From the NCBI RefSeq assembly GCF_009725995.1, contig NZ_RCNS01000001.1, positions 786,283 to 850,282 on the forward strand: DNA of 64,000 bases, written 5' to 3'. Both the position numbers and the translations under genes were made by a program. Position 1 is the first letter of the stretch; every line of letters starts with the position of its first letter. This DNA is from Zobellia laminariae. Lineage in GTDB: Bacteria; Bacteroidota; Bacteroidia; Flavobacteriales; Flavobacteriaceae. The notes below the pieces were generated by a model. That model was given only the letters and a program-made list of their open reading frames with translations, ran no database searches and was not told where the DNA came from. Positions 1-64,000 of the stretch are shown piece after piece.

Positions 1-513
1 ATCATTAGCCGTTTTGAGTAAACTTTCATAAATATTGAGATGCTGTTTCTTAATAGCGATTCTTTCCACTTCTTCATAAAAGTCTATCTCGTTATTGTGC
101 GTCGATGCCCAATCTAGAAGTACGTTGAAATGTTTCTTATCGTTATTGGTCAAGTTAGACTTAACTAATAGAAGTCTATCGGTACTTTTATCAAATTTGG
201 TGTTATTAAAATCTTTCCAAAAAGCAGTTATTACTTCTTTAAAAGTTTCATTGGTTTCTGTAAGAGCTACATTATGTTTGATTTGACCTAAAATCTTCTT
301 TTTTACCCCAGAACCTAAATCTATCTCTACCAATAAATCATCTGTTGCATAGCCTTTACTAGTTGTCTGAAATGCTACTTCTGTTATTAAGCTTTTAGTA
401 ACTAGAGGTATCTCAATCTTTAATAGCATAGCAAGCAAATAAGCTGCTTGTACGTGATGCTCGTAAGTGGCACCACCACTTCCCATTGAAAATACACTTC
501 CAGTTTTACTCAT
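1..513 (-). CDS. N-terminal part of a PD-(D/E)xK nuclease-type protein (partial at window edge)
   Basis: An open frame of 171 codons runs from ATG at 513 to the window edge without a stop, so the gene is cut. The N-terminus has a GSGGATYEHHVQAAYLL stretch (residues 11-27), then TDDLLVEID (57-65) and GQIKHN (76-81). The acidic residues D58/D59 followed by Q77-x-K79 fit the catalytic pattern of PD-(D/E)xK nucleases. From memory, the same N-terminus occurs in very large bacterial proteins with a nuclease domain ahead of a P-loop NTPase (Cap4/DUF4297-like or Avs-like defence proteins); that assignment is inference because the rest is missing. The ATG lies inside the end of hipA (8-bp overlap, 506-513), so the two genes are probably translationally coupled. 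Confidence 0.7.
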   Translation of the reverse strand, partial: MSKTGSVFSMGSGGATYEHHVQAAYLLAMLLKIEIPLVTKSLITEVAFQTTSKGYATDDLLVEIDLGSGVKKKILGQIKHNVALTETNETFKEVITAFWKDFNNTKFDKSTDRLLLVKSNLTNNDKKHFNVLLDWASTHNNEIDFYEEVERIAIKKQHLNIYESLLKTAND

Positions 514-1780
514 AGTTATTTGTTTTTAGTCCTGTTCTAAACGCCCCGGACATTAATTCTATCTCCGAATTTTTAATGCCGATTTTCTTTGCAACTATTT
601 TCCAATCTTTGACCACGATTAAAACTTCCTCGATGATAGTCTCCATTTCGCTTTCACTTAAACGGAAAAATTCTCCTACGCTTTTTACAAGATCAAGGTT
701 GAGCGCATTATCATCCATATCTATATTGAGTGCAAGTCCATCCTTTTCTATTGATGGATTAAGGTCGTAGGCTGGCGAAAGTTCCCAACCTTTTTCATTC
801 AATATAAGGCCATGATTGCGCAAGTGATCGTCCGTATTTGATACGGCAATATTAAACACAATTCTCCGCCATAACCGCCGCAGATTTTCATCTACATTTG
901 TTCCATAAGTCTCTATAACATCTACTATATCCAGATAACTGGGTGTTGTAGTCTTAAGGGTTTCTTCAGTATTGCCTGTCATCGTCATTGCAGAAGCAAA
1001 ATGGATACGATTACCATCTTCTCGGTCAAATCGTTTGGTCAAGAATGTATGGTAAACTCCAGAAATTCGTTCAATTTTAGATTCTGCCATTTCAATACCA
1101 CAGGCAGTAGCCAATTTATAGGTAAGATATTCCCAAGCTGCCTTGTCGACAGTATCTGTTTTTGAAGGGAATTTAGCAATCCATAAATCTTTATTCTTGC
1201 CTAATATGTTGGCTTTGGGTCTGGCACCGCCAAGAGAAGAACCAGGCGCAATAAGAACGGCTATCCATTGCCGTATGGCATCACTCTCAGTATCATTTTC
1301 AAGATGATTTACGGCTTCCTGTAAATCGCCAAGGGATGACCAGGGCGGAGTTGGGCTTTTATCATCATTATCTAGAAATGGACCATCTGGATTTGTCTTG
1401 AAACGAAGCGCTCCCATACGGCTCTCGTCATACACACCTAATAAATAATCTATTTCATAAAGAGTTTTTGCCTTCTCGTCACGAGCTCTTGCGTCTTGAG
1501 CTTCACGGCGCTTCATCAAGGTCTTTCCCCAAGTGTCCGGCATACTATCCAAAAAAATTCCAAAATTCTCTTTATCTGTAGGATATTGTGGTCCGGAATA
1601 AAAGCCGATGTCCGGGTCTAGTAGCTGATATAAGCCTTTCTCTAACCACTCTTTATTATATTCAAAACTGAATGCTTTTTTCGCTTTTGCGAAATGCGCC
1701 GAGAGTATTCCTATTTGTAGAGGACCACCCAAGCCTTTCCAATCTGCATACACGTAAATATCGAATTTTCCTCCTGCCAT
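506..1780 (-). CDS. hipA: HipA-family serine/threonine kinase (toxin-like)
   Basis: A 424-residue protein with the full HipA layout: N-terminal subdomain (about 1-125), the glycine-rich loop GSSLGGARPKA (180-190), the nucleotide lysine in IAKFPS (K203), the catalytic loop NTDDHLRNH (315-323) and the metal-binding aspartate in AYDLNPS (D339). HipA of E. coli (about 440 aa) phosphorylates glutamyl-tRNA synthetase and causes growth arrest; the target here is unknown. No catalytic residue seems lost. It starts 3 bp after the stop of the HTH gene and overlaps the nuclease gene downstream, giving a three-gene operon. Expression is probably autorepressed through the paired operators at 2072-2124. 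Confidence 0.92.
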   Translation of the reverse strand: MAGGKFDIYVYADWKGLGGPLQIGILSAHFAKAKKAFSFEYNKEWLEKGLYQLLDPDIGFYSGPQYPTDKENFGIFLDSMPDTWGKTLMKRREAQDARARDEKAKTLYEIDYLLGVYDESRMGALRFKTNPDGPFLDNDDKSPTPPWSSLGDLQEAVNHLENDTESDAIRQWIAVLIAPGSSLGGARPKANILGKNKDLWIAKFPSKTDTVDKAAWEYLTYKLATACGIEMAESKIERISGVYHTFLTKRFDREDGNRIHFASAMTMTGNTEETLKTTTPSYLDIVDVIETYGTNVDENLRRLWRRIVFNIAVSNTDDHLRNHGLILNEKGWELSPAYDLNPSIEKDGLALNIDMDDNALNLDLVKSVGEFFRLSESEMETIIEEVLIVVKDWKIVAKKIGIKNSEIELMSGAFRTGLKTNNYE

Positions 1781-1783
1781 AGC

Positions 1784-2071
1784 TTATAGTAAATCAAGAT
1801 CCTGTAGTTTACGACCGAATTCATCATCTATCGCAATTTTTGAAAAGTCCTTTTCGAGATTGAGTACTTTCAGCACGTTAAAGTAAAGGCCGATTGCAAC
1901 AGTTGGATCGCCTTTCTCAACACGGTGTAAAGTAGCACGATGAATACCAGCACGTTCTGCAACCTGCTCGGTAGTCAGCTTTCTACGCTTTCGCGCAAGC
2001 TTGATATTTTCACCTATTCCATCAAATATCTTTTGATACTTAGGAAGGAGTATTGCTTTTTTAGAATTCAT
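1784..2071 (-). CDS. hipB: HipB-like XRE-family antitoxin/repressor
   Basis: A 95-residue protein with a Cro/C1-type helix-turn-helix at about residues 20-70 (IKLARKRRKLTTEQVAERAG, then HRATLHRVEKG). I take the ATG at 2071 as start: the frame extends to a TTG at 2092, but that codon lies inside the operator and overlaps the predicted -7 element, so it should be upstream of the transcript. It is followed after 3 bp by hipA. By analogy with E. coli HipB it should bind the HipA kinase and repress the operon through the sites just upstream. The C-terminal tail (FGRKLQDLDLL) could be the flexible part that neutralises HipA; this is inferred. Confidence 0.88.
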   Translation of the reverse strand: MNSKKAILLPKYQKIFDGIGENIKLARKRRKLTTEQVAERAGIHRATLHRVEKGDPTVAIGLYFNVLKVLNLEKDFSKIAIDDEFGRKLQDLDLL

Positions 2072-2124
2072 AATGTCGCTTATTAACGACAAATATACTG
2101 TTTTTGTTGTTAATAAGCGACATT
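2072..2124 (-). promoter_or_regulatory. hipBA promoter with two paired operators
   Basis: Two 22-nt arms (2072-2093 and 2103-2124) are inverted copies of each other with one mismatch and a 9-nt spacer. Each arm is itself a dyad of form TGTCG-N8-CGACA: TGTCGCTTATTAACGACA at 2074-2091 and the slightly decayed copy at 2105-2122. Their centres are 31 bp apart, about three helical turns. The minus-strand -7 element TATATTTG (2097-2090) lies between and partly inside the sites. The design matches E. coli hipBA (TATCC-N8-GGATA operators) in spacing but not in sequence. Confidence 0.8.
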
Positions 2125-2344
2125 TATGTTAAATAATACGTTTTTACGTTTTGAAAGTACGCTAAAAATATTTTCTTTTTTTATCGGAATTCAGTATACT
2201 AAAAGAGATAATAATAAACTCCTATTATGAAGAAGTAAAGTTGTGAATTACCAAAATTTATTATTACAACTGTAAATTCATAGGGATTAAAGCCAAGTAG
2301 AAACATTTGATATCAAGGCAAATGTTATTCTTAAAATTTACAAA

Positions 2345-2366
2345 ATGTTGTACCTATGTTGTACCT
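2345..2366. repeat. 11-bp perfect tandem duplication
   Basis: ATGTTGTACCT is repeated twice head to tail (2345-2355, 2356-2366) between the hipBA promoter and tRNA-Leu. The 334 bp between hipB and the tRNA otherwise hold only the operators, this repeat and the tRNA terminator; no gene is seen. The duplication could be a recombination scar next to the tRNA, but nothing proves that. Confidence 0.6.
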
Positions 2367-2394
2367 GAGCAAAAAAGAGGACTGATTTGAAATG

Positions 2395-2424
2395 AAAAAA
2401 GCCCTCAATTTCTTGAGAGCTTTT
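2395..2424 (-). terminator. Intrinsic terminator after tRNA-Leu
   Basis: On the minus strand, directly after the tRNA, GCTCTCAA pairs with TTGAGGGC across a GAAA loop and is followed by a T run. Confidence 0.8.
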
Positions 2425-2426
2425 AG

Positions 2427-2508
2427 TACAGGCGGAGAGACTCGAACTCTCACACCTTGCGGCACCAGATCCTAAGTCTGGCGTGTCTACCAATTCCACC
2501 ACGCCTGC
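2427..2508 (-). tRNA. tRNA-Leu(UAG)
   Basis: 82 nt on the minus strand. The acceptor stem GCAGGCG pairs with CGCCTGT (terminal G-U), with A as discriminator. The anticodon stem CCAGA/TCTGG encloses the loop CTTAGGA, giving anticodon UAG. It has the long variable arm of a class II tRNA (GTGCCGCAAGGTG region) and a normal T arm with GTTCGAGTC. CCA is not encoded. A terminator follows, and a truncated copy lies upstream. Confidence 0.95.
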
Positions 2509-2544
2509 ATTTTTAATATTTTAATAACTTTTTCTTGTCTAATT

Positions 2545-2582
2545 CCTAAGTCTAGCGTGTCTACCAATTCCACCACGCCTGC
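2545..2582 (-). pseudogene. Truncated copy of the 5' half of tRNA-Leu
   Basis: 38 nt match tRNA-Leu positions 1-38 (2471-2508) with a single mismatch; the match goes 4 nt further into the 5' flank. It stops right after the anticodon loop, so no functional tRNA can form. The copy lies 74 bp upstream of the intact gene in the same orientation. It looks like a tandem duplicate that lost its 3' half, or a recombination remnant. Confidence 0.85.
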
Positions 2583-2696
2583 ATTTCCAATATCAAATTG
2601 GGATGCAAATATAATGCAAATTTTCAATTCTCTAAACTTTCCGTCATTTAAAAACGTTCTTTTTTGTATTTTTAAAATACACCCTAAATTTGCTCC

Positions 2697-4085
2697 ATGC
2701 AAAACGTACAAGATTACATTTCAAAAAACAAAGAAAGGTTCTTAGATGAACTCATACAATTATTGCGTATTCCTTCTGTAAGTGCCGACTCCGCCTTCTC
2801 TCAAGACGTAATCGACACCTCAGAAGCAGTAAAGACTGCGCTAGAAAATGCAGGTTGCGACACGGTCGAAATTTGCGAGACAGAAGGTTACCCAATTGTC
2901 TACGGCGAAAAAATAATTGACCCTTCCCTACCTACAGTTCTGGTATATGGTCATTATGACGTTCAACCGGCTGATCCAATAGACCTTTGGAACTCGCCTC
3001 CGTTCGAACCTGTTATCAAAAAAACAGATACACATCCTGAAGGTGCCATATTTGCACGGGGTGCTTGTGATGACAAAGGCCAGATGTATATGCACGTAAA
3101 GGCATTGGAATTCATGGTGAAAACTGACCAATTGCCTTGTAACGTAAAGTTCATGATTGAAGGCGAAGAGGAAGTTGGCAGTAACAACCTAGCCGTTTTT
3201 GTTGCCAATAACCACGAAAAACTAGCTAATGATATCATTCTAATTTCTGATACCGGTATGATTGCGAACGATGTTCCTTCAATAACTACCGGCTTAAGAG
3301 GCCTTAGCTATGTAGAGGTAGAGGTTACTGGTCCAAATAGGGATTTACACTCCGGACTTTATGGTGGTGCCGTAGCGAATCCTATAAACGCTTTAACCAA
3401 AATGATTGCTTCGCTTCATGATGAAAACAATCATATTACCATTCCTGGTTTTTATGACAAAGTAGAAGACCTCTCTAAAGATGAACGCGCAGAAATGGCA
3501 AAAGCACCCTTCAGCTTAGATGCCTATCAAAAAGCGCTGGACATTACATCCGTAGATGGTGAAAATGGATATAGTACCAATGAACGTAATAGCATACGCC
3601 CTACGCTAGATGTAAACGGAATTTGGGGCGGTTACATAGGCGAAGGCGCAAAAACGGTAATAGCCAGTAAAGCCTATGCAAAAATATCTATGCGTTTGGT
3701 TCCTAACCAAGATTGGCAAGACATTACACAGTTATTCAAAACTCATTTTGAAAGTATAGCGCCTAAAGGAGTTACCGTAAAAGTAACACCTCATCATGGT
3801 GGGCAAGGGTATGTTACACCTATTGACACCATCGGTTACAAAGCAGCGTCTAAAGCATACGAAACTACTTTTGGCAAAAAACCTATTCCACAACGTAGTG
3901 GCGGCAGTATTCCTATTGTAGCGTTATTTGAGAAAGAATTAAAAAGTAAGACTATTCTAATGGGCTTTGGCTTAGATAGCGATGCCATACACTCGCCAAA
4001 CGAGCATTTTGGAGTTTGGAACTACTTAAAAGGTATTGAGACCATACCTTATTTCTATCAGCACTTTACAGAAATGAATAAGTAA
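2697..4085 (+). CDS. M20-family dipeptidase
   Basis: A 462-residue zinc peptidase of the M20 family (CNDP/PepV-like dipeptidases). Metal and catalytic signatures are in order: YGHYDVQPAD (first zinc histidine and catalytic Asp), ARGACDDKGQ (bridging Asp), EGEEEVGS (catalytic base Glu), SDTGM, and the C-terminal AIHSPNEHFG histidine. A lid or dimerisation domain occupies about residues 200-350. There is no signal peptide, so it should act in the cytoplasm on dipeptides. It is monocistronic and ends at a strong shared terminator with the convergent PhnA-like gene. Confidence 0.93.
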   Translation: MQNVQDYISKNKERFLDELIQLLRIPSVSADSAFSQDVIDTSEAVKTALENAGCDTVEICETEGYPIVYGEKIIDPSLPTVLVYGHYDVQPADPIDLWNSPPFEPVIKKTDTHPEGAIFARGACDDKGQMYMHVKALEFMVKTDQLPCNVKFMIEGEEEVGSNNLAVFVANNHEKLANDIILISDTGMIANDVPSITTGLRGLSYVEVEVTGPNRDLHSGLYGGAVANPINALTKMIASLHDENNHITIPGFYDKVEDLSKDERAEMAKAPFSLDAYQKALDITSVDGENGYSTNERNSIRPTLDVNGIWGGYIGEGAKTVIASKAYAKISMRLVPNQDWQDITQLFKTHFESIAPKGVTVKVTPHHGGQGYVTPIDTIGYKAASKAYETTFGKKPIPQRSGGSIPIVALFEKELKSKTILMGFGLDSDAIHSPNEHFGVWNYLKGIETIPYFYQHFTEMNK

Positions 4086-4088
4086 AAT

Positions 4089-4122
4089 AAAAGGGGAATC
4101 AACTAAAACTGATTCCCCTTTT
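4089..4122. terminator. Bidirectional terminator between the M20 peptidase and PhnA-like genes
   Basis: A perfect 13-bp stem (AAAAGGGGAATCA / TGATTCCCCTTTT) with an 8-nt loop and A/T tracts on both sides. It can serve both convergent genes and overlaps the last codon of the minus-strand gene. Confidence 0.9.
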
Positions 4123-4702
4123 ATTTATATTTTTTAACGTACTTGGTAATTATAACCGTCATGGTTGGTCCTACTTTACCTTCTATATATTCCGCATTCT
4201 CGCGGTCTAAGGAAATTCTACGAACCGCTGTACCTTGCTTGGCAACCTGGCTAGACCCTTTTATTTTAAGATCTTTTATCAATACAACGCTGTCACCGTT
4301 TTCTAAAATAACACCATTAACATCTCTGTGAATGATTTTCTCACTTTCCGCAAGACCTTCACCAGTAGCTTTCGCCCAGTTCAAAGCCTCTGGCTCCAAA
4401 TAGATCATATCCAACAGATCTTTAGGCCATCCTTCAGATTTTAAACGAGAAAGCATACGCCAAGCCACCACCTTCACGGCATCATATTCGCTCCACATAC
4501 TATCGTTTAAACAACGCCAATGGTTAGCATCAGTAGTTTCCGGGTTTTCAATCTGGCCAGTACACGTAGCACAAGCCAAAATGCTGCCATCAATACCTCC
4601 CGTAGAAACAGGTGGCACCTCATACACATTCAGTTCATTTGTGGCACCACATAGTTCACATGTATTACCACTTCTATTCGTCAATTCTTCAAGTACACTC
4701 AT
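4121..4702 (-). CDS. PhnA-like zinc-ribbon protein
   Basis: A 193-residue protein with an N-terminal zinc ribbon (CELCGA near residue 15 and CATCTG near 45) and a C-terminal PhnA domain (VNGVILENGDSVVLIKDL onward). The family is named after E. coli PhnA, but the E. coli protein is not needed for phosphonate breakdown, so the function is open. I use the ATG at 4702 (MSVLEELTNRSG); the frame extends 19 codons upstream but that stretch is unlike the family. It is transcribed alone and converges on the dipeptidase gene. Confidence 0.88.
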   Translation of the reverse strand: MSVLEELTNRSGNTCELCGATNELNVYEVPPVSTGGIDGSILACATCTGQIENPETTDANHWRCLNDSMWSEYDAVKVVAWRMLSRLKSEGWPKDLLDMIYLEPEALNWAKATGEGLAESEKIIHRDVNGVILENGDSVVLIKDLKIKGSSQVAKQGTAVRRISLDRENAEYIEGKVGPTMTVIITKYVKKYK

Positions 4703-4784
4703 AACTATTAAATATAGACCAAATTTAAAGTTTTCAACCATAATAAGGCCTACGGACACTAGACTTTTATACCAGTAAGTTTAA

Positions 4785-4830
4785 AAAGGGCGTTCCCCGT
4801 ATAAAAAACGGGGCGGGCTATACGTTGCAA
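4785..4830 (+). repeat. Hairpin-bearing extragenic element
   Basis: The 317-bp gap 4703-5019 has no gene. It holds an AGGGCGTTCCCCGT segment, a hairpin CCCCGT (4795-4800) / ACGGGG (4808-4813), then CGGGCTATACGTTGCA. I recall similar 'GGGCGTTCCC...CGGGCT' elements scattered between genes in flavobacterial genomes. With only one copy in this window, its repeat nature is inferred. The rest of the gap shows no other structure beyond the promoter region of the next gene. Confidence 0.45.
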
Positions 4831-5019
4831 GTACGTTTTGCAGAAAAGCAAATACGCGCTTTTCACTTCTATCCCTAACGCAAGAAGAGTTTTTTAGACT
4901 AAAAATTAATGTTAAACCACAAATTAACCCCTAACACCCTGTAACTAAAAAAGGTAACTTACGTCATATTCACCATCAATCAGCCCATTTATGGGTGTCA
5001 TCAAAAAAAATCGGACATC

Positions 5020-6120
5020 ATGGTACAGCAATTTTTTATCCTCTGCTCGGGGGCGGACACCTCCATTCTAAAAACCTGTTCACAAGGCGAACAGAACAAA
5101 TACGCCGGTATTGGCGCAACCGTATTCTTTACGGCTCTCATGGCATTTATTGCCAGTAGTTATGCGCTTTATACGGTTTTTGACAATGTATACACGGCTA
5201 CTTTCTTTGGTCTCATTTGGGGGCTTTTGATTTTTAATCTAGACCGTTTTATCGTTTCCACCATAAAAAAACGAAACAGTTTTGGCAATGAGCTTTTACA
5301 AGCGGCACCTCGTCTTGTATTGGCCATCATCATTGCTGTGGTCATCTCAAAACCTTTGGAAATGAAAATTTTTGAAAAGGAAATCAATCAAGTTCTATTG
5401 GTGCAAAAGAATGAAATGACATTGGCCAGTAAAAACCAATTGGCTTTACAGTACACTCCAAACATAGAAAAGCTGAATACAGCTATTGGTGTTTTAAAAA
5501 GTGAAATCACTACCAAAGAAGCGGAAACCAATACACTTTACAGCACTTATATTACAGAAGCAGAAGGTACTTCTGGCACTCTAAAGTTAGGCAAAGGACC
5601 TGTTTATGAAGAAAAACGCGAGAAGCACGATGCTGCTTTAGCCGAGCTTCAGCAATTAAAAGAGAATAACGGTCAGAAAATCAAAGCCATCGAAAATCAG
5701 ATTTCTACTTTAAATGCGGAGTATTCGGATGTGGTTAAAAATTCACAACCCGTAATAGATGGTTTTGACGGACTTATGGCACGCATCAATGCGTTGAACG
5801 AGCTACCTTGGTGGCCTTCGTTCTTTATATTTCTATTGTTTTTGGCAATTGAAACCTCTCCGATTATCGCTAAACTATTATCACCAAAAGGTACTTATGA
5901 TATTAAGTTAGAGGAAGAAGAAAGTATGGTCAATACTTGGGCACGACAAAAAATACAGCAACGCGAACAAATGCTGTTGGCCGATACGGCATTGAACGAA
6001 AAGATTTATAATGAAATAAAAAGAGAAGAAGAGGTATACGCCTATAAAAAGAAAAAATCAGAAGAATTATTAAAACTACAGGCCGATGCTTTCCGCGATA
6101 TTCAAGTGAAACAATTATAA
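5020..6120 (+). CDS. DUF4407 membrane protein
   Basis: A 366-residue integral membrane protein of the DUF4407 family. Three hydrophobic helices lie in the first third (about 32-55, 60-80, 92-112) with the conserved NLDRF stretch after the second. A long charged coiled-coil-rich segment follows (about 115-245), then a fourth helix (WWPSFFIFLLFLAIETSPI, about 262-282) and a charged helical tail. The topology suggests a large extracytoplasmic coiled coil between helices 3 and 4. Function is unknown; in other genomes the family often sits among signalling or envelope genes. No operon partner in the same direction. Confidence 0.85.
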   Translation: MVQQFFILCSGADTSILKTCSQGEQNKYAGIGATVFFTALMAFIASSYALYTVFDNVYTATFFGLIWGLLIFNLDRFIVSTIKKRNSFGNELLQAAPRLVLAIIIAVVISKPLEMKIFEKEINQVLLVQKNEMTLASKNQLALQYTPNIEKLNTAIGVLKSEITTKEAETNTLYSTYITEAEGTSGTLKLGKGPVYEEKREKHDAALAELQQLKENNGQKIKAIENQISTLNAEYSDVVKNSQPVIDGFDGLMARINALNELPWWPSFFIFLLFLAIETSPIIAKLLSPKGTYDIKLEEEESMVNTWARQKIQQREQMLLADTALNEKIYNEIKREEEVYAYKKKKSEELLKLQADAFRDIQVKQL

Positions 6121-6124
6121 GGTC

Positions 6125-6472
6125 TTAATCTAGTAGATCAAGAAAGACATTTATCCTTTTTAGAATCTTTTTAAAGTCTTCATCAAGACTGGCATCTCCT
6201 GCATGTAAACGTTCTTTATGCTCTTCGGCAAAAATGAATGTTTTTTCCATGCCTAAGACACTGATTTTGTATTTTAATTTGTGAACGATTTCTGCTGCGG
6301 CTCGGGGTTCGTCCAATTTTATATGATAGAGATATTTACCTAGATCCCAAGAAAATTCAGATTTCAGAAGGGTTACGAACTTTTGCTCAAATTCAGCATC
6401 ACGAGCACCTACGAGGTTTTCCACGTAATTTAAGCTGGGTCTTTCCCCTTTATAGCTATCAAAATCCTTCAT
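6125..6472 (-). CDS. Histidine phosphotransfer (Hpt) domain protein
   Basis: 115 residues, mostly one four-helix Hpt domain. The phospho-accepting histidine is H64 in the motif AAEIVHKLKYKISVLG, which matches the Hpt consensus HxLKGxxxxxG, with K/Y replacing the usual KG. Such proteins shuttle phosphoryl groups between hybrid kinases and response regulators in the cytoplasm. No kinase or regulator is adjacent, so it is an orphan relay protein. It converges on the DUF4407 gene with a 4-bp gap. Confidence 0.85.
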   Translation of the reverse strand: MKDFDSYKGERPSLNYVENLVGARDAEFEQKFVTLLKSEFSWDLGKYLYHIKLDEPRAAAEIVHKLKYKISVLGMEKTFIFAEEHKERLHAGDASLDEDFKKILKRINVFLDLLD

Positions 6473-6659
6473 AAAATCCGCCTCTATTTAAGCTTACCTG
6501 TTCGTACTTCAGAGTAAATAAAGGTAAGAATTATAGTACGGTTATTTTTTTGTTTGTTGTGAAACAGTCAAAAGAATACATCATCAGCTAATTAAAAGAT
6601 GTTTGTTTGTAAAAAAGCTTTGAATTATCGTCAAAATATCAGATTTTATTCCAATTGCT

Positions 6660-8480
6660 CTATCGCTTTATCAGCACGACCCAATCTTGTTCTTTGTCCT
6701 TAGGAGGTGTACCCATATCAACTTTACTACCCCCTTTTAATTTTAAAACGGAACCCGGTTGTAGACTTCCACCATTGAGTGGGTCAAACCAACTTACTTC
6801 AAAACCACCTTCGGTTTCACTCAAATCTATACTATAGTTACCTTTCTTAGGTAAATAAACCGCATAGATCTCTCCTTTTTTCCGGTAACAGTAGGCCTCT
6901 TTAGAATTGATTAAACTATGTTGGGCCTTCATTTCCCAATAAGGTAAATTCTCCTGAAAAAAGTCTAGGGCATGTTTGGTCACTTCCCATAAGCGGTCTC
7001 TGGTACGCCAATCTTCGGTATTAAGATCATGGTATGTATTATTAGCTCCAAAATACCACTCCACACCTGCAGCACCGGACAATAAAGTTCCCCAGAGCAC
7101 ATAACGCCGTAATGAATCATGATTGCCATCTAATGAATCTGAACGTGCACCGGTATGCCACATACCTATCTCATCCATAGTAATCATCCATTCATGACCT
7201 GCTTTGCGTGCTTTTGTCTTCCAAGTTTCCACTACCTCAGCAGCTCCTTCTCGTTTGTCTACCTGTAAGGAAATTCCATCCAAATCCTTAAAACCGACTA
7301 TTGAATCCAAAATGTTTGCACGGGCCGGTTCATGGCTATGGGTATGTAAAAGTATAGGATGGTTATAGGGGTCTATTTCTTTGAGAAAAGAAGTCATAGC
7401 TCTACGTTGTGCATCGTTCTGTGAGACAGGTGTAAATTCTGCATAACCGTTCTCTTCTCCTAAATTGAAATTCATGGCCAAATGGTGACCAAAACGTGCC
7501 ATAAGTTCCCGAAGATACAATTGGCGCATAGGGCCTGTATCACCTTTATCCAGCATAGTTTCATTCTCCGTTTCCTGTAACACCATATGTAACAATATGC
7601 CCTTTGCCTGCATATGATTGAAGACTATTTCCCATTGCTCTAATTTGCTAACGTCAAAACGGGTAAAATCATCAGGATTGGCATAAGGCCAAACATCTTT
7701 TCCATCGCCAAGAATATTTAACGTTAAGAAATAGGCTACGTTCATCCCCTTTGAGGATAAATAGTTCAACGCGCCAATAAGCGCCTTTCCTTTGCCTTCT
7801 TTCCACATTGGATCACCATTGTTCCAATCTTCTAAATGGGGCGCGTAACGATGTAGCTGTTCATTTGTCTTGGCTTCCCCTTTACTCTCCGAACTTTGCA
7901 TACGGTAGGTGCCATCAAAATCTTCATATCCTAAAAGATTTTCAGGGCTATCTGCACCTCCTTTAATCCAATATTCACCAGAATCCTGAAATCGGAAATA
8001 CCCTTTTGAATTCACCAACCGTCCTTTTGACCTAAAATCTGGACTTTTCTTATCTGATGCCACTACATTAAACTTGCCCATAGCATTGGTCAAACTTATC
8101 TCTTCACCCTGTAACTTATCATTAGAAAGCGCAATGGAATCTCCATGTTGTAAAGTTGCGGAATAGCTCCATTCCCCCATTTCACTCGGAGAAAAACGCA
8201 CTTGCCAAATTTTACCTGCTTCAGCACTACTCTCTGCGGCATCTCCGTCTGCAGCATAAAAACCACGAACCTCATACGTTTTGGCACCGTTAGTGAACTC
8301 AACGTTTAAACGATAATTTAAAAACGGATTATCATCTGCTTTTTCTGAAGTTTCAGGACCTTCAAAAGATAAAGTGATCGTATGCCATCTTTGGTATTCC
8401 GTTAGCTTTTCCTCCTTCTCTTTTTCTGTACATGAAACAAGGAGAAAAGCGCACGCAATTAGGTATAGAAGTTTTTTCAA
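6660..8480 (-). CDS. DUF5060-containing glycoside-hydrolase-like lipoprotein
   Basis: A 606-residue lipoprotein: the signal peptide ends in the lipobox LLVSC (Cys17) followed by a charged linker. An N-terminal beta domain (about 35-160, DUF5060-like, containing FSPSEMGEWSY) precedes a TIM-barrel-like region (about 165-500). The C-terminal beta domain (EIYAVYLPKKG ... WFDPLNGG) resembles the 'putative collagen-binding' domain found behind DUF4038-type glycosidases. A surface or periplasmic polysaccharide-processing role is likely but the substrate is unknown. The start codon must be TTG at 8480, since the signal peptide has no internal ATG. Confidence 0.8.
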   Translation of the reverse strand: MKKLLYLIACAFLLVSCTEKEKEEKLTEYQRWHTITLSFEGPETSEKADDNPFLNYRLNVEFTNGAKTYEVRGFYAADGDAAESSAEAGKIWQVRFSPSEMGEWSYSATLQHGDSIALSNDKLQGEEISLTNAMGKFNVVASDKKSPDFRSKGRLVNSKGYFRFQDSGEYWIKGGADSPENLLGYEDFDGTYRMQSSESKGEAKTNEQLHRYAPHLEDWNNGDPMWKEGKGKALIGALNYLSSKGMNVAYFLTLNILGDGKDVWPYANPDDFTRFDVSKLEQWEIVFNHMQAKGILLHMVLQETENETMLDKGDTGPMRQLYLRELMARFGHHLAMNFNLGEENGYAEFTPVSQNDAQRRAMTSFLKEIDPYNHPILLHTHSHEPARANILDSIVGFKDLDGISLQVDKREGAAEVVETWKTKARKAGHEWMITMDEIGMWHTGARSDSLDGNHDSLRRYVLWGTLLSGAAGVEWYFGANNTYHDLNTEDWRTRDRLWEVTKHALDFFQENLPYWEMKAQHSLINSKEAYCYRKKGEIYAVYLPKKGNYSIDLSETEGGFEVSWFDPLNGGSLQPGSVLKLKGGSKVDMGTPPKDKEQDWVVLIKR

Positions 8481-8558
8481 GTTGAGGTTGTTTTAATGAA
8501 TTAATACTTTAAAAATAGTTAAATAGCGAACAGTTCTAACACGTAGATTACAATTTAA

Positions 8559-9560
8559 CTAATTGCCCCATATCCGAAGCCATAGTGCATTTAGCAACCG
8601 TTTGGCATCTACTCGGGTTTTTGGCATTTCATGAACTGCAAGTCCGTTTTCAGTTGGCTCAAGTTCATAAGTAAAGGCGAATTGTGTCTCTTTTGGGTCT
8701 AAACTTATAAGCCCAAAACGAAGGTCGTTAAAGAAGAGCTTACCATCCTTTTCAGATATGGTATACCAACCTTCGGTTATACTAATGAGTCGTTTTACTT
8801 TATCATCAGATTGTAAATCACCCAAAAGTTGATGGTTTTTAGGATAGGATGTAAACTTGATATCCTCGGTATCAAAAAAAGAATAATCTCCTATTAAATA
8901 GGCATCGCCAGCATCTACATTAGCAGTCCATAAAATGGTATTAAATGGTGCGGGGCGGGTATCTAAACTTTCATAGGTTACACCATGTATTTCTAAACTA
9001 TGCACAAACTCTCCGTATGCAAACCACTTTAGAATTAAAGAGGTTACCAAATATGCTGTACTAACCGTTAACCCCAACCTATTGTATCTTTTTCGTTTTG
9101 GCGATGTTTTAGGTTGGCGCATGGCCATAATAAGAAAAACAATAAAAGGTAAGGTGTACAGAGGGTCTATGACGAAAATATTCTGAAATGCCAATCGGAT
9201 TTTAAGAGGCCAAAACAATTGAGTGCCCCAAGTGGTAAATGTATCTAGAACGGGGTGCGTAAAAAGGCCCCAAAACATTAACCAAGACCAATCCTTAAAA
9301 GTAGCCTCACTCTTCCGTTCAATTTTGGAAATTAGCCAACCAAATATTGGCGCAAAGAGTATGGAAAAGAAAATAGAGTGACTAAAACCGCGATGCATTT
9401 CCGTTGCGGTAACGGTATCAAAAAAGAAACGCGCAATAACATCCAAGTCAGGAATGGTACCTGCAATAGCCCCATACAGCATGGCTTTGTTACCTACCTT
9501 CTTTCCTAAAACGGCTTCACCGACAGCAGCACCTAATACTATTTGAGTTAATGAATCCAT
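8559..9560 (-). CDS. YdjM-like membrane-bound metal-dependent hydrolase
   Basis: A 333-residue protein with the YdjM/DUF457 signature at the N-terminus: MDSLTQIVLGAAVGEAVLG, the PDLDVI motif, HRGFSHSI and GLFTHPVLD provide conserved Asp and His residues for metal binding. Four hydrophobic segments lie in the first 180 residues, then a soluble domain of about 140 residues. Members are inner-membrane proteins with poorly defined substrates; E. coli YdjM is LexA-regulated. It is followed by the MutS-like gene upstream in the same direction (25-bp gap). Confidence 0.85.
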   Translation of the reverse strand: MDSLTQIVLGAAVGEAVLGKKVGNKAMLYGAIAGTIPDLDVIARFFFDTVTATEMHRGFSHSIFFSILFAPIFGWLISKIERKSEATFKDWSWLMFWGLFTHPVLDTFTTWGTQLFWPLKIRLAFQNIFVIDPLYTLPFIVFLIMAMRQPKTSPKRKRYNRLGLTVSTAYLVTSLILKWFAYGEFVHSLEIHGVTYESLDTRPAPFNTILWTANVDAGDAYLIGDYSFFDTEDIKFTSYPKNHQLLGDLQSDDKVKRLISITEGWYTISEKDGKLFFNDLRFGLISLDPKETQFAFTYELEPTENGLAVHEMPKTRVDAKRLLNALWLRIWGN

Positions 9561-9585
9561 TTATTGACTATCGTTTAAACTATTC

Positions 9586-11358
9586 TTATTCTACAATTTG
9601 CATCTTCTTCAATAAGAACGATGCATTCATATTCTGACAAATGCCATCTTTAAACTTATAATCAAAATGAAGCTCATCATTAATGATTTCTGCATCAAAA
9701 TAATGGTTCTCTACTTGTGGTAAAGTATTGGCCACTTCACATAAACTTAAATCGTGAGTAGCAATAATCCCTGTAGATTTAGAAGCAACCAATCGCTCAA
9801 CAAACTTGCGGCTTCCTTCTGCCTTATCAGTACTATTGGTTCCTTTTAGGATTTCATCTAAAACAATAAAATAACGGTCTTCCTGAATTTCATCAACAAT
9901 GAATTTCAATCGTTTTAATTCTGAAAAGAAGTATGATTCGTCATCCGTTAACGAATCCGTCGTACGCATACTTGTAATCAATTTAATAGGCGAATAATCT
10001 ACCTTCTTGGCGCAAAGCGGAAGGCCCATATTAGCCATAACAATTTGCAATGAAACTGTCCGTAAGAACGTACTCTTACCCGCCATATTGGCTCCGGTAA
10101 CGATAAAAAACTGTTCGCGGTCTATTACAAAATCATTCAAAACACTCTTTTCTGGATTCAACAAAGGATGACCTGCTCCAATGGATTTAAGAACTGCTGC
10201 GTCATTATTGATATTCGGAAAATTGTACTCAGGATGATTAAAAGTAAAATTACCCAAGCTATTGTAGGCATCAAAAAACGCGATGGTATCAAACCATTTT
10301 TCTACAAAAGCCCCGTGTTTGGCAATCCATTTTTCAATCTCGTAGCAATGCGTTAATGTTCGTAGAAAAAAGCCATTACCAAAAAAGAGATAAATAATGT
10401 TATTATTCTTATCTAAACTGTTCAATTGCTTTGAAAATTGGGCTATGATTAAAGACGTTTTTTCTTTATCTCTAAGCACATTACCTCGTAATTCTTTTAA
10501 ATAATCCGAAGTAAATTCAGTTTCCTCTATTAAGTTCAATAACTTATTATACTGCTGAAAAGTGCTCTGTACTTTTGAAGCATCACCACCCAAATTAGTG
10601 ATTTTCTTCATATACATTCCGGTAACACCCATACCCACCACAAGCCAAACCACCAAGGCCGACTCTGGTGCCAGATCTAGAAAATAAAGTGCAAACAGAA
10701 TCACGGAAATCGCTGAAAAAACTAGAGGTAAATAACGCATTATTTTAGGCACGAAAGGAACGTAGTTCGTTAGCCAATTTACAATAGTATCCGTCTTGCC
10801 TTCTGCTTGCGTTAAAGAAGCTATTGCAGAAAAATTCTGCCGCCACTCGGGCATTTTCCCTAATTCTTTAATGGCTTCTTGTTTCTTTTCAATCCCATCT
10901 ATGGTATTCGCTTTAAACAAACCAGCAAAAGTCTCAGCTCCTTGTTTTAAGGCTGTACGGTTGGCGTACTGAAAAAATGAACCTCTACCAAAAAGGTCTA
11001 TATCTTGACTGAAATAATGTAAGGGGTCTTTAAACTCATCGCCTTCCGGTAAATCGTGAAAGTCACGATCTAATACTTTCAGTTCCGTTTGGTTAATATC
11101 TAGCAAAGCCAATAACCTATCTCGTTTGTACTGGAGCGTTGCATGTCTCGTTACTAAAAAGAGAAAAAGCACAACGGTGACCAATATTACGCCCATAACC
11201 CATTTGGCATCACCAAAAAACCAATATATAGCAAAGCCTGCCAAACCAAATATGGCTAAACGCAACATACTTGAAGCAAAGAGCTGTTTCTTTATTTGAG
11301 ATAATTCTTTGGTGTATTTTTCAATTTCACCACTATAAAAAGATTTTAATTGCTGCAT
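9586..11358 (-). CDS. Membrane-anchored MutS-like ATPase
   Basis: A 590-residue protein with the MutS C-terminal ATPase: Walker A TGANMAGKST (about 421-430), the MutS SMRTTDSLTDDESYF region, Walker B YFIVLDEILKGTN, and the ATHD switch. The mismatch-recognition domain I of true MutS is absent. Instead there are two hydrophobic pairs (about 33-72 and 209-250) that look like membrane helices. It is therefore not a mismatch-repair MutS but a MutS-family protein of unknown role, known from Bacteroidota. Start taken as ATG 11358; an in-frame TTG four codons upstream is less likely. Confidence 0.85.
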   Translation of the reverse strand: MQQLKSFYSGEIEKYTKELSQIKKQLFASSMLRLAIFGLAGFAIYWFFGDAKWVMGVILVTVVLFLFLVTRHATLQYKRDRLLALLDINQTELKVLDRDFHDLPEGDEFKDPLHYFSQDIDLFGRGSFFQYANRTALKQGAETFAGLFKANTIDGIEKKQEAIKELGKMPEWRQNFSAIASLTQAEGKTDTIVNWLTNYVPFVPKIMRYLPLVFSAISVILFALYFLDLAPESALVVWLVVGMGVTGMYMKKITNLGGDASKVQSTFQQYNKLLNLIEETEFTSDYLKELRGNVLRDKEKTSLIIAQFSKQLNSLDKNNNIIYLFFGNGFFLRTLTHCYEIEKWIAKHGAFVEKWFDTIAFFDAYNSLGNFTFNHPEYNFPNINNDAAVLKSIGAGHPLLNPEKSVLNDFVIDREQFFIVTGANMAGKSTFLRTVSLQIVMANMGLPLCAKKVDYSPIKLITSMRTTDSLTDDESYFFSELKRLKFIVDEIQEDRYFIVLDEILKGTNSTDKAEGSRKFVERLVASKSTGIIATHDLSLCEVANTLPQVENHYFDAEIINDELHFDYKFKDGICQNMNASFLLKKMQIVE

Positions 11359-11400
11359 AATACCCGACAAGAATTTTACATAAAAATACTACGAAATGAT

Positions 11401-11763
11401 TCACGAAAGTGCATCATACTCCGCTTTAAGCTTTTTAGTGAATTTGGAAATAACCAAATCATAAGAATGGTCTATGAGTTCAGTGATTAGTTTAGGTGGC
11501 AGACTATCCAACAGCAGCGTATTCCAGTGTACTTTGCTCATATGATAGCCCGGTATAATGTTGCCATCAAACTCTTCACGAAGTTCAATAGCCCGCTCTG
11601 GGTCACATTTAAGATTTACTTGAGAAGGAAGACGCTCTAACGCACAAAGTGAAAACATCTTGCCCATGACTTTAAACACCAAGGTTTTCTCATCAAAAGG
11701 AAACTCTTCGGTTACACCTTTTTTGGCAATGCAATACTCACGAAACAGCTCAACGTTCATCAT
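11401..11763 (-). CDS. MmcQ/YjbR-family protein
   Basis: 120 residues of the MmcQ/YjbR fold (CyaY-like alpha/beta). The sequence shows the family landmarks TEEFPFDEKTLVFKVMGKMFSL, the basic NLKCDP segment and HMSKVHWNTL. Called 'DNA-binding' from structural resemblance only; the biological role is not established. It lies in a minus-strand run with a GNAT gene 14 bp upstream. A second ATG one codon downstream (11760) is equally possible. Confidence 0.9.
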   Translation of the reverse strand: MMNVELFREYCIAKKGVTEEFPFDEKTLVFKVMGKMFSLCALERLPSQVNLKCDPERAIELREEFDGNIIPGYHMSKVHWNTLLLDSLPPKLITELIDHSYDLVISKFTKKLKAEYDALS

Positions 11764-11777
11764 TTTAAATCGTTCTT

Positions 11778-12311
11778 TTACTTGTTAGTCGTTATCAACC
11801 TTTCCATTGACGACCAATAGTATCTAACTTTCAAAATTGTTTTATCGCCTATATCATTACCTTCTACAGTCTCCAGTCGCTCGCCGCCACAAGAATCATA
11901 AAACCCTTGTGCTGCCTTGTTGTTCTCCAGTACCCACAAATACATACCTAAGCTGGATGGGTTCTTCAACACCTCTTTAGCAACCAAAGACATTAAGTGT
12001 CTACCGACACCCATTCCCTGTACACCTTTTGAAACATGAAGATTATCTAATAGAGTACCATAAATAGTATGATCTGATATGAAAATACAAGCAAAACCTA
12101 CAATGATACCATTACTATCCGCAACAACTACCCGCTGTTCTGAAATAGGATTTTCAAGTCTTTTACGCCAAACTTGCTGACGCTCAGAAAGAGCTAAATC
12201 ATCTAAGTAAACGTCACTGAATGCTCCGCGATAATTTTCTTGCCAACTTTTAGCATGTAATTGAGCAATTGCCATGGCATCTGCCAACACAGCAGACCTG
12301 TATGCAATCAT
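11778..12311 (-). CDS. GNAT-family N-acetyltransferase
   Basis: 177 residues with a GNAT fold: MIAYRSAVLADAMAIAQLH at the start, the acetyl-CoA loop VQGMGVGRHLM (motif A) and LWVLENNKAAQGFYDSCGG (motif B). The acceptor is unknown. I choose the ATG at 12311, 4 bp after the stop of the Dabb gene; the frame extends 11 codons further but would then overlap that gene by 29 bp and add a non-family extension. Probably co-transcribed with the Dabb gene. Confidence 0.88.
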   Translation of the reverse strand: MIAYRSAVLADAMAIAQLHAKSWQENYRGAFSDVYLDDLALSERQQVWRKRLENPISEQRVVVADSNGIIVGFACIFISDHTIYGTLLDNLHVSKGVQGMGVGRHLMSLVAKEVLKNPSSLGMYLWVLENNKAAQGFYDSCGGERLETVEGNDIGDKTILKVRYYWSSMERLITTNK

Positions 12312-12315
12312 AGGT

Positions 12316-12714
12316 TTATTGCACGCCCTTTGAGTCGTAAACAATTACTTTGTCCCATAAAGCACTAGACTCTTCAATAAACACTTTATGAGGTGCCTCA
12401 TCTTGGTAGTTTTGTTGTGCTTCCGCAGATTCAAAAGTTACGATTAGCGAATAAGTAAACGACCCATCTACCACATCACGACTAGCTTTTGGTGGCATAC
12501 CAATAAAGCTGGTTTTTGCATATTCCGAGTTATCCAAAAATTTCTGTAGCGACTTTTCAAAAGCGGCACGGTCTGCTTTGTTATCCGGGTTTTTAAACCA
12601 GAAAAATACGGTATGGGCAAAATTGGGATCAAATTCTCTCATGTCATTCTTTGTTTGGCCATTAGCGGTAATGGCAAGTGTTAAAAATAATATTGCAAGG
12701 GTAAGTGTTCTCAT
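12316..12714 (-). CDS. Dabb-family (stress-responsive A/B barrel) protein with signal peptide
   Basis: 132 residues. The first 20 (LTLAILFLTLAITANGQ) form a Sec signal peptide, so the protein is exported. The rest is a ferredoxin-like dimeric A/B barrel: FAHTVFFWFKNPDN, TYSLIVTFESAEAQQNYQ and HKVFIEESSALWDKVIVYDS. Dabb domains occur in stress proteins and small enzymes; no catalytic residue can be assigned here. Genes downstream in the run are a GNAT and an MmcQ protein. Confidence 0.85.
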   Translation of the reverse strand: MRTLTLAILFLTLAITANGQTKNDMREFDPNFAHTVFFWFKNPDNKADRAAFEKSLQKFLDNSEYAKTSFIGMPPKASRDVVDGSFTYSLIVTFESAEAQQNYQDEAPHKVFIEESSALWDKVIVYDSKGVQ

Positions 12715-12741
12715 AATTATGGTTTGAATTGTATAAATGAA

Positions 12742-13365
12742 TTAATCTTCCAGCATTTCTTTTTGCTTTTCCGTAATCTCTAAAGCCGTGTAATCTAATT
12801 TCCAACCAATGGTCTCCACTATTTTTTCAATAAGCAGGACTGCTTGAATGGCTTCCTTTTTGGCCGTTTGCATCAATCCGCTTTGAGGAATTTTTTCACG
12901 AATATGTTGTTTAGCCTCTTTATTGAGCAACGTTAAATCTTCTGAAGAAAAGAAATTAAACATGCCACTCTGAATATCATAAAACTGAATATCTGGTTCT
13001 ATGGATAAAATTTCTGGCTCTGGAAAATGAGTTAGAATAATTCTCTTGTTCTCATTGTCCGCTTTGATTTTTACCTTTTTAAGGTCATAACCAATATGGG
13101 CTTTGGCATTGATGACTAATAAGGCTTTTTTCTTACTGCTCACCAAACTCATGAATCGCTCCTTAATATTCTCATAGCGGTAGATTTCTGCAAAATCTCC
13201 TTCTACAGAAACCAATTTGCATACACTCTGTATTTTATCAACAAGTACTGTAGATTGGTGTTTGGTCAATTCTTTATTTTGCCTTTGTCTAAAAAGAGAA
13301 TACACCCAATACATTAAGATAGCACCTAAAATCAGACCCAAAAAAGTATCGAAGATATTATCCAT
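12742..13365 (-). CDS. DUF4230 protein with N-terminal membrane anchor
   Basis: 207 residues. One N-terminal helix (FLGLILGAILMYWVYSLF) anchors the protein, and the remainder is a DUF4230 domain (SVCKLVSVEGDFAEIYRYEN, NAKAHIGYDLKKV, TAKKEAIQAVLLIEKIVETIG). Function unknown. It starts 2 bp after the stop of the DUF4260 gene, and with the cyclase gene the three form a tight operon. Confidence 0.88.
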   Translation of the reverse strand: MDNIFDTFLGLILGAILMYWVYSLFRQRQNKELTKHQSTVLVDKIQSVCKLVSVEGDFAEIYRYENIKERFMSLVSSKKKALLVINAKAHIGYDLKKVKIKADNENKRIILTHFPEPEILSIEPDIQFYDIQSGMFNFFSSEDLTLLNKEAKQHIREKIPQSGLMQTAKKEAIQAVLLIEKIVETIGWKLDYTALEITEKQKEMLED

Positions 13366-13367
13366 TT

Positions 13368-13718
13368 TTATTTTCCTATTTCCCCTAAGTGGGTAAATTT
13401 AAATCCTTTGTCATATTTAAGGCCATAGCCAAAAACACGATCCATTGCAGCATGCGAAAATAAAACAATCCCAACCAACTGCAATATAGGTTCCGAAAGA
13501 TACGCCCCAATTAAATATATGACAAGAGCAATGCCTTTATGATGAAAAATATTGTAACCTATAGCTCCTGCCTTATTCCCTAAAAGATATCCTAACATAC
13601 CTATATCTGGCGTTAAAAGTAATACCAAAAACCACCACCATGCATAAGGCAAAAGACTAAAAAGATACATCCCAAAAAAGAACATAACCAACTCCTCAAC
13701 CTTTAGCAGCTTTATCAT
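13368..13718 (-). CDS. DUF4260 membrane protein
   Basis: 116 residues with three to four hydrophobic helices and the DUF4260 marks WWWFLVLLLTPDIGMLGYLLGN, YNIFHHKG and HAAMDRVFGYGLKY. Two His and two Asp sit at membrane boundaries, but no activity is known. It overlaps the end of the cyclase gene by 4 bp (ATGA at 13715-13718), so it is translationally coupled. Confidence 0.88.
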   Translation of the reverse strand: MIKLLKVEELVMFFFGMYLFSLLPYAWWWFLVLLLTPDIGMLGYLLGNKAGAIGYNIFHHKGIALVIYLIGAYLSEPILQLVGIVLFSHAAMDRVFGYGLKYDKGFKFTHLGEIGK

Positions 13719-14482
13719 TTAGGAGTGACTTTATTTTGAATAACCCTATAAAGCACAGGCCTACTGGGACTAGCATCATTTTCAAAAGGAGCCACCTGCA
13801 GGTTTAGAATATAGGTTCCGTCCTCAATAGAGTTTGCCACATAAATAAATTCCGTTATTGTAGCGTTCTTACGAAGTTTACCATTAAAGTTCCAAAATGC
13901 CTTGTGAGCTACTAACGCTCCATTATCTTTTTCTTTATCTACAGAAGGAAGATCTACAAGTAAGTGATTCACTCCTTTTTCCACCAAAAACTCAGCTGCT
14001 TCTTGTGTTAAATATGGAGGGTTTGAATGCGAGTATTGTCTTGACTTTTTTTGCTTCATGTTAGGCAACGTTCGGATAACGACTGCTTCCCGTTTTTTGT
14101 TCCCCAAAGCGTACTTCAGTTGCTTTTTAGAAATCACAAAATCATCATTAACCAACTCTGGCGCCACGGTAACTACTTCAGACAGAAAGAAATATTGCTT
14201 TAAATTTTTATTGACCGAGTGAAATTCTTCGGTAATATGCCCCACACATTCCGTATGTGTACCATGAGCATGCGGATTAAATGAAATATCATTGAAATTG
14301 ATGGAAGCCCCTTCCGACACTTTACCTACAAAACCTGATTCTTCGTGAGCCTCAATTTTTGGAGGCGCAACATACCATGCGTTTACATTTTCCTCTCCAC
14401 CTTTAATAGCTACTGAAATATCCAGAGGTTTGGAAAGGTCTATTGGGTAATTTTTTGTTCTATGTTTTATAGTGGCAATCAT
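13715..14482 (-). CDS. Cyclase-family hydrolase (kynurenine-formamidase-like)
   Basis: 255 residues of the 'putative cyclase' (KynB-like) metal-hydrolase family. The metal signature HAHGTHTE (about residues 90-97) matches the family's HxGTHxD/E, and the N-terminus begins with PIDLSKPLDISV as in relatives that hydrolyse N-formylkynurenine or amides. No kynureninase or tryptophan dioxygenase lies nearby, so the substrate is open. First gene of an operon with the DUF4260 and DUF4230 genes. Confidence 0.85.
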   Translation of the reverse strand: MIATIKHRTKNYPIDLSKPLDISVAIKGGEENVNAWYVAPPKIEAHEESGFVGKVSEGASINFNDISFNPHAHGTHTECVGHITEEFHSVNKNLKQYFFLSEVVTVAPELVNDDFVISKKQLKYALGNKKREAVVIRTLPNMKQKKSRQYSHSNPPYLTQEAAEFLVEKGVNHLLVDLPSVDKEKDNGALVAHKAFWNFNGKLRKNATITEFIYVANSIEDGTYILNLQVAPFENDASPSRPVLYRVIQNKVTPK

Positions 14483-14585
14483 AAAATTGTATTCAATTTT
14501 TAAAAACGACTTTGGCTCGTAGATAATAAAAAGCCAGATGACCGTATTCGGCGACTAACGCTTGCGCCTATTTTTACTTTGGTTT

Positions 14586-15719
14586 CTACTTCAAATTTAC
14601 CATAAAAAGGTCGGATGCGAGACCGTCGGCTAAAAAACGCCCTTTTTTAGTGGTCAGTAGCGTATCATCTTTAATATGCAATAATTCATCTTTCAGGTGC
14701 TTCTCTGCCTGCATTAAAGCATATTCATGATATTTCTCACCAAAATCAGATGCAATTTTTGAAAGCGACACTCCCCAAATAGTACGTAATCCGGTCATCA
14801 CATATTCATTGTAAGTATCGGTAACGGATAAGGTTTCAGTTTCCATAGGAAGCTCTCCTTTTTCTATCGACTTCAAATATTTGGGATTATTATTGATGTT
14901 CCACCCTCTACGCACACCGTCATACGAGTGTGCAGACGGACCAATACCCAAATACTTTTTCTGTTGCCAGTAAGCTGTATTGTTTCTTGAGAAATAACCT
15001 GACTTTCCAAAGTTAGATATCTCATAACTTTCAAAACCAGCAGCTTCTAAAGTTTCGGACAAAATATGAAAGTGAGCTTGGGCTACTTCATCATCTACAT
15101 TCTTTACCAAACCCTTTTTTATAAAACTTGCTAGTGCCGTATGCGGTTCCACGGTTAGTGCGTAACTGGAAATATGAGGTATTCCAAAAGAAATGGCCTT
15201 ATCTATATTTTCCTTCCATCGCTCGTTTGTCATATCTGGAACGCCGTAAATCAAATCGATAGAAATATTATCAAAATAGGCGGTTGCTTCCCTTATACAG
15301 TTTTCCGCTTCACTAGCATTATGAGCACGATTCATCAAATTCAAATCCTCCTCAAAGAAAGATTGAATACCAATACTTAAACGATTGACAGGACTTTTAG
15401 AAAGGGCAATTATTTTCTCCGTTGATAAATCATCCGGGTTTGCCTCCAAGGTAATTTCAGGATTTTCAGAAACGTCATAATTCTGATAAACCGAATCAAT
15501 AATAGACTGTATTTCTTCCGTTTGAAGCACACTGGGCGTTCCTCCTCCAAAATATATAGTTTCTACCACCTCATCCTGAAACTCATCTTTTCGCAAGAGC
15601 AGTTCTTTCCGCAAAGCCGCAACCATTGCCTCTTTCTTTCCCATTGAAGTAGAGAAATGGAAGTCGCAATAATGACATGCCTGTTTGCAAAAAGGGATGT
15701 GAATGTAGATGCCGCTCAT
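14586..15719 (-). CDS. hemW: HemW-like radical SAM haem chaperone
   Basis: 377 residues. The radical SAM cluster motif CKQACHYC (C11, C15, C18) is at the extreme N-terminus, then GGGTPSVL and a HemN C-terminal domain. HemW proteins resemble coproporphyrinogen oxidase HemN but have one Cys fewer after the motif (F in place of the fourth Cys), and are thought to transfer haem to respiratory enzymes rather than decarboxylate. A true HemN is encoded at 48505-49866, which supports this call. Separated from the S23 gene by a tandem CAGTGTT repeat. Confidence 0.9.
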   Translation of the reverse strand: MSGIYIHIPFCKQACHYCDFHFSTSMGKKEAMVAALRKELLLRKDEFQDEVVETIYFGGGTPSVLQTEEIQSIIDSVYQNYDVSENPEITLEANPDDLSTEKIIALSKSPVNRLSIGIQSFFEEDLNLMNRAHNASEAENCIREATAYFDNISIDLIYGVPDMTNERWKENIDKAISFGIPHISSYALTVEPHTALASFIKKGLVKNVDDEVAQAHFHILSETLEAAGFESYEISNFGKSGYFSRNNTAYWQQKKYLGIGPSAHSYDGVRRGWNINNNPKYLKSIEKGELPMETETLSVTDTYNEYVMTGLRTIWGVSLSKIASDFGEKYHEYALMQAEKHLKDELLHIKDDTLLTTKKGRFLADGLASDLFMVNLK

Positions 15720-15723
15720 GTTT

Positions 15724-15751
15724 CAGTGTTCAGTGTTCAGTGTTCAGTGTT
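15724..15751. repeat. Four tandem copies of CAGTGTT
   Basis: A perfect 7-bp unit repeated four times fills the whole gap between the stop of the four-helix-bundle gene and the hemW start region. On the other side of that gene, 16140-16170 carries a degenerate relative (ACTGCCTACTGAATACTGCTCACT). Paired short repeats of this type commonly border S23-type genes. Confidence 0.85.
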
Positions 15752-16117
15752 CTATTTTGCTCCAAAATTGGCTGGGTTTCGCATCATATATTGAATTAAT
15801 TTCCCAACTTCATCACTTTGCGCTACACACTCACTAAAAGTTTTCTCATCTATATATTTACATGCTAAAGAAAATTCTAGCCATGTTTGTGTTTCCGAAT
15901 TTTCCGCATCACTATCAGTTAACTTACTAATAAAATGTTTAGGATAAAGTCGCTTACGATAAGCTTCTGCAATATTGGCACTAACACTTCGTGAAGACCT
16001 TCTAATCTGATCGGTCAAAGAATATGTCTCGGTTTTAGGAAATGTTTTCGATATCTCAAAAATCCGCATTGCTAAAGCAAAGGACTTTTTATAAGCCAAT
16101 AAATCTTGAAACCTCAT
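15752..16117 (-). CDS. Four-helix-bundle protein (23S rRNA intervening-sequence type)
   Basis: 121 residues of the S23/'four helix bundle' family: AYKKSFALAMRIFEISKTFP, the LTDQIRRSSRSVSANIAEAYRK core and a C-terminal helix pair. Relatives are encoded in intervening sequences of 23S rRNA and as stand-alone genes, and resemble the Avd protein of diversity-generating retroelements. Role unknown, nucleic-acid binding suspected. The gene is wedged between ruvC and hemW with short CAGTRTT-like repeats on both sides, as if inserted as a cassette. Confidence 0.9.
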   Translation of the reverse strand: MRFQDLLAYKKSFALAMRIFEISKTFPKTETYSLTDQIRRSSRSVSANIAEAYRKRLYPKHFISKLTDSDAENSETQTWLEFSLACKYIDEKTFSECVAQSDEVGKLIQYMMRNPANFGAK

Positions 16118-16183
16118 ATAATTCTATTCTAAAAACCAATTACTGCCTACTGAATACTGCTCACTAACCACAAAACCAGCATC

Positions 16184-16738
16184 CTACTTTTTCACTCTTG
16201 AACTATTCTGTTTTACAAAAGCATCCCAACCAGAATACCCTTTACCAACATCTACCCTTCCCTGGTTGTAAAAATGACAAACGGCAGCAGCAAGACCATC
16301 TGTACTATCTAAATTTTTAGGTAGTGTTTTTAGTCCCAGTACACTTTGTAGCATTTTGGCTACTTGTTCTTTACTGGCATTACCATTACCAGTTACGGCC
16401 ATTTTTATTTTCTTTGGCAAATATTCCGTTATGGGAATTTCACGCGAGAGTCCTGCTGCCATGGCCACACCTTGAGCACGACCTAGTTTAAGCATAGATT
16501 GTACGTTCTTACCAAAGAATGGAGCCTCAATAGCTATTTCATCAGGGTGGTACGTATCTATAAGTTCTATGGTGCGCTCAAAAATGAGCTTTAATTTTAC
16601 ATAGTGGTCGCTGTATTTTTTGAGCATCAGTTCGTTCATTTGAACGAACTCCATTTTTTTACCTACCACTTTTATGACACCGAAGCCCATAATGGTAGTA
16701 CCTGGATCAATACCGAGTATAATTTTTTCCGTTGCCAA
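16184..16738 (-). CDS. ruvC: Holliday junction resolvase RuvC
   Basis: 184 residues. RNase-H-like resolvase with the first catalytic Asp in LGIDPGTTIMGFG (D11), the Glu in EIAIEAPFFGKN (about E70) and the C-terminal acidic pair in DSTDGLAAAVCHF. It cuts Holliday junctions with RuvAB during recombinational repair. The C-terminal tail is slightly longer than in E. coli (173 aa). It starts 10 bp from the TonB-like lipoprotein gene. Confidence 0.95.
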   Translation of the reverse strand: MATEKIILGIDPGTTIMGFGVIKVVGKKMEFVQMNELMLKKYSDHYVKLKLIFERTIELIDTYHPDEIAIEAPFFGKNVQSMLKLGRAQGVAMAAGLSREIPITEYLPKKIKMAVTGNGNASKEQVAKMLQSVLGLKTLPKNLDSTDGLAAAVCHFYNQGRVDVGKGYSGWDAFVKQNSSRVKK

Positions 16739-16748
16739 ATGATTTGTT

Positions 16749-17219
16749 TTATTGCAGTACTATGGGAATTCTAAATTTTGCCCTAACGGGAATGCCTCTT
16801 TTTAATGCGGGTTCAATCTTGGGTAAACCGTTTAGGCAATTTTCAATCTGCCTGTCAAAACCAAGAAGTTGAGTTTCTGTTATATCTCCCTTATCTATAT
16901 TCAAAAGAGAAATAGCTCCTGAAGCCTCCATTAAAAAGTCGACAAAAATAGTATCTTTTACTGCTTCTTGCACCACAAAATCCGATTCTTCAAGTGTTTT
17001 TGAAAAGTGTTTCAATAGCGTTGCCATAAAGCATTGTTTCTGCTCTTGCTTAGAGGCAGTTTCATCGCAATCGGCAAAAAGAGGATATTGATCAACATCT
17101 TCCCAATCAATACTTAGTATTTCTTTGTTGACCAATTCTTGAGTTTTCTTTTCCCTTGAAGCCGACCAATTGCATGCCGTAAGCAGGAACAAAAAGCATA
17201 AAATTGTGAGGTTTCGCAT
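16749..17219 (-). CDS. Small lipoprotein with a TonB-C-like domain
   Basis: 156 residues. The signal peptide ends in the lipobox LLTAC (Cys16). The rest resembles the 'energy transducer TonB' C-terminal fold of Bacteroidota: YPLFADCDE, QCFMATLLKHFSKTL, then GAISLLNIDKGD and a terminal strand VRAKFRIPIVLQ. Without an N-terminal transmembrane helix and proline linker it is not a classical TonB. Periplasmic or outer-membrane location is expected; function unknown. Confidence 0.7.
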   Translation of the reverse strand: MRNLTILCFLFLLTACNWSASREKKTQELVNKEILSIDWEDVDQYPLFADCDETASKQEQKQCFMATLLKHFSKTLEESDFVVQEAVKDTIFVDFLMEASGAISLLNIDKGDITETQLLGFDRQIENCLNGLPKIEPALKRGIPVRAKFRIPIVLQ

Positions 17220-17425
17220 TGCCCTTAATTGTAGGCTGAAATTACAATTTTTTGTGGAGGTTTCTGCTATATATCCTTATTAGCAAAGGGAAAACACCTC
17301 AAAAGAGCTGTTTTTCATCAAAAAAAGCGAATTTAAAAACGGAGATGAATTAACTAACATCATTACGATAGACCCAATAGGTGTAACAAAATGTAATTAT
17401 CTTCGTCAGACAGGAAATTGACTAA

Positions 17426-17941
17426 ATGGATATTGTATTACTTATTTTGGGTTTCATTTTTATGCTCGTCGGAATTTTAGGCAGCTTCTTGCCCATACTC
17501 CCCGGACCACCTATTAGCTGGGTTGGTCTTTTATTATTACACCTCACGAAGGCAGTACCACCAGACAGTTGGTTTTTAGGAATTACTGCCGCTTTGGCTC
17601 TTGTTGTTTTTGGACTAGATTATGTAATTCCTGCTATGGGAACAAAGAAATTTGGTGGAACAAAATATGGAGTTATCGGCACCACTCTAGGACTGTTGGT
17701 TGCCCTATTCTTTCCTATTTTAGGCCCGTTTGGTATTATAGTTTGGCCTTTTGTTGGTGCATTGGTAGGGGAATTATTGAATAAAGCCGATGGAAAAACA
17801 GCTACTAAAGCTGCTTTCGGGTCGTTTCTGGGCTTCTTGACCGGTACTTTTATGAAGTTCCTGATTGCTATAATTTATTTCGGTCTTTTTATTTCTAAGG
17901 CTTGGAATTATCGACTTGAATTGTTTCCGTTTTTAAGCTAG
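17426..17941 (+). CDS. DUF456 membrane protein
   Basis: 171 residues with about five hydrophobic helices and the DUF456 hallmarks: a glycine-rich start GSFLPILPGPPISWVGLLLLH, DYVIPAMGTKKFGGTKYGVIG and PFVGALVGELL. The small-residue-rich helices suggest tight packing. Function unknown. Single plus-strand gene amid minus-strand genes, with its own terminator. Confidence 0.88.
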   Translation: MDIVLLILGFIFMLVGILGSFLPILPGPPISWVGLLLLHLTKAVPPDSWFLGITAALALVVFGLDYVIPAMGTKKFGGTKYGVIGTTLGLLVALFFPILGPFGIIVWPFVGALVGELLNKADGKTATKAAFGSFLGFLTGTFMKFLIAIIYFGLFISKAWNYRLELFPFLS

Positions 17942-17959
17942 TACATATAAAATAGAACA

Positions 17960-17995
17960 AAAAAAACCTTGCTCTTGGAGCAAGGTTTTTTTTTG
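17960..17995. terminator. Bidirectional terminator between DUF456 and nitroreductase genes
   Basis: Stem ACCTTGCTC / GAGCAAGGT with a 3-nt loop, flanked by A and T tracts, so it can act in both directions between two convergent genes. Confidence 0.9.
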
Positions 17996-18032
17996 TTTTT
18001 AAATAGTAAGCTGAATAAATTTTAACCAATTT

Positions 18033-18587
18033 CTAGTCCATCCAAACTACTTTATCTTCTATTGGCGTTCTTACGCCTTCAGGAATTTCTTCATCAGAAT
18101 ATCCCATGTAAAAAAAGCCTAGACAGGCTTCACCATCGTTCATTTCAAAAAAATCATTCATGTGTTTTACCAATCCCGGTGAGCTCCAATAAGAACCAAT
18201 ACCCATTTCAGTACAGCATAACCACATGTTCTGAACAGCCATAGCTGTAGCGGCCACTTCTTCCCATTCAGGAATACTTTGCGCTGGATCTCTTTGCATA
18301 CAAATGGCAATAATAGCCCCTGCACGTTTTGGATTTTCAATCAGTTTTTTAGCTTTGAACTCCTTTGGATTCGGTTCATTTTCTAAGTACTTTAAAGAAA
18401 GAAACAATCCTAATTTCTCTTGAGACTCCCCTTGTAAAACTCTAAACCTCCATGGTTCGGTTTTCTTATGCGTAGGCGCCCAATTAGCTGCTTCCAATAT
18501 TTTTTCAATATCCGCTTTAGCTATAGGCTTATCATTATACTGGGCCGGAAAAACCGATCGTCTATTTTTTATAAGGTCAAAAATCAC
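18033..18587 (-). CDS. Nitroreductase-family flavoprotein
   Basis: 184 residues, YdjA-like short nitroreductase. FMN and substrate elements: RRSVFPAQY at residues 9-17, NWAPTHKKTEPWRF, EEVAATAMAVQNMWL and GIGSYWSSPG. Such proteins reduce nitroaromatics, quinones or related compounds with NAD(P)H; the natural substrate is unknown. Transcribed away from the DUF456 gene's terminator and 47 bp downstream of the homogentisate dioxygenase gene. Confidence 0.9.
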   Translation of the reverse strand: MIFDLIKNRRSVFPAQYNDKPIAKADIEKILEAANWAPTHKKTEPWRFRVLQGESQEKLGLFLSLKYLENEPNPKEFKAKKLIENPKRAGAIIAICMQRDPAQSIPEWEEVAATAMAVQNMWLCCTEMGIGSYWSSPGLVKHMNDFFEMNDGEACLGFFYMGYSDEEIPEGVRTPIEDKVVWMD

Positions 18588-18634
18588 TTATTCTATTTTG
18601 TTTAATTTCTAATTCAGTTTCAAGTACAAATAAT

Positions 18635-19792
18635 TTACTCTAACCAGCTTTTATAATACTTACCATCATCAATATCCATTGCCTGTTGGGTTAATTTCAA
18701 CGGCTTAAAGGTATCAATCATTACGGCTAGTTCTTCAGTTTTAGTTTTACCTATACTAGCTTCGTATGTTCCTGGGTGCGGACCATGAGGAATACCAGCA
18801 GGATGTAAAGAAATACTCCCTTCATCAACACCTTTTCGACTCATAAAATCTCCATCTACGTAATAGAGTACCTCATCAGAATCTATGTTAGAATGATTGT
18901 AAGGTGCAGGAATAGCCTGCGGATGGTAATCATACAATCTGGGACAGAACGAACACACCACAAAGGCACTAGTTTCAAACGTCTGGTGCACTGGTGGCGG
19001 TTGATGAACACGCCCCGTTATGGGTTCAAAATTATGAATAGAAAAGCCATAGGGAAAATTATATCCGTCCCAACCTACAACATCAAAAGGATGCGTGGCA
19101 TAAGTCATATGGTGCAGTTGTCCTTGCTTCTTTACTTTGATTAAAAACTCGCCTTTTTCATCATGAGTCTGTAGATTTTGTGGCAATTTAAAATCTCGCT
19201 CACAAAAAGGTGAATGCTCCAAATGTTGACCAAAATAGTTACGGTATCTTTTTGGCGTATATATAGGATGATAGCTTTCGGTAATCAATAAACGATTGTC
19301 TTCTGAATCAAATTCAATCTGATATATGATTCCTCTGGGAATTACCAAATAATCGCCATATTCAAAAGGAATTTCACCTAAAATGGTCTTTAACGTACCA
19401 GAACCTTTGTGAACAAACAAAAGCTCATCTGCATCTGTATTTTTATAAAAATAATCTGTTAGGGATTTCCTTGGAGCAGCGAGCCCTACATGCACATCAT
19501 TATTGAAAAGCATGGTTTTACGACTTTCCAAATAATCATCTTCAGGCTTTACTTGAAAACCTTGAAGTAACCTAGATTTTATATTGTATTCCACAGCGGC
19601 CCTAGGCGCAACATCTAACGTCTTACCCACTTCTTTTACTTGCGTAGGCCTATGTAAATGATAGAGCAAAGAAGACATTCCATCAAAACCAATAGTACCG
19701 AACAATTGTTCATAATGTAAGGTGCCATCTTCCTTTTTGAAAGTGGTATGTCTCTTTTGTGGAAATTTTCCCAGCTTGTGATATAAAGGCAT
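18635..19792 (-). CDS. hmgA: Homogentisate 1,2-dioxygenase
   Basis: 385 residues. It opens the ring of homogentisate to maleylacetoacetate in tyrosine and phenylalanine breakdown. Family landmarks are HPFDVVGWDGYNFPYGFSIH (near residue 240), PPPVHQTFE (iron ligands His and Glu) and HPAGIPHGPHPG (second iron histidine and active-site His). Start at ATG 19792 (MPLYHKLGKFPQKRH); the longer frame adds 29 atypical residues. The other tyrosine-degradation genes are not in the window. Confidence 0.93.
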   Translation of the reverse strand: MPLYHKLGKFPQKRHTTFKKEDGTLHYEQLFGTIGFDGMSSLLYHLHRPTQVKEVGKTLDVAPRAAVEYNIKSRLLQGFQVKPEDDYLESRKTMLFNNDVHVGLAAPRKSLTDYFYKNTDADELLFVHKGSGTLKTILGEIPFEYGDYLVIPRGIIYQIEFDSEDNRLLITESYHPIYTPKRYRNYFGQHLEHSPFCERDFKLPQNLQTHDEKGEFLIKVKKQGQLHHMTYATHPFDVVGWDGYNFPYGFSIHNFEPITGRVHQPPPVHQTFETSAFVVCSFCPRLYDYHPQAIPAPYNHSNIDSDEVLYYVDGDFMSRKGVDEGSISLHPAGIPHGPHPGTYEASIGKTKTEELAVMIDTFKPLKLTQQAMDIDDGKYYKSWLE

Positions 19793-20070
19793 GTAATTTT
19801 CTTTAAAAATCTTGTTTAAAATTACGGTTTTTTTATCGATATCGCATATTTCACCCTTTTTATAAACGGATGAAATCATCCCAAGAACGCAAATTTCTTA
19901 AAATGAAAAAAACGTTATAGTAACGCATTTGATCGATGAAAAGAAATCTATTTGATGTAAGTTTGCATCGTAGTTAAGTTTATGAAAATGAGCTACATAA
20001 AACTGGACATTAGTAAAACCCATGACCAGTTCTAAAATAGTATTGAAAGTAAAAATTAATACCTTGTATC

Positions 20071-20196
20071 ATGAATAGAACACATCATCAGGTAAAAGCA
20101 GAGAAAGCTAAAAAGGCGTGGATGTCAATCCAAGACCGAAGAACGCCGGAACATGACAAACCAAATGTGGTTGATCGTCAACTTCAAAAAGTCTAG
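20071..20196 (+). CDS. Possible small basic protein (41 aa)
   Basis: An ATG-started frame of 41 codons in the 650-bp gap between hmgA and ndh. The product is polar and basic with QVKAEKAKKAWMSIQDRR and ends in DRQLQKV. It is not recognised. Codon use and the absence of low-complexity sequence make it plausible, but there is no homology evidence. The remainder of 19793-20442 holds only the hmgA promoter region and the ndh terminator. Confidence 0.35.
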   Translation: MNRTHHQVKAEKAKKAWMSIQDRRTPEHDKPNVVDRQLQKV

Positions 20197-20320
20197 TCCA
20201 GAATTTAATTTAAGTTGATGTAATTACGTTACGACAAATCGTAACTAAACCTACAATTACATCTTTCCCTATATCATGTGCCATTCTTGGTTTATACAGC
20301 CGTGTAGAAACCATTGGGCA

Positions 20321-20350
20321 TAAAAAAAGCCTTCCAACATGGAAAGCCTT
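20321..20350 (-). terminator. Terminator downstream of ndh
   Basis: On the minus strand GCTTTCC pairs with GGAAGGC around a 5-nt loop and runs into TTTTTTT. An outer pair TTGGGC (20314-20319) / GCCCAA further encloses the hairpin. Confidence 0.75.
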
Positions 20351-20442
20351 TCATTGGCCCAAACCTATACAGATTTTGGGTTACAACACAACAGGACAAA
20401 TATACTAAAGGATTTTAAATAATTGCTATCTCTATGGCTAAA

Positions 20443-21720
20443 CTATGCCTTTGGATTAAACCTTCTTAAAATAAGGCGAGCGGCTTTATCATAATTGATA
20501 TAATTGTATGCCCAGTTAAAAAATACAATGACCTTATTTCTAAACCCTACCAGCGCCATTAAGTGAACGAACATCCAGATAAAGCAAGCAAAGAAACCTC
20601 CAAATTGTAATTTTTTAATATCCGCAACAGCTTTGTTTCTTCCTATGGTAGCCATGGTTCCCTTATCTACATAAGTAAAAGGTTTCATTTCTTTACCCTC
20701 CAATAACTTTTCTAGATTTTTGGCCAATAACTCTCCTTGCTGAATTGCCGGTTGCGCAACTTGTGGATGTCCTTTGGGGAAATCTTCAGTTTCCATATAA
20801 GAAATATCCCCAATGGCAAAAACCGAGTCATAACCTTCTACCTGACTAAAACGGTTTACTTTATAACGGTTTAAACGTTCTACCAAAATATGGGGTGCAA
20901 AACCCTCTATGGCCGCACCGGTAACTCCTGCAGTCCAAATAAAATTTTTAGTGCGTATGGTGGTTCCATCTTTTAAGGTTACCTGTTCCCCATCATAATT
21001 ACTGGCAATGGCGTTAAGATGAACGCGCACCCCTAATTCTTCCAAAAATCCCATGGCTTTCTTAGTTGCATGCTCACTCATTGGCGGCAATACTTTTGGA
21101 CCACCCTCATACAAGTTGATTTCCATTTCATCTATATTCAGATGTCGGTAATCTTCAGGGAAAACGTTATTCTTAAGTTCTGCAAATGCCCCAGCAAGCT
21201 CTACACCTGTTGGCCCCGCTCCAATAATACAGAAATTAAGTAATGCCTTACGCTCTTCTGGATCCTGGCAGTCGTCTGCTTTTTCAAAATTTTGTAACAT
21301 TAAACTTCTAATGTCCAGTGCTTGCGGCACACTTTTCATAGACATGGCATGTTGCGCAATCTCTTTATTCCCAAAAAAGTTAGTTTTTGTACCCGTGGCC
21401 AAAACCAAATAATCATATTCCAGGTTTCCCGTGTCCGTAATAATGACCTTCTGTTCCGGTTCAATACGCACAACATTGGCTAGCCTAAAATAGAAATTCT
21501 CCAAATGCCTTAACACCTTACGTATAGGGTATGCAATGGAGTCCGGTTCTAAGCCGCTAGTAGAAACCTGATAAAGGAGTGGTTGAAAGGTATGGTAGTT
21601 ATGCTTGTCCAGTAATACGACTTGTAAATCTATTTTACTGAGTTTTTTGGCTAGTGATATTCCGGCAAAACCGCCACCAATAATCACTATTCTTTTCTGA
21701 CCTGTCTTGGGAAGGTTCAT
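20443..21720 (-). CDS. ndh: Type II NADH:quinone oxidoreductase
   Basis: 425 residues. Two Rossmann signatures are visible: FAD at VIIGGGFAGISLAKKL (about 12-27) and NADH at FCIIGAGPTGVELAGAF (about 163-179), plus the FAD Asp in VFAIGDISYM. The C-terminal FFACFIWMFVHLMALVGF and adjoining aromatic helix anchor the enzyme to the inner membrane, as in NDH-2. It passes electrons from NADH to menaquinone without proton pumping. It sits beside the cbb3 and FNR genes, fitting a respiratory neighbourhood, but has no FNR box of its own. Confidence 0.92.
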   Translation of the reverse strand: MNLPKTGQKRIVIIGGGFAGISLAKKLSKIDLQVVLLDKHNYHTFQPLLYQVSTSGLEPDSIAYPIRKVLRHLENFYFRLANVVRIEPEQKVIITDTGNLEYDYLVLATGTKTNFFGNKEIAQHAMSMKSVPQALDIRSLMLQNFEKADDCQDPEERKALLNFCIIGAGPTGVELAGAFAELKNNVFPEDYRHLNIDEMEINLYEGGPKVLPPMSEHATKKAMGFLEELGVRVHLNAIASNYDGEQVTLKDGTTIRTKNFIWTAGVTGAAIEGFAPHILVERLNRYKVNRFSQVEGYDSVFAIGDISYMETEDFPKGHPQVAQPAIQQGELLAKNLEKLLEGKEMKPFTYVDKGTMATIGRNKAVADIKKLQFGGFFACFIWMFVHLMALVGFRNKVIVFFNWAYNYINYDKAARLILRRFNPKA

Positions 21721-21847
21721 AACTTAATTTTCCACAAAATTAAGAAGATCTAGCGCAGTATATTTTTAATCTTTAGAAATATCACATTTAATATTGCCGC
21801 AATAAAAAAACTAGAAAAACACCTTCTTCTATTTAGAAGAACCTGCA

Positions 21848-22750
21848 TTATTCAGAAGCCGAAAGACTCTGCTCTTTTTTACTATGTGAAGAACCACTCA
21901 TGCCCAATTCTGGAATAACCAATAAAGGAACTTGTGTATGAAAAGCTATACGTTTCACCACTGCCTCACGAGTTAGGTTTTCCATATAACTATGTTGGTA
22001 ATGTAACATAGCTAGCAAATGAATATCTAATTCATTGCTAAAAACTTCTAAGGTTTTAGAAATGGAATTTAATTCCGAAACCGTATGAACGTAATGCTCT
22101 ACATCTTTTAAATATTTACGAAGCATACTTAAATTAAACTTCTGAAGTTCCGTTAAAGCAGTGATTTTCTGCTGCACATGTACTATTCTTATAACCGCAT
22201 TAAAGGTCTTGGCCATGTCCAATAATGGTTTCAATTCAGACTGTGTATAAAATCTATTGAAGTCTGTGGCAAAAGCCACTTCGTCCGGTGTTTTAAATTT
22301 AAAATTTTGGGGAACGGCAAGTACAGGACATTTCTTTACCGTTTTTATAATTCGCACTGTATTGCTACCCATGAAAACCTCATCTATTGCTGAGGCTCCT
22401 TTTGTTCCGGTGATAACCAAATCTATTGCATACTCATCTATTACTGCTTTTACCTCATCTACAAGCATAGAAAAAGAAGATACAGCAGTAAATCTATGTT
22501 GTGGATTGTTGAATTCCGTGTGCATTCGTGAAATGAGATTGGCAAGACCTGCTTCGGATTGGGTTCGTGCAGCATCCTCCATCATATCGCCGCTCACGTT
22601 TGTAGCCATAAAACGGCTATGTGCAATGTGGGGCGTATAAGTATTCAATACGTAAAAAGTACAGGTTTCGTTCTTGAAAAGTTCTACAGCATAGCTTGCA
22701 GCGTTCCATGCATTTTCGGAAAAGTCGGTAGGTAATAGTATATTTTTCAT
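21848..22750 (-). CDS. Universal stress protein (two UspA domains)
   Basis: 300 residues with two UspA folds in tandem. The first carries the ATP-binding loop GTKGASAIDEVFMGSNT (about 130-146); the second, from about residue 165, has lost it. The cytoplasmic role is in stress survival under low oxygen or starvation. The promoter carries an FNR-type box at the standard spacing, and fnr itself is the next gene upstream, so it is probably induced when oxygen falls. Confidence 0.92.
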   Translation of the reverse strand: MKNILLPTDFSENAWNAASYAVELFKNETCTFYVLNTYTPHIAHSRFMATNVSGDMMEDAARTQSEAGLANLISRMHTEFNNPQHRFTAVSSFSMLVDEVKAVIDEYAIDLVITGTKGASAIDEVFMGSNTVRIIKTVKKCPVLAVPQNFKFKTPDEVAFATDFNRFYTQSELKPLLDMAKTFNAVIRIVHVQQKITALTELQKFNLSMLRKYLKDVEHYVHTVSELNSISKTLEVFSNELDIHLLAMLHYQHSYMENLTREAVVKRIAFHTQVPLLVIPELGMSGSSHSKKEQSLSASE

Positions 22751-22777
22751 CTACTTTTTTTATTGAAATCTTCAATG

Positions 22778-22820
22778 TAAAAGTAGAACCAACACTAAGG
22801 TGAAACTATGATAAATATCA
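22778..22820 (-). promoter_or_regulatory. FNR-type box and -7 element for the universal stress protein gene
   Basis: TGATAAATATCA (22809-22820) is a full TGAT-N4-ATCA dyad. The -7 element TACTTTTA (22785-22778) is centred exactly 33 bp downstream. Confidence 0.75.
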
Positions 22821-22839
22821 GTTTTTGAAAAGAGAAAGG

Positions 22840-23529
22840 TTAAAATCCATCGATCAAATCTAAAAGCTTGCGCTCATCAGCAATGCCAATTTTCTTGCCG
22901 GAAGTTTTAATAAATCCTTTTTTCTTGAATTCAGAAATAATCCTAATACAAGATTCAGTAGCCGTACCTACTACGTTGGAATAGTCTTCTCTAGATAAGG
23001 AAAGTGTCAAGAAACCATCTTCGTCCTCGCCATAATTCTTTTTAAGGTATAAAAAAGCTTCTGCCATTCTTTGTTTCACCGTCTTTTGGGACATGTTCAC
23101 AATAACGTCATCTGCTTCTCTTAAATCATGCGCCATATGACGTAAAACTTCAACAGCAAAATTAGGATTCGTATCTAGGGTATTAGAAATAATCTCTTTT
23201 GGTATAAAACAAACCTCCATGTCACTTACTGCAATTGCACTTAAGTTGGTAGACTCTTCGGCAATTACGGCTCGTTGGCCCATAACCTCGCCTTTACTGG
23301 CCAATCTTACGATTTGATTCTTACCATTTTCACTAAGTTTAGACAGTTTTGAGACACCATCTCTAACACAAAAAACGCCATCTAGCTTTTCACCTTCTTT
23401 GAAGATAGCTTCACCTTTTTTAAGTTTTTTAGAGATTTTGGAATCGGAGACCTTCTTCAATTCTTCCTTACTCATAGCTCGTAAAGAATTGAATTGCCTT
23501 ATTATGCAATTTTCACACCTGCTGCTCAT
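22840..23529 (-). CDS. FNR-like Crp/Fnr transcription regulator
   Basis: 229 residues: cyclic-nucleotide-binding-type beta barrel (about 25-115), dimer helix and a winged HTH (from about 150). N-terminal C5 and C8 plus C54 and C107 are candidates for an oxygen-sensing iron-sulfur cluster. The recognition helix TESCIRIISEFKKKG keeps Glu192 and Arg196 of the FNR E..SR motif but has Ile at the Ser position. It shares an intergenic region with ccoI, where an FNR box lies. It is the likely regulator of all TGAY-N4-RTCA sites in this window. Confidence 0.9.
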   Translation of the reverse strand: MSSRCENCIIRQFNSLRAMSKEELKKVSDSKISKKLKKGEAIFKEGEKLDGVFCVRDGVSKLSKLSENGKNQIVRLASKGEVMGQRAVIAEESTNLSAIAVSDMEVCFIPKEIISNTLDTNPNFAVEVLRHMAHDLREADDVIVNMSQKTVKQRMAEAFLYLKKNYGEDEDGFLTLSLSREDYSNVVGTATESCIRIISEFKKKGFIKTSGKKIGIADERKLLDLIDGF

Positions 23530-23585
23530 ATCCTATTATTTATACCTGACCGTACAAAGGTACCGTTCACAAACTATAATAAACC

Positions 23586-23628
23586 TGACAATTATCATAT
23601 ATTTAAACTCTAATATCCCGCACCTTTG
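23586..23628 (+). promoter_or_regulatory. FNR-type box and -7 element for ccoI
   Basis: TGACAATTATCA (23586-23597) followed by CACCTTTG (23621-23628), a partial TAnnTTTG, with centres 33 bp apart. The box is identical, inverted, to the one before hemN. It lies in the divergent region with fnr, so it may also affect fnr. Confidence 0.7.
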
Positions 23629-23651
23629 TGCAAGGTATAGCAAATGATTAA

Positions 23652-26048
23652 ATGAGCTCTAACAATTGTTTTCATTGTGGTGATGACTGTGGCAAAAAAG
23701 CCATAGTTCTAGATGACAAAAATTTTTGTTGCAATGGTTGTAAAACCGTTTATGAAATTTTTTCAGGTAATGACCTTGATTACTACTACGACATTCAGTC
23801 TGCTGCCGGCGCAACTCCAAAAACTCTTGATGGAAGGTACGATTTTTTAGATTCAACGCCAATTGCCGAAAAATTAATAGAATTCAATGACGGGGACTTA
23901 CAGATTATAAACCTTTACATACCCCATATTCATTGTAGTTCTTGCATATGGGTACTGGAAAATCTGAACAAGTTAAACCCATCTATAAAGAGTGGTCAGG
24001 TAGATTTTCCAAAGAAAACAGTACGTATTACATACAACAGTGCAACCATTTCATTAAAAGAAGTGGTTTTGCTACTAGCAAGAATAGGCTATGAGCCGTA
24101 TATATCCCTAGATGATTTTGACAATAAAAAGAAAAGTGCAGACCGTAGCCTAATTTACAAACTTGGGGTAGCTGGTTTTGCTTTTGGCAATGTCATGTTC
24201 CTATCGTTTCCAGATTATTTTGACCTCTCTACTAGCGATGCATCGGGTGGGGAATTCTGGCTCAACAAATATGAACCTGTCTTTCATTGGCTCATGTTCC
24301 TGTTTTCATTGCCTGTAATTTTTTATGCCGGCAGAGATTATTTCATATCCGCCTATAAAGGACTTCGCAGTAAAATATTAAATATTGATGTGCCAATTGC
24401 CCTGGGGATTTTGGTGCTATTTGTACGTAGTACACTAGAAATTACTTTTGATTGGGGAAGTGGCTTTTTCGACTCCTTAACAGGATTGGTGTTCTTTTTG
24501 CTCTTAGGGAAGTTCTTTCAGCAAAAAACCTATTCCTTTCTTTCGTTTGAACGAGATTACAAATCATATTTCCCGATTGCCATAACTAGAATATCAAAAG
24601 AAGGGAAGGAAGAAACCACCCAAGTACACGATATAAAAAGAGGAGACCGCTTACTCATTAGAAATGAAGAATTGATTCCGGTTGATGGCATTCTTATAAA
24701 CGGACAAGCACGTATTGATTATAGTTTTGTTACAGGCGAATCCGAACCAGTAAAAAAAGAATCCGGAGAGAAAGTCTTTGCCGGTGGAAAACAACTACAG
24801 GGTGCCATTGAAATGGAAGCCTTAAAATCGGTTTCACAGAGTTACCTTACCCAATTATGGGGAAACAGTATTTTTCAAGAAGACAAAGCCAGTAAGTTCC
24901 AAACCCTGACCGATAGTATTGGCCGGAGATTCACGATTGCCGTGCTCAGTATTGCTTTCTTATCGGCCGCTTTTTGGCTTTATTATGACCCTAGCAAAGT
25001 CATGAACGTATTTACGGCAGTATTAATAATTGCCTGTCCCTGTGCCATTGCTTTAGCATCTCCCTTTACTTTAGGTAACATGTTACGCATTTTTGGCCGA
25101 AAGAAGTTTTATTTAAAAGACACGCGCACCATAGAACAGCTTGCGCAAATAGACACCGCTATTTTTGACAAAACAGGTACGATTACCACTGCAAAAAAGA
25201 GTACTGCCACCTATGAAGGTATGCCCCTTACGGAAGCCGAAGCTTCTTTGCTAAAAAATACGCTACGTGGTTCTAACCACCCATTAAGTAGAACGCTTTA
25301 CAGTCTTTTGTCCGAACAAAATATTATTACGCTAGACGAATACGAAGAACATATTGGCAAAGGTATAGAGGGGTCAAAAGATGACGAACATATAAAAGCC
25401 GGTTCAGCATCTTTTGTAGGTAATGACCAAGTCTCAGATGCACTTAACACATCGGTACATATTAGCAGTAACGACTCCTATAAGGGTAAGTATATTTTTC
25501 ATAATGAATACCGAGATGGCGTTTCCGAAGTATTTAAGGATATGTCCAAAAATTTTGATGTAGCCATTTTATCGGGAGACAACGAAGGAGAGAAGTCTCG
25601 CTTAGAAAAATTATTGCCCAAACTAACTCCGTTGTACTTCAATCAAAAACCACAGCATAAACTGGAGTTTATAAAAGCTTTGCAAGAACAAGGCAAGAAG
25701 GTACTTATGGTGGGTGATGGTCTTAACGATGCCGGAGCTTTGGCGCAGGCAGAAGTGGGCATTGCCATATCTGAGAACATTAATGTATTCTCGCCCGCTA
25801 GCGATGGTATAATGGATGCCTCTAAGTTTCAACAGCTGAACAACTATATCTTGGCCTCTAAAAAAGCGATGAAGATTATAAAACTGAGTTTTCTTTTATC
25901 CTTGACCTATAACGTCATAGGCCTCTATTTTGCGGTTACCGGACAACTTGAACCTGTTATTGCTGCTATCTTAATGCCCTTGAGTTCTATAAGCGTAGTT
26001 GCCTTTGCTACCATCTCTACCAACTTCTTAGGAAGAAATATTGACTGA
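23652..26048 (+). CDS. ccoI: CcoI-type copper P-type ATPase for cbb3 oxidase assembly
   Basis: 798 residues. An N-terminal Cys-rich metal site (C6, C9, C13, C26, C27, C30) is followed by an HMA domain with CSSC at 95-98, then the P1B-ATPase core: the ion-path CPC at 462-464, the phosphorylated Asp506 in DKTGTIT, and GDGLNDAGAL in the hinge. CcoI/FixI pumps copper out of the cytoplasm for insertion into cbb3 oxidase. The gene precedes the oxidase genes and has its own FNR box. The start ATG at 23652 yields the complete Cys-rich domain. Confidence 0.95.
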   Translation: MSSNNCFHCGDDCGKKAIVLDDKNFCCNGCKTVYEIFSGNDLDYYYDIQSAAGATPKTLDGRYDFLDSTPIAEKLIEFNDGDLQIINLYIPHIHCSSCIWVLENLNKLNPSIKSGQVDFPKKTVRITYNSATISLKEVVLLLARIGYEPYISLDDFDNKKKSADRSLIYKLGVAGFAFGNVMFLSFPDYFDLSTSDASGGEFWLNKYEPVFHWLMFLFSLPVIFYAGRDYFISAYKGLRSKILNIDVPIALGILVLFVRSTLEITFDWGSGFFDSLTGLVFFLLLGKFFQQKTYSFLSFERDYKSYFPIAITRISKEGKEETTQVHDIKRGDRLLIRNEELIPVDGILINGQARIDYSFVTGESEPVKKESGEKVFAGGKQLQGAIEMEALKSVSQSYLTQLWGNSIFQEDKASKFQTLTDSIGRRFTIAVLSIAFLSAAFWLYYDPSKVMNVFTAVLIIACPCAIALASPFTLGNMLRIFGRKKFYLKDTRTIEQLAQIDTAIFDKTGTITTAKKSTATYEGMPLTEAEASLLKNTLRGSNHPLSRTLYSLLSEQNIITLDEYEEHIGKGIEGSKDDEHIKAGSASFVGNDQVSDALNTSVHISSNDSYKGKYIFHNEYRDGVSEVFKDMSKNFDVAILSGDNEGEKSRLEKLLPKLTPLYFNQKPQHKLEFIKALQEQGKKVLMVGDGLNDAGALAQAEVGIAISENINVFSPASDGIMDASKFQQLNNYILASKKAMKIIKLSFLLSLTYNVIGLYFAVTGQLEPVIAAILMPLSSISVVAFATISTNFLGRNID

Positions 26049-26161
26049 GTCTGTAGGACACTACGCTCAAAACCAAAAGTTAACAGTTAAAAAACGGATT
26101 CAGTACGTTTAAAAAGTTACGTTTGTAAAACCAACAACTCACTAATTACCTCTCAAGTAAA

Positions 26162-26629
26162 ATGCCAGCTTTTAGTCTCTCATCGATTTCAGAACATTTC
26201 AAAAAAATTTCCTTTTTACAAATCTCAATAGCTATTGTCTATCTCTGGTTTGGCGCACTTAAATTTTTTAATGATGTTAGTCCGGCCGAAGAATTGGCAA
26301 AAGAAACCATCACCTCACTCACTTTTGGTTTAATTCCTCCTAATATTTCTATTTTTATGCTTGCCGTTTTAGAGGTAGGTATTGGTATTTTTCTTTTATT
26401 CGACCTATTTAGAAAACAAACTATTATTGTAACCTTATTACATATGGTTTGTACTTTTTCTTCCTTACTTCTCCTAAACGAAGCCTCTTTTACCTACAGC
26501 CCATTTGCACCAACCCTTCTAGGTCAGTATGTTATAAAAAACTTGATTATAATTGCCGCCCTAATTTCACTTTATCAGAATACTAAAAAGGCAGAAAGGA
26601 CAGCGGTTAACAGTACTTCCACAGATTAA
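26162..26629 (+). CDS. DoxX/YkgB-like membrane protein
   Basis: 155 residues with four hydrophobic helices. The pattern ISIAIVYLWFGALKFF near the start and LAVLEVGIGIFLLF resemble DoxX and DUF417 proteins, small four-helix membrane proteins linked to respiratory quinone or redox functions. It lies between ccoI and ccoS, 113 bp after ccoI. No FNR box precedes it, so it may be read through from ccoI. The assignment rests on topology and the first helix only. Confidence 0.7.
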   Translation: MPAFSLSSISEHFKKISFLQISIAIVYLWFGALKFFNDVSPAEELAKETITSLTFGLIPPNISIFMLAVLEVGIGIFLLFDLFRKQTIIVTLLHMVCTFSSLLLLNEASFTYSPFAPTLLGQYVIKNLIIIAALISLYQNTKKAERTAVNSTSTD

Positions 26630-26739
26630 AAAAATACTATTCTCCATTATTTCCTACTAAAAGCAACAATAGCGTATATATTTACACAATAGGTGGTTGC
26701 AATAAAATATTAAGAAAGTTTAAGATATTTATTAAAACC

Positions 26740-26782
26740 TGACAAAAGTCATATTAAATAGGTAGGACGCGCCGTAGTTTTA
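26740..26782 (+). promoter_or_regulatory. FNR-type box and -7 element for the ccoS-ccoNO-ccoQ-ccoP operon
   Basis: TGACAAAAGTCA (26740-26751), with complete half-sites TGAC/GTCA, followed by TAGTTTTA (26775-26782). Centres are 33 bp apart. Confidence 0.78.
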
Positions 26783-26801
26783 CGCCATAATTCAGGTAGG
26801 T

Positions 26802-27011
26802 ATGAGTGTCATTTTTGTTTTATTGACCATAAGCATTGTTATTGCGGTCATATTCTTTATCGCTTTCATCGTTTCGGTGAAAAGCGGTCAATACGATGAT
26901 TCGTATACTCCATCTGTACGCATGCTTTTTGACGACGAACTGGTTAAGACTAAAAAAACCAGCGCCAAAGAGTTTGAAAAAGAGAAAATCCAACTAAATA
27001 AACAAGTATAA
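26802..27011 (+). CDS. ccoS: cbb3 oxidase assembly protein CcoS
   Basis: 69 residues: one N-terminal helix (FVLLTISIVIAVIFFIAFIV) and a short polar tail with YDDSYTPSVRMLFDDE, the CcoS signature. CcoS is needed for haem and copper cofactor insertion into CcoN. It starts the oxidase operon and ends 2 bp before ccoNO. Confidence 0.93.
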   Translation: MSVIFVLLTISIVIAVIFFIAFIVSVKSGQYDDSYTPSVRMLFDDELVKTKKTSAKEFEKEKIQLNKQV

Positions 27012-27013
27012 TT

Positions 27014-29212
27014 ATGGAAGTACAGCAGTTTTATTACGATAACAAAATCGTGAAAAATTTCCTCTATGCAACCATGTTCTGGGGTATTGTGGGTATGTCT
27101 GTAGGCTTACTTTTAGCCTTAATGTTCATGTTCCCCAACTTAACCGATGGAATATCATGGTTAAGTTTTGGTCGTTTACGCCCATTGCATACCAATGCGG
27201 TGATTTTTGCATTTGTAGGAAATGCTATTTACGCGGGGGTTTATTACTCCACGCAACGTTTGCTAAAAGCGCGAATGTATAGCGATTTTCTTAGTAAGTT
27301 CAACTTTTGGGGCTGGCAGGCAATTATTGTTGCGGCAGCTATTACCCTTCCATTAGGGTATACCAGTACTAAAGAATATGCAGAGCTTGAATGGCCTATA
27401 GATATAGCCATTGCCGTGGTTTGGGTTGCTTTTGGCGCCAACCTTATCGGTACCATGATAAAAAGAAGACAGCGTCACCTTTATGTAGCTATCTGGTTTT
27501 ATTTGGCAACGTTTGTTACTGTAGCTGTGCTACACATCTTCAACAACCTGGAGCTTCCTGTTAGCGCATTAAAAAGTTACTCTATTTACGCAGGTGTTCA
27601 AGATGCATTGGTACAATGGTGGTATGGGCATAATGCAGTTGCATTTTTCTTGACTACGCCGTTCTTGGGCCTTATGTACTACTTTGTACCTAAAGCAGCA
27701 AACAGACCGGTTTATTCTTATAGACTGTCTATAGTTCACTTCTGGTCTTTGATTTTTATTTATATCTGGGCTGGACCTCACCACTTGTTATACTCCGCTT
27801 TACCGGATTGGGCTCAAAACTTAGGTGTTGCATTTTCAGTTATGCTTTTAGCTCCTTCTTGGGGTGGTATGATTAACGGACTTCTTACGTTACGTGGTGC
27901 ATGGGATAAAGTTCGTACAGACCCTGTTTTAAAATTTATGGTAGTTGCAATTACCGGTTACGGTATGGCAACTTTTGAAGGTCCTTTACTTTCGCTTAAA
28001 AACGTAAATGCTATTGCCCACTTTAGTGACTGGATTATTGCTCACGTACATGTAGGTGCTTTAGCCTGGAACGGTTTCCTAACATTTGGTATGATTTATT
28101 GGTTGGTACCTAGAATGACCAAAAATAAATTGTTCTCTATAGGCTTGGCAAACTTCCATTTCTGGATCGGTACTTTAGGTATTATTCTGTATACGTTACC
28201 TATGTACGTTGCTGGATTTACCCAAGCATTAATGTGGAAAGAATTTAACCCAGACGGTACATTGGTTTATGGTAACTTCTTAGAAACCGTACACGAAATT
28301 ATGCCTATGTACTGGATGCGTGCCATTGGTGGTAGCCTTTACATTGTTGGTGCCATGGTTATGATCTACAACGTAGTTCGTACTATTAAATCTGGTAGTA
28401 CTATAGAAGATGAGTTAGCAGAAGCTGCTCCTCTTACCCGTGTTTCAAAACACAGAACGGCTGGCGAAACTTTCCATACTTGGTTAGAGCGTAAGCCTAT
28501 TCAATTGACCATCTTAGCTACTGTAGCTATATTAATTGGAGGTCTTATACAGATTGTACCAACTCTCTTGGTAAAATCTAACATACCTACCATCTCTAGT
28601 GTTAAGCCTTATACTCCGTTAGAACTAGAAGGCCGTGACCTTTATATTCGTGAAGGTTGTGTTAGCTGCCACTCACAAATGGTTCGTCCTTTTAGAAGTG
28701 AGGTTGAACGTTATGGTGAATATGCCAAAGCTGGTGAATTCGTTTACGACCACCCATTCCTTTGGGGAAGTAAACGTACAGGACCAGATTTACTTAGGGT
28801 TGGTGGAAAGTATTCTGATAACTGGCACTTAAACCACATGTATGACCCTCAGAGCACATCATCTGGTTCTATTATGCCTTCATATTCTTGGATGGTACGT
28901 GACAAGCATGACCGTAGCAACATCAAAACAAAAATGGAAGCTATGGTAACCTTAGGTGTACCATATACTGAAGAAGAGATTGCCAATGCTGATGCCCTTA
29001 TGGATGCTCAGGCTGAACAAATCGAAAAGAACTTATATTCAGATCCCGATTTTGCTAAAAACTATGAAGCTGATAAAACCTATGCTGCTGAAAATGGTGA
29101 AGAATTCGTAGAAATGAGAGACCGAGAAATCGTATCCTTAATTTCATACCTACAACGTTTAGGTACGGATATCAAAATCAAAGAGACTGGCGAAATAATA
29201 TCTGAAAAATAA
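27014..29212 (+). CDS. ccoNO: Fused cbb3 oxidase subunits I and II (CcoN-CcoO)
   Basis: 732 residues. Residues 1 to about 480 are the 12-helix CcoN haem-copper subunit (HAHSHIAL-type histidines replaced here by LHTNAVIFAF, WWYGHNAVAFFL for the copper-ligand His, and HVHVGALAWNGF for the haem ligands). After a linker with another helix, the CcoO cytochrome c domain follows with the haem site C-V-S-C-H at about 549-553 and HSQMVRPFRSE. Two separate genes in proteobacteria are one here, a known arrangement in Bacteroidota. It reduces oxygen to water with high affinity. Confidence 0.95.
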   Translation: MEVQQFYYDNKIVKNFLYATMFWGIVGMSVGLLLALMFMFPNLTDGISWLSFGRLRPLHTNAVIFAFVGNAIYAGVYYSTQRLLKARMYSDFLSKFNFWGWQAIIVAAAITLPLGYTSTKEYAELEWPIDIAIAVVWVAFGANLIGTMIKRRQRHLYVAIWFYLATFVTVAVLHIFNNLELPVSALKSYSIYAGVQDALVQWWYGHNAVAFFLTTPFLGLMYYFVPKAANRPVYSYRLSIVHFWSLIFIYIWAGPHHLLYSALPDWAQNLGVAFSVMLLAPSWGGMINGLLTLRGAWDKVRTDPVLKFMVVAITGYGMATFEGPLLSLKNVNAIAHFSDWIIAHVHVGALAWNGFLTFGMIYWLVPRMTKNKLFSIGLANFHFWIGTLGIILYTLPMYVAGFTQALMWKEFNPDGTLVYGNFLETVHEIMPMYWMRAIGGSLYIVGAMVMIYNVVRTIKSGSTIEDELAEAAPLTRVSKHRTAGETFHTWLERKPIQLTILATVAILIGGLIQIVPTLLVKSNIPTISSVKPYTPLELEGRDLYIREGCVSCHSQMVRPFRSEVERYGEYAKAGEFVYDHPFLWGSKRTGPDLLRVGGKYSDNWHLNHMYDPQSTSSGSIMPSYSWMVRDKHDRSNIKTKMEAMVTLGVPYTEEEIANADALMDAQAEQIEKNLYSDPDFAKNYEADKTYAAENGEEFVEMRDREIVSLISYLQRLGTDIKIKETGEIISEK

Positions 29213-29224
29213 AAAATAAATATC

Positions 29225-29416
29225 ATGTTCAAATTTGTAAAAGGTTACATGGAAACTATTGATGGTGTAGCAACCTACCCCATGATATCACTACTTATCT
29301 TCTTTGTGTTTTTCATATTGTTATTCTGGTGGGTTTTTACTGCCTCAAAAACATACATAAAAGAAGTGAGCGAATTACCTTTTGAAGAAGATAACCAACA
29401 AAACCTAGAACTATGA
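29225..29416 (+). CDS. ccoQ: CcoQ-like small subunit of cbb3 oxidase
   Basis: 63 residues with one transmembrane helix (MISLLIFFVFFILLFWWVF) and an acidic tail. Position between ccoNO and ccoP and size identify it as the CcoQ-type stabilising subunit; sequence conservation in this family is weak. Its stop codon overlaps the ccoP start (ATGA, 29413-29416), so the two are translationally coupled. Confidence 0.82.
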   Translation: MFKFVKGYMETIDGVATYPMISLLIFFVFFILLFWWVFTASKTYIKEVSELPFEEDNQQNLEL

Positions 29417-30366
29417 AAAACACATCAACTTGGTGGTTCAAAATACCACTTGTTTTCTTTTTAATATTCGGCTTAACGGAACTTGTTGTTGATTCAGGAG
29501 ATATACCTGCGTTTATAAAATTTCCAATGGTGCAAATATTCCTTGTATTCGTTCTATTCTTGCTTATTGTCATTGCGATAATTACAAGAGCTATAGAAAA
29601 CGTAATGTATCAAACTCTTTCAAAAGAAGCGCAAGAGCGTTATCTAGCTGCAAAGAACAAATCTTTACATTGGAAATGGGGTGAGGAAGCTTACGAAAAA
29701 ATGCTTGGTTCAAAACCTCTTGAAAAAGAAGGCGAGATTATTCTTGATCATGACTACGATGGTATTCGCGAGTTAGACAATAATTTACCACCATGGTGGG
29801 TATATTTATTCTATGCTTCTATTGTGTTCGCTGTAGTTTACCTAGTTCGTTTTGAAATATATAATGATTACAATCAAGACCAAGAATACGAGCAAGAAGT
29901 AGCTGCTGCTCAATTAGAGATTGAGGAGTACAAAAAGACCGCCAAAGGCCTTGTTGATGCCAATACGGTAGAACTACTTACAGATGCGGGAGACCTTAAA
30001 GCAGGCCAAACCATTTTTGAAAGCAACTGTGTTGCATGTCATATGGCAGATGGCGGCGGTGGTATTGGGCCTAACCTTACCGATCAAAACTGGATTTTAG
30101 GTGGTGGCATCAAAAATGTTTTCCATACTATTTCAGAAGGTGGTCGTGATGGTAAAGGTATGATTGCTTGGAAACAGAGTTTAAAGCCTGCAGAAATTGC
30201 TCAGGTTGCTAGTTATGTATTGAGTTTTCAAGGTACTACACCAGCCAATCCAAAAGCTCCGGACGGTGACCTTTGGGTAGACCCTGATGCACCTGCCCAG
30301 GCAGTTCCTGCAATAGAATCTAGTACCGAGCAAGAAGTAGATTCTACATCGGTTACTATGAACTGA
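29413..30366 (+). CDS. ccoP: cbb3 oxidase cytochrome c subunit CcoP (single haem)
   Basis: 317 residues. Two N-terminal helices, a soluble stretch and a third helix (WWVYLFYASIVFAVVYLV, about 132-152) lead to one cytochrome c domain with CVACH at about 206-210 and the axial Met in GMIAWKQ. Proteobacterial CcoP has two haem domains and one main anchor; this protein has one haem and extra N-terminal helices. It delivers electrons to CcoN. The C-terminal tail is Pro/Ala-rich. Confidence 0.92.
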   Translation: MKNTSTWWFKIPLVFFLIFGLTELVVDSGDIPAFIKFPMVQIFLVFVLFLLIVIAIITRAIENVMYQTLSKEAQERYLAAKNKSLHWKWGEEAYEKMLGSKPLEKEGEIILDHDYDGIRELDNNLPPWWVYLFYASIVFAVVYLVRFEIYNDYNQDQEYEQEVAAAQLEIEEYKKTAKGLVDANTVELLTDAGDLKAGQTIFESNCVACHMADGGGGIGPNLTDQNWILGGGIKNVFHTISEGGRDGKGMIAWKQSLKPAEIAQVASYVLSFQGTTPANPKAPDGDLWVDPDAPAQAVPAIESSTEQEVDSTSVTMN

Positions 30367-30412
30367 ATTAAACGGGACATGTTTGCCCTGTTAGCTGATA
30401 AAGCATAATGAA

Positions 30413-31831
30413 ATGGCACAAGATCAAGAAAATTTTAGGGATTCCATAGGCACCATTAAGGAAGACGGAAAACGGGCATGGGTATATCCCAAAAAGCCTA
30501 GCGGAAAACTTTATGAGTATCGCAAATACGTAAGTTACGTTCTTCTTACCTTCTTGATTGCGTCTCCTTTTATTAAGATTAACGGCAACCAATTTTTGAT
30601 GTTCAATGTCTTAGAAAGACGTTTTAACATCTTTAGTTTTCCGTTTTATCCGCAAGATTTTCACCTCTTCGTTATTTCAATGATTATTGGGGTGGTTTTC
30701 ATTGCTCTTTTTACTGTTGCCTTTGGACGTATTTTCTGCGGATGGATGTGCCCGCAAACCATTTTCTTGGAAATGGTTTTTAGAAGAATAGAATATTGGA
30801 TAGATGGTGACCGTGGCGCTCAAATGCGACTGGATAGACAAGCTTGGGATTCTGAAAAGATTCGTAAGCGTGTACTAAAATGGATAATCTTTTTTATCAT
30901 ATCGTTTATCATAGCTAATGTTTTCTTGGCTTACCTGATTGGTAGCGACCGCTTGATTCAGTATGTTACGGATGGTCCTAGCCAACACTTAAGTACCATG
31001 TTATCTCTATTGATATTTACAGGGGTGTTTTATTTTATATTCGCCTGGTTTAGAGAACAGGTCTGTATCATTGCCTGCCCTTACGGACGTATGCAAGGTG
31101 TGCTGTTAGACAACCAGTCTATTATTGTTGCTTATGACCACGTAAGGGGTGAAGCCGAAAATGGAAGAAAAAAGTGGCGTAAAAATGAAGACCGTGAGGC
31201 ATTAGGAAATGGTGATTGTATTGACTGTAACCAATGTGTAAACGTTTGCCCTACGGGAATTGATATTAGAAACGGAACGCAGTTAGAATGCGTAAACTGT
31301 ACTGCCTGTATAGATGAGTGCGATTCCATAATGGAAAAAGTAGATCTTCCAAAAGGGTTGATTCGTTATGCCAGCGAAGATGAAATTACAAAAAAGGAGA
31401 AGTTCAAATTTACGCCTCGTTTAAAAGGATATACTGCCGTATTGGTAATTTTAACTGGTGTCCTTGTAGGTATGATGTTCTTGAGAAACGACCTTGAAGC
31501 CAATATTTTGAGGTTACCAGGTCAACTTTACGAACATAAAGAAGGCAACATTATTAGTAATGTCTTCACTTACAAATTACTAAACAAAACCACTAAGCCC
31601 GTAGAGAACGTTCATTTTGAATTGATATCTCCTAAAGGGGAAATTAAATTAGTACGAAACGATAATTTTGATGTACAACCAGAAGCCTTGGAAGAAGGAA
31701 CCTTGTTTATTGAAATCAACGCTTCGGCCTTGAGTGGTGATAAGAACAACTTAAAAATTGGGGTCTACAGTAATGACAAATTAATAGAGACCACCACTGC
31801 GCGCTTTTTGGCACCACGTAGTTATAAATAG
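30413..31831 (+). CDS. ccoG: cbb3 oxidase accessory protein CcoG
   Basis: 472 residues. Membrane helices (about 42-62, 85-110, 160-185, 200-215 and 340-360) surround a polyferredoxin region: FCGWMCPQT, CIIACPYGRMQ, then two 4Fe-4S motifs CIDCNQCVNVCP and CVNCTACIDEC. A C-terminal Ig-like FixG domain follows the last helix. CcoG reduces Cu(II) for CcoI-linked copper delivery to the oxidase. It follows ccoP by 46 bp. Confidence 0.95.
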   Translation: MAQDQENFRDSIGTIKEDGKRAWVYPKKPSGKLYEYRKYVSYVLLTFLIASPFIKINGNQFLMFNVLERRFNIFSFPFYPQDFHLFVISMIIGVVFIALFTVAFGRIFCGWMCPQTIFLEMVFRRIEYWIDGDRGAQMRLDRQAWDSEKIRKRVLKWIIFFIISFIIANVFLAYLIGSDRLIQYVTDGPSQHLSTMLSLLIFTGVFYFIFAWFREQVCIIACPYGRMQGVLLDNQSIIVAYDHVRGEAENGRKKWRKNEDREALGNGDCIDCNQCVNVCPTGIDIRNGTQLECVNCTACIDECDSIMEKVDLPKGLIRYASEDEITKKEKFKFTPRLKGYTAVLVILTGVLVGMMFLRNDLEANILRLPGQLYEHKEGNIISNVFTYKLLNKTTKPVENVHFELISPKGEIKLVRNDNFDVQPEALEEGTLFIEINASALSGDKNNLKIGVYSNDKLIETTTARFLAPRSYK

Positions 31832-31848
31832 TATTTAAGTAAACGATT

Positions 31849-32295
31849 ATGAAAATAAATTGGGGTACAGGTATCGTAATTGCATTTGGAATTTTCATCA
31901 GTTTTATACTGTTCTTCGTAATACGAATGACTACAAGCCATGATGCCAATCATGATTTGGTTACTGAAGAATATTACAAGGCAGAACTTGGCTATCAAAA
32001 AGAAATAGATGCGGAGCAAAATGCCCTTAACTCCAATGAAAAAATAGAATTAGAAAAAACACCTGAAGGATTGCTAGTAATCTTTCCTGAAGGATACGCA
32101 GACACAAATGTATCAGGCATTGTATCCCTATACAGACCGTCCAATAAGCACTTGGATTTTGACTTACCTATAAGTCTATCCGATTCACATTTGCTCATAC
32201 CTGACAAACGCTTGTTGGATGGTCGTTGGGATATAAAAATAACTTGGAAACACCAAGGGAAGGATTTTCAACATAGAGAAAGTATAACTCTTTAA
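31849..32295 (+). CDS. ccoH: FixH/CcoH-family protein
   Basis: 148 residues: an N-terminal helix (GTGIVIAFGIFISFILFFVI), the family motif DLVTEEYYKAELGYQ at about 39-53, then a beta-rich periplasmic domain. FixH/CcoH stabilises the assembling oxidase and interacts with CcoI. It sits 17 bp after ccoG and 7 bp before the TauE/SafE gene. Confidence 0.92.
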   Translation: MKINWGTGIVIAFGIFISFILFFVIRMTTSHDANHDLVTEEYYKAELGYQKEIDAEQNALNSNEKIELEKTPEGLLVIFPEGYADTNVSGIVSLYRPSNKHLDFDLPISLSDSHLLIPDKRLLDGRWDIKITWKHQGKDFQHRESITL

Positions 32296-32302
32296 AAGAA
32301 AC

Positions 32303-33007
32303 ATGATTCTATCTGCCGTCATATTAGGCTTAATGGGAAGCTTGCACTGCGTTGGCATGTGCGGCCCTATTGCCTTTATGCTTCCGGTAGACCATTCTAA
32401 CAATGTCAAAAAATTTGGTCAGATATTTATTTATCACTTTGGCCGGTTAATGGCATATGGTATCATCGGACTCGTATTTGGTATTCTCGGAAAGGGATTA
32501 TCCATTTTTGGTGCACAGCAAAAACTCTCTATAGCTATTGGAGTTTTAATGATTCTAATTGTATTAATTCCTTATAAAACATTCAGCAAATACAACCTAT
32601 CAAAACCCATTTACAAAGTCATATCTAAAGTTAAGAACCAACTAGGTAAAGAATTGAAGAAAAAATCTCCGGATACCTTTTTAACGATTGGATTCCTAAA
32701 CGGATTTTTACCTTGCGGTTTGGTTTATATGGCACTTTTTGGAGCCGTTGCCATGGGCAATGCTTTACAAGGTAGCCTGTATATGGTGTTATTTGGTTTA
32801 GGAACTGTGCCTTTAATGACGGCTGCCATTTATTTTAGTGGTTTATTAAAAGGTGGTATACGTCAAAAAGTACAAAAAGCTATTCCTGTTTTTGTAGTAA
32901 TTATAGGTTTGCTTTTTATCCTTAGAGGTCTTGGATTGGGTATCCCTTACGTATCACCGGCACCTGTTACACAAATAGCTTCAAGCGCTATAGAATGCCA
33001 TAATTAA
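32303..33007 (+). CDS. TauE/SafE-family (UreH-like) membrane protein
   Basis: 234 residues, six helices. The first helix carries GSLHCVGMCGPIAF, a Cys/Met/His pattern typical of the SafE proteins that stand at the end of cbb3 operons, and the fourth has GFLNGFLPCGLVYMAL. A role in copper handling for the oxidase is suggested by the context and by the metal-type residues, but transport activity is not proven. The final residues (SSAIECHN) are also Cys/His-containing. Confidence 0.85.
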   Translation: MILSAVILGLMGSLHCVGMCGPIAFMLPVDHSNNVKKFGQIFIYHFGRLMAYGIIGLVFGILGKGLSIFGAQQKLSIAIGVLMILIVLIPYKTFSKYNLSKPIYKVISKVKNQLGKELKKKSPDTFLTIGFLNGFLPCGLVYMALFGAVAMGNALQGSLYMVLFGLGTVPLMTAAIYFSGLLKGGIRQKVQKAIPVFVVIIGLLFILRGLGLGIPYVSPAPVTQIASSAIECHN

Positions 33008-33034
33008 CGGCTGCGGCCACCAAACAATATTCTT

Positions 33035-33523
33035 ATGAAACCGTTACCTAACGAAATTGTACTTCGCCCAAGGTTTCAATTGGATATTGCCGGAACCAGT
33101 GAAAGCATTCTTAAAAAGTTTGAAACTGCTGGTTACGCTCCTTTTTTGGTAAAAAGAATAGATGAACATGTCTTTCTTAAATTCGACGTAAAAAACAACC
33201 ATTTCTGGTCGCCACAACTCCACTTGCAGATAGATGAACTAGATGCTTCCAACTGCCGTGTACATGGCATATTTGGGCCTAACCCTACCCTATGGACCTT
33301 CTTTATGTTCATACATTTTGCAGTAGCATGCCTATTCATCATTATAGGAATTTGGACGTATTCAAGCGCATCTTTAAATAAACCTTACCACTTGCAACTA
33401 GGACTAATGGCTATGATAGTAGTGGTATGGTTTGTACTTTACTTTTTTGGACGAAGCGGTAAACGAAAAGGAAAGCCACAAATGGAAGAATTATATGGAT
33501 TTATGATGAAAGTTCTTACGTAA
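33035..33523 (+). CDS. Conserved unknown protein with two membrane helices
   Basis: 162 residues. A soluble N-terminal half (about 1-85; LRPRFQLDIAGTSESILKKFE) with a likely alpha/beta fold precedes two helices (about 90-110 and 120-142) and a short basic tail ending in a conserved-looking EELYGFMMKVLT. No family recognised. Located 27 bp after the SafE gene and in the same direction, so probably part of the cco transcript or of the envelope set that follows. Confidence 0.65.
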   Translation: MKPLPNEIVLRPRFQLDIAGTSESILKKFETAGYAPFLVKRIDEHVFLKFDVKNNHFWSPQLHLQIDELDASNCRVHGIFGPNPTLWTFFMFIHFAVACLFIIIGIWTYSSASLNKPYHLQLGLMAMIVVVWFVLYFFGRSGKRKGKPQMEELYGFMMKVLT

Positions 33524-33589
33524 GAAATTTTAAAGGTTTTAATTTCTTTCCTATATTTGAAAGTTACCAACAACCTAATAACCAATTAC

Positions 33590-33685
33590 ATGAAACGTAT
33601 CATAGTACTAACCTTTATAATGGGGTTATTATCTTCTGGCGTGTCTTTTGCCCAGAAAAAAACAAGAAGAACCAAAAGGAGTTGA
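33590..33685 (+). other. Signal-peptide segment separated by a frameshift from the haloperoxidase
   Basis: ATG at 33590 opens a 31-codon frame encoding a Sec signal peptide (IIVLTFIMGLLSSGVSFAQ) that ends at TGA 33683-33685. Inserting one A in the A7 run (33656-33662) would join it to the haloperoxidase frame as ...FAQKKNKKNQKELKNVAYKW. See the next entry. Confidence 0.75.
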
Positions 33686-35046
33686 AAAATGTTGCCTACA
33701 AGTGGGGAAAAATGGCATTGGATGCCACAGCATCGGACACGGAGCAATTTAAGCCTAGACCCACAATAACCTCACGTTACCTTGGCCTAATTTTTATTTC
33801 AATTTTTGATGCATGGTCCGTTTATGATGAGACTGCTATACCAGTTTATTTAAAAGGTGTAGACCGTAAACCTGCCAGTGAACAGAATCTTAAAAACAAA
33901 GAAATTGCAATTAGCTATGCTGCTTTTGGTGCGATGAAGGAATACTACTATTCCGATACTGAAATGTTCAGAAAATTTATGACGGACTTAGGTCTTGACC
34001 CAGACAATACATCAACAGACCCGAACACGCCGGAAGGTGTGGGCAACCTAGCTGCCATGGCTACTATAGAAGCTAGAAAAAACGATGGTAGCAATCAATA
34101 TGGGGAGGTTGAAGGTTCTAACGGAGAAGCATATTTTGATTATACCAACTACAGTCCGGTAAACTCAGCAGATGAGAATACGGACATCAATAGGTGGCAA
34201 CCAAAGTATTTTTCAGATGGTAAAGGTGGCCAATATGCTCCTGGTTGTCTTACCCCTTACTGGCAAAAAGTAGCTCCTATTACATTAACCACGGCAGACC
34301 AATTTAGACCAGGGCCTCCGCCATTGGTAGGTTCAGAGCAATTAAAAAAAGAAGTTCAAGAGGTGGTTGATTTGCAGGCCAACCTATCTGATGAAGAGAT
34401 AGCTTTGGTAGAATTCATGCGAGACGGACCGCAATCTGTGCAGCAAGCTGGCCACTGGTTAAAGTTCGCACAAGACGTTTCCCGCAGAGATAACCATACG
34501 TTAGACGAAGATGTAAAAATGTATTTCTTAACGGAAATAACTGCAATGGATGCTTTTATTGCTTCATGGGATTCTAAGATGTTCTATGATTATGCCCGTC
34601 CTTATGCACTGGTTCACGAATATTACAAAGATAAAACTATAAAGGCGTGGGCAGGTCCTGGCAAAGGTATTGTTGAAATGAAAGGGCAAGAATGGCGCCC
34701 TTATTCGCCAGATATTTTTCTATGTCCTCCATTCCCGAGCTACACCTCTGGTCACAGCACTATTAGTGGGGCTTGTGCAGAAGTGCTTCGTCTTTTTACA
34801 GGTGATGAGTATTTTGGAGAATCCATAGAACTTATACCGGGTTCCCTTACAGAATATGACAGCATTCATTTTGGAAAACCGGTAATTATAAACTTCCCTA
34901 CTTTTACTGAAACGGCAAATATGGCGGGTATGTCTAGGGTAATGGGTGGTTACCACATACAGGCCGACAATATAGCTGGCCTGCAATTAGGTAGAGATGT
35001 GGCTACCCAAGCATGGGAATTTTACAACGACCATTTAGGAAAATAG
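33682..35046 (+). CDS. Vanadium-dependent haloperoxidase/PAP2-family protein (5' frameshift)
   Basis: 454 residues readable from a TTG at 33682; the true start is probably at 33590 in another frame. All three PAP2/vanadate motifs are present: KMFYDYARP (K-x6-RP), PSYTSGH and SRVMGGYHIQAD (SR-x5-H-x3-D). Such enzymes oxidise halides with peroxide or act as phosphatases; with the signal peptide it would be exported. The body is intact, so the only defect is the missing base in the A7 run. Whether this is a pseudogene, slippage control or a sequencing error cannot be told here. Confidence 0.85.
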   Translation: MKNVAYKWGKMALDATASDTEQFKPRPTITSRYLGLIFISIFDAWSVYDETAIPVYLKGVDRKPASEQNLKNKEIAISYAAFGAMKEYYYSDTEMFRKFMTDLGLDPDNTSTDPNTPEGVGNLAAMATIEARKNDGSNQYGEVEGSNGEAYFDYTNYSPVNSADENTDINRWQPKYFSDGKGGQYAPGCLTPYWQKVAPITLTTADQFRPGPPPLVGSEQLKKEVQEVVDLQANLSDEEIALVEFMRDGPQSVQQAGHWLKFAQDVSRRDNHTLDEDVKMYFLTEITAMDAFIASWDSKMFYDYARPYALVHEYYKDKTIKAWAGPGKGIVEMKGQEWRPYSPDIFLCPPFPSYTSGHSTISGACAEVLRLFTGDEYFGESIELIPGSLTEYDSIHFGKPVIINFPTFTETANMAGMSRVMGGYHIQADNIAGLQLGRDVATQAWEFYNDHLGK

Positions 35047-35064
35047 AAACATCATGTCTAATTA

Positions 35065-35108
35065 AAAAGAGGAAAGGGAATCAGTTTGATTCTCTTTCCT
35101 CTTTTTTT
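35065..35108 (+). terminator. Terminator after the haloperoxidase gene
   Basis: A stem of 18 bp with one mismatch (AAAGAGGAAAGGGAATCA against TGATTCTCTTTCCTCTTT) with a GTT loop, followed by a T run. Confidence 0.9.
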
Positions 35109-35129
35109 ATACCAATAATTGGCAAAACA

Positions 35130-35172
35130 TGATATAGTTCATATTCTAAAGCTCCTCTATTATAGATATTTG
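35130..35172 (+). promoter_or_regulatory. Imperfect FNR-type box and -7 element for truncated haemoglobin
   Basis: TGATATAGTTCA (35130-35141) differs from TGAY-N4-RTCA by one base, and GATATTTG (35165-35172) is a near -7 element. Their centres are 33 bp apart, as at the five better sites, which raises confidence. Confidence 0.5.
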
Positions 35173-35225
35173 CAGCACAAACCGAGCACTTCAAAAACTA
35201 ACACCAATAGTGTACTTTTGATACG

Positions 35226-35621
35226 ATGGAAAAAAAAGAAATTGAAACCCGAGATGACGTACAGCTACTTGTTGAAACCTTCTATGGAAAAATAAGAGAA
35301 GATAAAGTCCTTGGTCCTATTTTTAATGGAATTATTACCGACTGGGAAGCACACTTAAAATTATTGACGGATTTTTGGGAAACTCAGCTTTTTTTAAAAC
35401 GAATATACCCTGGCAACCCCGTAACGGCGCACCAAGAAGTAGATGAAAAAACCAATCATAGCATTACCTCCGAACATTTTGGCCTTTGGCTTAATCATTG
35501 GTTCGCAACCATAGATGAGCTCTTTGAAGGTGATAAAGCTTGGATTGCTAAAAACAGAGCACAAAAAATGAGTACAATGCTATTTATGCAGATGTACCAA
35601 CATAGAAGCAGAACTTCCTAA
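35226..35621 (+). CDS. Group III truncated haemoglobin
   Basis: 131 residues of the TrHb3 type: VETFYGKIREDKVLGPIF, TDFWETQLF and HFGLWLNHWFATIDELF are family landmarks, with the proximal histidine likely in HFGLW. Group III globins bind oxygen or NO and accompany nitrosative-stress genes. Here it precedes an NsrR-like Rrf2 regulator and Ric, which supports NO defence or low-oxygen service. Confidence 0.9.
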   Translation: MEKKEIETRDDVQLLVETFYGKIREDKVLGPIFNGIITDWEAHLKLLTDFWETQLFLKRIYPGNPVTAHQEVDEKTNHSITSEHFGLWLNHWFATIDELFEGDKAWIAKNRAQKMSTMLFMQMYQHRSRTS

Positions 35622-35644
35622 TACAAAAAGATAAAATTTAACTC

Positions 35645-35659
35645 GGATATATTTGTCCT
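35645..35659 (+). promoter_or_regulatory. Rrf2-type operator over the rrf2 promoter
   Basis: Read on the minus strand: AGGACAAATATATCC. On the plus strand the site contains TATATTTG, a perfect TAnnTTTG -7 element, so a bound protein would block the promoter of the regulator gene (autorepression). The same motif occurs at 36160-36174 and 46102-46116. Confidence 0.65.
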
Positions 35660-35705
35660 AATTAAAAAACATCATATCTTTGTAACGTAAAACAAAACTA
35701 TCTGA

Positions 35706-36140
35706 ATGTTTTCAAAAGCATGTGAATACGGAATAAGAGCATCAACCTACATAGCGTTAAAATCGCTTGAAGGCACTAGAGTGAGCTTGAAAGAGATTGC
35801 TGAAAAGATAGACTCTCCCGTTGCTTTTACGGCTAAAGTTTTGCAGCAATTATCTAAGAATCACATTGTAGATTCTGTAAAAGGTGCATCTGGCGGCTTT
35901 CAGATAACAAAGGCAAACATAAATCAGATAAAACTTGCCCAAATAGTATTTGCCATAGATGGCAACAACGTATATGAGGGTTGTGGACTTGGTCTAAAAA
36001 AATGTAATGCTAATGAACCCTGCCCTGTTCATGACAAATTTGTTCAGATACGGAGTGATTTGAAAAACATGTTAGAAAATACCAGCCTTTATGATATGAC
36101 CATTGGTCTAGAGGAAGGACTTACAGCTTTGAGAAGGTAA
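35706..36140 (+). CDS. Rrf2-family regulator, NsrR-like
   Basis: 144 residues. Winged HTH at the N-terminus (FSKACEYGIRASTYIALKS, VSLKEIAEKI, FTAKVLQQLSKNHIV, VKGASGGF) and an Fe-S loop with three cysteines, CGLGLKKCNANEPC (C-x6-C-x5-C), as in the NO sensor NsrR and in IscR. It is followed by ric/ytfE and preceded by a globin gene. The shared operator upstream of itself, ric and nos suggests it derepresses or adjusts these genes when NO destroys its cluster. Confidence 0.88.
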   Translation: MFSKACEYGIRASTYIALKSLEGTRVSLKEIAEKIDSPVAFTAKVLQQLSKNHIVDSVKGASGGFQITKANINQIKLAQIVFAIDGNNVYEGCGLGLKKCNANEPCPVHDKFVQIRSDLKNMLENTSLYDMTIGLEEGLTALRR

Positions 36141-36154
36141 AAAAATTTGAATAT

Positions 36155-36180
36155 AAATAAGGACAATTTTATCCTTATTT
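36155..36180 (+). promoter_or_regulatory. Rrf2-type operator upstream of ric
   Basis: Perfect 9-bp inverted repeat AAATAAGGA (36155-36163) / TCCTTATTT (36172-36180) with an 8-bp spacer. It includes the shared motif AGGACAATTTTATCC (36160-36174). It sits 30 bp before the ric start. Confidence 0.75.
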
Positions 36181-36209
36181 AATGAAATAACTATAAAAAA
36201 AAAGAAATT

Positions 36210-36929
36210 ATGACACAAACAGTAGGCGAAATTGTAACTAAAGATTACCGAACCGCACAAGTTTTTAAAAACCACAAAATTGACTTTTGTTGCCGAGGAA
36301 ACCGTTCACTTGAAGAGGTTGCCCTTAAAAACAATTTAAGTGTTGATATGCTTTCTTCAGAACTAAAAGCGGTTACAGAACAAAGCAGTGCCGATAACAT
36401 TGATTTTAAATCTTGGCCATTAGACCTTCTTGTTGATTATATTGAAAAAAAACACCACAGATACGTTGAAAAACAAAGTACTGTATTGAAACAATACCTT
36501 GATAAACTATGCCGCGTACATGGCGAAAAGCATCCTGAGCTTTTTGAAATCAAAGAACTTTTTAATGCATCTGCCGGCGAACTGGCCTTGCATATGAAAA
36601 AAGAAGAATTGATACTCTTCCCTTTTGTTAGAAAGATGGTAGAAGCAAACCAATCCGGAAAAGATTTGAACGTTCCTGGTTTTGGCTCTGTAGCAAACCC
36701 AATTAGTACTATGATGGACGAGCATGATAACGAAGGTGTTCGTTTTAGAACCATTGCAAAACTGAGCAATGATTACACAGCACCTGCAGACGCCTGTTCT
36801 ACTTATAAGGTTACGTACGCGTTATTACAAGAATTTGAAGAGGACCTGCACCGTCACATTCACTTAGAGAACAACATTCTCTTTACCAAGGCCAGTGCTT
36901 TAGAAAAAGAATTGACAGCAGTTGCGTAA
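36210..36929 (+). CDS. ric: Iron-sulfur cluster repair di-iron protein (Ric/YtfE/ScdA)
   Basis: 239 residues. N-terminal ScdA domain (VGEIVTKDYRTAQVFKNHKIDFCCRGNRSLEE) with the Cys pair, then a haemerythrin-like four-helix domain with the iron ligands in IEKKHHRYVE, LALHMKKEE, DEHDNEG and HRHIHLENN. Ric repairs iron-sulfur clusters damaged by NO or oxidants. An Rrf2-type operator lies just upstream, and the next two genes are a small membrane protein and a ferredoxin in the same direction. Confidence 0.95.
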   Translation: MTQTVGEIVTKDYRTAQVFKNHKIDFCCRGNRSLEEVALKNNLSVDMLSSELKAVTEQSSADNIDFKSWPLDLLVDYIEKKHHRYVEKQSTVLKQYLDKLCRVHGEKHPELFEIKELFNASAGELALHMKKEELILFPFVRKMVEANQSGKDLNVPGFGSVANPISTMMDEHDNEGVRFRTIAKLSNDYTAPADACSTYKVTYALLQEFEEDLHRHIHLENNILFTKASALEKELTAVA

Positions 36930-36995
36930 AGTATGATTCGTAGATGTTTTATCCACTTAAAAAAGTTCAAGTATTAATTTCTAAAATTGATTATC

Positions 36996-37340
36996 ATGAG
37001 GACACCATCGTTACCCTTAAGTTATTCTGAAAAACAACAGAGAAGTACTGGTATAACCAAAGTATACAACAATCTACTTGGTGAGTTTACCAGACAACAG
37101 ACCGGTTATTCCACTATTGCTATAATAGCACAGAGCTGTATAGGTTCTGTTGCAGCAATGGTGTTATTGATGAGTAACTTACATGACTTATCAAAAATGG
37201 TATTGCTCTTTTTTGTAACCATCTTATGTATGGGATACAATGCTGCAGTACTTGCACAATTAAAATCTAAAATAACTTTTAATATGCTATTAGTAAGTTT
37301 GCTCTTTAGTTGTTCTATTATTATTGCAAACCTTCTTTAG
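36996..37340 (+). CDS. Small membrane protein of unknown function downstream of ric
   Basis: 114 residues from ATG 36996 (MRTPSLPLSYSEKQQRS). A hydrophilic N-terminus with NNLLGEFTRQQTGYSTIAII is followed by three helices (about 45-62, 65-82 and 90-112). No family recognised. It lies between ric and a ferredoxin gene and its position suggests a membrane component linked to the NO-response set. Confidence 0.65.
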   Translation: MRTPSLPLSYSEKQQRSTGITKVYNNLLGEFTRQQTGYSTIAIIAQSCIGSVAAMVLLMSNLHDLSKMVLLFFVTILCMGYNAAVLAQLKSKITFNMLLVSLLFSCSIIIANLL

Positions 37341-37372
37341 CATTCATCTCTTATAAAATCAGACCTATATCC

Positions 37373-37699
37373 GTGGAGAACCTAAGCCTTACTTATATTG
37401 ACGAGTATGGCGAAAAATGCCACGCTAACTTCGTGACCAATGAATACCATAGTCTTATGGAACTACTGTTTGATAAGTATATGGAAGATTGGGGCGATTG
37501 TAAAGGCAGAGCCTGGTGTGGAACATGCCATATAAAAATCCATAGCGAATGTAGTTTGGATAAAATGGATATAACAGAAAGGAATACGCTTTCTACTATT
37601 CTTAATGCTGATAAAACAAGCCGTTTGGCTTGTCAAATTCCCCTAAATTCAAATTTAAACGGTGTCGTTTTTAGTATATTAAAAGATGATGCCGTTTAA
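37373..37699 (+). CDS. [2Fe-2S] ferredoxin
   Basis: About 108 residues from a GTG start at 37373 (VENLSLTYIDEYGEKCHA); the frame stays open upstream but that part overlaps the previous gene and does not look like a ferredoxin. The adrenodoxin-type ligand pattern is present: C-x5-C-x2-C in CKGRAWCGTC and the fourth Cys in SRLACQI. A role as electron donor to the neighbouring NO/Ric set is inferred from the gene order. Ends 4 bp from the end of the convergent nos operon. Confidence 0.8.
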   Translation: MENLSLTYIDEYGEKCHANFVTNEYHSLMELLFDKYMEDWGDCKGRAWCGTCHIKIHSECSLDKMDITERNTLSTILNADKTSRLACQIPLNSNLNGVVFSILKDDAV

Positions 37700-37703
37700 G
37701 TTT

Positions 37704-38927
37704 TTATGACTGAGGCACATTCTTCTCTCTCGATAGTAACAGCCCCAAAAGTGCCAATAGAATCAATAAGCTTGCCACCGCCAAAATAAGATAGTAGCCA
37801 GAAAACAATGTGGCTGATTGCCATGCTACAATTGCCTTATAAAAAATTAAGGCTTCCGTGAGTACAAAGCCTAGTATATATAGTAAGAAGGTTTGTTTGC
37901 CAAGCTGTAGTAACTTAAAGTAGTCAAGGAACAAGAATAGACTTATAGTCACCACTCCCAAGAATGTCCAGTGTAAATAACCGATTGTAAAGTCTAAATA
38001 GGTCACGGCCAAATCTGCAAAATAAGGTATTGCGCTAAGTGTTTGCAATATCATTTTACTACCTAATAGCAAGCCTATTACTTTCAATATATTTTGATGA
38101 AACGTTGAAAACAAGCTATTCAATTTAGACTTAACCTCTAATAAGAATATCCATAAAATATAAAACGCATACAACTGCAAAACGGCCCCTACTCCACCAA
38201 ATACATAGTAAACCACAGATGGATGCGAAAACAAAGTAGACAGAAAAAAAGAAAGGACAATACCAAGGTTCAATCCCCAAAATAACCTTTTAAAATTCCT
38301 TTGTGGAAAGACAACCTGTTGTTTCTCCAAAATATAAAGAAATACAGCTAAGAGTGCCATTATCATCCATCCGTTATAGAGGAAATGGAGATAGAAATAA
38401 ATAGCCAAACGATACCAAATAGAGTCTCCGCCAAGGATATTCATTATTCCTCCTAATGCCCAAGGACCAACACTTGAAATCAGCAAATACACTATAGCAG
38501 CTTTTGCACACTTTAATGAATGAGTCTTCTTGTATGCAACAGGAACGTTCTTAAAAAAGAACCAAGAAAACCAATAAGATGCGAACAGGAACAAGGTAGA
38601 AAAGACAATTGAAAATGCTGCATACCCCTGAAACGGAAAAGTCAATAACATACCCATTAAGGTTAGCTGGGTGAACCAAAAGATTTTACTGTATTTCTTA
38701 TGAGCCTCTGGCTTACTTAAATAGAGTTTATACAGTAAGCTAGTGAGGGCTAAGTACACCCAGCCCAATAATGCTATATGCGAATGGGCATGAACAATAT
38801 ACTTGTAGGTTACAGGAATATCAAGCACCCTAAAAAACCGTAGTACACACCCTAAAAGAGCCGCCAAGACAAAATACACTAAAGCTATTTTAGTATGCTT
38901 TTTAAGATTTATCATTTGTCTTGCCAT
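37704..38927 (-). CDS. Polytopic membrane protein at the end of the nos operon
   Basis: 407 residues with 11 or 12 predicted helices. His-rich helices (YIVHAHSHIALLGWVYLAL near residue 43, YFYLHFLYNGWMIMALL, TIGYLHWTFLGVV) recall haem-binding membrane proteins such as haem-copper oxidase subunit I or NnrS, but the haem-copper signature is not complete. The gene follows nosY by 15 bp, so it belongs to the nos operon. Function unknown; haem or copper binding is a guess from the histidines. ATG at 38915 is an alternative start. Confidence 0.6.
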   Translation of the reverse strand: MARQMINLKKHTKIALVYFVLAALLGCVLRFFRVLDIPVTYKYIVHAHSHIALLGWVYLALTSLLYKLYLSKPEAHKKYSKIFWFTQLTLMGMLLTFPFQGYAAFSIVFSTLFLFASYWFSWFFFKNVPVAYKKTHSLKCAKAAIVYLLISSVGPWALGGIMNILGGDSIWYRLAIYFYLHFLYNGWMIMALLAVFLYILEKQQVVFPQRNFKRLFWGLNLGIVLSFFLSTLFSHPSVVYYVFGGVGAVLQLYAFYILWIFLLEVKSKLNSLFSTFHQNILKVIGLLLGSKMILQTLSAIPYFADLAVTYLDFTIGYLHWTFLGVVTISLFLFLDYFKLLQLGKQTFLLYILGFVLTEALIFYKAIVAWQSATLFSGYYLILAVASLLILLALLGLLLSREKNVPQS

Positions 38928-38942
38928 TATATTGGCACTAAA

Positions 38943-39725
38943 TTAGAAATCTTTTTTCTTGGATACGTATACCAATCGCCAAATAGGTAGAACAGTCCAT
39001 AAGATAAGCATGAGCATTGAAACAAAAAGACCTTGATCCGTTCCAAAGAACTTTTTGAATACAGCACCAGTATAACCCAAAAGAGCAGAAATATCCAACT
39101 TTAAAAGAATTAAGGTCCGTGACAAATCTATAGGATTAAACATGGTAGCGCTAAGGGAAAAAGCATCTAAAGGATACTCCTTAAAAATAATTAGAGACAT
39201 CAGAAACAGCCCATCATAAATAACTGCCATAAACAACCACAACAATACGGCATACCCAAAACCTTTAATCTTGTTTTCGTTAGACAGGGCTATATTAAAA
39301 GCCAATACGGTAAAAATTAAAGTTAGAAAAGCACCTGTAATCAGGAGTAATGAAAAGTCGAAAATAGCATCGCTTTTGAATAGACCATAGAGCACAAAAG
39401 GAATTCCAAGACCTAACACTAGGCTTAATGTTAAAGAACCCGCTACACCCAAATATTGACCTAAGAATATTGAAGAACGTTTAATAGGTTGCGCCAATAA
39501 AAGTTCCGTAAACTCTTTTGAGTTGTAGAAATACATTATTCCAAAAATAGTGCTGATTAAGGGCACAAGAATTATTATAACATTCATTAAGGTAATAATT
39601 GCCTTTGAAACATCATTGTTCAAAAACAACAATACAAAACCTAACAAGAGGTAAAATAGAAAGTATACGTAGCTCCAGCGGCTACGGATTAGGTCGTAAA
39701 AACTATATTTTAGTATCTTAAGCAT
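38943..39725 (-). CDS. nosY: ABC transporter permease NosY
   Basis: 260 residues with six helices: FYDLIRSRWSYVYFLFYLLLG, IILVPLISTIFGIMYFYNS and the EFTELLLAQPIKRSSIFLGQYLG cytoplasmic loop are NosY-like. It pairs with NosF in a membrane complex needed to mature the NosZ copper centre. Start overlaps the end of nosF by 8 bp. Confidence 0.92.
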   Translation of the reverse strand: MLKILKYSFYDLIRSRWSYVYFLFYLLLGFVLLFLNNDVSKAIITLMNVIIILVPLISTIFGIMYFYNSKEFTELLLAQPIKRSSIFLGQYLGVAGSLTLSLVLGLGIPFVLYGLFKSDAIFDFSLLLITGAFLTLIFTVLAFNIALSNENKIKGFGYAVLLWLFMAVIYDGLFLMSLIIFKEYPLDAFSLSATMFNPIDLSRTLILLKLDISALLGYTGAVFKKFFGTDQGLFVSMLMLILWTVLPIWRLVYVSKKKDF

Positions 39726-40428
39726 GAGTGGGTGCTGTTGCTATGGCCGCTATGGCGTGTTCTAAATCCGTTTGTCCTGTCTTAGTTTTCAGTTCTCCTA
39801 TACTACCTTTAAAGTAAATATTACCTTCTAACAAGTAGACGATTACATCAGAAATTTCGGCAACGAACTGCATAATATGAGATGTTATTAACACCGTTTT
39901 CTTTAGGTCTCTTTGTTCCCTGATAAGATTTTTTAAATGAATTAAAGATGCTGGATCAAGACCTGTTGTTGGTTCATCTAGAATTAACAAAGGACTATCG
40001 AACATAAACGCCAAAACAATGTTTACCTTTTGTTTGGTGCCTCCTGAAAGGGTTGAAAGTTTCTTATCTAAAAAAGGTTCTAGTTTAAAAAGCTCAATCA
40101 ATCTTTCTTCATCACTTGGGCTTTGCCTAAGATCCTTTATCATCCGGATAAGCTCGTAAACTTTTAAGTTTCCAGGAAAATTAGCTATCTGGGGCAGGTA
40201 GTCAATTTCTTTTCGGTACTTCCAATTCTTTTTAATGGGTTCTCCCATCACAGAAATGCTTCCCTTATCCGGCACGACCATACCCAAAATACTCTTGATC
40301 AAAGTAGTTTTTCCGGAACCATTAGGTCCTAAGATCGCAAAAACGCCACCTTTCTCTATGGTAAGGTTTAAGCCCGAAAGTACTTCGTTCTTTCCAAATT
40401 TCTTCTGTAAACCTTCTATCTGAATCAT
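39718..40428 (-). CDS. nosF: ABC transporter ATPase NosF
   Basis: 236 residues: Walker A LGPNGSGKTT (about 34-43), signature LSGGTKQKV, Walker B LLILDEPTTGLD and the switch histidine in SHIMQFV. The NosFY complex interacts with NosD and NosL to assemble the CuZ site of nitrous oxide reductase. It overlaps nosD by 4 bp upstream and nosY by 8 bp downstream. Confidence 0.94.
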   Translation of the reverse strand: MIQIEGLQKKFGKNEVLSGLNLTIEKGGVFAILGPNGSGKTTLIKSILGMVVPDKGSISVMGEPIKKNWKYRKEIDYLPQIANFPGNLKVYELIRMIKDLRQSPSDEERLIELFKLEPFLDKKLSTLSGGTKQKVNIVLAFMFDSPLLILDEPTTGLDPASLIHLKNLIREQRDLKKTVLITSHIMQFVAEISDVIVYLLEGNIYFKGSIGELKTKTGQTDLEHAIAAIATAPTHA

Positions 40429-41666
40429 TGTACTTTGGTCATTAGGGGATTAATATCCAATAAATTGTCTGGTGTAAATACGGGAGATACTTTTTCGGAA
40501 AAATCAATGATATCCATAAAAAGACTTCGCAATAAAACAATAGCCTCCGGTGTTTTGTTTACGATATAAGAAAACAATTTTACGGGGCGGTACGGCACAT
40601 CGCCAATACCGTTCTTATCTAAATCGTACCCAGTATAACCACTCCAGTAATTACCATCAAACACATTATCGTTCAGCTTACTATCATACGATATATCAAA
40701 ACTGTTGTAAAGGAAGTTATTACCCGTAAAAGCATTGGCGTAACAGGCTCCAAGGACTTTAATTCCCCATCCATTATTTATAAAGTTGTTTCCTTCATAA
40801 TTAATTCGGTTAGACCCTTCTATGTTAATGCCAATGGTATTTTCCTCAAAGGTATTGTTACTTATTTCAGCATCATTAATTTCTTTCAACAACACACCAA
40901 AAGAAGCTGTGCCCCAGTTTTTCCTAAAGGTATTGCCCTTCATTATAATTCCCTTAGAAAACATAACTGCGACTCCGGCTCCGTTATTTTCAAAAAGATT
41001 ATTGGTGTAAACGTCATCATCAGAAAACATAAAATGCAAACCATATCTTAAGTTATTCGTGCTTTTGTTATTGTCTATTGTAATGTTATCCGAGAACTCC
41101 AAATAGATACCATCTCTTGCACCTTGAACAATATTATTACTTACCTCAACATGGTGTGAATACCAAAGTTGGATTCCATTTCCAGAATTATACTCGTCTT
41201 TGGCATCGCCTATAATCTTATTGTGATAGACTTTTCCATAATTTGATTTTTCTAGATAAATCCCGAAAAACAATTTTTCTAAAACCACATTTTGAATTAG
41301 AAAATTTTCGCTTTTAACTACTCTAATGGCAGCATAATCTGTGGTATAGCTAGTGCCCACATTAATGATAAAAAAACCATCTATTGTTACACCATCCGAT
41401 ACGATCCGCATGATTTCACCTTTCTTTTCTCCATCTATTATTGGGTAACCCTCCCCAATTAAGGTTAGGGGTTTATCAATAAGAATATTGAATTCCTTAT
41501 AGGTGCCTTTTTTAACTAAAAGCGTGTCAAAATCTATGGCTCGTTCAATTCCTTCAGAAATAGATTTTATTTCGCAACTCTCACAGATAACTATAGGTTT
41601 GGCCCATAGGTTTGCGGTAACAAAAAGTAAAAAAGTAAAATTTAATAAACTTTGGTATCGCATCAT
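40425..41666 (-). CDS. nosD: Periplasmic copper-assembly protein NosD
   Basis: 413 residues: signal peptide (FTFLLFVTANLWA), then a right-handed parallel beta helix with repeating NN/N-x-I motifs (for example VSNNIVQGARDGIYLEFSDN and TFEENTIGINIEGSN) and the conserved C-terminal GNYWSGYTGYDLDKNGIGD-type segment. NosD helps insert copper-sulfur centre CuZ into NosZ. Stop overlaps the nosF start (ATGA). Confidence 0.93.
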   Translation of the reverse strand: MMRYQSLLNFTFLLFVTANLWAKPIVICESCEIKSISEGIERAIDFDTLLVKKGTYKEFNILIDKPLTLIGEGYPIIDGEKKGEIMRIVSDGVTIDGFFIINVGTSYTTDYAAIRVVKSENFLIQNVVLEKLFFGIYLEKSNYGKVYHNKIIGDAKDEYNSGNGIQLWYSHHVEVSNNIVQGARDGIYLEFSDNITIDNNKSTNNLRYGLHFMFSDDDVYTNNLFENNGAGVAVMFSKGIIMKGNTFRKNWGTASFGVLLKEINDAEISNNTFEENTIGINIEGSNRINYEGNNFINNGWGIKVLGACYANAFTGNNFLYNSFDISYDSKLNDNVFDGNYWSGYTGYDLDKNGIGDVPYRPVKLFSYIVNKTPEAIVLLRSLFMDIIDFSEKVSPVFTPDNLLDINPLMTKVQ

Positions 41667-41813
41667 CTTAATATGAGAAATTTAGAATTCTCCTTTGTTC
41701 TTTTCCTAAATCAGTTTTTACATAACAAGACCACCAAGGTTTACTCTTGGATAAATGCAGCTGGTCTTACACCGCTTTTCAATACTATTCTTTGATTTAA
41801 AATCCTAGGTCGT

Positions 41814-41920
41814 TTACTCTCTATATTTACCCACGATGTCAGAAATGTGAATACGATAAACAATTGGACTTGCTTCCTTTTCCATTTTACTGGAAAAATC
41901 TCTTATAAACTCAAGTTTCT
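41814..41920 (-). other. Displaced 3' end of the FMN-split-barrel gene
   Basis: In the -1 frame after the AAAGGGG run (41921-41927), the sequence continues as EKLEFIRDFSSKMEKEASP and then IVYRIHISDIVGKYRE to a TAA at 41814. This is the expected C-terminal helix and strand of the pyridoxamine-oxidase-like family, now out of frame with the preceding gene. Confidence 0.75.
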
Positions 41921-42274
41921 CCCCTTTCGTTCTAAAAATGGTCTCCTTAACTCCTTCTGTAAAGGTACGTAGGCATTTTTTGCGGTACTACCCTTTAGCT
42001 CCTCAAAAGTGCCATTAACCAACACGGAACGCCATGTAAACATAGAGGCAACGTCCTCTACTTGTAAGGATACATGCCCGTATGTTCTCATAGATACTAT
42101 TTTATGACCTGGAGCAGAATAACTAATTATGCTTTTATTCTCCTCATCAAAGAAGTATGTTACTGGTACAATAAATGGGCTTCTACCCCCTATATACCCC
42201 AAATGACCCACATAGTTATCACTTAAAAGCGACATACATTCTGAAATTTCCAAGTCTTTTACCATAGTTTCCAA
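41903..42274 (-). CDS. Pyridoxamine 5'-phosphate oxidase-like FMN-binding protein (frameshifted near the 3' end)
   Basis: 123 residues readable, ending in a non-family tail (RKGRNLSL). The body is a split-barrel flavoprotein: CMSLLSDNYVGHLGYIGG, PFIVPVTYFFD, GHKIVSMRTYGHVSLQVED. Adding one base to the AAAGGGG run (41921-41927) would restore a 153-residue protein ending at 41814. Similar proteins occur beside nos genes in flavobacteria, perhaps as redox partners. It follows nosL by 4 bp. Confidence 0.8.
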   Translation of the reverse strand: METMVKDLEISECMSLLSDNYVGHLGYIGGRSPFIVPVTYFFDEENKSIISYSAPGHKIVSMRTYGHVSLQVEDVASMFTWRSVLVNGTFEELKGSTAKNAYVPLQKELRRPFLERKGRNLSL

Positions 42275-42278
42275 AGAT

Positions 42279-42725
42279 TTAAAAAGGGTTATCTTTTTCG
42301 AATTTTTCTTCTAATTCGGTCCAAGTATACAATGTTCCAGAATTACTCAGCTGCGCTCTATTTGCTTCATCTTCATTTGCAAAAGCAGTTAAAAACGCAC
42401 CCATTGGACTAGGAATATTCTCGCTGATCAAATAAGTTGCTTTTGTTGCATCAACAAAAACCCCAGGATCGGTATAATTATTTACACGATACATTGCAAC
42501 CGTTTCCGGTTCTACATCCCGTAGGTAATTTAACATACATTCCGATGCATCAAAAGAATAACTTCTCCCTTTTTTAGTCATAAACTGTGCAGCATGTTGC
42601 TTATCTACAATGGTCATACTACAAAAATGGCATCCTTCCGAACCATATTCTATGGGTTTTGGCTCACTGTTACATGAAGACAATACAAGAATACATATTA
42701 CTCCAAAAATTGTTAGACTCTTCAT
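42279..42725 (-). CDS. nosL: Copper chaperone NosL
   Basis: 148 residues, lipoprotein (lipobox LVLSSC). Copper-binding signatures GSEGCHFCSMTIVD and the conserved FDASECMLNYL. NosL delivers copper to apo-NosZ or NosD in the periplasm. Its start overlaps the end of the preceding membrane-protein gene by 4 bp (42722-42725). Confidence 0.95.
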   Translation of the reverse strand: MKSLTIFGVICILVLSSCNSEPKPIEYGSEGCHFCSMTIVDKQHAAQFMTKKGRSYSFDASECMLNYLRDVEPETVAMYRVNNYTDPGVFVDATKATYLISENIPSPMGAFLTAFANEDEANRAQLSNSGTLYTWTELEEKFEKDNPF

Positions 42726-43366
42726 GATGTAGCTAATTTATGAGTTTGATGAGATGAGTGAGAACCGGTACTTTTCCAGCCTACTATAAAAGCAACTACT
42801 GTAAGTGCCATTCCAACGAACATTAACCATGCACCCGTAGCCGGTATTGAACTTACATCAAAATTCAATAATTTTTTATAACCAAAAAGTGGTGGTTTAT
42901 AGGTCATTGGTGTCCCATCTTCATTAATCACCTTAATTATGGCATGTGGGTCTAGGTTAGAACCGTAGTCCGTTAACCAGAGATTAAAGTCATACATACC
43001 CATGATACCTAAGATAGACATTAGTAAGAACCAACCCAAAAAATATCGATAATCAATTTTACCTATATACCCTAAAATACCTAATAGCACTCCTAAAAGT
43101 ACCATACCAATGATTACGAAAGGAAAAACATTAAACTCCCACATCTCATCAGCTTTAGGAATGGTCTTCATTCCTATGTAGTGATTAAGACCGTCTATAT
43201 TCTGTAAATCGAATTCAGAAACGCCTTGTATGCCCGTAATATGAATATTCATACCCAAAGGATCTGGGTATTGAGGAGCTCCTAGCATTATATTCCAAAG
43301 CGGAAATGCAAACAACCCTAATAAACATAAAGAACCGACTATCATTATTATACTTGCCCTTTTCAT
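42722..43366 (-). CDS. Nos-operon membrane protein (NosB-like position)
   Basis: 214 residues with four or five helices (about 5-25, 82-102, 108-128, 180-200). It has two periplasmic-looking loops containing HYIGMKTIPKADEMWEFNVFPF and DLDPHAIIKVINED-type motifs, and a His-rich C-terminus (GSHSSHQTHK). It lies between nosZ and nosL, where clade II clusters carry the membrane protein NosB; identity with NosB is suggested by position, not shown by sequence. It overlaps nosL by 4 bp and follows a terminator after nosZ. Confidence 0.7.
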   Translation of the reverse strand: MKRASIIMIVGSLCLLGLFAFPLWNIMLGAPQYPDPLGMNIHITGIQGVSEFDLQNIDGLNHYIGMKTIPKADEMWEFNVFPFVIIGMVLLGVLLGILGYIGKIDYRYFLGWFLLMSILGIMGMYDFNLWLTDYGSNLDPHAIIKVINEDGTPMTYKPPLFGYKKLLNFDVSSIPATGAWLMFVGMALTVVAFIVGWKSTGSHSSHQTHKLATS

Positions 43367-43415
43367 CTTACATCATCTTAAAAAATTAAATCCGTCAATC
43401 ATCTTGGCTTTCAAA

Positions 43416-43456
43416 TAAAAAAGCAGGTCGGTCTTGGTACGCGACCTGCTTTTTGT
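43416..43456 (-). terminator. Terminator or attenuator after nosZ
   Basis: Stem AAAAAGCAGGTCG / CGACCTGCTTTTT with an 11-nt loop on the minus strand, between nosZ and the membrane-protein gene. It would lower the expression of the nos accessory genes relative to nosZ. Confidence 0.85.
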
Positions 43457-43485
43457 TTGAATAATTAATCTACTTCCTCCTGAAC

Positions 43486-45447
43486 CTACTCACCCAAAGA
43501 CCAAGAAAGGTCAATATTGGATTTAGCAGGAGAAACTCTTACATAACCTTGCATCTCTTGGTGCAAAGCAGAACAGAAATCTGTACAGTAAAATGGCCAT
43601 ACACCTTCTTGTTTAGGCTCCCAAACCGATGTTTTGGTTTGTCCTGGCATTATTAGTAAACCAGAATTCTTTTGTCCGATCATCATAAAGCCGTGTGGAA
43701 CATCAAAATCTTGTTCATGGTTTGTAATATGGAAGTACACCTTATCACCTACTTTAATACCTTCTATATTATCTGGGGTAAAGTGACTACGTATCATTGC
43801 CATATAGACATGTACTACATTACCATCACGAACCACTCTTGCATCTGAAACATTCTTTGTAGCAAATGGATGTTCGTTTTCTGCCAGTTTATAAATTTTC
43901 TGCGATTTAGGCGCTAATATCGATGCTGGAATAGCTGCTGCGTAATGTGGCTCACCATGTGTTGGAAAATCATAAATAAGCTCCATTTTATCTCCAGAAA
44001 TATCATACAACTGTGCAGAGTGTTCTAACTCAGGACCGGTTGGCAGGTATCTATCTTTGGTAATCTTGTTCATGGATACCAAATATTTACCAAAAGGTTT
44101 TCTAGAGTTTCCTCCAGGAATCATACAGTGTCCAACAGAGTAATAGGTTGGTTTTCTATCAATAACCTCCCATGTACCTACTTTCCACTTAACAACTTCA
44201 GAAGAAATAAAGAACGTAGTATACGCATTACCCTTACCATCAAACTCGGTATGCAATGGACCTAATCCTCCACTTTTTACCTGACCAGCCAACACGTCTT
44301 CGAATTTTAAAATAGGAAGACCATAAGCTTCACCATCATACTTTTTACCGTCAATTGCAGCAATCATTTTATCAAACGAGAATACCGTAAGGTCTGCAGA
44401 AAGCTTACCGTTACCAATAATATAATCTCCTGTTGGATTTACATCTACCCCGTGTGGAGATTTTGGTGTTGGCATAAAGAATATAGCCCCAGGTACTTTT
44501 GTAGGATCTACAGTTAGAACTTCTTTTTTCATTGTTGAAGTAGCGCTATGTGTCTCATCGCTATACACGTTATGTGTATAATTTGCAGGTACCATTGTAC
44601 CTCCTCCATTTTCTACATATTCTTCAATTTTCTTCCAGTTTACAGCTGCAATAAAATCTTTATCGTTTTGAGAAGCGTTAACCTCTAGAAGTGAATTGGC
44701 TTCCTCTGTGTTATATGTAGTAAAGAAAAACCAACCGTGAGATTTACCTCTTCCCGGATGCGATAAATCATAGTTAAAACCTGGCATTATTAATTGGAAT
44801 TTTATATCCATGTTACCAGTTTCAGGCTCTACGCTAATAAAAGATAAGGCTCCTTTAAAGTTCCCCTTGTAATCTTTTATAGGCATATCTCTTTGTGGAA
44901 TTGGAACTGAAAAACGAGTTCCTGCCACTACGTACTCTGAATTCTCTGTGATGTATGATGAACTGTGATTACCTGCACTATTTGGAACTTCTATAATCTC
45001 AGCAGTTTCAAATGTTTTTAGGTCAATTCTTGCTATACGTGGGGTGTTGTTACCATTTATGAATAGCCATCTACCATCTAATTCTCCATTAGTCTGAGAA
45101 ATATCTGGGTGGTGAGAATCATCTGCAGGTATAAAACCGAAAGAAGTTTCTAACATGGGCTTTGTTTCTTCCGAATACCCATATCCATTAGTTGGGAATT
45201 GAGAAAAAACAGGAATTTCTTTGAACATACGTCCTGAAGGAAGACCATAAACGGCTACGTTACCGCTATATCCACCAGACATAAAGGCGTAAAACTCATC
45301 GTGCTCGCCAGGAGCTACGTATACCTTCTCTGCATTATTGGAAGCAAGCGCTCCATTTGATGATTCTTTACCGTTTTGATCACCGCAACCTGATAAAAAC
45401 AGGACCGACCCTAGAATTGCCGCTAGGTGTAATGAATACTTTTTCAT
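43486..45447 (-). CDS. nosZ: Nitrous oxide reductase, clade II lipoprotein form
   Basis: 653 residues. Signal peptide with lipobox LFLSGC (Cys21) instead of a Tat signal, typical of clade II (atypical) NosZ. CuZ histidines begin with DDSHHPD (H112, H113) and recur through the propeller. The C-terminal cupredoxin carries the CuA ligands C621, C625, H629 and M632 in FYCTDFCSALHQEM. It reduces N2O to N2, ending denitrification or scavenging external N2O; no nitrite or NO reductase is in the window. Preceded by the cytochrome c gene in the same transcript. Confidence 0.96.
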   Translation of the reverse strand: MKKYSLHLAAILGSVLFLSGCGDQNGKESSNGALASNNAEKVYVAPGEHDEFYAFMSGGYSGNVAVYGLPSGRMFKEIPVFSQFPTNGYGYSEETKPMLETSFGFIPADDSHHPDISQTNGELDGRWLFINGNNTPRIARIDLKTFETAEIIEVPNSAGNHSSSYITENSEYVVAGTRFSVPIPQRDMPIKDYKGNFKGALSFISVEPETGNMDIKFQLIMPGFNYDLSHPGRGKSHGWFFFTTYNTEEANSLLEVNASQNDKDFIAAVNWKKIEEYVENGGGTMVPANYTHNVYSDETHSATSTMKKEVLTVDPTKVPGAIFFMPTPKSPHGVDVNPTGDYIIGNGKLSADLTVFSFDKMIAAIDGKKYDGEAYGLPILKFEDVLAGQVKSGGLGPLHTEFDGKGNAYTTFFISSEVVKWKVGTWEVIDRKPTYYSVGHCMIPGGNSRKPFGKYLVSMNKITKDRYLPTGPELEHSAQLYDISGDKMELIYDFPTHGEPHYAAAIPASILAPKSQKIYKLAENEHPFATKNVSDARVVRDGNVVHVYMAMIRSHFTPDNIEGIKVGDKVYFHITNHEQDFDVPHGFMMIGQKNSGLLIMPGQTKTSVWEPKQEGVWPFYCTDFCSALHQEMQGYVRVSPAKSNIDLSWSLGE

Positions 45448-45499
45448 TTGTTTTGTATTTGTGGTTATTTTATAAAAGCCCCTAAGGCTTATTTATATA

Positions 45500-46012
45500 C
45501 TATTCTAATGTTCTAAAATATTCGAGTATACTACGAGCTTGATCTTCGGTTAACCCTTGGTTAGCCATTGGAGCACCGTTAAATTCTGCCATAAGCTCTT
45601 TTGCCAAAGCATCTTCTTTTACCATAACTTCAGGATTAAGAATCATGTTCATTACCCATTCTGGGCTACGTCTTTTTAAAACACCTGTTGGAGCCGGGCC
45701 AATGAATTTTTTATCCACTCTGTGGCAAGCCATACACATTTGGCTGTAAACCTCTTCACCTTTTTTAGCCAAGGCCTGATCAATTTCAGGAGACAAGGTC
45801 ACAGATTTTATTGGGCCTACTCCTTTATTTTCTAGGTCCACACGTTCAGATGGTGAGACTGTACTAGTAGCGGCAACAGCTTCAACCGGTTTCTCTGTTT
45901 TAGTTTTTTCACGATCTACGCTAAATCCTTCTTTCTTTTTTTCTTCTTTACCTCCGCAGGCCATAAGTAAGAGTGAAAAAAATATCACGGTACTTCTTAT
46001 TACAATCTTCAT
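45500..46012 (-). CDS. Cytochrome c lipoprotein of the nos operon
   Basis: 170 residues from ATG 46012 (MKIVIRSTVIFFSLLLMAC): lipoprotein signal with Cys19, a linker rich in Lys/Glu/Val, then a class I cytochrome c domain with CMACH and an axial Met in APMANQ. It probably feeds electrons to NosZ. The longer frame starting at 46096 would begin upstream of the FNR-box promoter and is rejected. A small hairpin (AAGCC/GGCTT, 45476-45490) lies between it and nosZ. Confidence 0.9.
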   Translation of the reverse strand: MKIVIRSTVIFFSLLLMACGGKEEKKKEGFSVDREKTKTEKPVEAVAATSTVSPSERVDLENKGVGPIKSVTLSPEIDQALAKKGEEVYSQMCMACHRVDKKFIGPAPTGVLKRRSPEWVMNMILNPEVMVKEDALAKELMAEFNGAPMANQGLTEDQARSILEYFRTLE

Positions 46013-46042
46013 TTTAAGTAGTTTATAGATTAATTTATTGAG

Positions 46043-46085
46043 CAAATGTATGAGGATTGAATAGTCAAAAACATGATATATATCA
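46043..46085 (-). promoter_or_regulatory. FNR-type box and -7 element for the nos operon
   Basis: TGATATATATCA (46074-46085), a perfect TGAT-N4-ATCA dyad, and TACATTTG (46050-46043), a perfect TAnnTTTG. Centres are 33 bp apart. Predicted transcription start near 46037. Confidence 0.82.
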
Positions 46086-46101
46086 GTAATTGACATAAAA
46101 A

Positions 46102-46116
46102 GGATAAAAATGTCCT
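46102..46116 (-). promoter_or_regulatory. Rrf2-type operator upstream of the nos promoter
   Basis: Minus-strand AGGACATTTTTATCC, sharing 12 invariant positions with the sites before rrf2 and ric. It is centred about 72 bp upstream of the predicted nos start, beyond the FNR box, so its effect (activation, or repression by blocking FNR) is uncertain. It could instead act on the divergent Gfo/Idh gene. Confidence 0.6.
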
Positions 46117-46199
46117 TTATTTTTATTTTTTAACTGAAACAGGGTTTACTAGAAAATTGTAAATTCATGAGTTGACCGAACAAAACCCTAATTTATTAC

Positions 46200-47591
46200 A
46201 TGAAACAAGACAACTCACGAAGGTATTTTCTTAAAAAAGCTGCTCTAGGTTCCGCAGCAGTAACTTCCGCCCCCTTTATTTTATCCGCATCAAAAAATGA
46301 AAGCATCCTTATGCAACGGGAATACGAAACCAACGTATTCTCTTCTAATGACCATATAAATCTGGCGCTTATTGGAACCGGTATTCAAGGTATTTTTGAC
46401 ACCCAAGCCGCACTAACCGTTTCAGGCATACAATTAGTTGCCGCCTGTGACCTTTATACAGGTAGATTGGAAAGGGCCAAAGAACTATGGGGCGATGCTA
46501 TTTTCACCACGCGTGACTATAGAGAAATTTTAAATAGAAAAGATATTGATGCCGTTATCATTGCTACTCCCGATCACTGGCATAAAAAAATAGTTATAGA
46601 TGCCCTTAAGGCAGGCAAACACGTATATTGTGAAAAACCTATGGTACAACAATGGGAAGACGGCCAAGCCATTATTTCTGCACAAAAAGCTTCTGGAAAA
46701 ATATGCCAAGTAGGTAGCCAAGGCATGTCTTCTTTAGGAAACGAAAAAGCCAAACAATTATATTTAGATGGTGCCATTGGAGATATTGTAATGCTAGATT
46801 TCTACAATGACCGTTACTCCGCAGAAGGTGCTTGGCAGTATCCCATTCCACCAGACGCAAGCAAGGAAACCGTTGATTTTGACACCTTTTTAGGCAAAGC
46901 TCCTAAGGTTCCTTTTGAGTCCGAACGTTTTTTTAGATGGAGAAATTATAGAGATTATGGTACCGGTGTTGCCGGAGACCTTTTTGTTCATGCCTTTTCT
47001 ACGCTAAACCATGTGATTGATTCCCATGGACCAAACAGAGCTATGGCTACCGGTGGACTACGCTATTGGAAAGATGGCAGAGATGTTCCCGATGTTAGCA
47101 TTACTCTTTACGACTACCCAAAAACAGAGACCCACGCAGCATTTAACGCTGCTTTTCGTATAAATTTCATTGCCGGAAGTGGCGGTGGTAGTGGCTTTAA
47201 ATTAGTGGGTACCGAAGGTGAAATGGAAATTGGACAAAATTCTGTTTCCCTTACACGTTCAAAACTTAGCTTGGTGCCCAGTGGTTATTCTATGATTTCC
47301 TTTCCTGAAGCCATGCAAGAAAAGATAAAAGAAGGGTATGCCCAGCAAAATCCGGAAACACGGGCATCTGCTTTAAAAACAGGAACTAGTAAATGGGAAG
47401 CACCAAAAGATTATAAAGGCGGGCATCATGACCATTTTTATAATTTCTTTACGGCCATACGCGAGAACGGAAAAGTAATTCAGAACCCAACATTTGGACT
47501 TAGAGCAGCAGGAGCGGCCCTATTGGCCAATGAAAGCTACTATAAAAAAGAGCCTGTAAATTGGAATCCTACAGAAATGAAAATGATGTAA
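46200..47591 (+). CDS. Gfo/Idh/MocA-family oxidoreductase with Tat signal
   Basis: 463 residues. The N-terminal SRRYFLKKAALGSAAVTSAPF is a twin-arginine signal, so it is exported folded. A Rossmann domain follows (LALIGTGIQGIFD ... IATPDHWHKKI ... KHVYCEKPM), then an alpha/beta substrate domain. Such periplasmic oxidoreductases act on sugars or cyclitols; no substrate can be assigned. It is divergent from the nos operon and ends at a terminator facing the stress-protein gene. Confidence 0.9.
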   Translation: MKQDNSRRYFLKKAALGSAAVTSAPFILSASKNESILMQREYETNVFSSNDHINLALIGTGIQGIFDTQAALTVSGIQLVAACDLYTGRLERAKELWGDAIFTTRDYREILNRKDIDAVIIATPDHWHKKIVIDALKAGKHVYCEKPMVQQWEDGQAIISAQKASGKICQVGSQGMSSLGNEKAKQLYLDGAIGDIVMLDFYNDRYSAEGAWQYPIPPDASKETVDFDTFLGKAPKVPFESERFFRWRNYRDYGTGVAGDLFVHAFSTLNHVIDSHGPNRAMATGGLRYWKDGRDVPDVSITLYDYPKTETHAAFNAAFRINFIAGSGGGSGFKLVGTEGEMEIGQNSVSLTRSKLSLVPSGYSMISFPEAMQEKIKEGYAQQNPETRASALKTGTSKWEAPKDYKGGHHDHFYNFFTAIRENGKVIQNPTFGLRAAGAALLANESYYKKEPVNWNPTEMKMM

Positions 47592-47596
47592 CAAAA

Positions 47597-47627
47597 AAGG
47601 GCGGCCCGTGTAAAACGTTCCGCCCTT
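47597..47627. terminator. Terminator between Gfo/Idh and universal stress protein genes
   Basis: Stem AAGGGCGG / CCGCCCTT with a 15-nt loop between two convergent genes. The T tract is weak on the plus strand but an A-rich run upstream makes it effective on the minus strand. Confidence 0.65.
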
Positions 47628-47650
47628 ATAGTTGCGTAGTTTAAGTGCAT

Positions 47651-48472
47651 CTATATTTTAAAGGTCACCACCGGTATTTTAGAGTGATTAACCACATCTT
47701 CGCCAATACTTCCCATAAAAAAATGAGATAAGCCTTTACGTCCATGGGTTGAGATACCAATGGCATCGGCGCTGTTATTTTCACTATAGTTTAGAACACC
47801 TCGTTCTACGCTATAATCATTATATATTTCAACTTGTAAAGCTTCATTTACTTTACCAATAAAATTATTTATACGTGTATAGATATCACCAGAACTTAAG
47901 AAATCATCACCTGGTGTGTTGATGTAAACCAAATCCAAATTAGCCTTTAACATCTCTGCAAATGCTTTTGCTTTTTGAAAGGCAGCAGTACTTTCTTCCC
48001 TAAAATCGGATGCAAATACAAAACGGTCAATTTTAAAATCAGGTATTTCATTTTTGATGACCAATACAGGAATCTCTGCATTACGTACTACTTTCTCGGC
48101 ATTAGAACCAATAAAGATTTCCTCAAGACCATCAGACCCATGAGAACCCATTACTATAAGCTCTGCATTGTGCTCGGCAGCAATTTCATTCACCTCGCTA
48201 AACACCTTGTAATGCTTAATAATCGGTGTAACCTTAACCCCTTCTAAATAAGGTTTTTGCAAAAATTCTTTAAATCTCTTTTCCGCCAGCTTAATTAGAA
48301 AAACAGTTTGTTCGGGATGAAAACCTTCTGAAGAAGTTATCATAGCTTGATTAAGTTCTAACATATGCAATGCCAGTATTTCCGCACCATGCTTTTCAGC
48401 TAATGATACAGCAACTTTAAGGGCATTTTCAGATTGTTCCGAGAAATCTAGAGGGACTATAATTTTTTTCAT
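47651..48472 (-). CDS. Universal stress protein (two UspA domains)
   Basis: 273 residues: two UspA domains, both with the ATP-binding loop (MGSHGSDGLEEIFIGSNA and STHGRKGLSHFFMGSIGE). Both domains look nucleotide-competent, unlike the first universal stress protein in the window. It lies 32 bp downstream of hemN and shares its FNR-box promoter, so it is expected under low oxygen. Confidence 0.92.
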   Translation of the reverse strand: MKKIIVPLDFSEQSENALKVAVSLAEKHGAEILALHMLELNQAMITSSEGFHPEQTVFLIKLAEKRFKEFLQKPYLEGVKVTPIIKHYKVFSEVNEIAAEHNAELIVMGSHGSDGLEEIFIGSNAEKVVRNAEIPVLVIKNEIPDFKIDRFVFASDFREESTAAFQKAKAFAEMLKANLDLVYINTPGDDFLSSGDIYTRINNFIGKVNEALQVEIYNDYSVERGVLNYSENNSADAIGISTHGRKGLSHFFMGSIGEDVVNHSKIPVVTFKI

Positions 48473-48504
48473 AATATTTCTATTTTATAAGATTAGGGGA
48501 TATA

Positions 48505-49866
48505 TTAAACTGTCATTGAAAATAATCTTTTTTCTGGTTCTTTCTTGTGTAAAAGCACATCAAATGCCATACAAATATTCCGAATGAACGGACGGCCTTC
48601 TTCGGTCACCTCTACGCCATCATCTGTCATAACAAGTAAATTATCTTGTTCCATTTCCCTTAACCTATCTTTTACATCTTCGGTGCTTTCAAAACGAAGA
48701 TTTTCAGTGGCCCAAGAAGTTTTAAAACCACACATTAAATTTAAGATGTGCTTTCTTATTGCTCGGTCTTCATTGGTTAAGATATGACCTCTATAAACAG
48801 GAATAACGTTGTTTTCTACTAAATGTTGATATTCCTCAATACCTTTTACATTTTGGGCAAAACCATACCAGCTATCGCTTATACTAGATGCTCCCAAACC
48901 AATCATAGCTTGCGTTTTTGATGCGGTATACCCCATAAAATTACGGTGCAAACTACCTGTCTCCATAGATTCATAAAGCGAATCTGTTGAAAGGGCAAAA
49001 TGGTCCATACCAATTTCATGATAGCCTACTTCTGCCAACAAAGCCTTTCCGGTTTCGTATTGTTGCCTTTTTTCATCTGCAGTAGGTAAATCTGCATCCT
49101 TATAACCTCTTTGACCATTTCCTTTTAACCATGGCACATGGGCATAACTATAAAACGCCAATCTATCTGGCCGCAACTCTTTAGTTCGCAAAATAGTTTC
49201 GCGAACATGCTCTTCTTTTTGAAAAGGAAGACCAAAAATAATATCGTGACCTATTGATGTGTAGCCAATTTCCCTTGCCCATTCCGTTACGTTTTTCACG
49301 TTCGCAAAAGGTTGTATACGGTGTATGGCCTGCTGTACTTTTACATTATAATCTTGCACACCAAAACTAACGCGTCTAAAACCTACATCGTATAAAGCTT
49401 GCAAATGTTCTTTAGTAGTATTGTTAGGGTGACCTTCAAAGCTAAATTCATAATCTTCGGCTCTTTTTGCCATACTAAAAATACCTTTGATCAGGTTTTC
49501 TAGATTTTGAGGCGTAAAAAAGGTTGGCGTACCACCACCTAGATGTAGCTCTTTTATAATTGGACGTTCAGAGAATAAATCGCAATACAGTTTCCATTCT
49601 TTTAATACCGATCGTATGTACGGCTCTTCTACTTCGTGCCTTTGAGTAATACGTTTATGACAACCACAAAACGTACACATACTCTCGCAGAAAGGTAGAT
49701 GTATATAGAGGCTTATGCCTTCTGTTGCATTACTCTCATCAAAACTTTGAATTAAGCTAGATTGCCATTTTTTACTAGAAAAAGTGTCCATATTCCAATA
49801 AGGAACAGTAGGGTAACTAGTATACCTTGGGCCTGCAACATTATATTTCTGAATTAAACTGCACAT
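48505..49866 (-). CDS. hemN: Oxygen-independent coproporphyrinogen III oxidase HemN
   Basis: 453 residues from ATG 49866 (MCSLIQKYNVAGPRYTSYP). The radical SAM motif CESMCTFCGC has the four-Cys form of genuine HemN (C60, C64, C67, C69). GGGTPTFF and the C-terminal HemN domain follow. It makes protoporphyrinogen without oxygen, supplying haem when oxygen is low. The promoter TAGATTTG at 49895-49888 puts the transcript start near 49881, excluding the longer frame from 49890. First gene of an operon with a universal stress protein. Confidence 0.95.
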   Translation of the reverse strand: MCSLIQKYNVAGPRYTSYPTVPYWNMDTFSSKKWQSSLIQSFDESNATEGISLYIHLPFCESMCTFCGCHKRITQRHEVEEPYIRSVLKEWKLYCDLFSERPIIKELHLGGGTPTFFTPQNLENLIKGIFSMAKRAEDYEFSFEGHPNNTTKEHLQALYDVGFRRVSFGVQDYNVKVQQAIHRIQPFANVKNVTEWAREIGYTSIGHDIIFGLPFQKEEHVRETILRTKELRPDRLAFYSYAHVPWLKGNGQRGYKDADLPTADEKRQQYETGKALLAEVGYHEIGMDHFALSTDSLYESMETGSLHRNFMGYTASKTQAMIGLGASSISDSWYGFAQNVKGIEEYQHLVENNVIPVYRGHILTNEDRAIRKHILNLMCGFKTSWATENLRFESTEDVKDRLREMEQDNLLVMTDDGVEVTEEGRPFIRNICMAFDVLLHKKEPEKRLFSMTV

Positions 49867-49887
49867 AGATCGTATCTTGATTTGATA

Positions 49888-49930
49888 CAAATCTAGGCGT
49901 GTTCAGCTTTTTAAAACATGATAATTGTCA
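49888..49930 (-). promoter_or_regulatory. FNR-type box and -7 element for hemN-usp
   Basis: TGATAATTGTCA (49919-49930; minus strand TGACAATTATCA, identical to the ccoI box) and the perfect -7 element TAGATTTG (49895-49888). Centres 33 bp apart. Confidence 0.82.
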
Positions 49931-49962
49931 GGTATGGATAATTAACGTATTCATTCAATAGG

Positions 49963-50172
49963 TTAAAGCTCTTCGCAAATGAATCCCTGTTTTTGTAAAA
50001 GTGAAGTTACGATAGAAGAACATTTACGGGTTTCAACCCGGAGGATTTTATCACAATCCTCCAAGTCAAAATTCCATTTTCCTTCTGGCTCTACTATACG
50101 GTTTAGAAACGGCTTTAAATACCTAATTTCTTTCCGCTTTCCTACAGTTGTTTTAAAAACCAGCACAGTCAT
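49963..50172 (-). CDS. Small HMA-like protein lacking the Cys pair
   Basis: 69 residues from ATG 50172 (MTVLVFKTTVGKRKEIRYLKPFLN). The pattern beta-alpha-beta-beta-alpha-beta with WNFDLEDCDKILRVET resembles heavy-metal-associated domains, but the CxxC metal motif is absent, so copper binding is doubtful. It lies 10 bp downstream of the DinB gene; a longer frame would overlap that gene. Function unknown. Confidence 0.65.
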   Translation of the reverse strand: MTVLVFKTTVGKRKEIRYLKPFLNRIVEPEGKWNFDLEDCDKILRVETRKCSSIVTSLLQKQGFICEEL

Positions 50173-50182
50173 ATCCCAAGAT

Positions 50183-50689
50183 TTAAGCTTCTGATCTATC
50201 ATAAAACATAGGCGGTTCAATACCCAAAGACCTTAAATACACATACCCTTGGCCACGGTGGTGTATTTCATTATCTATAAAATATTGAATAGATGATAGG
50301 ATTGTACCCTCATACTCTCCAAAAAGTTTAATGGTATCATGAAATTTTTCAACCCCTATCTTTGACCAATTGGCATTGATTTCTTCCGTGGTTTTATCCC
50401 AAAGCTCCAATACCTTAGTTTTACTGTTACCATGGGCCACCTCTTCTGTGAAGGCAGCTGCCTTACCCGTAACTATTTCTCGAATTCCAGGTCCTGCTAT
50501 ACTCAATAATTCATCTACCATTTTTGAAAAGGGACGCATACCGCCAATGGAGTATTCAAAGAAATCTTTATCCGGAAATGCTTCAATTACCTTTCTAGTC
50601 AAAGTTCTATGCCCTTGCCAATGGGCCAATAATTCAGATGGTAAAATAACTTGGGCTACTTTTTCTTTTGATGTAGTTGCTGTGCTCAT
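50183..50689 (-). CDS. DinB-family protein
   Basis: 168 residues, a DinB/YfiT-like four-helix bundle: LLAHWQGHRTLTRKVIEAFPDKDF, FSKMVDELLSIAG and DNEIHHRGQGYVYLRSLG. The His residues in HWQGHR and EIHHRGQ probably bind a metal. Members are thiol transferases or hydrolases of unknown role. The promoter contains TACATTTG (50734-50727) as -7 element. The small HMA-like gene follows in the same operon. Confidence 0.9.
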   Translation of the reverse strand: MSTATTSKEKVAQVILPSELLAHWQGHRTLTRKVIEAFPDKDFFEYSIGGMRPFSKMVDELLSIAGPGIREIVTGKAAAFTEEVAHGNSKTKVLELWDKTTEEINANWSKIGVEKFHDTIKLFGEYEGTILSSIQYFIDNEIHHRGQGYVYLRSLGIEPPMFYDRSEA

Positions 50690-50745
50690 AATTTACATTT
50701 TTAAGGTTCGTATTGTATTACAAGAACAAATGTAAAAGTGGGTAG

Positions 50746-50761
50746 TGACAGCAGTTTGTCA
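50746..50761 (-). promoter_or_regulatory. Inverted repeat upstream of the DinB gene
   Basis: TGACA-N6-TGTCA, centred 23 bp upstream of the centre of the -7 element TACATTTG and so over the -33 region. It could be a repressor site; the regulator is unknown. Confidence 0.4.
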
Positions 50762-50846
50762 GTAGTAAAATTATAAAGCGATATTTTTTTAATCGATTTG
50801 ACTCAACTCTTTATTACAAATTGATTTTAAGGCGGTTACAAAAACA

Positions 50847-51971
50847 CTATTGTATCAACTTAGCGAAATTATAACTGGCATTCACCAAATTTGTATAACT
50901 GGAAGCCATAGCTTCTGGCAGAGTAGAGATTCCCCTTACGATTGAATTTACATAAGCCAATCCAAATTTTTCTTGCTGTTCTATAGATATAGACACCGAA
51001 CCGCACAAGGCTGCAACTGGTATTTTATGCTTTTGAGCAGAAGTAACTACCCCATTTATAGTTTTCCCAGAAAGTGTTTGTTCATCTAACTGGCCTTCAC
51101 CAGTAATAATCCAATCAGCATCTGCAATTGCCTCATCAAAATGAGCCAGTTCTTTTACCAAATCTATACCAGAAGTAAGTTCTCCCCTTAAAAAAATGAT
51201 GGCTCCACCACCTATTCCGCCAGCCGCACCAGAACCTTTTATCTTCTGAAGGCTTATATCATAGGTATCCAAAGCTACTTTAGCAAAATTCTTCAGCCCT
51301 TTATCCAGAATTTCAATCTCCTCTGTTGATGCTCCTTTTTGCGCACCATATATCTTGGCAGCACCATTTTCGCCATAGAACGGATTGGAAACATCACAAG
51401 CTATTTTAAACTTTGCATTGGCCAATAATGGATGAACTTCTGAAGCATCTATACTTTTAACTTTATCTAGGCTGCTTCCTATTGGCTCCAAATCTTTACT
51501 GAAATCACCTTTAAATCGGTATCCTAAGGCATTGGCCATCCCCATACCACCATCATTTGTTGCGCTTCCTCCTATGCCCAGAATAATCTCCTGAGCACCT
51601 CTTTCAAGAGCATCAGCAATAAGTTCACCTGTGCCAAAGGTGGTGGTATTCATGCAGTTCCTATCTGCATCATCTAATAATTTAAGTCCCGATGCCTCGG
51701 CCATTTCTATATAGGCAATATGAGTTTCAGTGGCATATAAGTATGAAGCGCTTATTGGCCTGAACAACGGATCGTTTACGGTAATGGTAATTTTATCGCC
51801 ATGTATGTAATGTTTGACCACATCTATAGTTCCGTCGCCGCCATCCGCTAAAGGCATCTTTACGATTTTGGCTTCGTTAAAAACATGTTTTAGGCCTTCC
51901 TCTACAGCATCGCAGAACTCAAATCCAGAGAGGGAACCTTTAAATTTATCTGGAGCGATTACAATTTTCAT
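50847..51971 (-). CDS. Glycerate kinase (GarK/GlxK family)
   Basis: 374 residues: MPLADGGDGTIDVV (about 40-53), GIGGSATNDGGMGMANALG (about 130-148) and GEGQLDEQTLSGKT near 290 are the GK-I family marks. It phosphorylates D-glycerate to 2- or 3-phosphoglycerate. In this cluster glycerate would come from the GH63-like hydrolase cleaving mannosylglycerate. It starts 10 bp after the symporter gene, so the two are co-transcribed. Confidence 0.93.
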   Translation of the reverse strand: MKIVIAPDKFKGSLSGFEFCDAVEEGLKHVFNEAKIVKMPLADGGDGTIDVVKHYIHGDKITITVNDPLFRPISASYLYATETHIAYIEMAEASGLKLLDDADRNCMNTTTFGTGELIADALERGAQEIILGIGGSATNDGGMGMANALGYRFKGDFSKDLEPIGSSLDKVKSIDASEVHPLLANAKFKIACDVSNPFYGENGAAKIYGAQKGASTEEIEILDKGLKNFAKVALDTYDISLQKIKGSGAAGGIGGGAIIFLRGELTSGIDLVKELAHFDEAIADADWIITGEGQLDEQTLSGKTINGVVTSAQKHKIPVAALCGSVSISIEQQEKFGLAYVNSIVRGISTLPEAMASSYTNLVNASYNFAKLIQ

Positions 51972-51981
51972 AGCGCTTATT

Positions 51982-53586
51982 TTAGTTCAAAATATTAGGC
52001 AAAGAAATACTGAATAATACTATAGCAACAAAATAGGCCAGTAAGATAGCAACCTCTTTTTTACCTGAATAGTATACAACCTCTAGACCCTCATTAACTT
52101 CTCTTTTTACAGTATAACTAACCGCAAGAGCTACCACAATAGTAACTACACAACCCAAAGCGTTCCACCAGAACCAAAAGATTTGCGGTACATATAACCA
52201 AAGGTAAATATTAAACAATACCCCAACCACGATTCCAATATTTGCACCAAGCGCATGTGTTCTCTTAGTAAGAATTGCCAGAATAAAGGCAGCCAAAATA
52301 GGTCCGTAGAAAACAGAGCTTATTTTATTGATGACCTCTATGACCGTACCTTCTATATTTCCAGCGAAAAAAGCAAAGAATAAACATACAAGACCCCAAA
52401 ATATAGATAACAGTTTTGAGTACGTCATGTACTTCTTATCCGGCATATTAGGATGAAACCGCTTTACAAAGTCCTCCATAGTAACTGCTGAAAGTGAGTT
52501 AACTGTAGAACTTAATGTGGACATAGCTGCAGACATAATTGCAACAATCAATATACCAATAACGCCATTTGGCAAGTATTTGATAATGAAGACTGGCACC
52601 ATTAAATCGGCCTTTTTCCCCTCTAAAGAAGAAATATTGGCTTGGTAAACTAAGTCCATCTGCTCTTGAAAACTAGCATCCTGAACTAGGAGGGTACCCA
52701 AAACAAGTCCCATAATACAATAGGTTAGGGTAAAGGGGAACCTAAGTAGGCCGTTGGCCATCATTAATTTTTTAAGATTGGGCATGCTACTAGAAGACAG
52801 CAACCGTTGTGACTGCGTCTGGTCTGTTCCATAGTAAGAAGCATAGAGAAAAAAGCCCCCTATAACCATTGGCCAAAAACCAAATTCATCATTACCATCT
52901 GCATTATTAAATCCCCATTTACTGAAATCTACAGCGGTAATCCTGTCTCTGTCTACGTGGGTAAGAAAATTGTCCACACCGCCTAATTCACTAAAACCGT
53001 AAAAAAGACAGATAATAATACCGATAAAAAGAATACTCATTTGAATTACATCGCCCCAAATAACGGCTTTCATTCCTCCTTGGTAGGAATAAACCATGGT
53101 TATAAGGCCGATGATTAAGATGGATATCCAAAAATCCATCTGAATAGTAGCCTGAAGAATCAATGCCATGGTATACACCATTACACCTGTAGCTACCGAT
53201 CTACTTATTTGAAAAACGAAGCTGATCAGTAATCTAGATGAAGCATCAAAACGTGTTTCTAAATATTCATAAACACTAACAATTCCGGATTTATATAGGG
53301 TAGGTAGTACAGCAATCAACAAAAAAGCCATTGCCAAGGGCACACCTAATTCATAGGTAAGCCATTGCATACCTCCACCGGCTTTGAGGCCTACGAAGGC
53401 TGGTGCCGAAATAAAACTGATGGCAGAAAGCTGCGTTGCCATTGCCGAAAGGCTCAAAGGCAACCATGACGTTTTTCTTCCTCCCAGAAAATAATCTCCT
53501 CCAGAATTGTTGTCTTTGAATAAAAAACCCAATCCCAAGAAACCGACTAGGTAAACGACGATTATGATATAATCTATATAATTCAT
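51982..53586 (-). CDS. Sodium:solute symporter
   Basis: 534 residues with 13-14 helices of the SSS family. The N-terminal DYIIIVVYLVGFLGLGFLF, FLGGRKTSWLPLSLSAMATQLSA and the sodium-site region TYSKLLSIFWG are typical. The substrate is probably mannosylglycerate, glucosylglycerate or their product mannose/glycerate, judging from the neighbours; the sequence alone does not tell. It is followed by glycerate kinase. Confidence 0.9.
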   Translation of the reverse strand: MNYIDYIIIVVYLVGFLGLGFLFKDNNSGGDYFLGGRKTSWLPLSLSAMATQLSAISFISAPAFVGLKAGGGMQWLTYELGVPLAMAFLLIAVLPTLYKSGIVSVYEYLETRFDASSRLLISFVFQISRSVATGVMVYTMALILQATIQMDFWISILIIGLITMVYSYQGGMKAVIWGDVIQMSILFIGIIICLFYGFSELGGVDNFLTHVDRDRITAVDFSKWGFNNADGNDEFGFWPMVIGGFFLYASYYGTDQTQSQRLLSSSSMPNLKKLMMANGLLRFPFTLTYCIMGLVLGTLLVQDASFQEQMDLVYQANISSLEGKKADLMVPVFIIKYLPNGVIGILIVAIMSAAMSTLSSTVNSLSAVTMEDFVKRFHPNMPDKKYMTYSKLLSIFWGLVCLFFAFFAGNIEGTVIEVINKISSVFYGPILAAFILAILTKRTHALGANIGIVVGVLFNIYLWLYVPQIFWFWWNALGCVVTIVVALAVSYTVKREVNEGLEVVYYSGKKEVAILLAYFVAIVLFSISLPNILN

Positions 53587-53883
53587 GAGTAATTTTTCTT
53601 TTGGTTTGGTCTCCTATTTTATTCTGTGTTCTATGAACAGAATATGGTAAAAACCTGCTATGCAATAACCTTAAAAACTAAAATATAGCAGAAATATCTT
53701 ACATTTCATTAAAGATAGACTCTCCACGGCGGAAATTGAACAACACATTACAATTTACCGCCATTTTGAGTCAAATGAGAACAGAACAGCTCAACAACTA
53801 GCAACTAATTAACGCGAACCAATAAGTTGGCTGCACGAACACTTAGACTCTCTTGTCCTCAAAAAAACTTATTTCATTACCTC

Positions 53884-55194
53884 TCAACATTTAAGAAGGT
53901 CTATTACTAGCGCGGCAGTCCATGAAAAATTATCGCCACCATAACCTTTTCTTGTTTCCTCGCCAGTATCTTTTCTACAGTCAAAATATTCAAAAAAGCC
54001 ATCGCGTTCAACAAGTTCAATGGAATCATTTTTAACACGCGCTGCAATTTCCTTATATCCGTACTCTTTCAATCCACGGTATAGCATCCAATTCATATTA
54101 ATCCAAACGGGACCTCTCCAATATTTTCTAGGATTGAAACGATCGTCTGTAGGATCAAACGATGCACATAAATACTTATCATCACCTCCAAAGCGGTCCA
54201 TCATAGTATTTACTAGTACCTCAGCTCTTTCTTTATTTGGAATATCGGCAAATAAAGGGGAAAATGAGGAAGAAGAAACATGGCGGATAGGCTTATCATT
54301 TCGCATATCATAATGAACATATGCACCCAATTCCGTATCCCATAGTTTCTGGTTGAAAGCAGCAATACTTCTTTCTTGATTCTTTCTCAGATATTCTATT
54401 TTATCTTCATTGCCACCAAACAATTCGTAAAGCTCCATCAAAGCTTTATTAGATTTAATGAGCATGGCATTAAATAAAGGATCTTGTACTAAGAATGGGG
54501 ACAACTCCGCTATTTTAGCATCATCGTAGTTATTTTGTTTTGCAATATCTATAATGTATAGATAGTGGTCATACTCTCTTTTTGATGGGCGTTGAGAAGC
54601 ATCTACATGCGTTGTATCTTTTCGCTCAAAAGTATATTCTGGTGGGTTCATGGTATCCCAGATATCATCCCATACAGGAGAGTTATCAGTGCCCGACTCC
54701 CAGTTGTGATAGATGTATACTAAACCTTCATTTTGTGGATCACGATTTTCATAAAAATACACATGGTTATCATACACCTTATCTATCTGCCCTTTTATAA
54801 AATTGAGCATATCTTCCTTATCATCTACAATATTTAGCATATCCTGTAGAATAAACCCTGTAACAGGAGGTTGGGTCATTCCTGTAGATTTATATTTTTT
54901 TGACGAAAGCGGATGTAAGTCCGACCTATGAAAATCATGACCTGGAAAATAAGAATCGTCATCTGTATGAAAAACAATGTGTGGTATAAAACCATTATCC
55001 CATTGCGCATTCAACAAAGTCTCTATTTCTTTTTTTGCGTGATCTGTATTGTAATGGGCTAGGCCTACTGCAATAAAGCCGCTATCCCATTTCCATTGAA
55101 ACGGATAAAGTCCTTTACTAGGGATAGTAAAACCGCCTTTTTGAAAATTGGCGTCTAAAACGTTAATTGCCCTATTTATTATATTTTCTTTCAT
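53884..55194 (-). CDS. GH63-like glycosidase, probable mannosylglycerate/glucosylglycerate hydrolase
   Basis: 436 residues from ATG 55194 (MKENIINRAINVLDANF). An (alpha/alpha)6 barrel of the GH63/MGH1 type: GLYPFQWKWDSGFIAVGLA, NWESGTDNSPVWDD (the ESGTDNSP Asp matches the catalytic acid of Thermus and Mycobacterium enzymes), RGPVWINMNWMLYRGL and GGDNFSWTAAL. Known members split mannosylglycerate or glucosylglycerate into sugar and glycerate. No signal peptide, so hydrolysis is cytoplasmic. Glycerate kinase downstream fits this product. Confidence 0.82.
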   Translation of the reverse strand: MKENIINRAINVLDANFQKGGFTIPSKGLYPFQWKWDSGFIAVGLAHYNTDHAKKEIETLLNAQWDNGFIPHIVFHTDDDSYFPGHDFHRSDLHPLSSKKYKSTGMTQPPVTGFILQDMLNIVDDKEDMLNFIKGQIDKVYDNHVYFYENRDPQNEGLVYIYHNWESGTDNSPVWDDIWDTMNPPEYTFERKDTTHVDASQRPSKREYDHYLYIIDIAKQNNYDDAKIAELSPFLVQDPLFNAMLIKSNKALMELYELFGGNEDKIEYLRKNQERSIAAFNQKLWDTELGAYVHYDMRNDKPIRHVSSSSFSPLFADIPNKERAEVLVNTMMDRFGGDDKYLCASFDPTDDRFNPRKYWRGPVWINMNWMLYRGLKEYGYKEIAARVKNDSIELVERDGFFEYFDCRKDTGEETRKGYGGDNFSWTAALVIDLLKC

Positions 55195-55212
55195 AACGTA
55201 CATAAGGATAAA

Positions 55213-55243
55213 ACACATTGGCAGTAAGCCACCACCAATGTGT
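55213..55243 (-). terminator. Stem-loop between the TonB receptor and hydrolase genes
   Basis: A perfect 9-bp stem ACACATTGG / CCAATGTGT with a 13-nt loop and TTTTAT after it on the minus strand. It probably ends or attenuates part of the receptor transcript so the receptor is made in excess over the enzymes. Confidence 0.75.
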
Positions 55244-55288
55244 CTTTGATTTAAAAACTAACTAAACTCGCACTAACTCAAATCGTTT

Positions 55289-57967
55289 TTAGAAATTGAA
55301 GGTCGCTGTCAAGAAGAATCTTCTTGGAAGAATAGGGCGACCTACAAAGAAGTCAGTTTCACTTTGTCCGGCAGCACCCGCTCTTGGGTTACCTTCTGTA
55401 ATACCATCACTATCAAAAAGGTTGAAGATGGAGAAACCTAAACGAACTGTTTGGTTTTCTTCTGGCTTACCAAAAGTGTAACCTGCACCCAATCTACCAA
55501 TTGGAATAGCGTCTAATTCTATATCATTAACATCAGAAGCATATTTTTTACCTGTATAGTTCACACCAAAATTGGCATCAAACTTACTGTTGTCATAATA
55601 CGCCCCAAGAGAACCTAAAAAGTTAGGTTGTCTTGCCAATTTATTACCTACATTGGCTTCTGTAGACGTACCATTAACTAAATCAAAATCTGTGTTTTTA
55701 GTAATTTCATGACCTTGGTATGTTAGGTTTCCACGAAGGTTAAAGTTGCTAGCAATTTCATAATCTGCCGTAGCTTCTACACCAATTGTTCTAGTATCTT
55801 GCTCAGAACGTGTCTCATCAATTAACTGTCCACCAACAATAGCTTGTTGTATTTTTATTCTGTCTTTTAAAGCCACATAGTAAGCAGCAACAGAACCAGA
55901 GAATTTAGAAGTACCAAATTTAGCACCTGCCTCAAACTGAATGATGTTTTCAGGATCGTAAGCGTTTTCAGAAATACCAGCTACCGGAGCAAAACCTCTT
56001 ATTTGCGGAAAGAAATATCCTTTAGAAAAGTTAGCGTACAAGTTTGTTGCATCGGTCAATTCATAAAGACCGGCAAAAGATACTGCCCAACCTGAAGCTT
56101 CTATAGAAGACCTGATAAAGCTTCCATCGGCTGTTTGTACATCGCTCAATGCTGTAGTCAACTCAGGATTATCATAAACTGTTGCACTTGTTATTCCACC
56201 TTTGGCGTTTTCACCATCTGTATGCTCATATCTAAAACCAACATCAAAACGCCATCTGTCAAAAATCATCTCATCCGTTAGATAAAATGCCAATCTGTTT
56301 TGAGATAAAAAGTTATTTGAAGTCTGACCGATACGATTATACAAACCACCTTCTGAATAAACTACATTACCACCAGCTGCATCAGCATAGTTTAAGTTTA
56401 CCAATCTAGGAGCGTTATTAAATTCCGATAAAACACGGTACTGGTAGTTTACATCTTCTGCTTCTGTACGAGCTATAAATGTACCTAAGGTTACGTTATG
56501 ACTTCCTCCGTTTGAGGCTTCAATTGTTTTAGTCAAAGAGGCTTCCCCAGAATAATCAGTCATTGGTCTTAAACGGTCTACATGAAGGTTATCAATTACC
56601 AAATCCGAACCGTTTATTTGAGAATTAGGATTACCACTTTGGTAACGTGCCGTGTATCCTTGATTATCAGGAGCAATACTAGCTACGTAGTTATCTAAAG
56701 TAATTGGGTTTCCATTGTCTCCACTTCCACCAACATACAAGGCAAAATTGTGCTTGTAATTTGCATATTTTACTTTTGATTTGAATCTTAAATCATCTTG
56801 TAATCTGTAATCAAAATCAGCTAAAAGATATCCACCAGTTGTAGAAACACCATCTGCAATTGGACTGTTGTAAGTACCACCTGGCGTAAGGAAGGAAGTG
56901 TTAGCTAATTCCCCGGTCAATAATTGCTCTACAGCTTCTCCGTCATTTCCTGCCAAACGCTCTCTGCTTCCACCTGATAAAGGTATAGGAAGGTAGAACT
57001 GGGCTTTATCATTTATAAATTGACCATGTACGGTAAACGAACCTTTGTCAAATTTCTTTTTAATGTTAGCCCTAAACTGAACCCCTTTTGTTGGTAATCC
57101 CGTATCTATAGGCCCACGATCGTGTCTTACAAATCCAGTAAAAGCATAGTAGGTATTAGAATCTTCACCCCCCAATTGGCCACCGCTGTAAAAGTCGGTT
57201 TTTAACCGTCCCATATTGGCAACTTCTAGGTTTACGATGTTACCAGGATTGGTATCACCCGTTTTACTTGTATAGTTAATGATACCGGCCACAGAACCTG
57301 CACCATATAGAATTGCAGAACCACCACGTACAAATTCAACTCCTTTAAAACCAATATCCGGTCTTGCATAAACATCATGCGCAGAAGAGTTTAAACCAAA
57401 GGTGCTCATTAAAGGCATACCATCATATTGTAATGGGTTGAAAACGTACTGACCTCCAGAAGGTAAACCTCTTACGAAGACGTTAGTTGCGGTTTCACCA
57501 CCACCACCTTCAGCCGTGATACCAGGTACACTTCTCAAAATATCTGCCTGACTATTGGCCGATAGTTTGGTGATCTCTGCCATTTTTACAGAACTAATAG
57601 ACAACGGAGCCTGCTTCTGAGACCTGAACGTACTTGAAGCGGTTAATACCACCTCATCTAATTGTTGACCACCTTCTTGAAGGACAAAATCTACCGTTAA
57701 TTCTGTACCGTTTAAATCTACTTCCTTATCTAGCGTGGTAAATCCTAAATACGAAGTTCTTAATACTTGGTTACCTTCTAGGTCTGTTGAGAATGTATAG
57801 TTACCATCAAAATCTGATGTTGTCCCAGAGGTACTACCTACTATTATAATATTCGCTCCTGGGATAGGTTCCCCAGCACTGTCCGTAATGGTACCGGAAA
57901 TTCCTGTCTGGGCAAAAGCACCAGTACTTAATAGGAGGCCGATAACCGCAAAAATTACTTTTTTCAT
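55289..57967 (-). CDS. TonB-dependent receptor with carboxypeptidase-like N-terminal domain
   Basis: 892 residues: signal peptide (VIFAVIGLLLSTGAFAQ), a CarboxypepD_reg-like domain (about 22-105, GTITDSAGEPIPGANI), a plug (about 115-235, ILRSVPGITAEGGGG ... VRGGSAILYGAGSVAG) and an outer-membrane beta barrel ending in the aromatic residue F892. There is no SusD-like partner gene, so it is not a classical Sus pair. It likely imports the same compound as the downstream genes. LacI-type operators lie between it and the divergent regulator. Confidence 0.93.
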   Translation of the reverse strand: MKKVIFAVIGLLLSTGAFAQTGISGTITDSAGEPIPGANIIIVGSTSGTTSDFDGNYTFSTDLEGNQVLRTSYLGFTTLDKEVDLNGTELTVDFVLQEGGQQLDEVVLTASSTFRSQKQAPLSISSVKMAEITKLSANSQADILRSVPGITAEGGGGETATNVFVRGLPSGGQYVFNPLQYDGMPLMSTFGLNSSAHDVYARPDIGFKGVEFVRGGSAILYGAGSVAGIINYTSKTGDTNPGNIVNLEVANMGRLKTDFYSGGQLGGEDSNTYYAFTGFVRHDRGPIDTGLPTKGVQFRANIKKKFDKGSFTVHGQFINDKAQFYLPIPLSGGSRERLAGNDGEAVEQLLTGELANTSFLTPGGTYNSPIADGVSTTGGYLLADFDYRLQDDLRFKSKVKYANYKHNFALYVGGSGDNGNPITLDNYVASIAPDNQGYTARYQSGNPNSQINGSDLVIDNLHVDRLRPMTDYSGEASLTKTIEASNGGSHNVTLGTFIARTEAEDVNYQYRVLSEFNNAPRLVNLNYADAAGGNVVYSEGGLYNRIGQTSNNFLSQNRLAFYLTDEMIFDRWRFDVGFRYEHTDGENAKGGITSATVYDNPELTTALSDVQTADGSFIRSSIEASGWAVSFAGLYELTDATNLYANFSKGYFFPQIRGFAPVAGISENAYDPENIIQFEAGAKFGTSKFSGSVAAYYVALKDRIKIQQAIVGGQLIDETRSEQDTRTIGVEATADYEIASNFNLRGNLTYQGHEITKNTDFDLVNGTSTEANVGNKLARQPNFLGSLGAYYDNSKFDANFGVNYTGKKYASDVNDIELDAIPIGRLGAGYTFGKPEENQTVRLGFSIFNLFDSDGITEGNPRAGAAGQSETDFFVGRPILPRRFFLTATFNF

Positions 57968-58077
57968 AATTGTAGTTTTTAAATTGAGTGAACTTGAGTT
58001 ATTATTAATTTGTTAATACAGAGTCAAAACTATTTGAATATCATATTATTTCGACAAAAAAATTGCAAATTTGATAC

Positions 58078-58101
58078 GCAAACGTTACCGCAATCGTTTG
58101 C
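58078..58101. promoter_or_regulatory. Two abutting LacI-type operators in the divergent promoter region
   Basis: GCAAACGTTACC (58078-58089) and GCAATCGTTTGC (58090-58101), both with the central CG and GCAA/TTGC ends of LacI-family operators; the second is nearly palindromic. Predicted -7 elements are TAGTTTTG for the receptor (58032-58025, minus) and TAAATTTG for lacI (58123-58130). TTTG at 58097-58100, the likely -33 of lacI, is inside the second operator. Confidence 0.72.
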
Positions 58102-58162
58102 AATTCTTAATTTTATCCCAAATAAATTTGTATTACACTGGAAACCAAGACACTTTTATAAA

Positions 58163-59188
58163 ATGAGCAAAAGACACAACACTACTTTAAAGGAATTGGC
58201 CAAAGAATTAAACCTTTCAATATCAACAGTTTCTCGTGCTCTTAATGACCATCCGGACATTAGTGCAACAACAAAGCAGAATGTAAAGGACTTGGCCCGT
58301 AGAATGAATTATTCGCCTAATCTTTTCGCCAGAAGCTTCCGATCTCAGAAAACAAATATTATAGGAGTGGTCGTCCCAAACATTTCGCACTACTTCACTT
58401 CTACCATTTTAAAAGGCATTTTAGAAGAAGCCGAAATACAGGGATACCGAATAATTATTTCAGAATCCAACAATAGCGAAGCCAAACAGACCGAAATGCT
58501 CAATACCATGACCCAGTTTGGGGTTGATGGTATATTGATGTCCCTCACTAGAAAAATTGAAAAAATAGATAACATCCTACAGACATTGAACCGTGTACCG
58601 ATAGTGTTATTTGACAAAGTATCTCAAAAAATACCATGTACCCAGATAGTTATTGATGAAGAACAGGCCGCTTTTAACGCCGTGGAGCACCTTATAGAAT
58701 TAGGTAAAGAGCGCATAGCTATTATTAAAGAAACCGAGAACTCATATAATTCCGAAAAGCGCTACGCGGGATATCTCCGTGCGCTGGAACACCATGGGAT
58801 TAAGATTCGAGAAAAGATTATTTTAAGTACAGAGGATATATCACTAATTCATGGTAGACGTCTGACCAATATTCTTTTAAGCATGAAAAAACGGCCGGAT
58901 GCTATTTTCGCCATTACGGACAATGCTGCCATTGGGGCTATAAAGGCACTCAATAAATTCAAGGTTAAAATACCTGAAGAGATAGCTGTAGTTGGTTTTA
59001 GTAACTCTGCCAATTCAAAAATTATTCAACCTGAGCTAACTACCGTAGACCAGCCTGGCGACAAAATTGGTCGTACCTCCGTAAAATATCTCATAGAGGA
59101 AATTGAAAACCCTTCAAACGACGTCATCACTAAAACAGTTGAAATTAAAACCACGTTAGTGGTCAGAGATTCATCTTTAAGAGCTTAA
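58163..59188 (+). CDS. LacI-family transcription regulator
   Basis: 341 residues from ATG 58163 (MSKRHNTTLKELAKELNLS). An N-terminal LacI HTH with TVSRALNDHPDISATTK and the hinge, then a periplasmic-binding-type effector domain (NIIGVVVPNISHYF, DGILMSL, AIFAITDNAAIGAIKAL, VVGFSNSANSKIIQPELTTV). The divergent position makes it the regulator of the receptor-hydrolase-symporter-kinase genes, with the sugar or its glycerate conjugate as likely effector. The frame extends upstream to 58010 but covers the promoter. Confidence 0.92.
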   Translation: MSKRHNTTLKELAKELNLSISTVSRALNDHPDISATTKQNVKDLARRMNYSPNLFARSFRSQKTNIIGVVVPNISHYFTSTILKGILEEAEIQGYRIIISESNNSEAKQTEMLNTMTQFGVDGILMSLTRKIEKIDNILQTLNRVPIVLFDKVSQKIPCTQIVIDEEQAAFNAVEHLIELGKERIAIIKETENSYNSEKRYAGYLRALEHHGIKIREKIILSTEDISLIHGRRLTNILLSMKKRPDAIFAITDNAAIGAIKALNKFKVKIPEEIAVVGFSNSANSKIIQPELTTVDQPGDKIGRTSVKYLIEEIENPSNDVITKTVEIKTTLVVRDSSLRA

Positions 59189-59336
59189 TATTAGAACTAT
59201 CTATTGACAGGCTGTTGTCACCACTTGCTCTTTTCTTTGTATTTGAAAAAGATACATTAACAGCTAAAAAATGAAATTCCAATATTATTCAGGTCAATCT
59301 CTGAAGTTTTATCTTTGGAATATATACCGCACTCTT

Positions 59337-60299
59337 ATGGGCTTGGACACCATTAATAGATTTGACCGCATAGTAGCTATATTAATTCAACTACAATCAA
59401 AACGTATAGTAAAAGCGCAAGAATTGGCTGATCGTTTTGATGTTAGTCTGCGAACGATTTATAGAGACATTCGTTCGTTGGAAGCTTCGGGTGTACCTAT
59501 TTCCAGTGAAGCCGGCGTTGGGTATTCTATTATGGAAGGATATCGTTTACCTCCCGTAATGTTTACCCGTGAAGAAGCTGGGAGTTTTGTGGCGGCTGAA
59601 AAGTTGATGGAAAAATTCACCGACACCTCTTTAGGTTCTCATCATAAATCCGCCATGTACAAGGTAAAGTCGGTTTTAAGGGGAAAAGAAAAAGATTGGA
59701 TTTCAACTCTAGAAGCACAAGTACTAATTGACCCGTCTCAAACACCTTTTAATGAAAACATACCCAATGCCCTAGAAATTCTATTTGAAAGCATTGCAGA
59801 TAAAACGCAGGTTTTCTTAAAGTATCACTCCCTGAATGCAGAAAAACCGTCCGACCGCTTTATTGAACCTGTAGGACTTTTTCATGAGAATAACTTTTGG
59901 TACGTACTTGGCTATTGTCACTTCAGACAAGATTATAGACAATTTAGAACCGATAGAATGTTACGAATTTCCAGAACCGATAAAATCTTCACACTAGAAC
60001 ACGGAATGTTAGATGACCACTTGAACAAACAGCCGGAAAGAGAAAAAACCAAGATTACAATTTCTGTTGACAAAAGTATTGCCCGCTACATTTCCGCAGG
60101 AAGAAAACAATATGGGTTCGTTTCCGAAGAAATCAATAAAGACAAGGTTCTAATGACCTTTATGACTTCAGATTTGGTTCATGGCTTTCCTAGATGGTAT
60201 TTAATGTTTGGGGATTATGCCGAAATTATTGAGCCTCAAAGTCTAAAACAAAGAGTAATTGAAATTCTCAAAGAAACCCAAAACCGACTTACAAATTAA
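59337..60299 (+). CDS. YafY/WYL-domain transcription regulator
   Basis: 320 residues from ATG 59337 (MGLDTINRFDRIVAILIQLQ). HTH_11 domain (ELADRFDVSLRTIYRDIRSL) and a WYL domain (FLKYHSLNAEKPSDRFIEPVGLFHENNFWYVLGYC, FRTDRMLRI) plus WCX tail. WYL proteins sense small molecules or nucleic acids and often regulate sugar or defence genes. An ATG at 59271 would add 22 residues unlike the family. It is a single gene between the LacI regulator and the nucleotidyltransferase. Confidence 0.9.
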   Translation: MGLDTINRFDRIVAILIQLQSKRIVKAQELADRFDVSLRTIYRDIRSLEASGVPISSEAGVGYSIMEGYRLPPVMFTREEAGSFVAAEKLMEKFTDTSLGSHHKSAMYKVKSVLRGKEKDWISTLEAQVLIDPSQTPFNENIPNALEILFESIADKTQVFLKYHSLNAEKPSDRFIEPVGLFHENNFWYVLGYCHFRQDYRQFRTDRMLRISRTDKIFTLEHGMLDDHLNKQPEREKTKITISVDKSIARYISAGRKQYGFVSEEINKDKVLMTFMTSDLVHGFPRWYLMFGDYAEIIEPQSLKQRVIEILKETQNRLTN

Positions 60300-60552
60300 T
60301 TCCAACACAGCCGAAAATCACTTTCTTAGTCAATGCTATTTTAGATTCACACTCCATTACTTTTAATAGTATTTAAACTTTCCACACTCTCTCTAATCCC
60401 AATTTCGGTACAAAAACCACCATTTCTTACCTCCAGACGTACGTTTACCTTGCAATCAACAAGATGTCAAAAAATTGTTATGTAAATAGAAATGACCTAC
60501 AAGTTTTCATGTTAAAACCTTATTTTAGCGCCACTCTTAAAAACTTAAAGAC

Positions 60553-61437
60553 ATGACCTTATTATTAATGGCCGCTGGTAGCGGTAGCCGATACGGAAAA
60601 CTGAAACAATTTGACGATTTAGGCCCTAAAGGCGAATTCTTAATGGAGTTCGGTATTTACGATGCCCTGAAAAATGGTTTTGACCATATCGTTCTTATTA
60701 CTAAAAAGGAAAATGTTTCTTTGGCAGAAAACCATTTGAGACCAAGAATACCTGCGAACATCAAGCTAGATGTTTTGGCACAAGAAATTACAGATTTACC
60801 AGAAGGATGTTCTTTTTCAGGTGAACGTAAAAAACCTTGGGGTACAGCACATGCAGTTTGGACAGCTAGAAACGTAATTAACGGTCCTTTTGCTGTATTG
60901 AATGCTGATGATTTCTACGGACAATCTGCTTATGCAAATGCTGCTGATTTTGCACGTGAGCATAATAACGATGATACTTTTGCCCTTGTTGGGTATACTT
61001 TAAAAAACACCTTGTCAGAACATGGTTCTGTGTCAAGAGGGGTTTGCCAGGTAGACGGAGACGATTTAGTTTCTGTTGATGAGCGCCTAAAACTTGAACC
61101 AAAAGACGGTAAAGTATTAGACCTTGATTCTGGTAACGAATATACAGGTGAAGAGCAGGTAAGCATGAACTTCTGGGTATGCCAACCTTCTATTTTTGAT
61201 AAAATTGAAAGTGAGTTTAGAAAATTTCTAGCTGACGATAACTTAGCCGTAACAAGTGAACTTTACATTCCAAAAATGGTTCAAGAAATGTTACAGGCCA
61301 AAGAAATAAAAGTAAAAGTTGTACCATCAGGTGGCGATTGGTTTGGAGTAACTTACGCCAGCGATAGAGAAAAGGCCGTAGCTGACTTGCAAGGAAAAAC
61401 CGATGCAGGTAAATACCCTTCTCCTCTTTGGCCTTAA
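60553..61437 (+). CDS. Sugar nucleotidyltransferase-family protein
   Basis: 294 residues. GT-A-like nucleotidyltransferase with the N-terminal signature LLLMAAGSGSRYGKLKQF, the catalytic PWGTAHAVW and the LNADDFYG metal-binding Asp. It probably couples a sugar-1-phosphate to an NTP; the sugar is unknown. It is followed after 4 bp by a NahK-like kinase that could make the sugar-1-phosphate. Confidence 0.88.
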   Translation: MTLLLMAAGSGSRYGKLKQFDDLGPKGEFLMEFGIYDALKNGFDHIVLITKKENVSLAENHLRPRIPANIKLDVLAQEITDLPEGCSFSGERKKPWGTAHAVWTARNVINGPFAVLNADDFYGQSAYANAADFAREHNNDDTFALVGYTLKNTLSEHGSVSRGVCQVDGDDLVSVDERLKLEPKDGKVLDLDSGNEYTGEEQVSMNFWVCQPSIFDKIESEFRKFLADDNLAVTSELYIPKMVQEMLQAKEIKVKVVPSGGDWFGVTYASDREKAVADLQGKTDAGKYPSPLWP

Positions 61438-61441
61438 AATA

Positions 61442-62506
61442 ATGAGTAGTTATTCAAACGAACAACTTAATGAACTATTAGGGCATTTTTCTGTGCCTCA
61501 AATAAAGTACATGATCAAACCGTTAACAGACGGTTTGATCAATGATACTTTTTTGATATACGATGGTTCTACTCCACTATATATATTGCAGCGTGTAAAT
61601 CACCTTGTTTTTACAGATGTAGAAGGGTTGATGAACAACATACAACAAGCTTTCAAATATTTAGAGGACACTGATTATAGTAAAATAACCCTAGTATCTC
61701 CTAAAAGCGGAGACAGCCATTACATTTCCCCTACCGGAAACCATTGGCGTCTTATGACTTTTATTGATGGGAGCACGGCATACAATACCACTGAGGACAC
61801 CAGTATTGCTTTTGAAGCAGGTAGAATTATTGCAAAATTCAATTCGCTTTTACAACAAGCTGACCTAGATGATTACGTGGATACTATTCCTCGTTTTCAT
61901 GATATAACGCTACGCCAAGACCAATTTAAATCTGCCCTTAAAACTGCGGCTCCGGAGAAATTAGAAATTGCAGAGAAAGCGATTGTTTTTACCAATGAGG
62001 TTTTAGAAAAGCTTACTGCTCTAAATTTCAAAGAATTACCTGTTAGAGTTTGTCATAACGACACCAAATTGAATAATATTCTCTTCTCAAAAGAGACCAA
62101 TAAGGCACTTTGCCTAATTGATTTGGACACGCTCATGAAAGGCTATTTTCTTTATGATTTTGGTGATGCCGTACGCACTATAGCCAACACTGCTGCCGAA
62201 GACGAACAAGACCACAGTAAAATTATTTTTGATAAAGATTTGTTTGAAGGTTTTATAGATGGTTTGGCAATTAACAGCTCTTTCTTGACCAAGGCTGAAA
62301 TTGAAACCTTGCCTTGGGGTGCCGTTCTTATGCCTTTTCTACATGGCATACGTGCTTTAACGGATTACCTAAACAACAATGTCTATTATAAAGTTGCCTA
62401 CGAAAACCAAAATTTAGATCGTAGCCTCAGTCTTTATAATTTTACTCAGAAAGCATTAAACCATATGGATTATATGGAAAATGTGTTAAAAGAAAAATTG
62501 TCCTAA
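61442..62506 (+). CDS. NahK-like aminoglycoside-phosphotransferase-fold sugar kinase
   Basis: 354 residues from ATG 61442 (MSSYSNEQLNELLGHF). APH-type kinase: the catalytic loop VCHNDTKLNNILF, the metal-binding LIDLDTLMKG (Asp) and the C-terminal FGDAVRTIAN. It resembles N-acetylhexosamine 1-kinase NahK of bifidobacteria, which phosphorylates GlcNAc/GalNAc at C1. The substrate here could be a hexose or hexosamine. Directly coupled with the nucleotidyltransferase, giving a salvage pair from free sugar to NDP-sugar. Confidence 0.82.
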   Translation: MSSYSNEQLNELLGHFSVPQIKYMIKPLTDGLINDTFLIYDGSTPLYILQRVNHLVFTDVEGLMNNIQQAFKYLEDTDYSKITLVSPKSGDSHYISPTGNHWRLMTFIDGSTAYNTTEDTSIAFEAGRIIAKFNSLLQQADLDDYVDTIPRFHDITLRQDQFKSALKTAAPEKLEIAEKAIVFTNEVLEKLTALNFKELPVRVCHNDTKLNNILFSKETNKALCLIDLDTLMKGYFLYDFGDAVRTIANTAAEDEQDHSKIIFDKDLFEGFIDGLAINSSFLTKAEIETLPWGAVLMPFLHGIRALTDYLNNNVYYKVAYENQNLDRSLSLYNFTQKALNHMDYMENVLKEKLS

Positions 62507-62707
62507 TTTTTGTACTTTAATCAACTTAACACCATGGAAATCAAACTTAAAGCTGATTTTCAATAAAACAAAAACACAGCATTACTTCTAATTTTAGCTA
62601 AAACTAACCTAGAATAAAGAGCGGGTCAAACATCAACTATAGTTTTTTTACTACCTTGAAAATCTATTTCAAATATACCCATAGGTACTAAATCCGTTTC
62701 TGATTTC

Positions 62708-64000
62708 ATGTCCAAAAAAGTTTACACAACAATTTCATGTATCTTCTTCTTTCTCTGCACTTTTGCACAAGAAAGTGACCTTGAGTTTTCTCAAAACTAT
62801 ACGATTTCTAATGGTTTGGCACACAATGGGGTCACTGCCATTCTTGAAGATTCAAGAGGCTACATTTGGGTAGGTACTTTTGAAGGTCTGAACCGTTACG
62901 ATGGATATGAATTTAAAACCATTAAAAACACCCTGAGCGATGCTGTTTTTGTAAGTAATCGTATTAGATCGCTTAAAGAAGATTCCAAAGGAAACATTTG
63001 GATCGGTACTGATGAAGGCATATCTCTATACGACTACAACTTAGAGAAATTTATTAACATCTACTCTAATCAACTTGCCAAAAAAGGGGTTAAAGGGCCT
63101 GTGGTTAGAGATATTATCATCAATGAAAAAGAAGGAATAATTCTCTGCGCTACAGAAAAGTATGGGATTTTAGTTTTTAACGATGACTATACTTTGCAAG
63201 AAGAATATTCACCCACTGCCTTTTATAGTAACGGTGCCGTTGAATTTTATAAATCAATGACCATAGACAACAGCACTTATCTTTATGCTACGTCTGTAGG
63301 TCTGCTTTCTTTCAATCTAAAAAACCACCAATTCACTAAAATAGTTTCTAATGACATAAGTAACTGCCAGTCTGTTATGCGTATTGATGAAACTACGTTT
63401 TTGGTTACATTAAAAAAAGGGGCTGCCATTCTATCTTACTCTAAATTGGGTGACGGCTACGATTACCAAATAGTAAAAACCGACCTTCTACCCTCACAAA
63501 ATTTCAATAGTTCTGGCTTTGACCACCATAATAATCTTTGGCTGGGAACATTGAATAAGGGTGCAATTCGCATTAATGATATTAAAAGCCTTACTGAAGA
63601 TTCAGACATAGATTATTCAATATTTAAATTTCAGAACAAACAACTGCGCATTAGCTGTTTTCAAAGAACATCTAATAATAGATTTTGGGTTGGTTCGTAT
63701 GATAAAGGGCTATTTAGATTTGACCTCAAAAAAAATCCATTTAAAGAATTCAAAGGTGAAAGTCCTTTTGAATTTGGCGTAAGCGATAGGCATTTAATTC
63801 AAATTTCGCCTTTAGATGACCAGAACGTATACCTGACAAAAAATCAAGGAGGGCTTGCACTTTTTAATACAAACAAAGGTAGATTTGAACCTCTACCTTT
63901 TACATTTGATGAAAACTACAAGGCTAGAATTTCTTCAGTTTATGTAGACTCTCATAAGAGAACATGGATGAAAGTGGCCAAAGTGGGTTACTTTAGATTA
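62708..64000 (+). CDS. Hybrid two-component sensor, N-terminal half (partial at window edge)
   Basis: 431 codons without a stop, running off the right edge. A signal peptide (TISCIFFFLCTFAQ) precedes beta-propeller 'reg_prop' repeats such as AILEDSRGYIWVGTFEGLN, SLKEDSKGNIWIGTDEGIS, DHHNNLWLGTLNKGA and NNRFWVGSYDKGLFRF. This is the periplasmic sensor of an HTCS, which in Bacteroidota usually controls polysaccharide-use genes; the kinase, receiver and AraC parts would lie beyond the window. Confidence 0.88.
   Translation, partial: MSKKVYTTISCIFFFLCTFAQESDLEFSQNYTISNGLAHNGVTAILEDSRGYIWVGTFEGLNRYDGYEFKTIKNTLSDAVFVSNRIRSLKEDSKGNIWIGTDEGISLYDYNLEKFINIYSNQLAKKGVKGPVVRDIIINEKEGIILCATEKYGILVFNDDYTLQEEYSPTAFYSNGAVEFYKSMTIDNSTYLYATSVGLLSFNLKNHQFTKIVSNDISNCQSVMRIDETTFLVTLKKGAAILSYSKLGDGYDYQIVKTDLLPSQNFNSSGFDHHNNLWLGTLNKGAIRINDIKSLTEDSDIDYSIFKFQNKQLRISCFQRTSNNRFWVGSYDKGLFRFDLKKNPFKEFKGESPFEFGVSDRHLIQISPLDDQNVYLTKNQGGLALFNTNKGRFEPLPFTFDENYKARISSVYVDSHKRTWMKVAKVGYFRL

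What the first reader, a model, noticed from the sequence alone, without database searches (positions are those of the whole stretch)
22778..49930. Five (perhaps six) FNR-type promoters with identical 33-bp geometry
TGAY-N4-RTCA boxes precede usp (22809), ccoI (23586), ccoS operon (26740), nos (46074) and hemN (49919). In all five, the centre of the box lies exactly 33 bp from the centre of the TAnnTTTG-like element; the globin promoter (35130) fits with one mismatch. This marks a coherent low-oxygen regulon and shows the class II activator position relative to the Bacteroidota sigma factor, where box binding would replace the -33 element.
Basis: partly seen in the sequence, partly recalled or inferred. 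Interest (0 to 1): 0.7.

Follow-up and report, generated by a model that had tools for sequence, protein, structure and literature searches.

The report
FNR-type low-oxygen promoters, fixed spacing
In a marine Flavobacteriaceae genome an FNR-like regulator appears to switch on respiratory genes from a DNA site held exactly 23 bases from the start signal, the textbook activator position of E. coli now seen on the different start signal used by Bacteroidota.

Summary
TGAY-N4-RTCA boxes at 22809, 23586, 26740, 46074 and 49919 each have a TAnnTTT[G/A] element exactly 23 bp away (33 bp centre to centre). The exact match at 23586 faces fnr; ccoI has CAnnTTTG at the same distance, so one box faces two divergent promoters. 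The globin promoter has one box mismatch and G at -12.

The window's own assembly is not held, so the scan was run on relatives. In the nearest genome 26 of 42 pairs over 31 gaps lie at gap 23. Over 11 gaps it is 228 of 413 in 37 genomes of the same class and 39 of 254 in 111 genomes of other classes. Flavobacterium start sites put TAnnTTTG at -12 to -5 (PMC9723704, passage), so the box centre is -41.5: class II. No class I peak appeared in 8 genomes.

A second CRP-type regulator with a receiver domain seems to share the geometry. T at -12 is often missing, A at -11 rarely. "Replaces the -33 element" stays open. Known kind of activation, new variant. Binding, activation and start sites in this organism are inferred.

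The parts
22809..22820 (-). FNR-type box of usp, TGATATTTATCA
22778..22785 (-). -7 element of usp, TACTTTTA, gap 23; start predicted near 22773
   Evidence: start inferred from the -12 to -5 register
21848..22750 (-). usp, universal stress protein
   Evidence: Pfam PF00582
22840..23529 (-). fnr, CRP/FNR-superfamily regulator (cNMP_binding + HTH_Crp_2), the likely activator
23586..23597 (.). shared box between divergent fnr and ccoI
23555..23562 (-). -7 element of fnr, TACCTTTG, gap 23; start predicted near 23550
23621..23628 (+). -7 element of ccoI, CACCTTTG (C at -12), gap 23; start predicted near 23633
   Evidence: same asymmetry in relatives
23652..26048 (+). ccoI-like metal P-type ATPase
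26740..26751 (+). box of the ccoS-ccoNO operon, TGACAAAAGTCA
26775..26782 (+). -7 element, TAGTTTTA, gap 23; start predicted near 26787
26802..27011 (+). ccoS-like small ORF, 69 aa (name by position and look)
27014..29212 (+). ccoNO fusion, cbb3 oxidase
   Evidence: Pfam COX1 + FixO
35130..35141 (+). degenerate box before the globin-like gene, TGATATAGTTCA
35165..35172 (+). -7-like element GATATTTG (G at -12), gap 23
46074..46085 (-). box of the nos operon, TGATATATATCA
46043..46050 (-). -7 element of nos, TACATTTG, gap 23; start predicted near 46038
40425..46012 (-). nos gene cluster (c-type cytochrome-like, nosZ, nosL-like, nosD)
   Evidence: nosZ and nosD above NCBIfam cut-offs, cytochrome below; leader translation; nosL by look only
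49919..49930 (-). box of hemN, TGACAATTATCA
49888..49895 (-). -7 element of hemN, TAGATTTG, gap 23; start predicted near 49883
48505..49866 (-). hemN, oxygen-independent coproporphyrinogen III oxidase (ATG start assumed at 49866)
   Evidence: TIGR00538; start read from the translation

Best explanation
These are class II promoters of a CRP/FNR-type activator. The dimer of the FNR-like protein encoded at 22840-23529 binds an extended dyad (A-tract, TGAY-AWWT-RTCA, T-tract) centred at -41.5, directly upstream of the Bacteroidota sigma factor bound to the -7 element at -12 to -5. Contact with RNA polymerase from this one position activates the cbb3 oxidase, heme, N2O-respiration and stress genes at low oxygen, and here probably fnr itself. 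Shown by sequence: boxes, exact gap, its conservation and class-wide excess, the dyad, the target genes. Taken from print: the -12 to -5 register, in F. psychrophilum. Inferred: binding by this protein, oxygen sensing through an Fe-S cluster, activation, and start sites here.
For: Gap 23 holds 26 of 42 pairs over 31 gaps in G001, 228 of 413 over 11 gaps in 37 same-class genomes, and 218 of 254 over 55 gaps in 80 named loci that carry fnr (the best 80 of 491 found; count). PMC9723704 (passages) places TAnnTTTG at -12 to -5 and reports cbb3 oxidase and heme-biosynthesis induction under oxygen limitation. All 20 fetched gap-23 sites of G104 have an ORF of 60 aa or more starting within 350 bp downstream (no control was run for this). 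The products include PPDK, ccoN, hemN, hemA, a 2-oxoacid:acceptor oxidoreductase, NirK and Pta above curated cut-offs, and a pyruvate formate-lyase cut by the locus end. A G001 site precedes a NapA-like gene, also cut by the locus end. E. coli galP1 has the same gap of 23 and nirB 22. Four Cys are co-conserved in 18 of 19 aligned FNR-like proteins, the window's included.
Against: No start site, binding or expression data in this organism. The 80 loci are close relatives, not independent. Outside the class the excess is weak (39 of 254, 1.8 times the other gaps, though family f2 has 9 of 24), even where FNR homologues exist: family f17 has a P0001-like protein in 7 of 8 genomes but only 3 of 13 pairs at gap 23. 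The protein lacks the Cys equivalent to E. coli C29 and falls below NCBI's Fnr cut-off (104 against 228 bits). fnr autoregulation is not general: in 13 of the 60 close relatives with a box upstream of fnr, fnr has no TA-type element at gap 23, and of the more distant fnr genes read only G127 besides the window has such a pair. PMC8510549 (passages) predicts carbon sensing for CRP/FNR homologues of a Flavobacteriales and a Saprospiraceae MAG.
Confidence: 0.87

Rival explanations
1. The box is a repressor site: a CRP/FNR protein at -41.5 blocks polymerase, and the exact gap reflects occlusion.
For: A box overlapping the upstream promoter region could occlude sigma region 4 (reasoning, no call).
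Against: Repression does not demand one exact base spacing; the peak is one gap wide (gap 23: 26, gaps 22 and 24: 0 and 1 in G001). cbb3 oxidase is induced by oxygen limitation in F. psychrophilum (PMC9723704 passage); that such genes are FNR-activated in other bacteria is recalled.
Confidence: 0.05
2. Another CRP/FNR member, such as the receiver-cNMP-HTH regulator, not the FNR-like protein, is the main activator of the window's boxes.
For: Such a regulator sits among 14 gap-23 boxes in G001, and three genomes of the family without a close FNR (G054, G089, G131) still have 6, 9 and 3 gap-23 pairs. Its recognition helix reads TETAIR, close to TESCIR.
Against: Inner tetrads differ: AWWT in 249 of 301 boxes of fnr loci, 0 of 14 in the island. 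4 of the 5 window boxes are AWWT and the ccoS box is AAAA; one of them adjoins fnr.
Confidence: 0.07
3. The gap-23 pairs are a by-product of copied promoter segments or base composition.
For: A few listed pairs are exact copies, for example two in G104.
Against: Spacers differ between sites, the pattern read backwards gives 0 in G001 against 26, other gaps stay at background, and between window and G001 spacers change while elements do not.
Confidence: 0.01

Closest known systems
Class II CRP/FNR-dependent promoters of E. coli (galP1, nirB)
   Same: Gap from TCA to the TA of the -10 hexamer is 23 in galP1 and 22 in nirB (hexamers and the -41.5 position are recalled).
   Different: Start element is TAnnTTTG read by the Bacteroidota sigma factor; spacing shows a single-base peak; no class I peak in the 8 genomes tested.
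E. coli FNR
   Same: cNMP-binding and Crp-type HTH domains; CxxC and the C122 position conserved; recognition E and R conserved.
   Different: Cys 29 is N (S or T in most relatives) and a conserved Cys (C54) sits elsewhere; S212 is I; the base before TGA is A or C, not T.
Sigma-A promoters of Flavobacterium and Bacteroides (TAnnTTTG at -7, TTTG at -33)
   Same: Same -7 element and register (PMC9723704, PMC7366714, passages).
   Different: An activator dyad lies where a -33 element would be; T at -12 can be absent.
Class II activation in Thermus thermophilus by a CRP/FNR regulator (as cited in a passage of PMC12531629)
   Same: Class II activation by a CRP/FNR protein outside Proteobacteria.
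   Different: Different phylum; the original paper was not seen.

Membership tests
Class II CRP/FNR-dependent promoter | Activator site centred near -41.5 at fixed spacing to the start element | tested here: met
   Gap 23 exact with the -12 to -5 register of F. psychrophilum from PMC9723704; start sites of this organism not mapped
Class II CRP/FNR-dependent promoter | Activation depends on the CRP/FNR protein | not testable with these tools
   Needs an fnr deletion or in vitro transcription
Class II CRP/FNR-dependent promoter | Activator site occupies or replaces the upstream (-35 or -33) element | tested here: inconclusive
   The dyad covers about -53 to -30; box-free promoters show only a weak loose TTG excess at -38 to -32, 20 against about 10 expected
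Class I CRP/FNR-dependent promoter | Excess of boxes at -61.5, -71.5 and so on (gaps 43, 53) | tested here: not met
   117 pairs over gaps 38-68 in 8 genomes (backward control 79), 2 at gap 43, 7 at gap 53, highest 10 at gap 51
E. coli-type FNR oxygen sensor | cNMP-binding plus Crp HTH domains | tested here: met
E. coli-type FNR oxygen sensor | Four Cys ligands at E. coli positions 20, 23, 29, 122 (ligand set recalled) | tested here: not met
   20, 23, 122 present; 29 is N in the window protein; another Cys co-conserved in 18 of 19 aligned proteins
E. coli-type FNR oxygen sensor | Binding site TTGAT-N4-ATCAA | tested here: not met
   Base before TGA is A 0.30, C 0.68, G 0.01, T 0.00 in 301 sites of the 80 loci
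E. coli-type FNR oxygen sensor | Oxygen-labile [4Fe-4S] cluster | not testable with these tools
   Needs purified protein
NCBIfam Fnr (NF008365) | Score above curated cut-off | tested here: not met
   104.3 against 228 bits

The most novel reading that the evidence does not exclude
CRP/FNR-type regulators of Bacteroidota activate only as class II, from one exact position, whatever signal they sense. The activator carries so much of the recognition that T at -12 is dispensable while A at -11 is not, and on the divergent fnr/ccoI promoter one palindromic box drives a T-12 promoter for the regulator and a promoter without T-12 for the copper pump, a built-in difference in activator dependence.
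Probability: 0.4. Interest if true: 0.65.

Novelty: new variant of a known kind. Interest (0 to 1): 0.5.

Why it matters
It gives a simple genome-readable signature (box, 23 bp, TAnnTTTG) for low-oxygen and related regulons across the class, and links the Bacteroidota -7 element to the register of classical class II activation. It also bears on a question raised in PMC12531629 (Discussion passages), which argues that the class I contact AR1 is a gain of the Gammaproteobacterial ancestor: in the 8 genomes of one family tested here only the class II distance stands out.

Tried and rejected
Class I positions: looked for at gaps 38-68 in 8 genomes, none stands out, although the total (117) exceeds the backward control (79). 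A T-tract at -33 to -30 was first taken for a remnant -33 element because T at -32 and -31 is commoner than in the mirrored upstream columns (61% and 63% against 37%, N=62); in 301 sites of the 80 loci the mirrored A-tract at -53 to -50 is equally clear, so I read it as part of the dyad, with the asymmetry of the first set unexplained. The TTG excess at -38 to -32 in 73 box-free promoters (20 seen, about 10 expected from the base frequencies printed, my arithmetic) was judged too loose to call a -33 element, but it does not exclude one. TBnnTTTG as a control for A at -11: 21 of 144 at gap 23, other gaps mean 12.3, a slight excess that I tell but do not build on. Rfam over 20000-52000 at gathering scores: no match. 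In the FNR alignment the row for G102 picked a wrong ORF and was dropped, L111 (G069, a stop in the match) was not put in, and G013 lacks all four Cys and is the one exception of 19. The fnr start was located in 64 of 80 loci, 60 with a box; that the divergent gene is ccoI was checked in the window only. Literature: ten searches listed no title that I recognised as describing this geometry in Bacteroidota; beyond listings I saw passages of six papers, and most subscription papers are not held.
Full report
Source. The window's own assembly is not held. The nearest held genome, G001, shares 28% of sampled 31-letter words, and its FNR-like protein is 100% identical to that of the window. Its contig C32 has the same length (825,743) as a Zobellia barbeyronii contig that carries the same fnr, so I take G001 to be Z. 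barbeyronii and the window to be from Zobellia or close kin (inference).

Observation. The seven TGAY-N4-RTCA boxes of the window were listed in both directions. Five are intergenic, and all five have TAnnTTT[G/A] at gap 23 (33 bp centre to centre): usp, fnr, ccoS, nos and hemN. The two inside ORFs have none. The ccoI side of the 23586 box has CACCTTTG at the same gap, and the globin-like gene has TGATATAGTTCA and GATATTTG at the same gap. With up to one mismatch per part the intergenic count is 7 at gap 23 and 6 at the ten other gaps between 18 and 28 together. Between the window and G001 the spacers carry 15 changes in 138 positions and the elements none in 48, compared without gaps.

Genome-wide test. 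In G001 the pattern with gaps 8-38 gives 42 pairs, 26 of them at gap 23; the other 30 gaps share 16. Over a draw of 148 genomes of the phylum, gaps 18-28 and gap 23 alone were counted. Same class as G001: 228 of 413 at gap 23 in 37 genomes, 18.5 per other gap. Other classes: 39 of 254 in 111 genomes, 21.5 per other gap, a weak excess (1.8 times) to which family f2 adds 9 of 24. Family of G001: 143 of 226 in 15 genomes (all). Family f9 has 0 of 22 in 30 genomes and no P0001 match at E<=1e-10. Family f17 has a match in 7 of 8 genomes but only 3 of 13 pairs at gap 23, so an FNR homologue alone does not bring the geometry. These loci are relatives, so this shows conservation, not independent events.

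Position. PMC9723704 (passages read) states that TAnnTTTG lies at -12 to -5 in F. psychrophilum. A gap of 23 then puts the 12-bp box at -47 to -36, centre -41.5, the class II position. E. coli galP1 gives the same gap of 23 and nirB 22 (sequences; the -10 hexamers are recalled). Farther upstream (gaps 38-68, 8 genomes) 117 pairs (backward control 79) are spread over 31 gaps with no class I peak, against 111 at gap 23 in the same genomes. PMC12531629 (Discussion passages) proposes that the class I contact AR1 is a gain of the Gammaproteobacterial ancestor; the lack of a class I peak here fits that.

Element details. In 8 genomes, non-T at -12 (VAnnTTTG) still peaks at gap 23, 32 of 103 with 7.1 per other gap; non-A at -11 (TBnnTTTG) barely does, 21 of 144 with 12.3 per other gap; TAnnTTTG gives 111 of 157. 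In the 80 loci, 68 boxes (65 loci) have NAnnTTT[AG] at gap 23 on both sides, and each has T at -12 on exactly one side. Upstream of fnr, the fnr side is TAnnTTT[AG] in 47 of 60 boxes and the divergent side is non-T at -12 with A at -11 and TTT in all 60 (read from its list). In the more distant genomes VAnnTTTG pairs pointing away from fnr occur just upstream of it in G001, G058, G108, G135 and G026, 5 of the 8 searched (coordinates), while the fnr-facing pair is found only in the window and G127 among the fnr genes read. So the divergent promoter is the more conserved one and fnr autoregulation is a local feature. Across 296 genomes of the class a strict two-sided pattern (TAnnTTT on both sides) occurs in 19 genomes and its backward control in none, so one box with two start elements recurs.

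The -33 element. Among 563 kb, 73 box-free promoter-like sequences show a weak and position-loose TTG excess at -38 to -32 (20 seen, about 10 expected by my arithmetic); 15 boxed ones have 1 there. [quoted passage not shown] johnsoniae. The A-tract at -53 to -50 and T-tract at -33 to -30 in 301 sites read as an extended dyad. The dyad lies where a -33 element would be; that it replaces one is neither shown nor excluded.

Regulators. The window protein has cNMP-binding and HTH_Crp_2 domains. Against E. coli FNR (fetched), C20, C23 and C122 are kept, C29 is N (N or S in most relatives, T in G024), and an extra Cys (residue 54) is conserved; all four Cys are present in 18 of 19 aligned proteins, the window's included, and absent together in the other. 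The recognition helix reads TESCIR for VETISR, and the base before TGA is A or C, so it should not be filed as a standard FNR, though it very likely works like one. G001 has three more CRP/FNR matches. One has a receiver domain ahead of the cNMP and HTH domains, lies next to a PAS/histidine-kinase gene and sits in an island (C31:318-378 kb) with 14 gap-23 boxes whose inner tetrad is AWWT in 0 of 14, against 249 of 301 at fnr loci. By ORF length alone (350-385 aa) such proteins occur in 23 of 37 class genomes and none of the 111 others (my count from the rows; one checked by Pfam). The geometry therefore seems to belong to CRP/FNR activation in this class, not to FNR alone. That the island boxes belong to this regulator is an inference from place. 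PMC8510549 (passages) predicts carbon sensing for CRP/FNR homologues of Flavobacteriales and Saprospiraceae MAGs, a different reading of other members.

Targets. In G104, a different genus of the family with 57% FNR identity, all 20 fetched gap-23 sites have an ORF of at least 60 aa starting within 350 bp downstream (no control positions were tested). Of 19 products given to NCBIfam, 9 pass a curated cut-off (PPDK, ccoN, hemN, hemA, 2-oxoacid:acceptor oxidoreductase, copper nitrite reductase, phosphate acetyltransferase, an HYC_CC_PP protein, an MlaE permease), a formate C-acetyltransferase is strong but cut by the locus end, 4 match weakly (a hydrolase/rhodanese-like protein, an iron-sulfur subunit, a c-type cytochrome, a Usp) and 5 have no match at the thresholds used. 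L103 is an exact copy of the L100 site and was not scanned. Not all G001 sites have such an ORF: L002 and the plus-strand site of L014/L015 have none.

Judgement. The finding is correct and more general than stated. The mechanism is textbook class II activation on an unusual start element; the exact single-base spacing, the lack of a class I peak, the dispensable -12 T and the two-promoter box are the new points. No experiment was possible.

Noticed in passing
G001:C31:318-378 kb (loci L031-L034, L042): Stress island with a receiver-cNMP-HTH regulator, a PAS/GAF histidine kinase, Usp, YflT, chloride channel, MlaE permease, an ATP-synthase-like beta subunit, MCRA, ferritin-like protein and 14 gap-23 boxes of another inner sequence.
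   Followed up: partly
window 22840-23529: FNR-like protein with a moved Cys: residues 5, 8, 54, 107 co-conserved instead of the E. coli 20/23/29/122 set.
   Followed up: partly
window 33682-35046: DUF6851/vanadium chloroperoxidase-like and PAP2 protein between the cco genes and the globin-like gene.
   Followed up: no
window 35226-36929: Globin-like ORF (no Pfam match), Rrf2 regulator and ScdA/hemerythrin protein in a row, which looks like a nitrosative-stress cluster (reading recalled).
   Followed up: no
family f17 genomes (G060, G102, G106 and others): FNR homologues at 31-37% identity without the gap-23 signature; they may use another start element.
   Followed up: no
G104:C1:3350622 and 3885872: Exact duplicate of an MlaE-permease promoter and start of gene at two places.
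   Followed up: no
L014/L015 and L002 (G001): Gap-23 pairs without an ORF start within 350 bp downstream; they could serve small RNAs or be chance.
   Followed up: no
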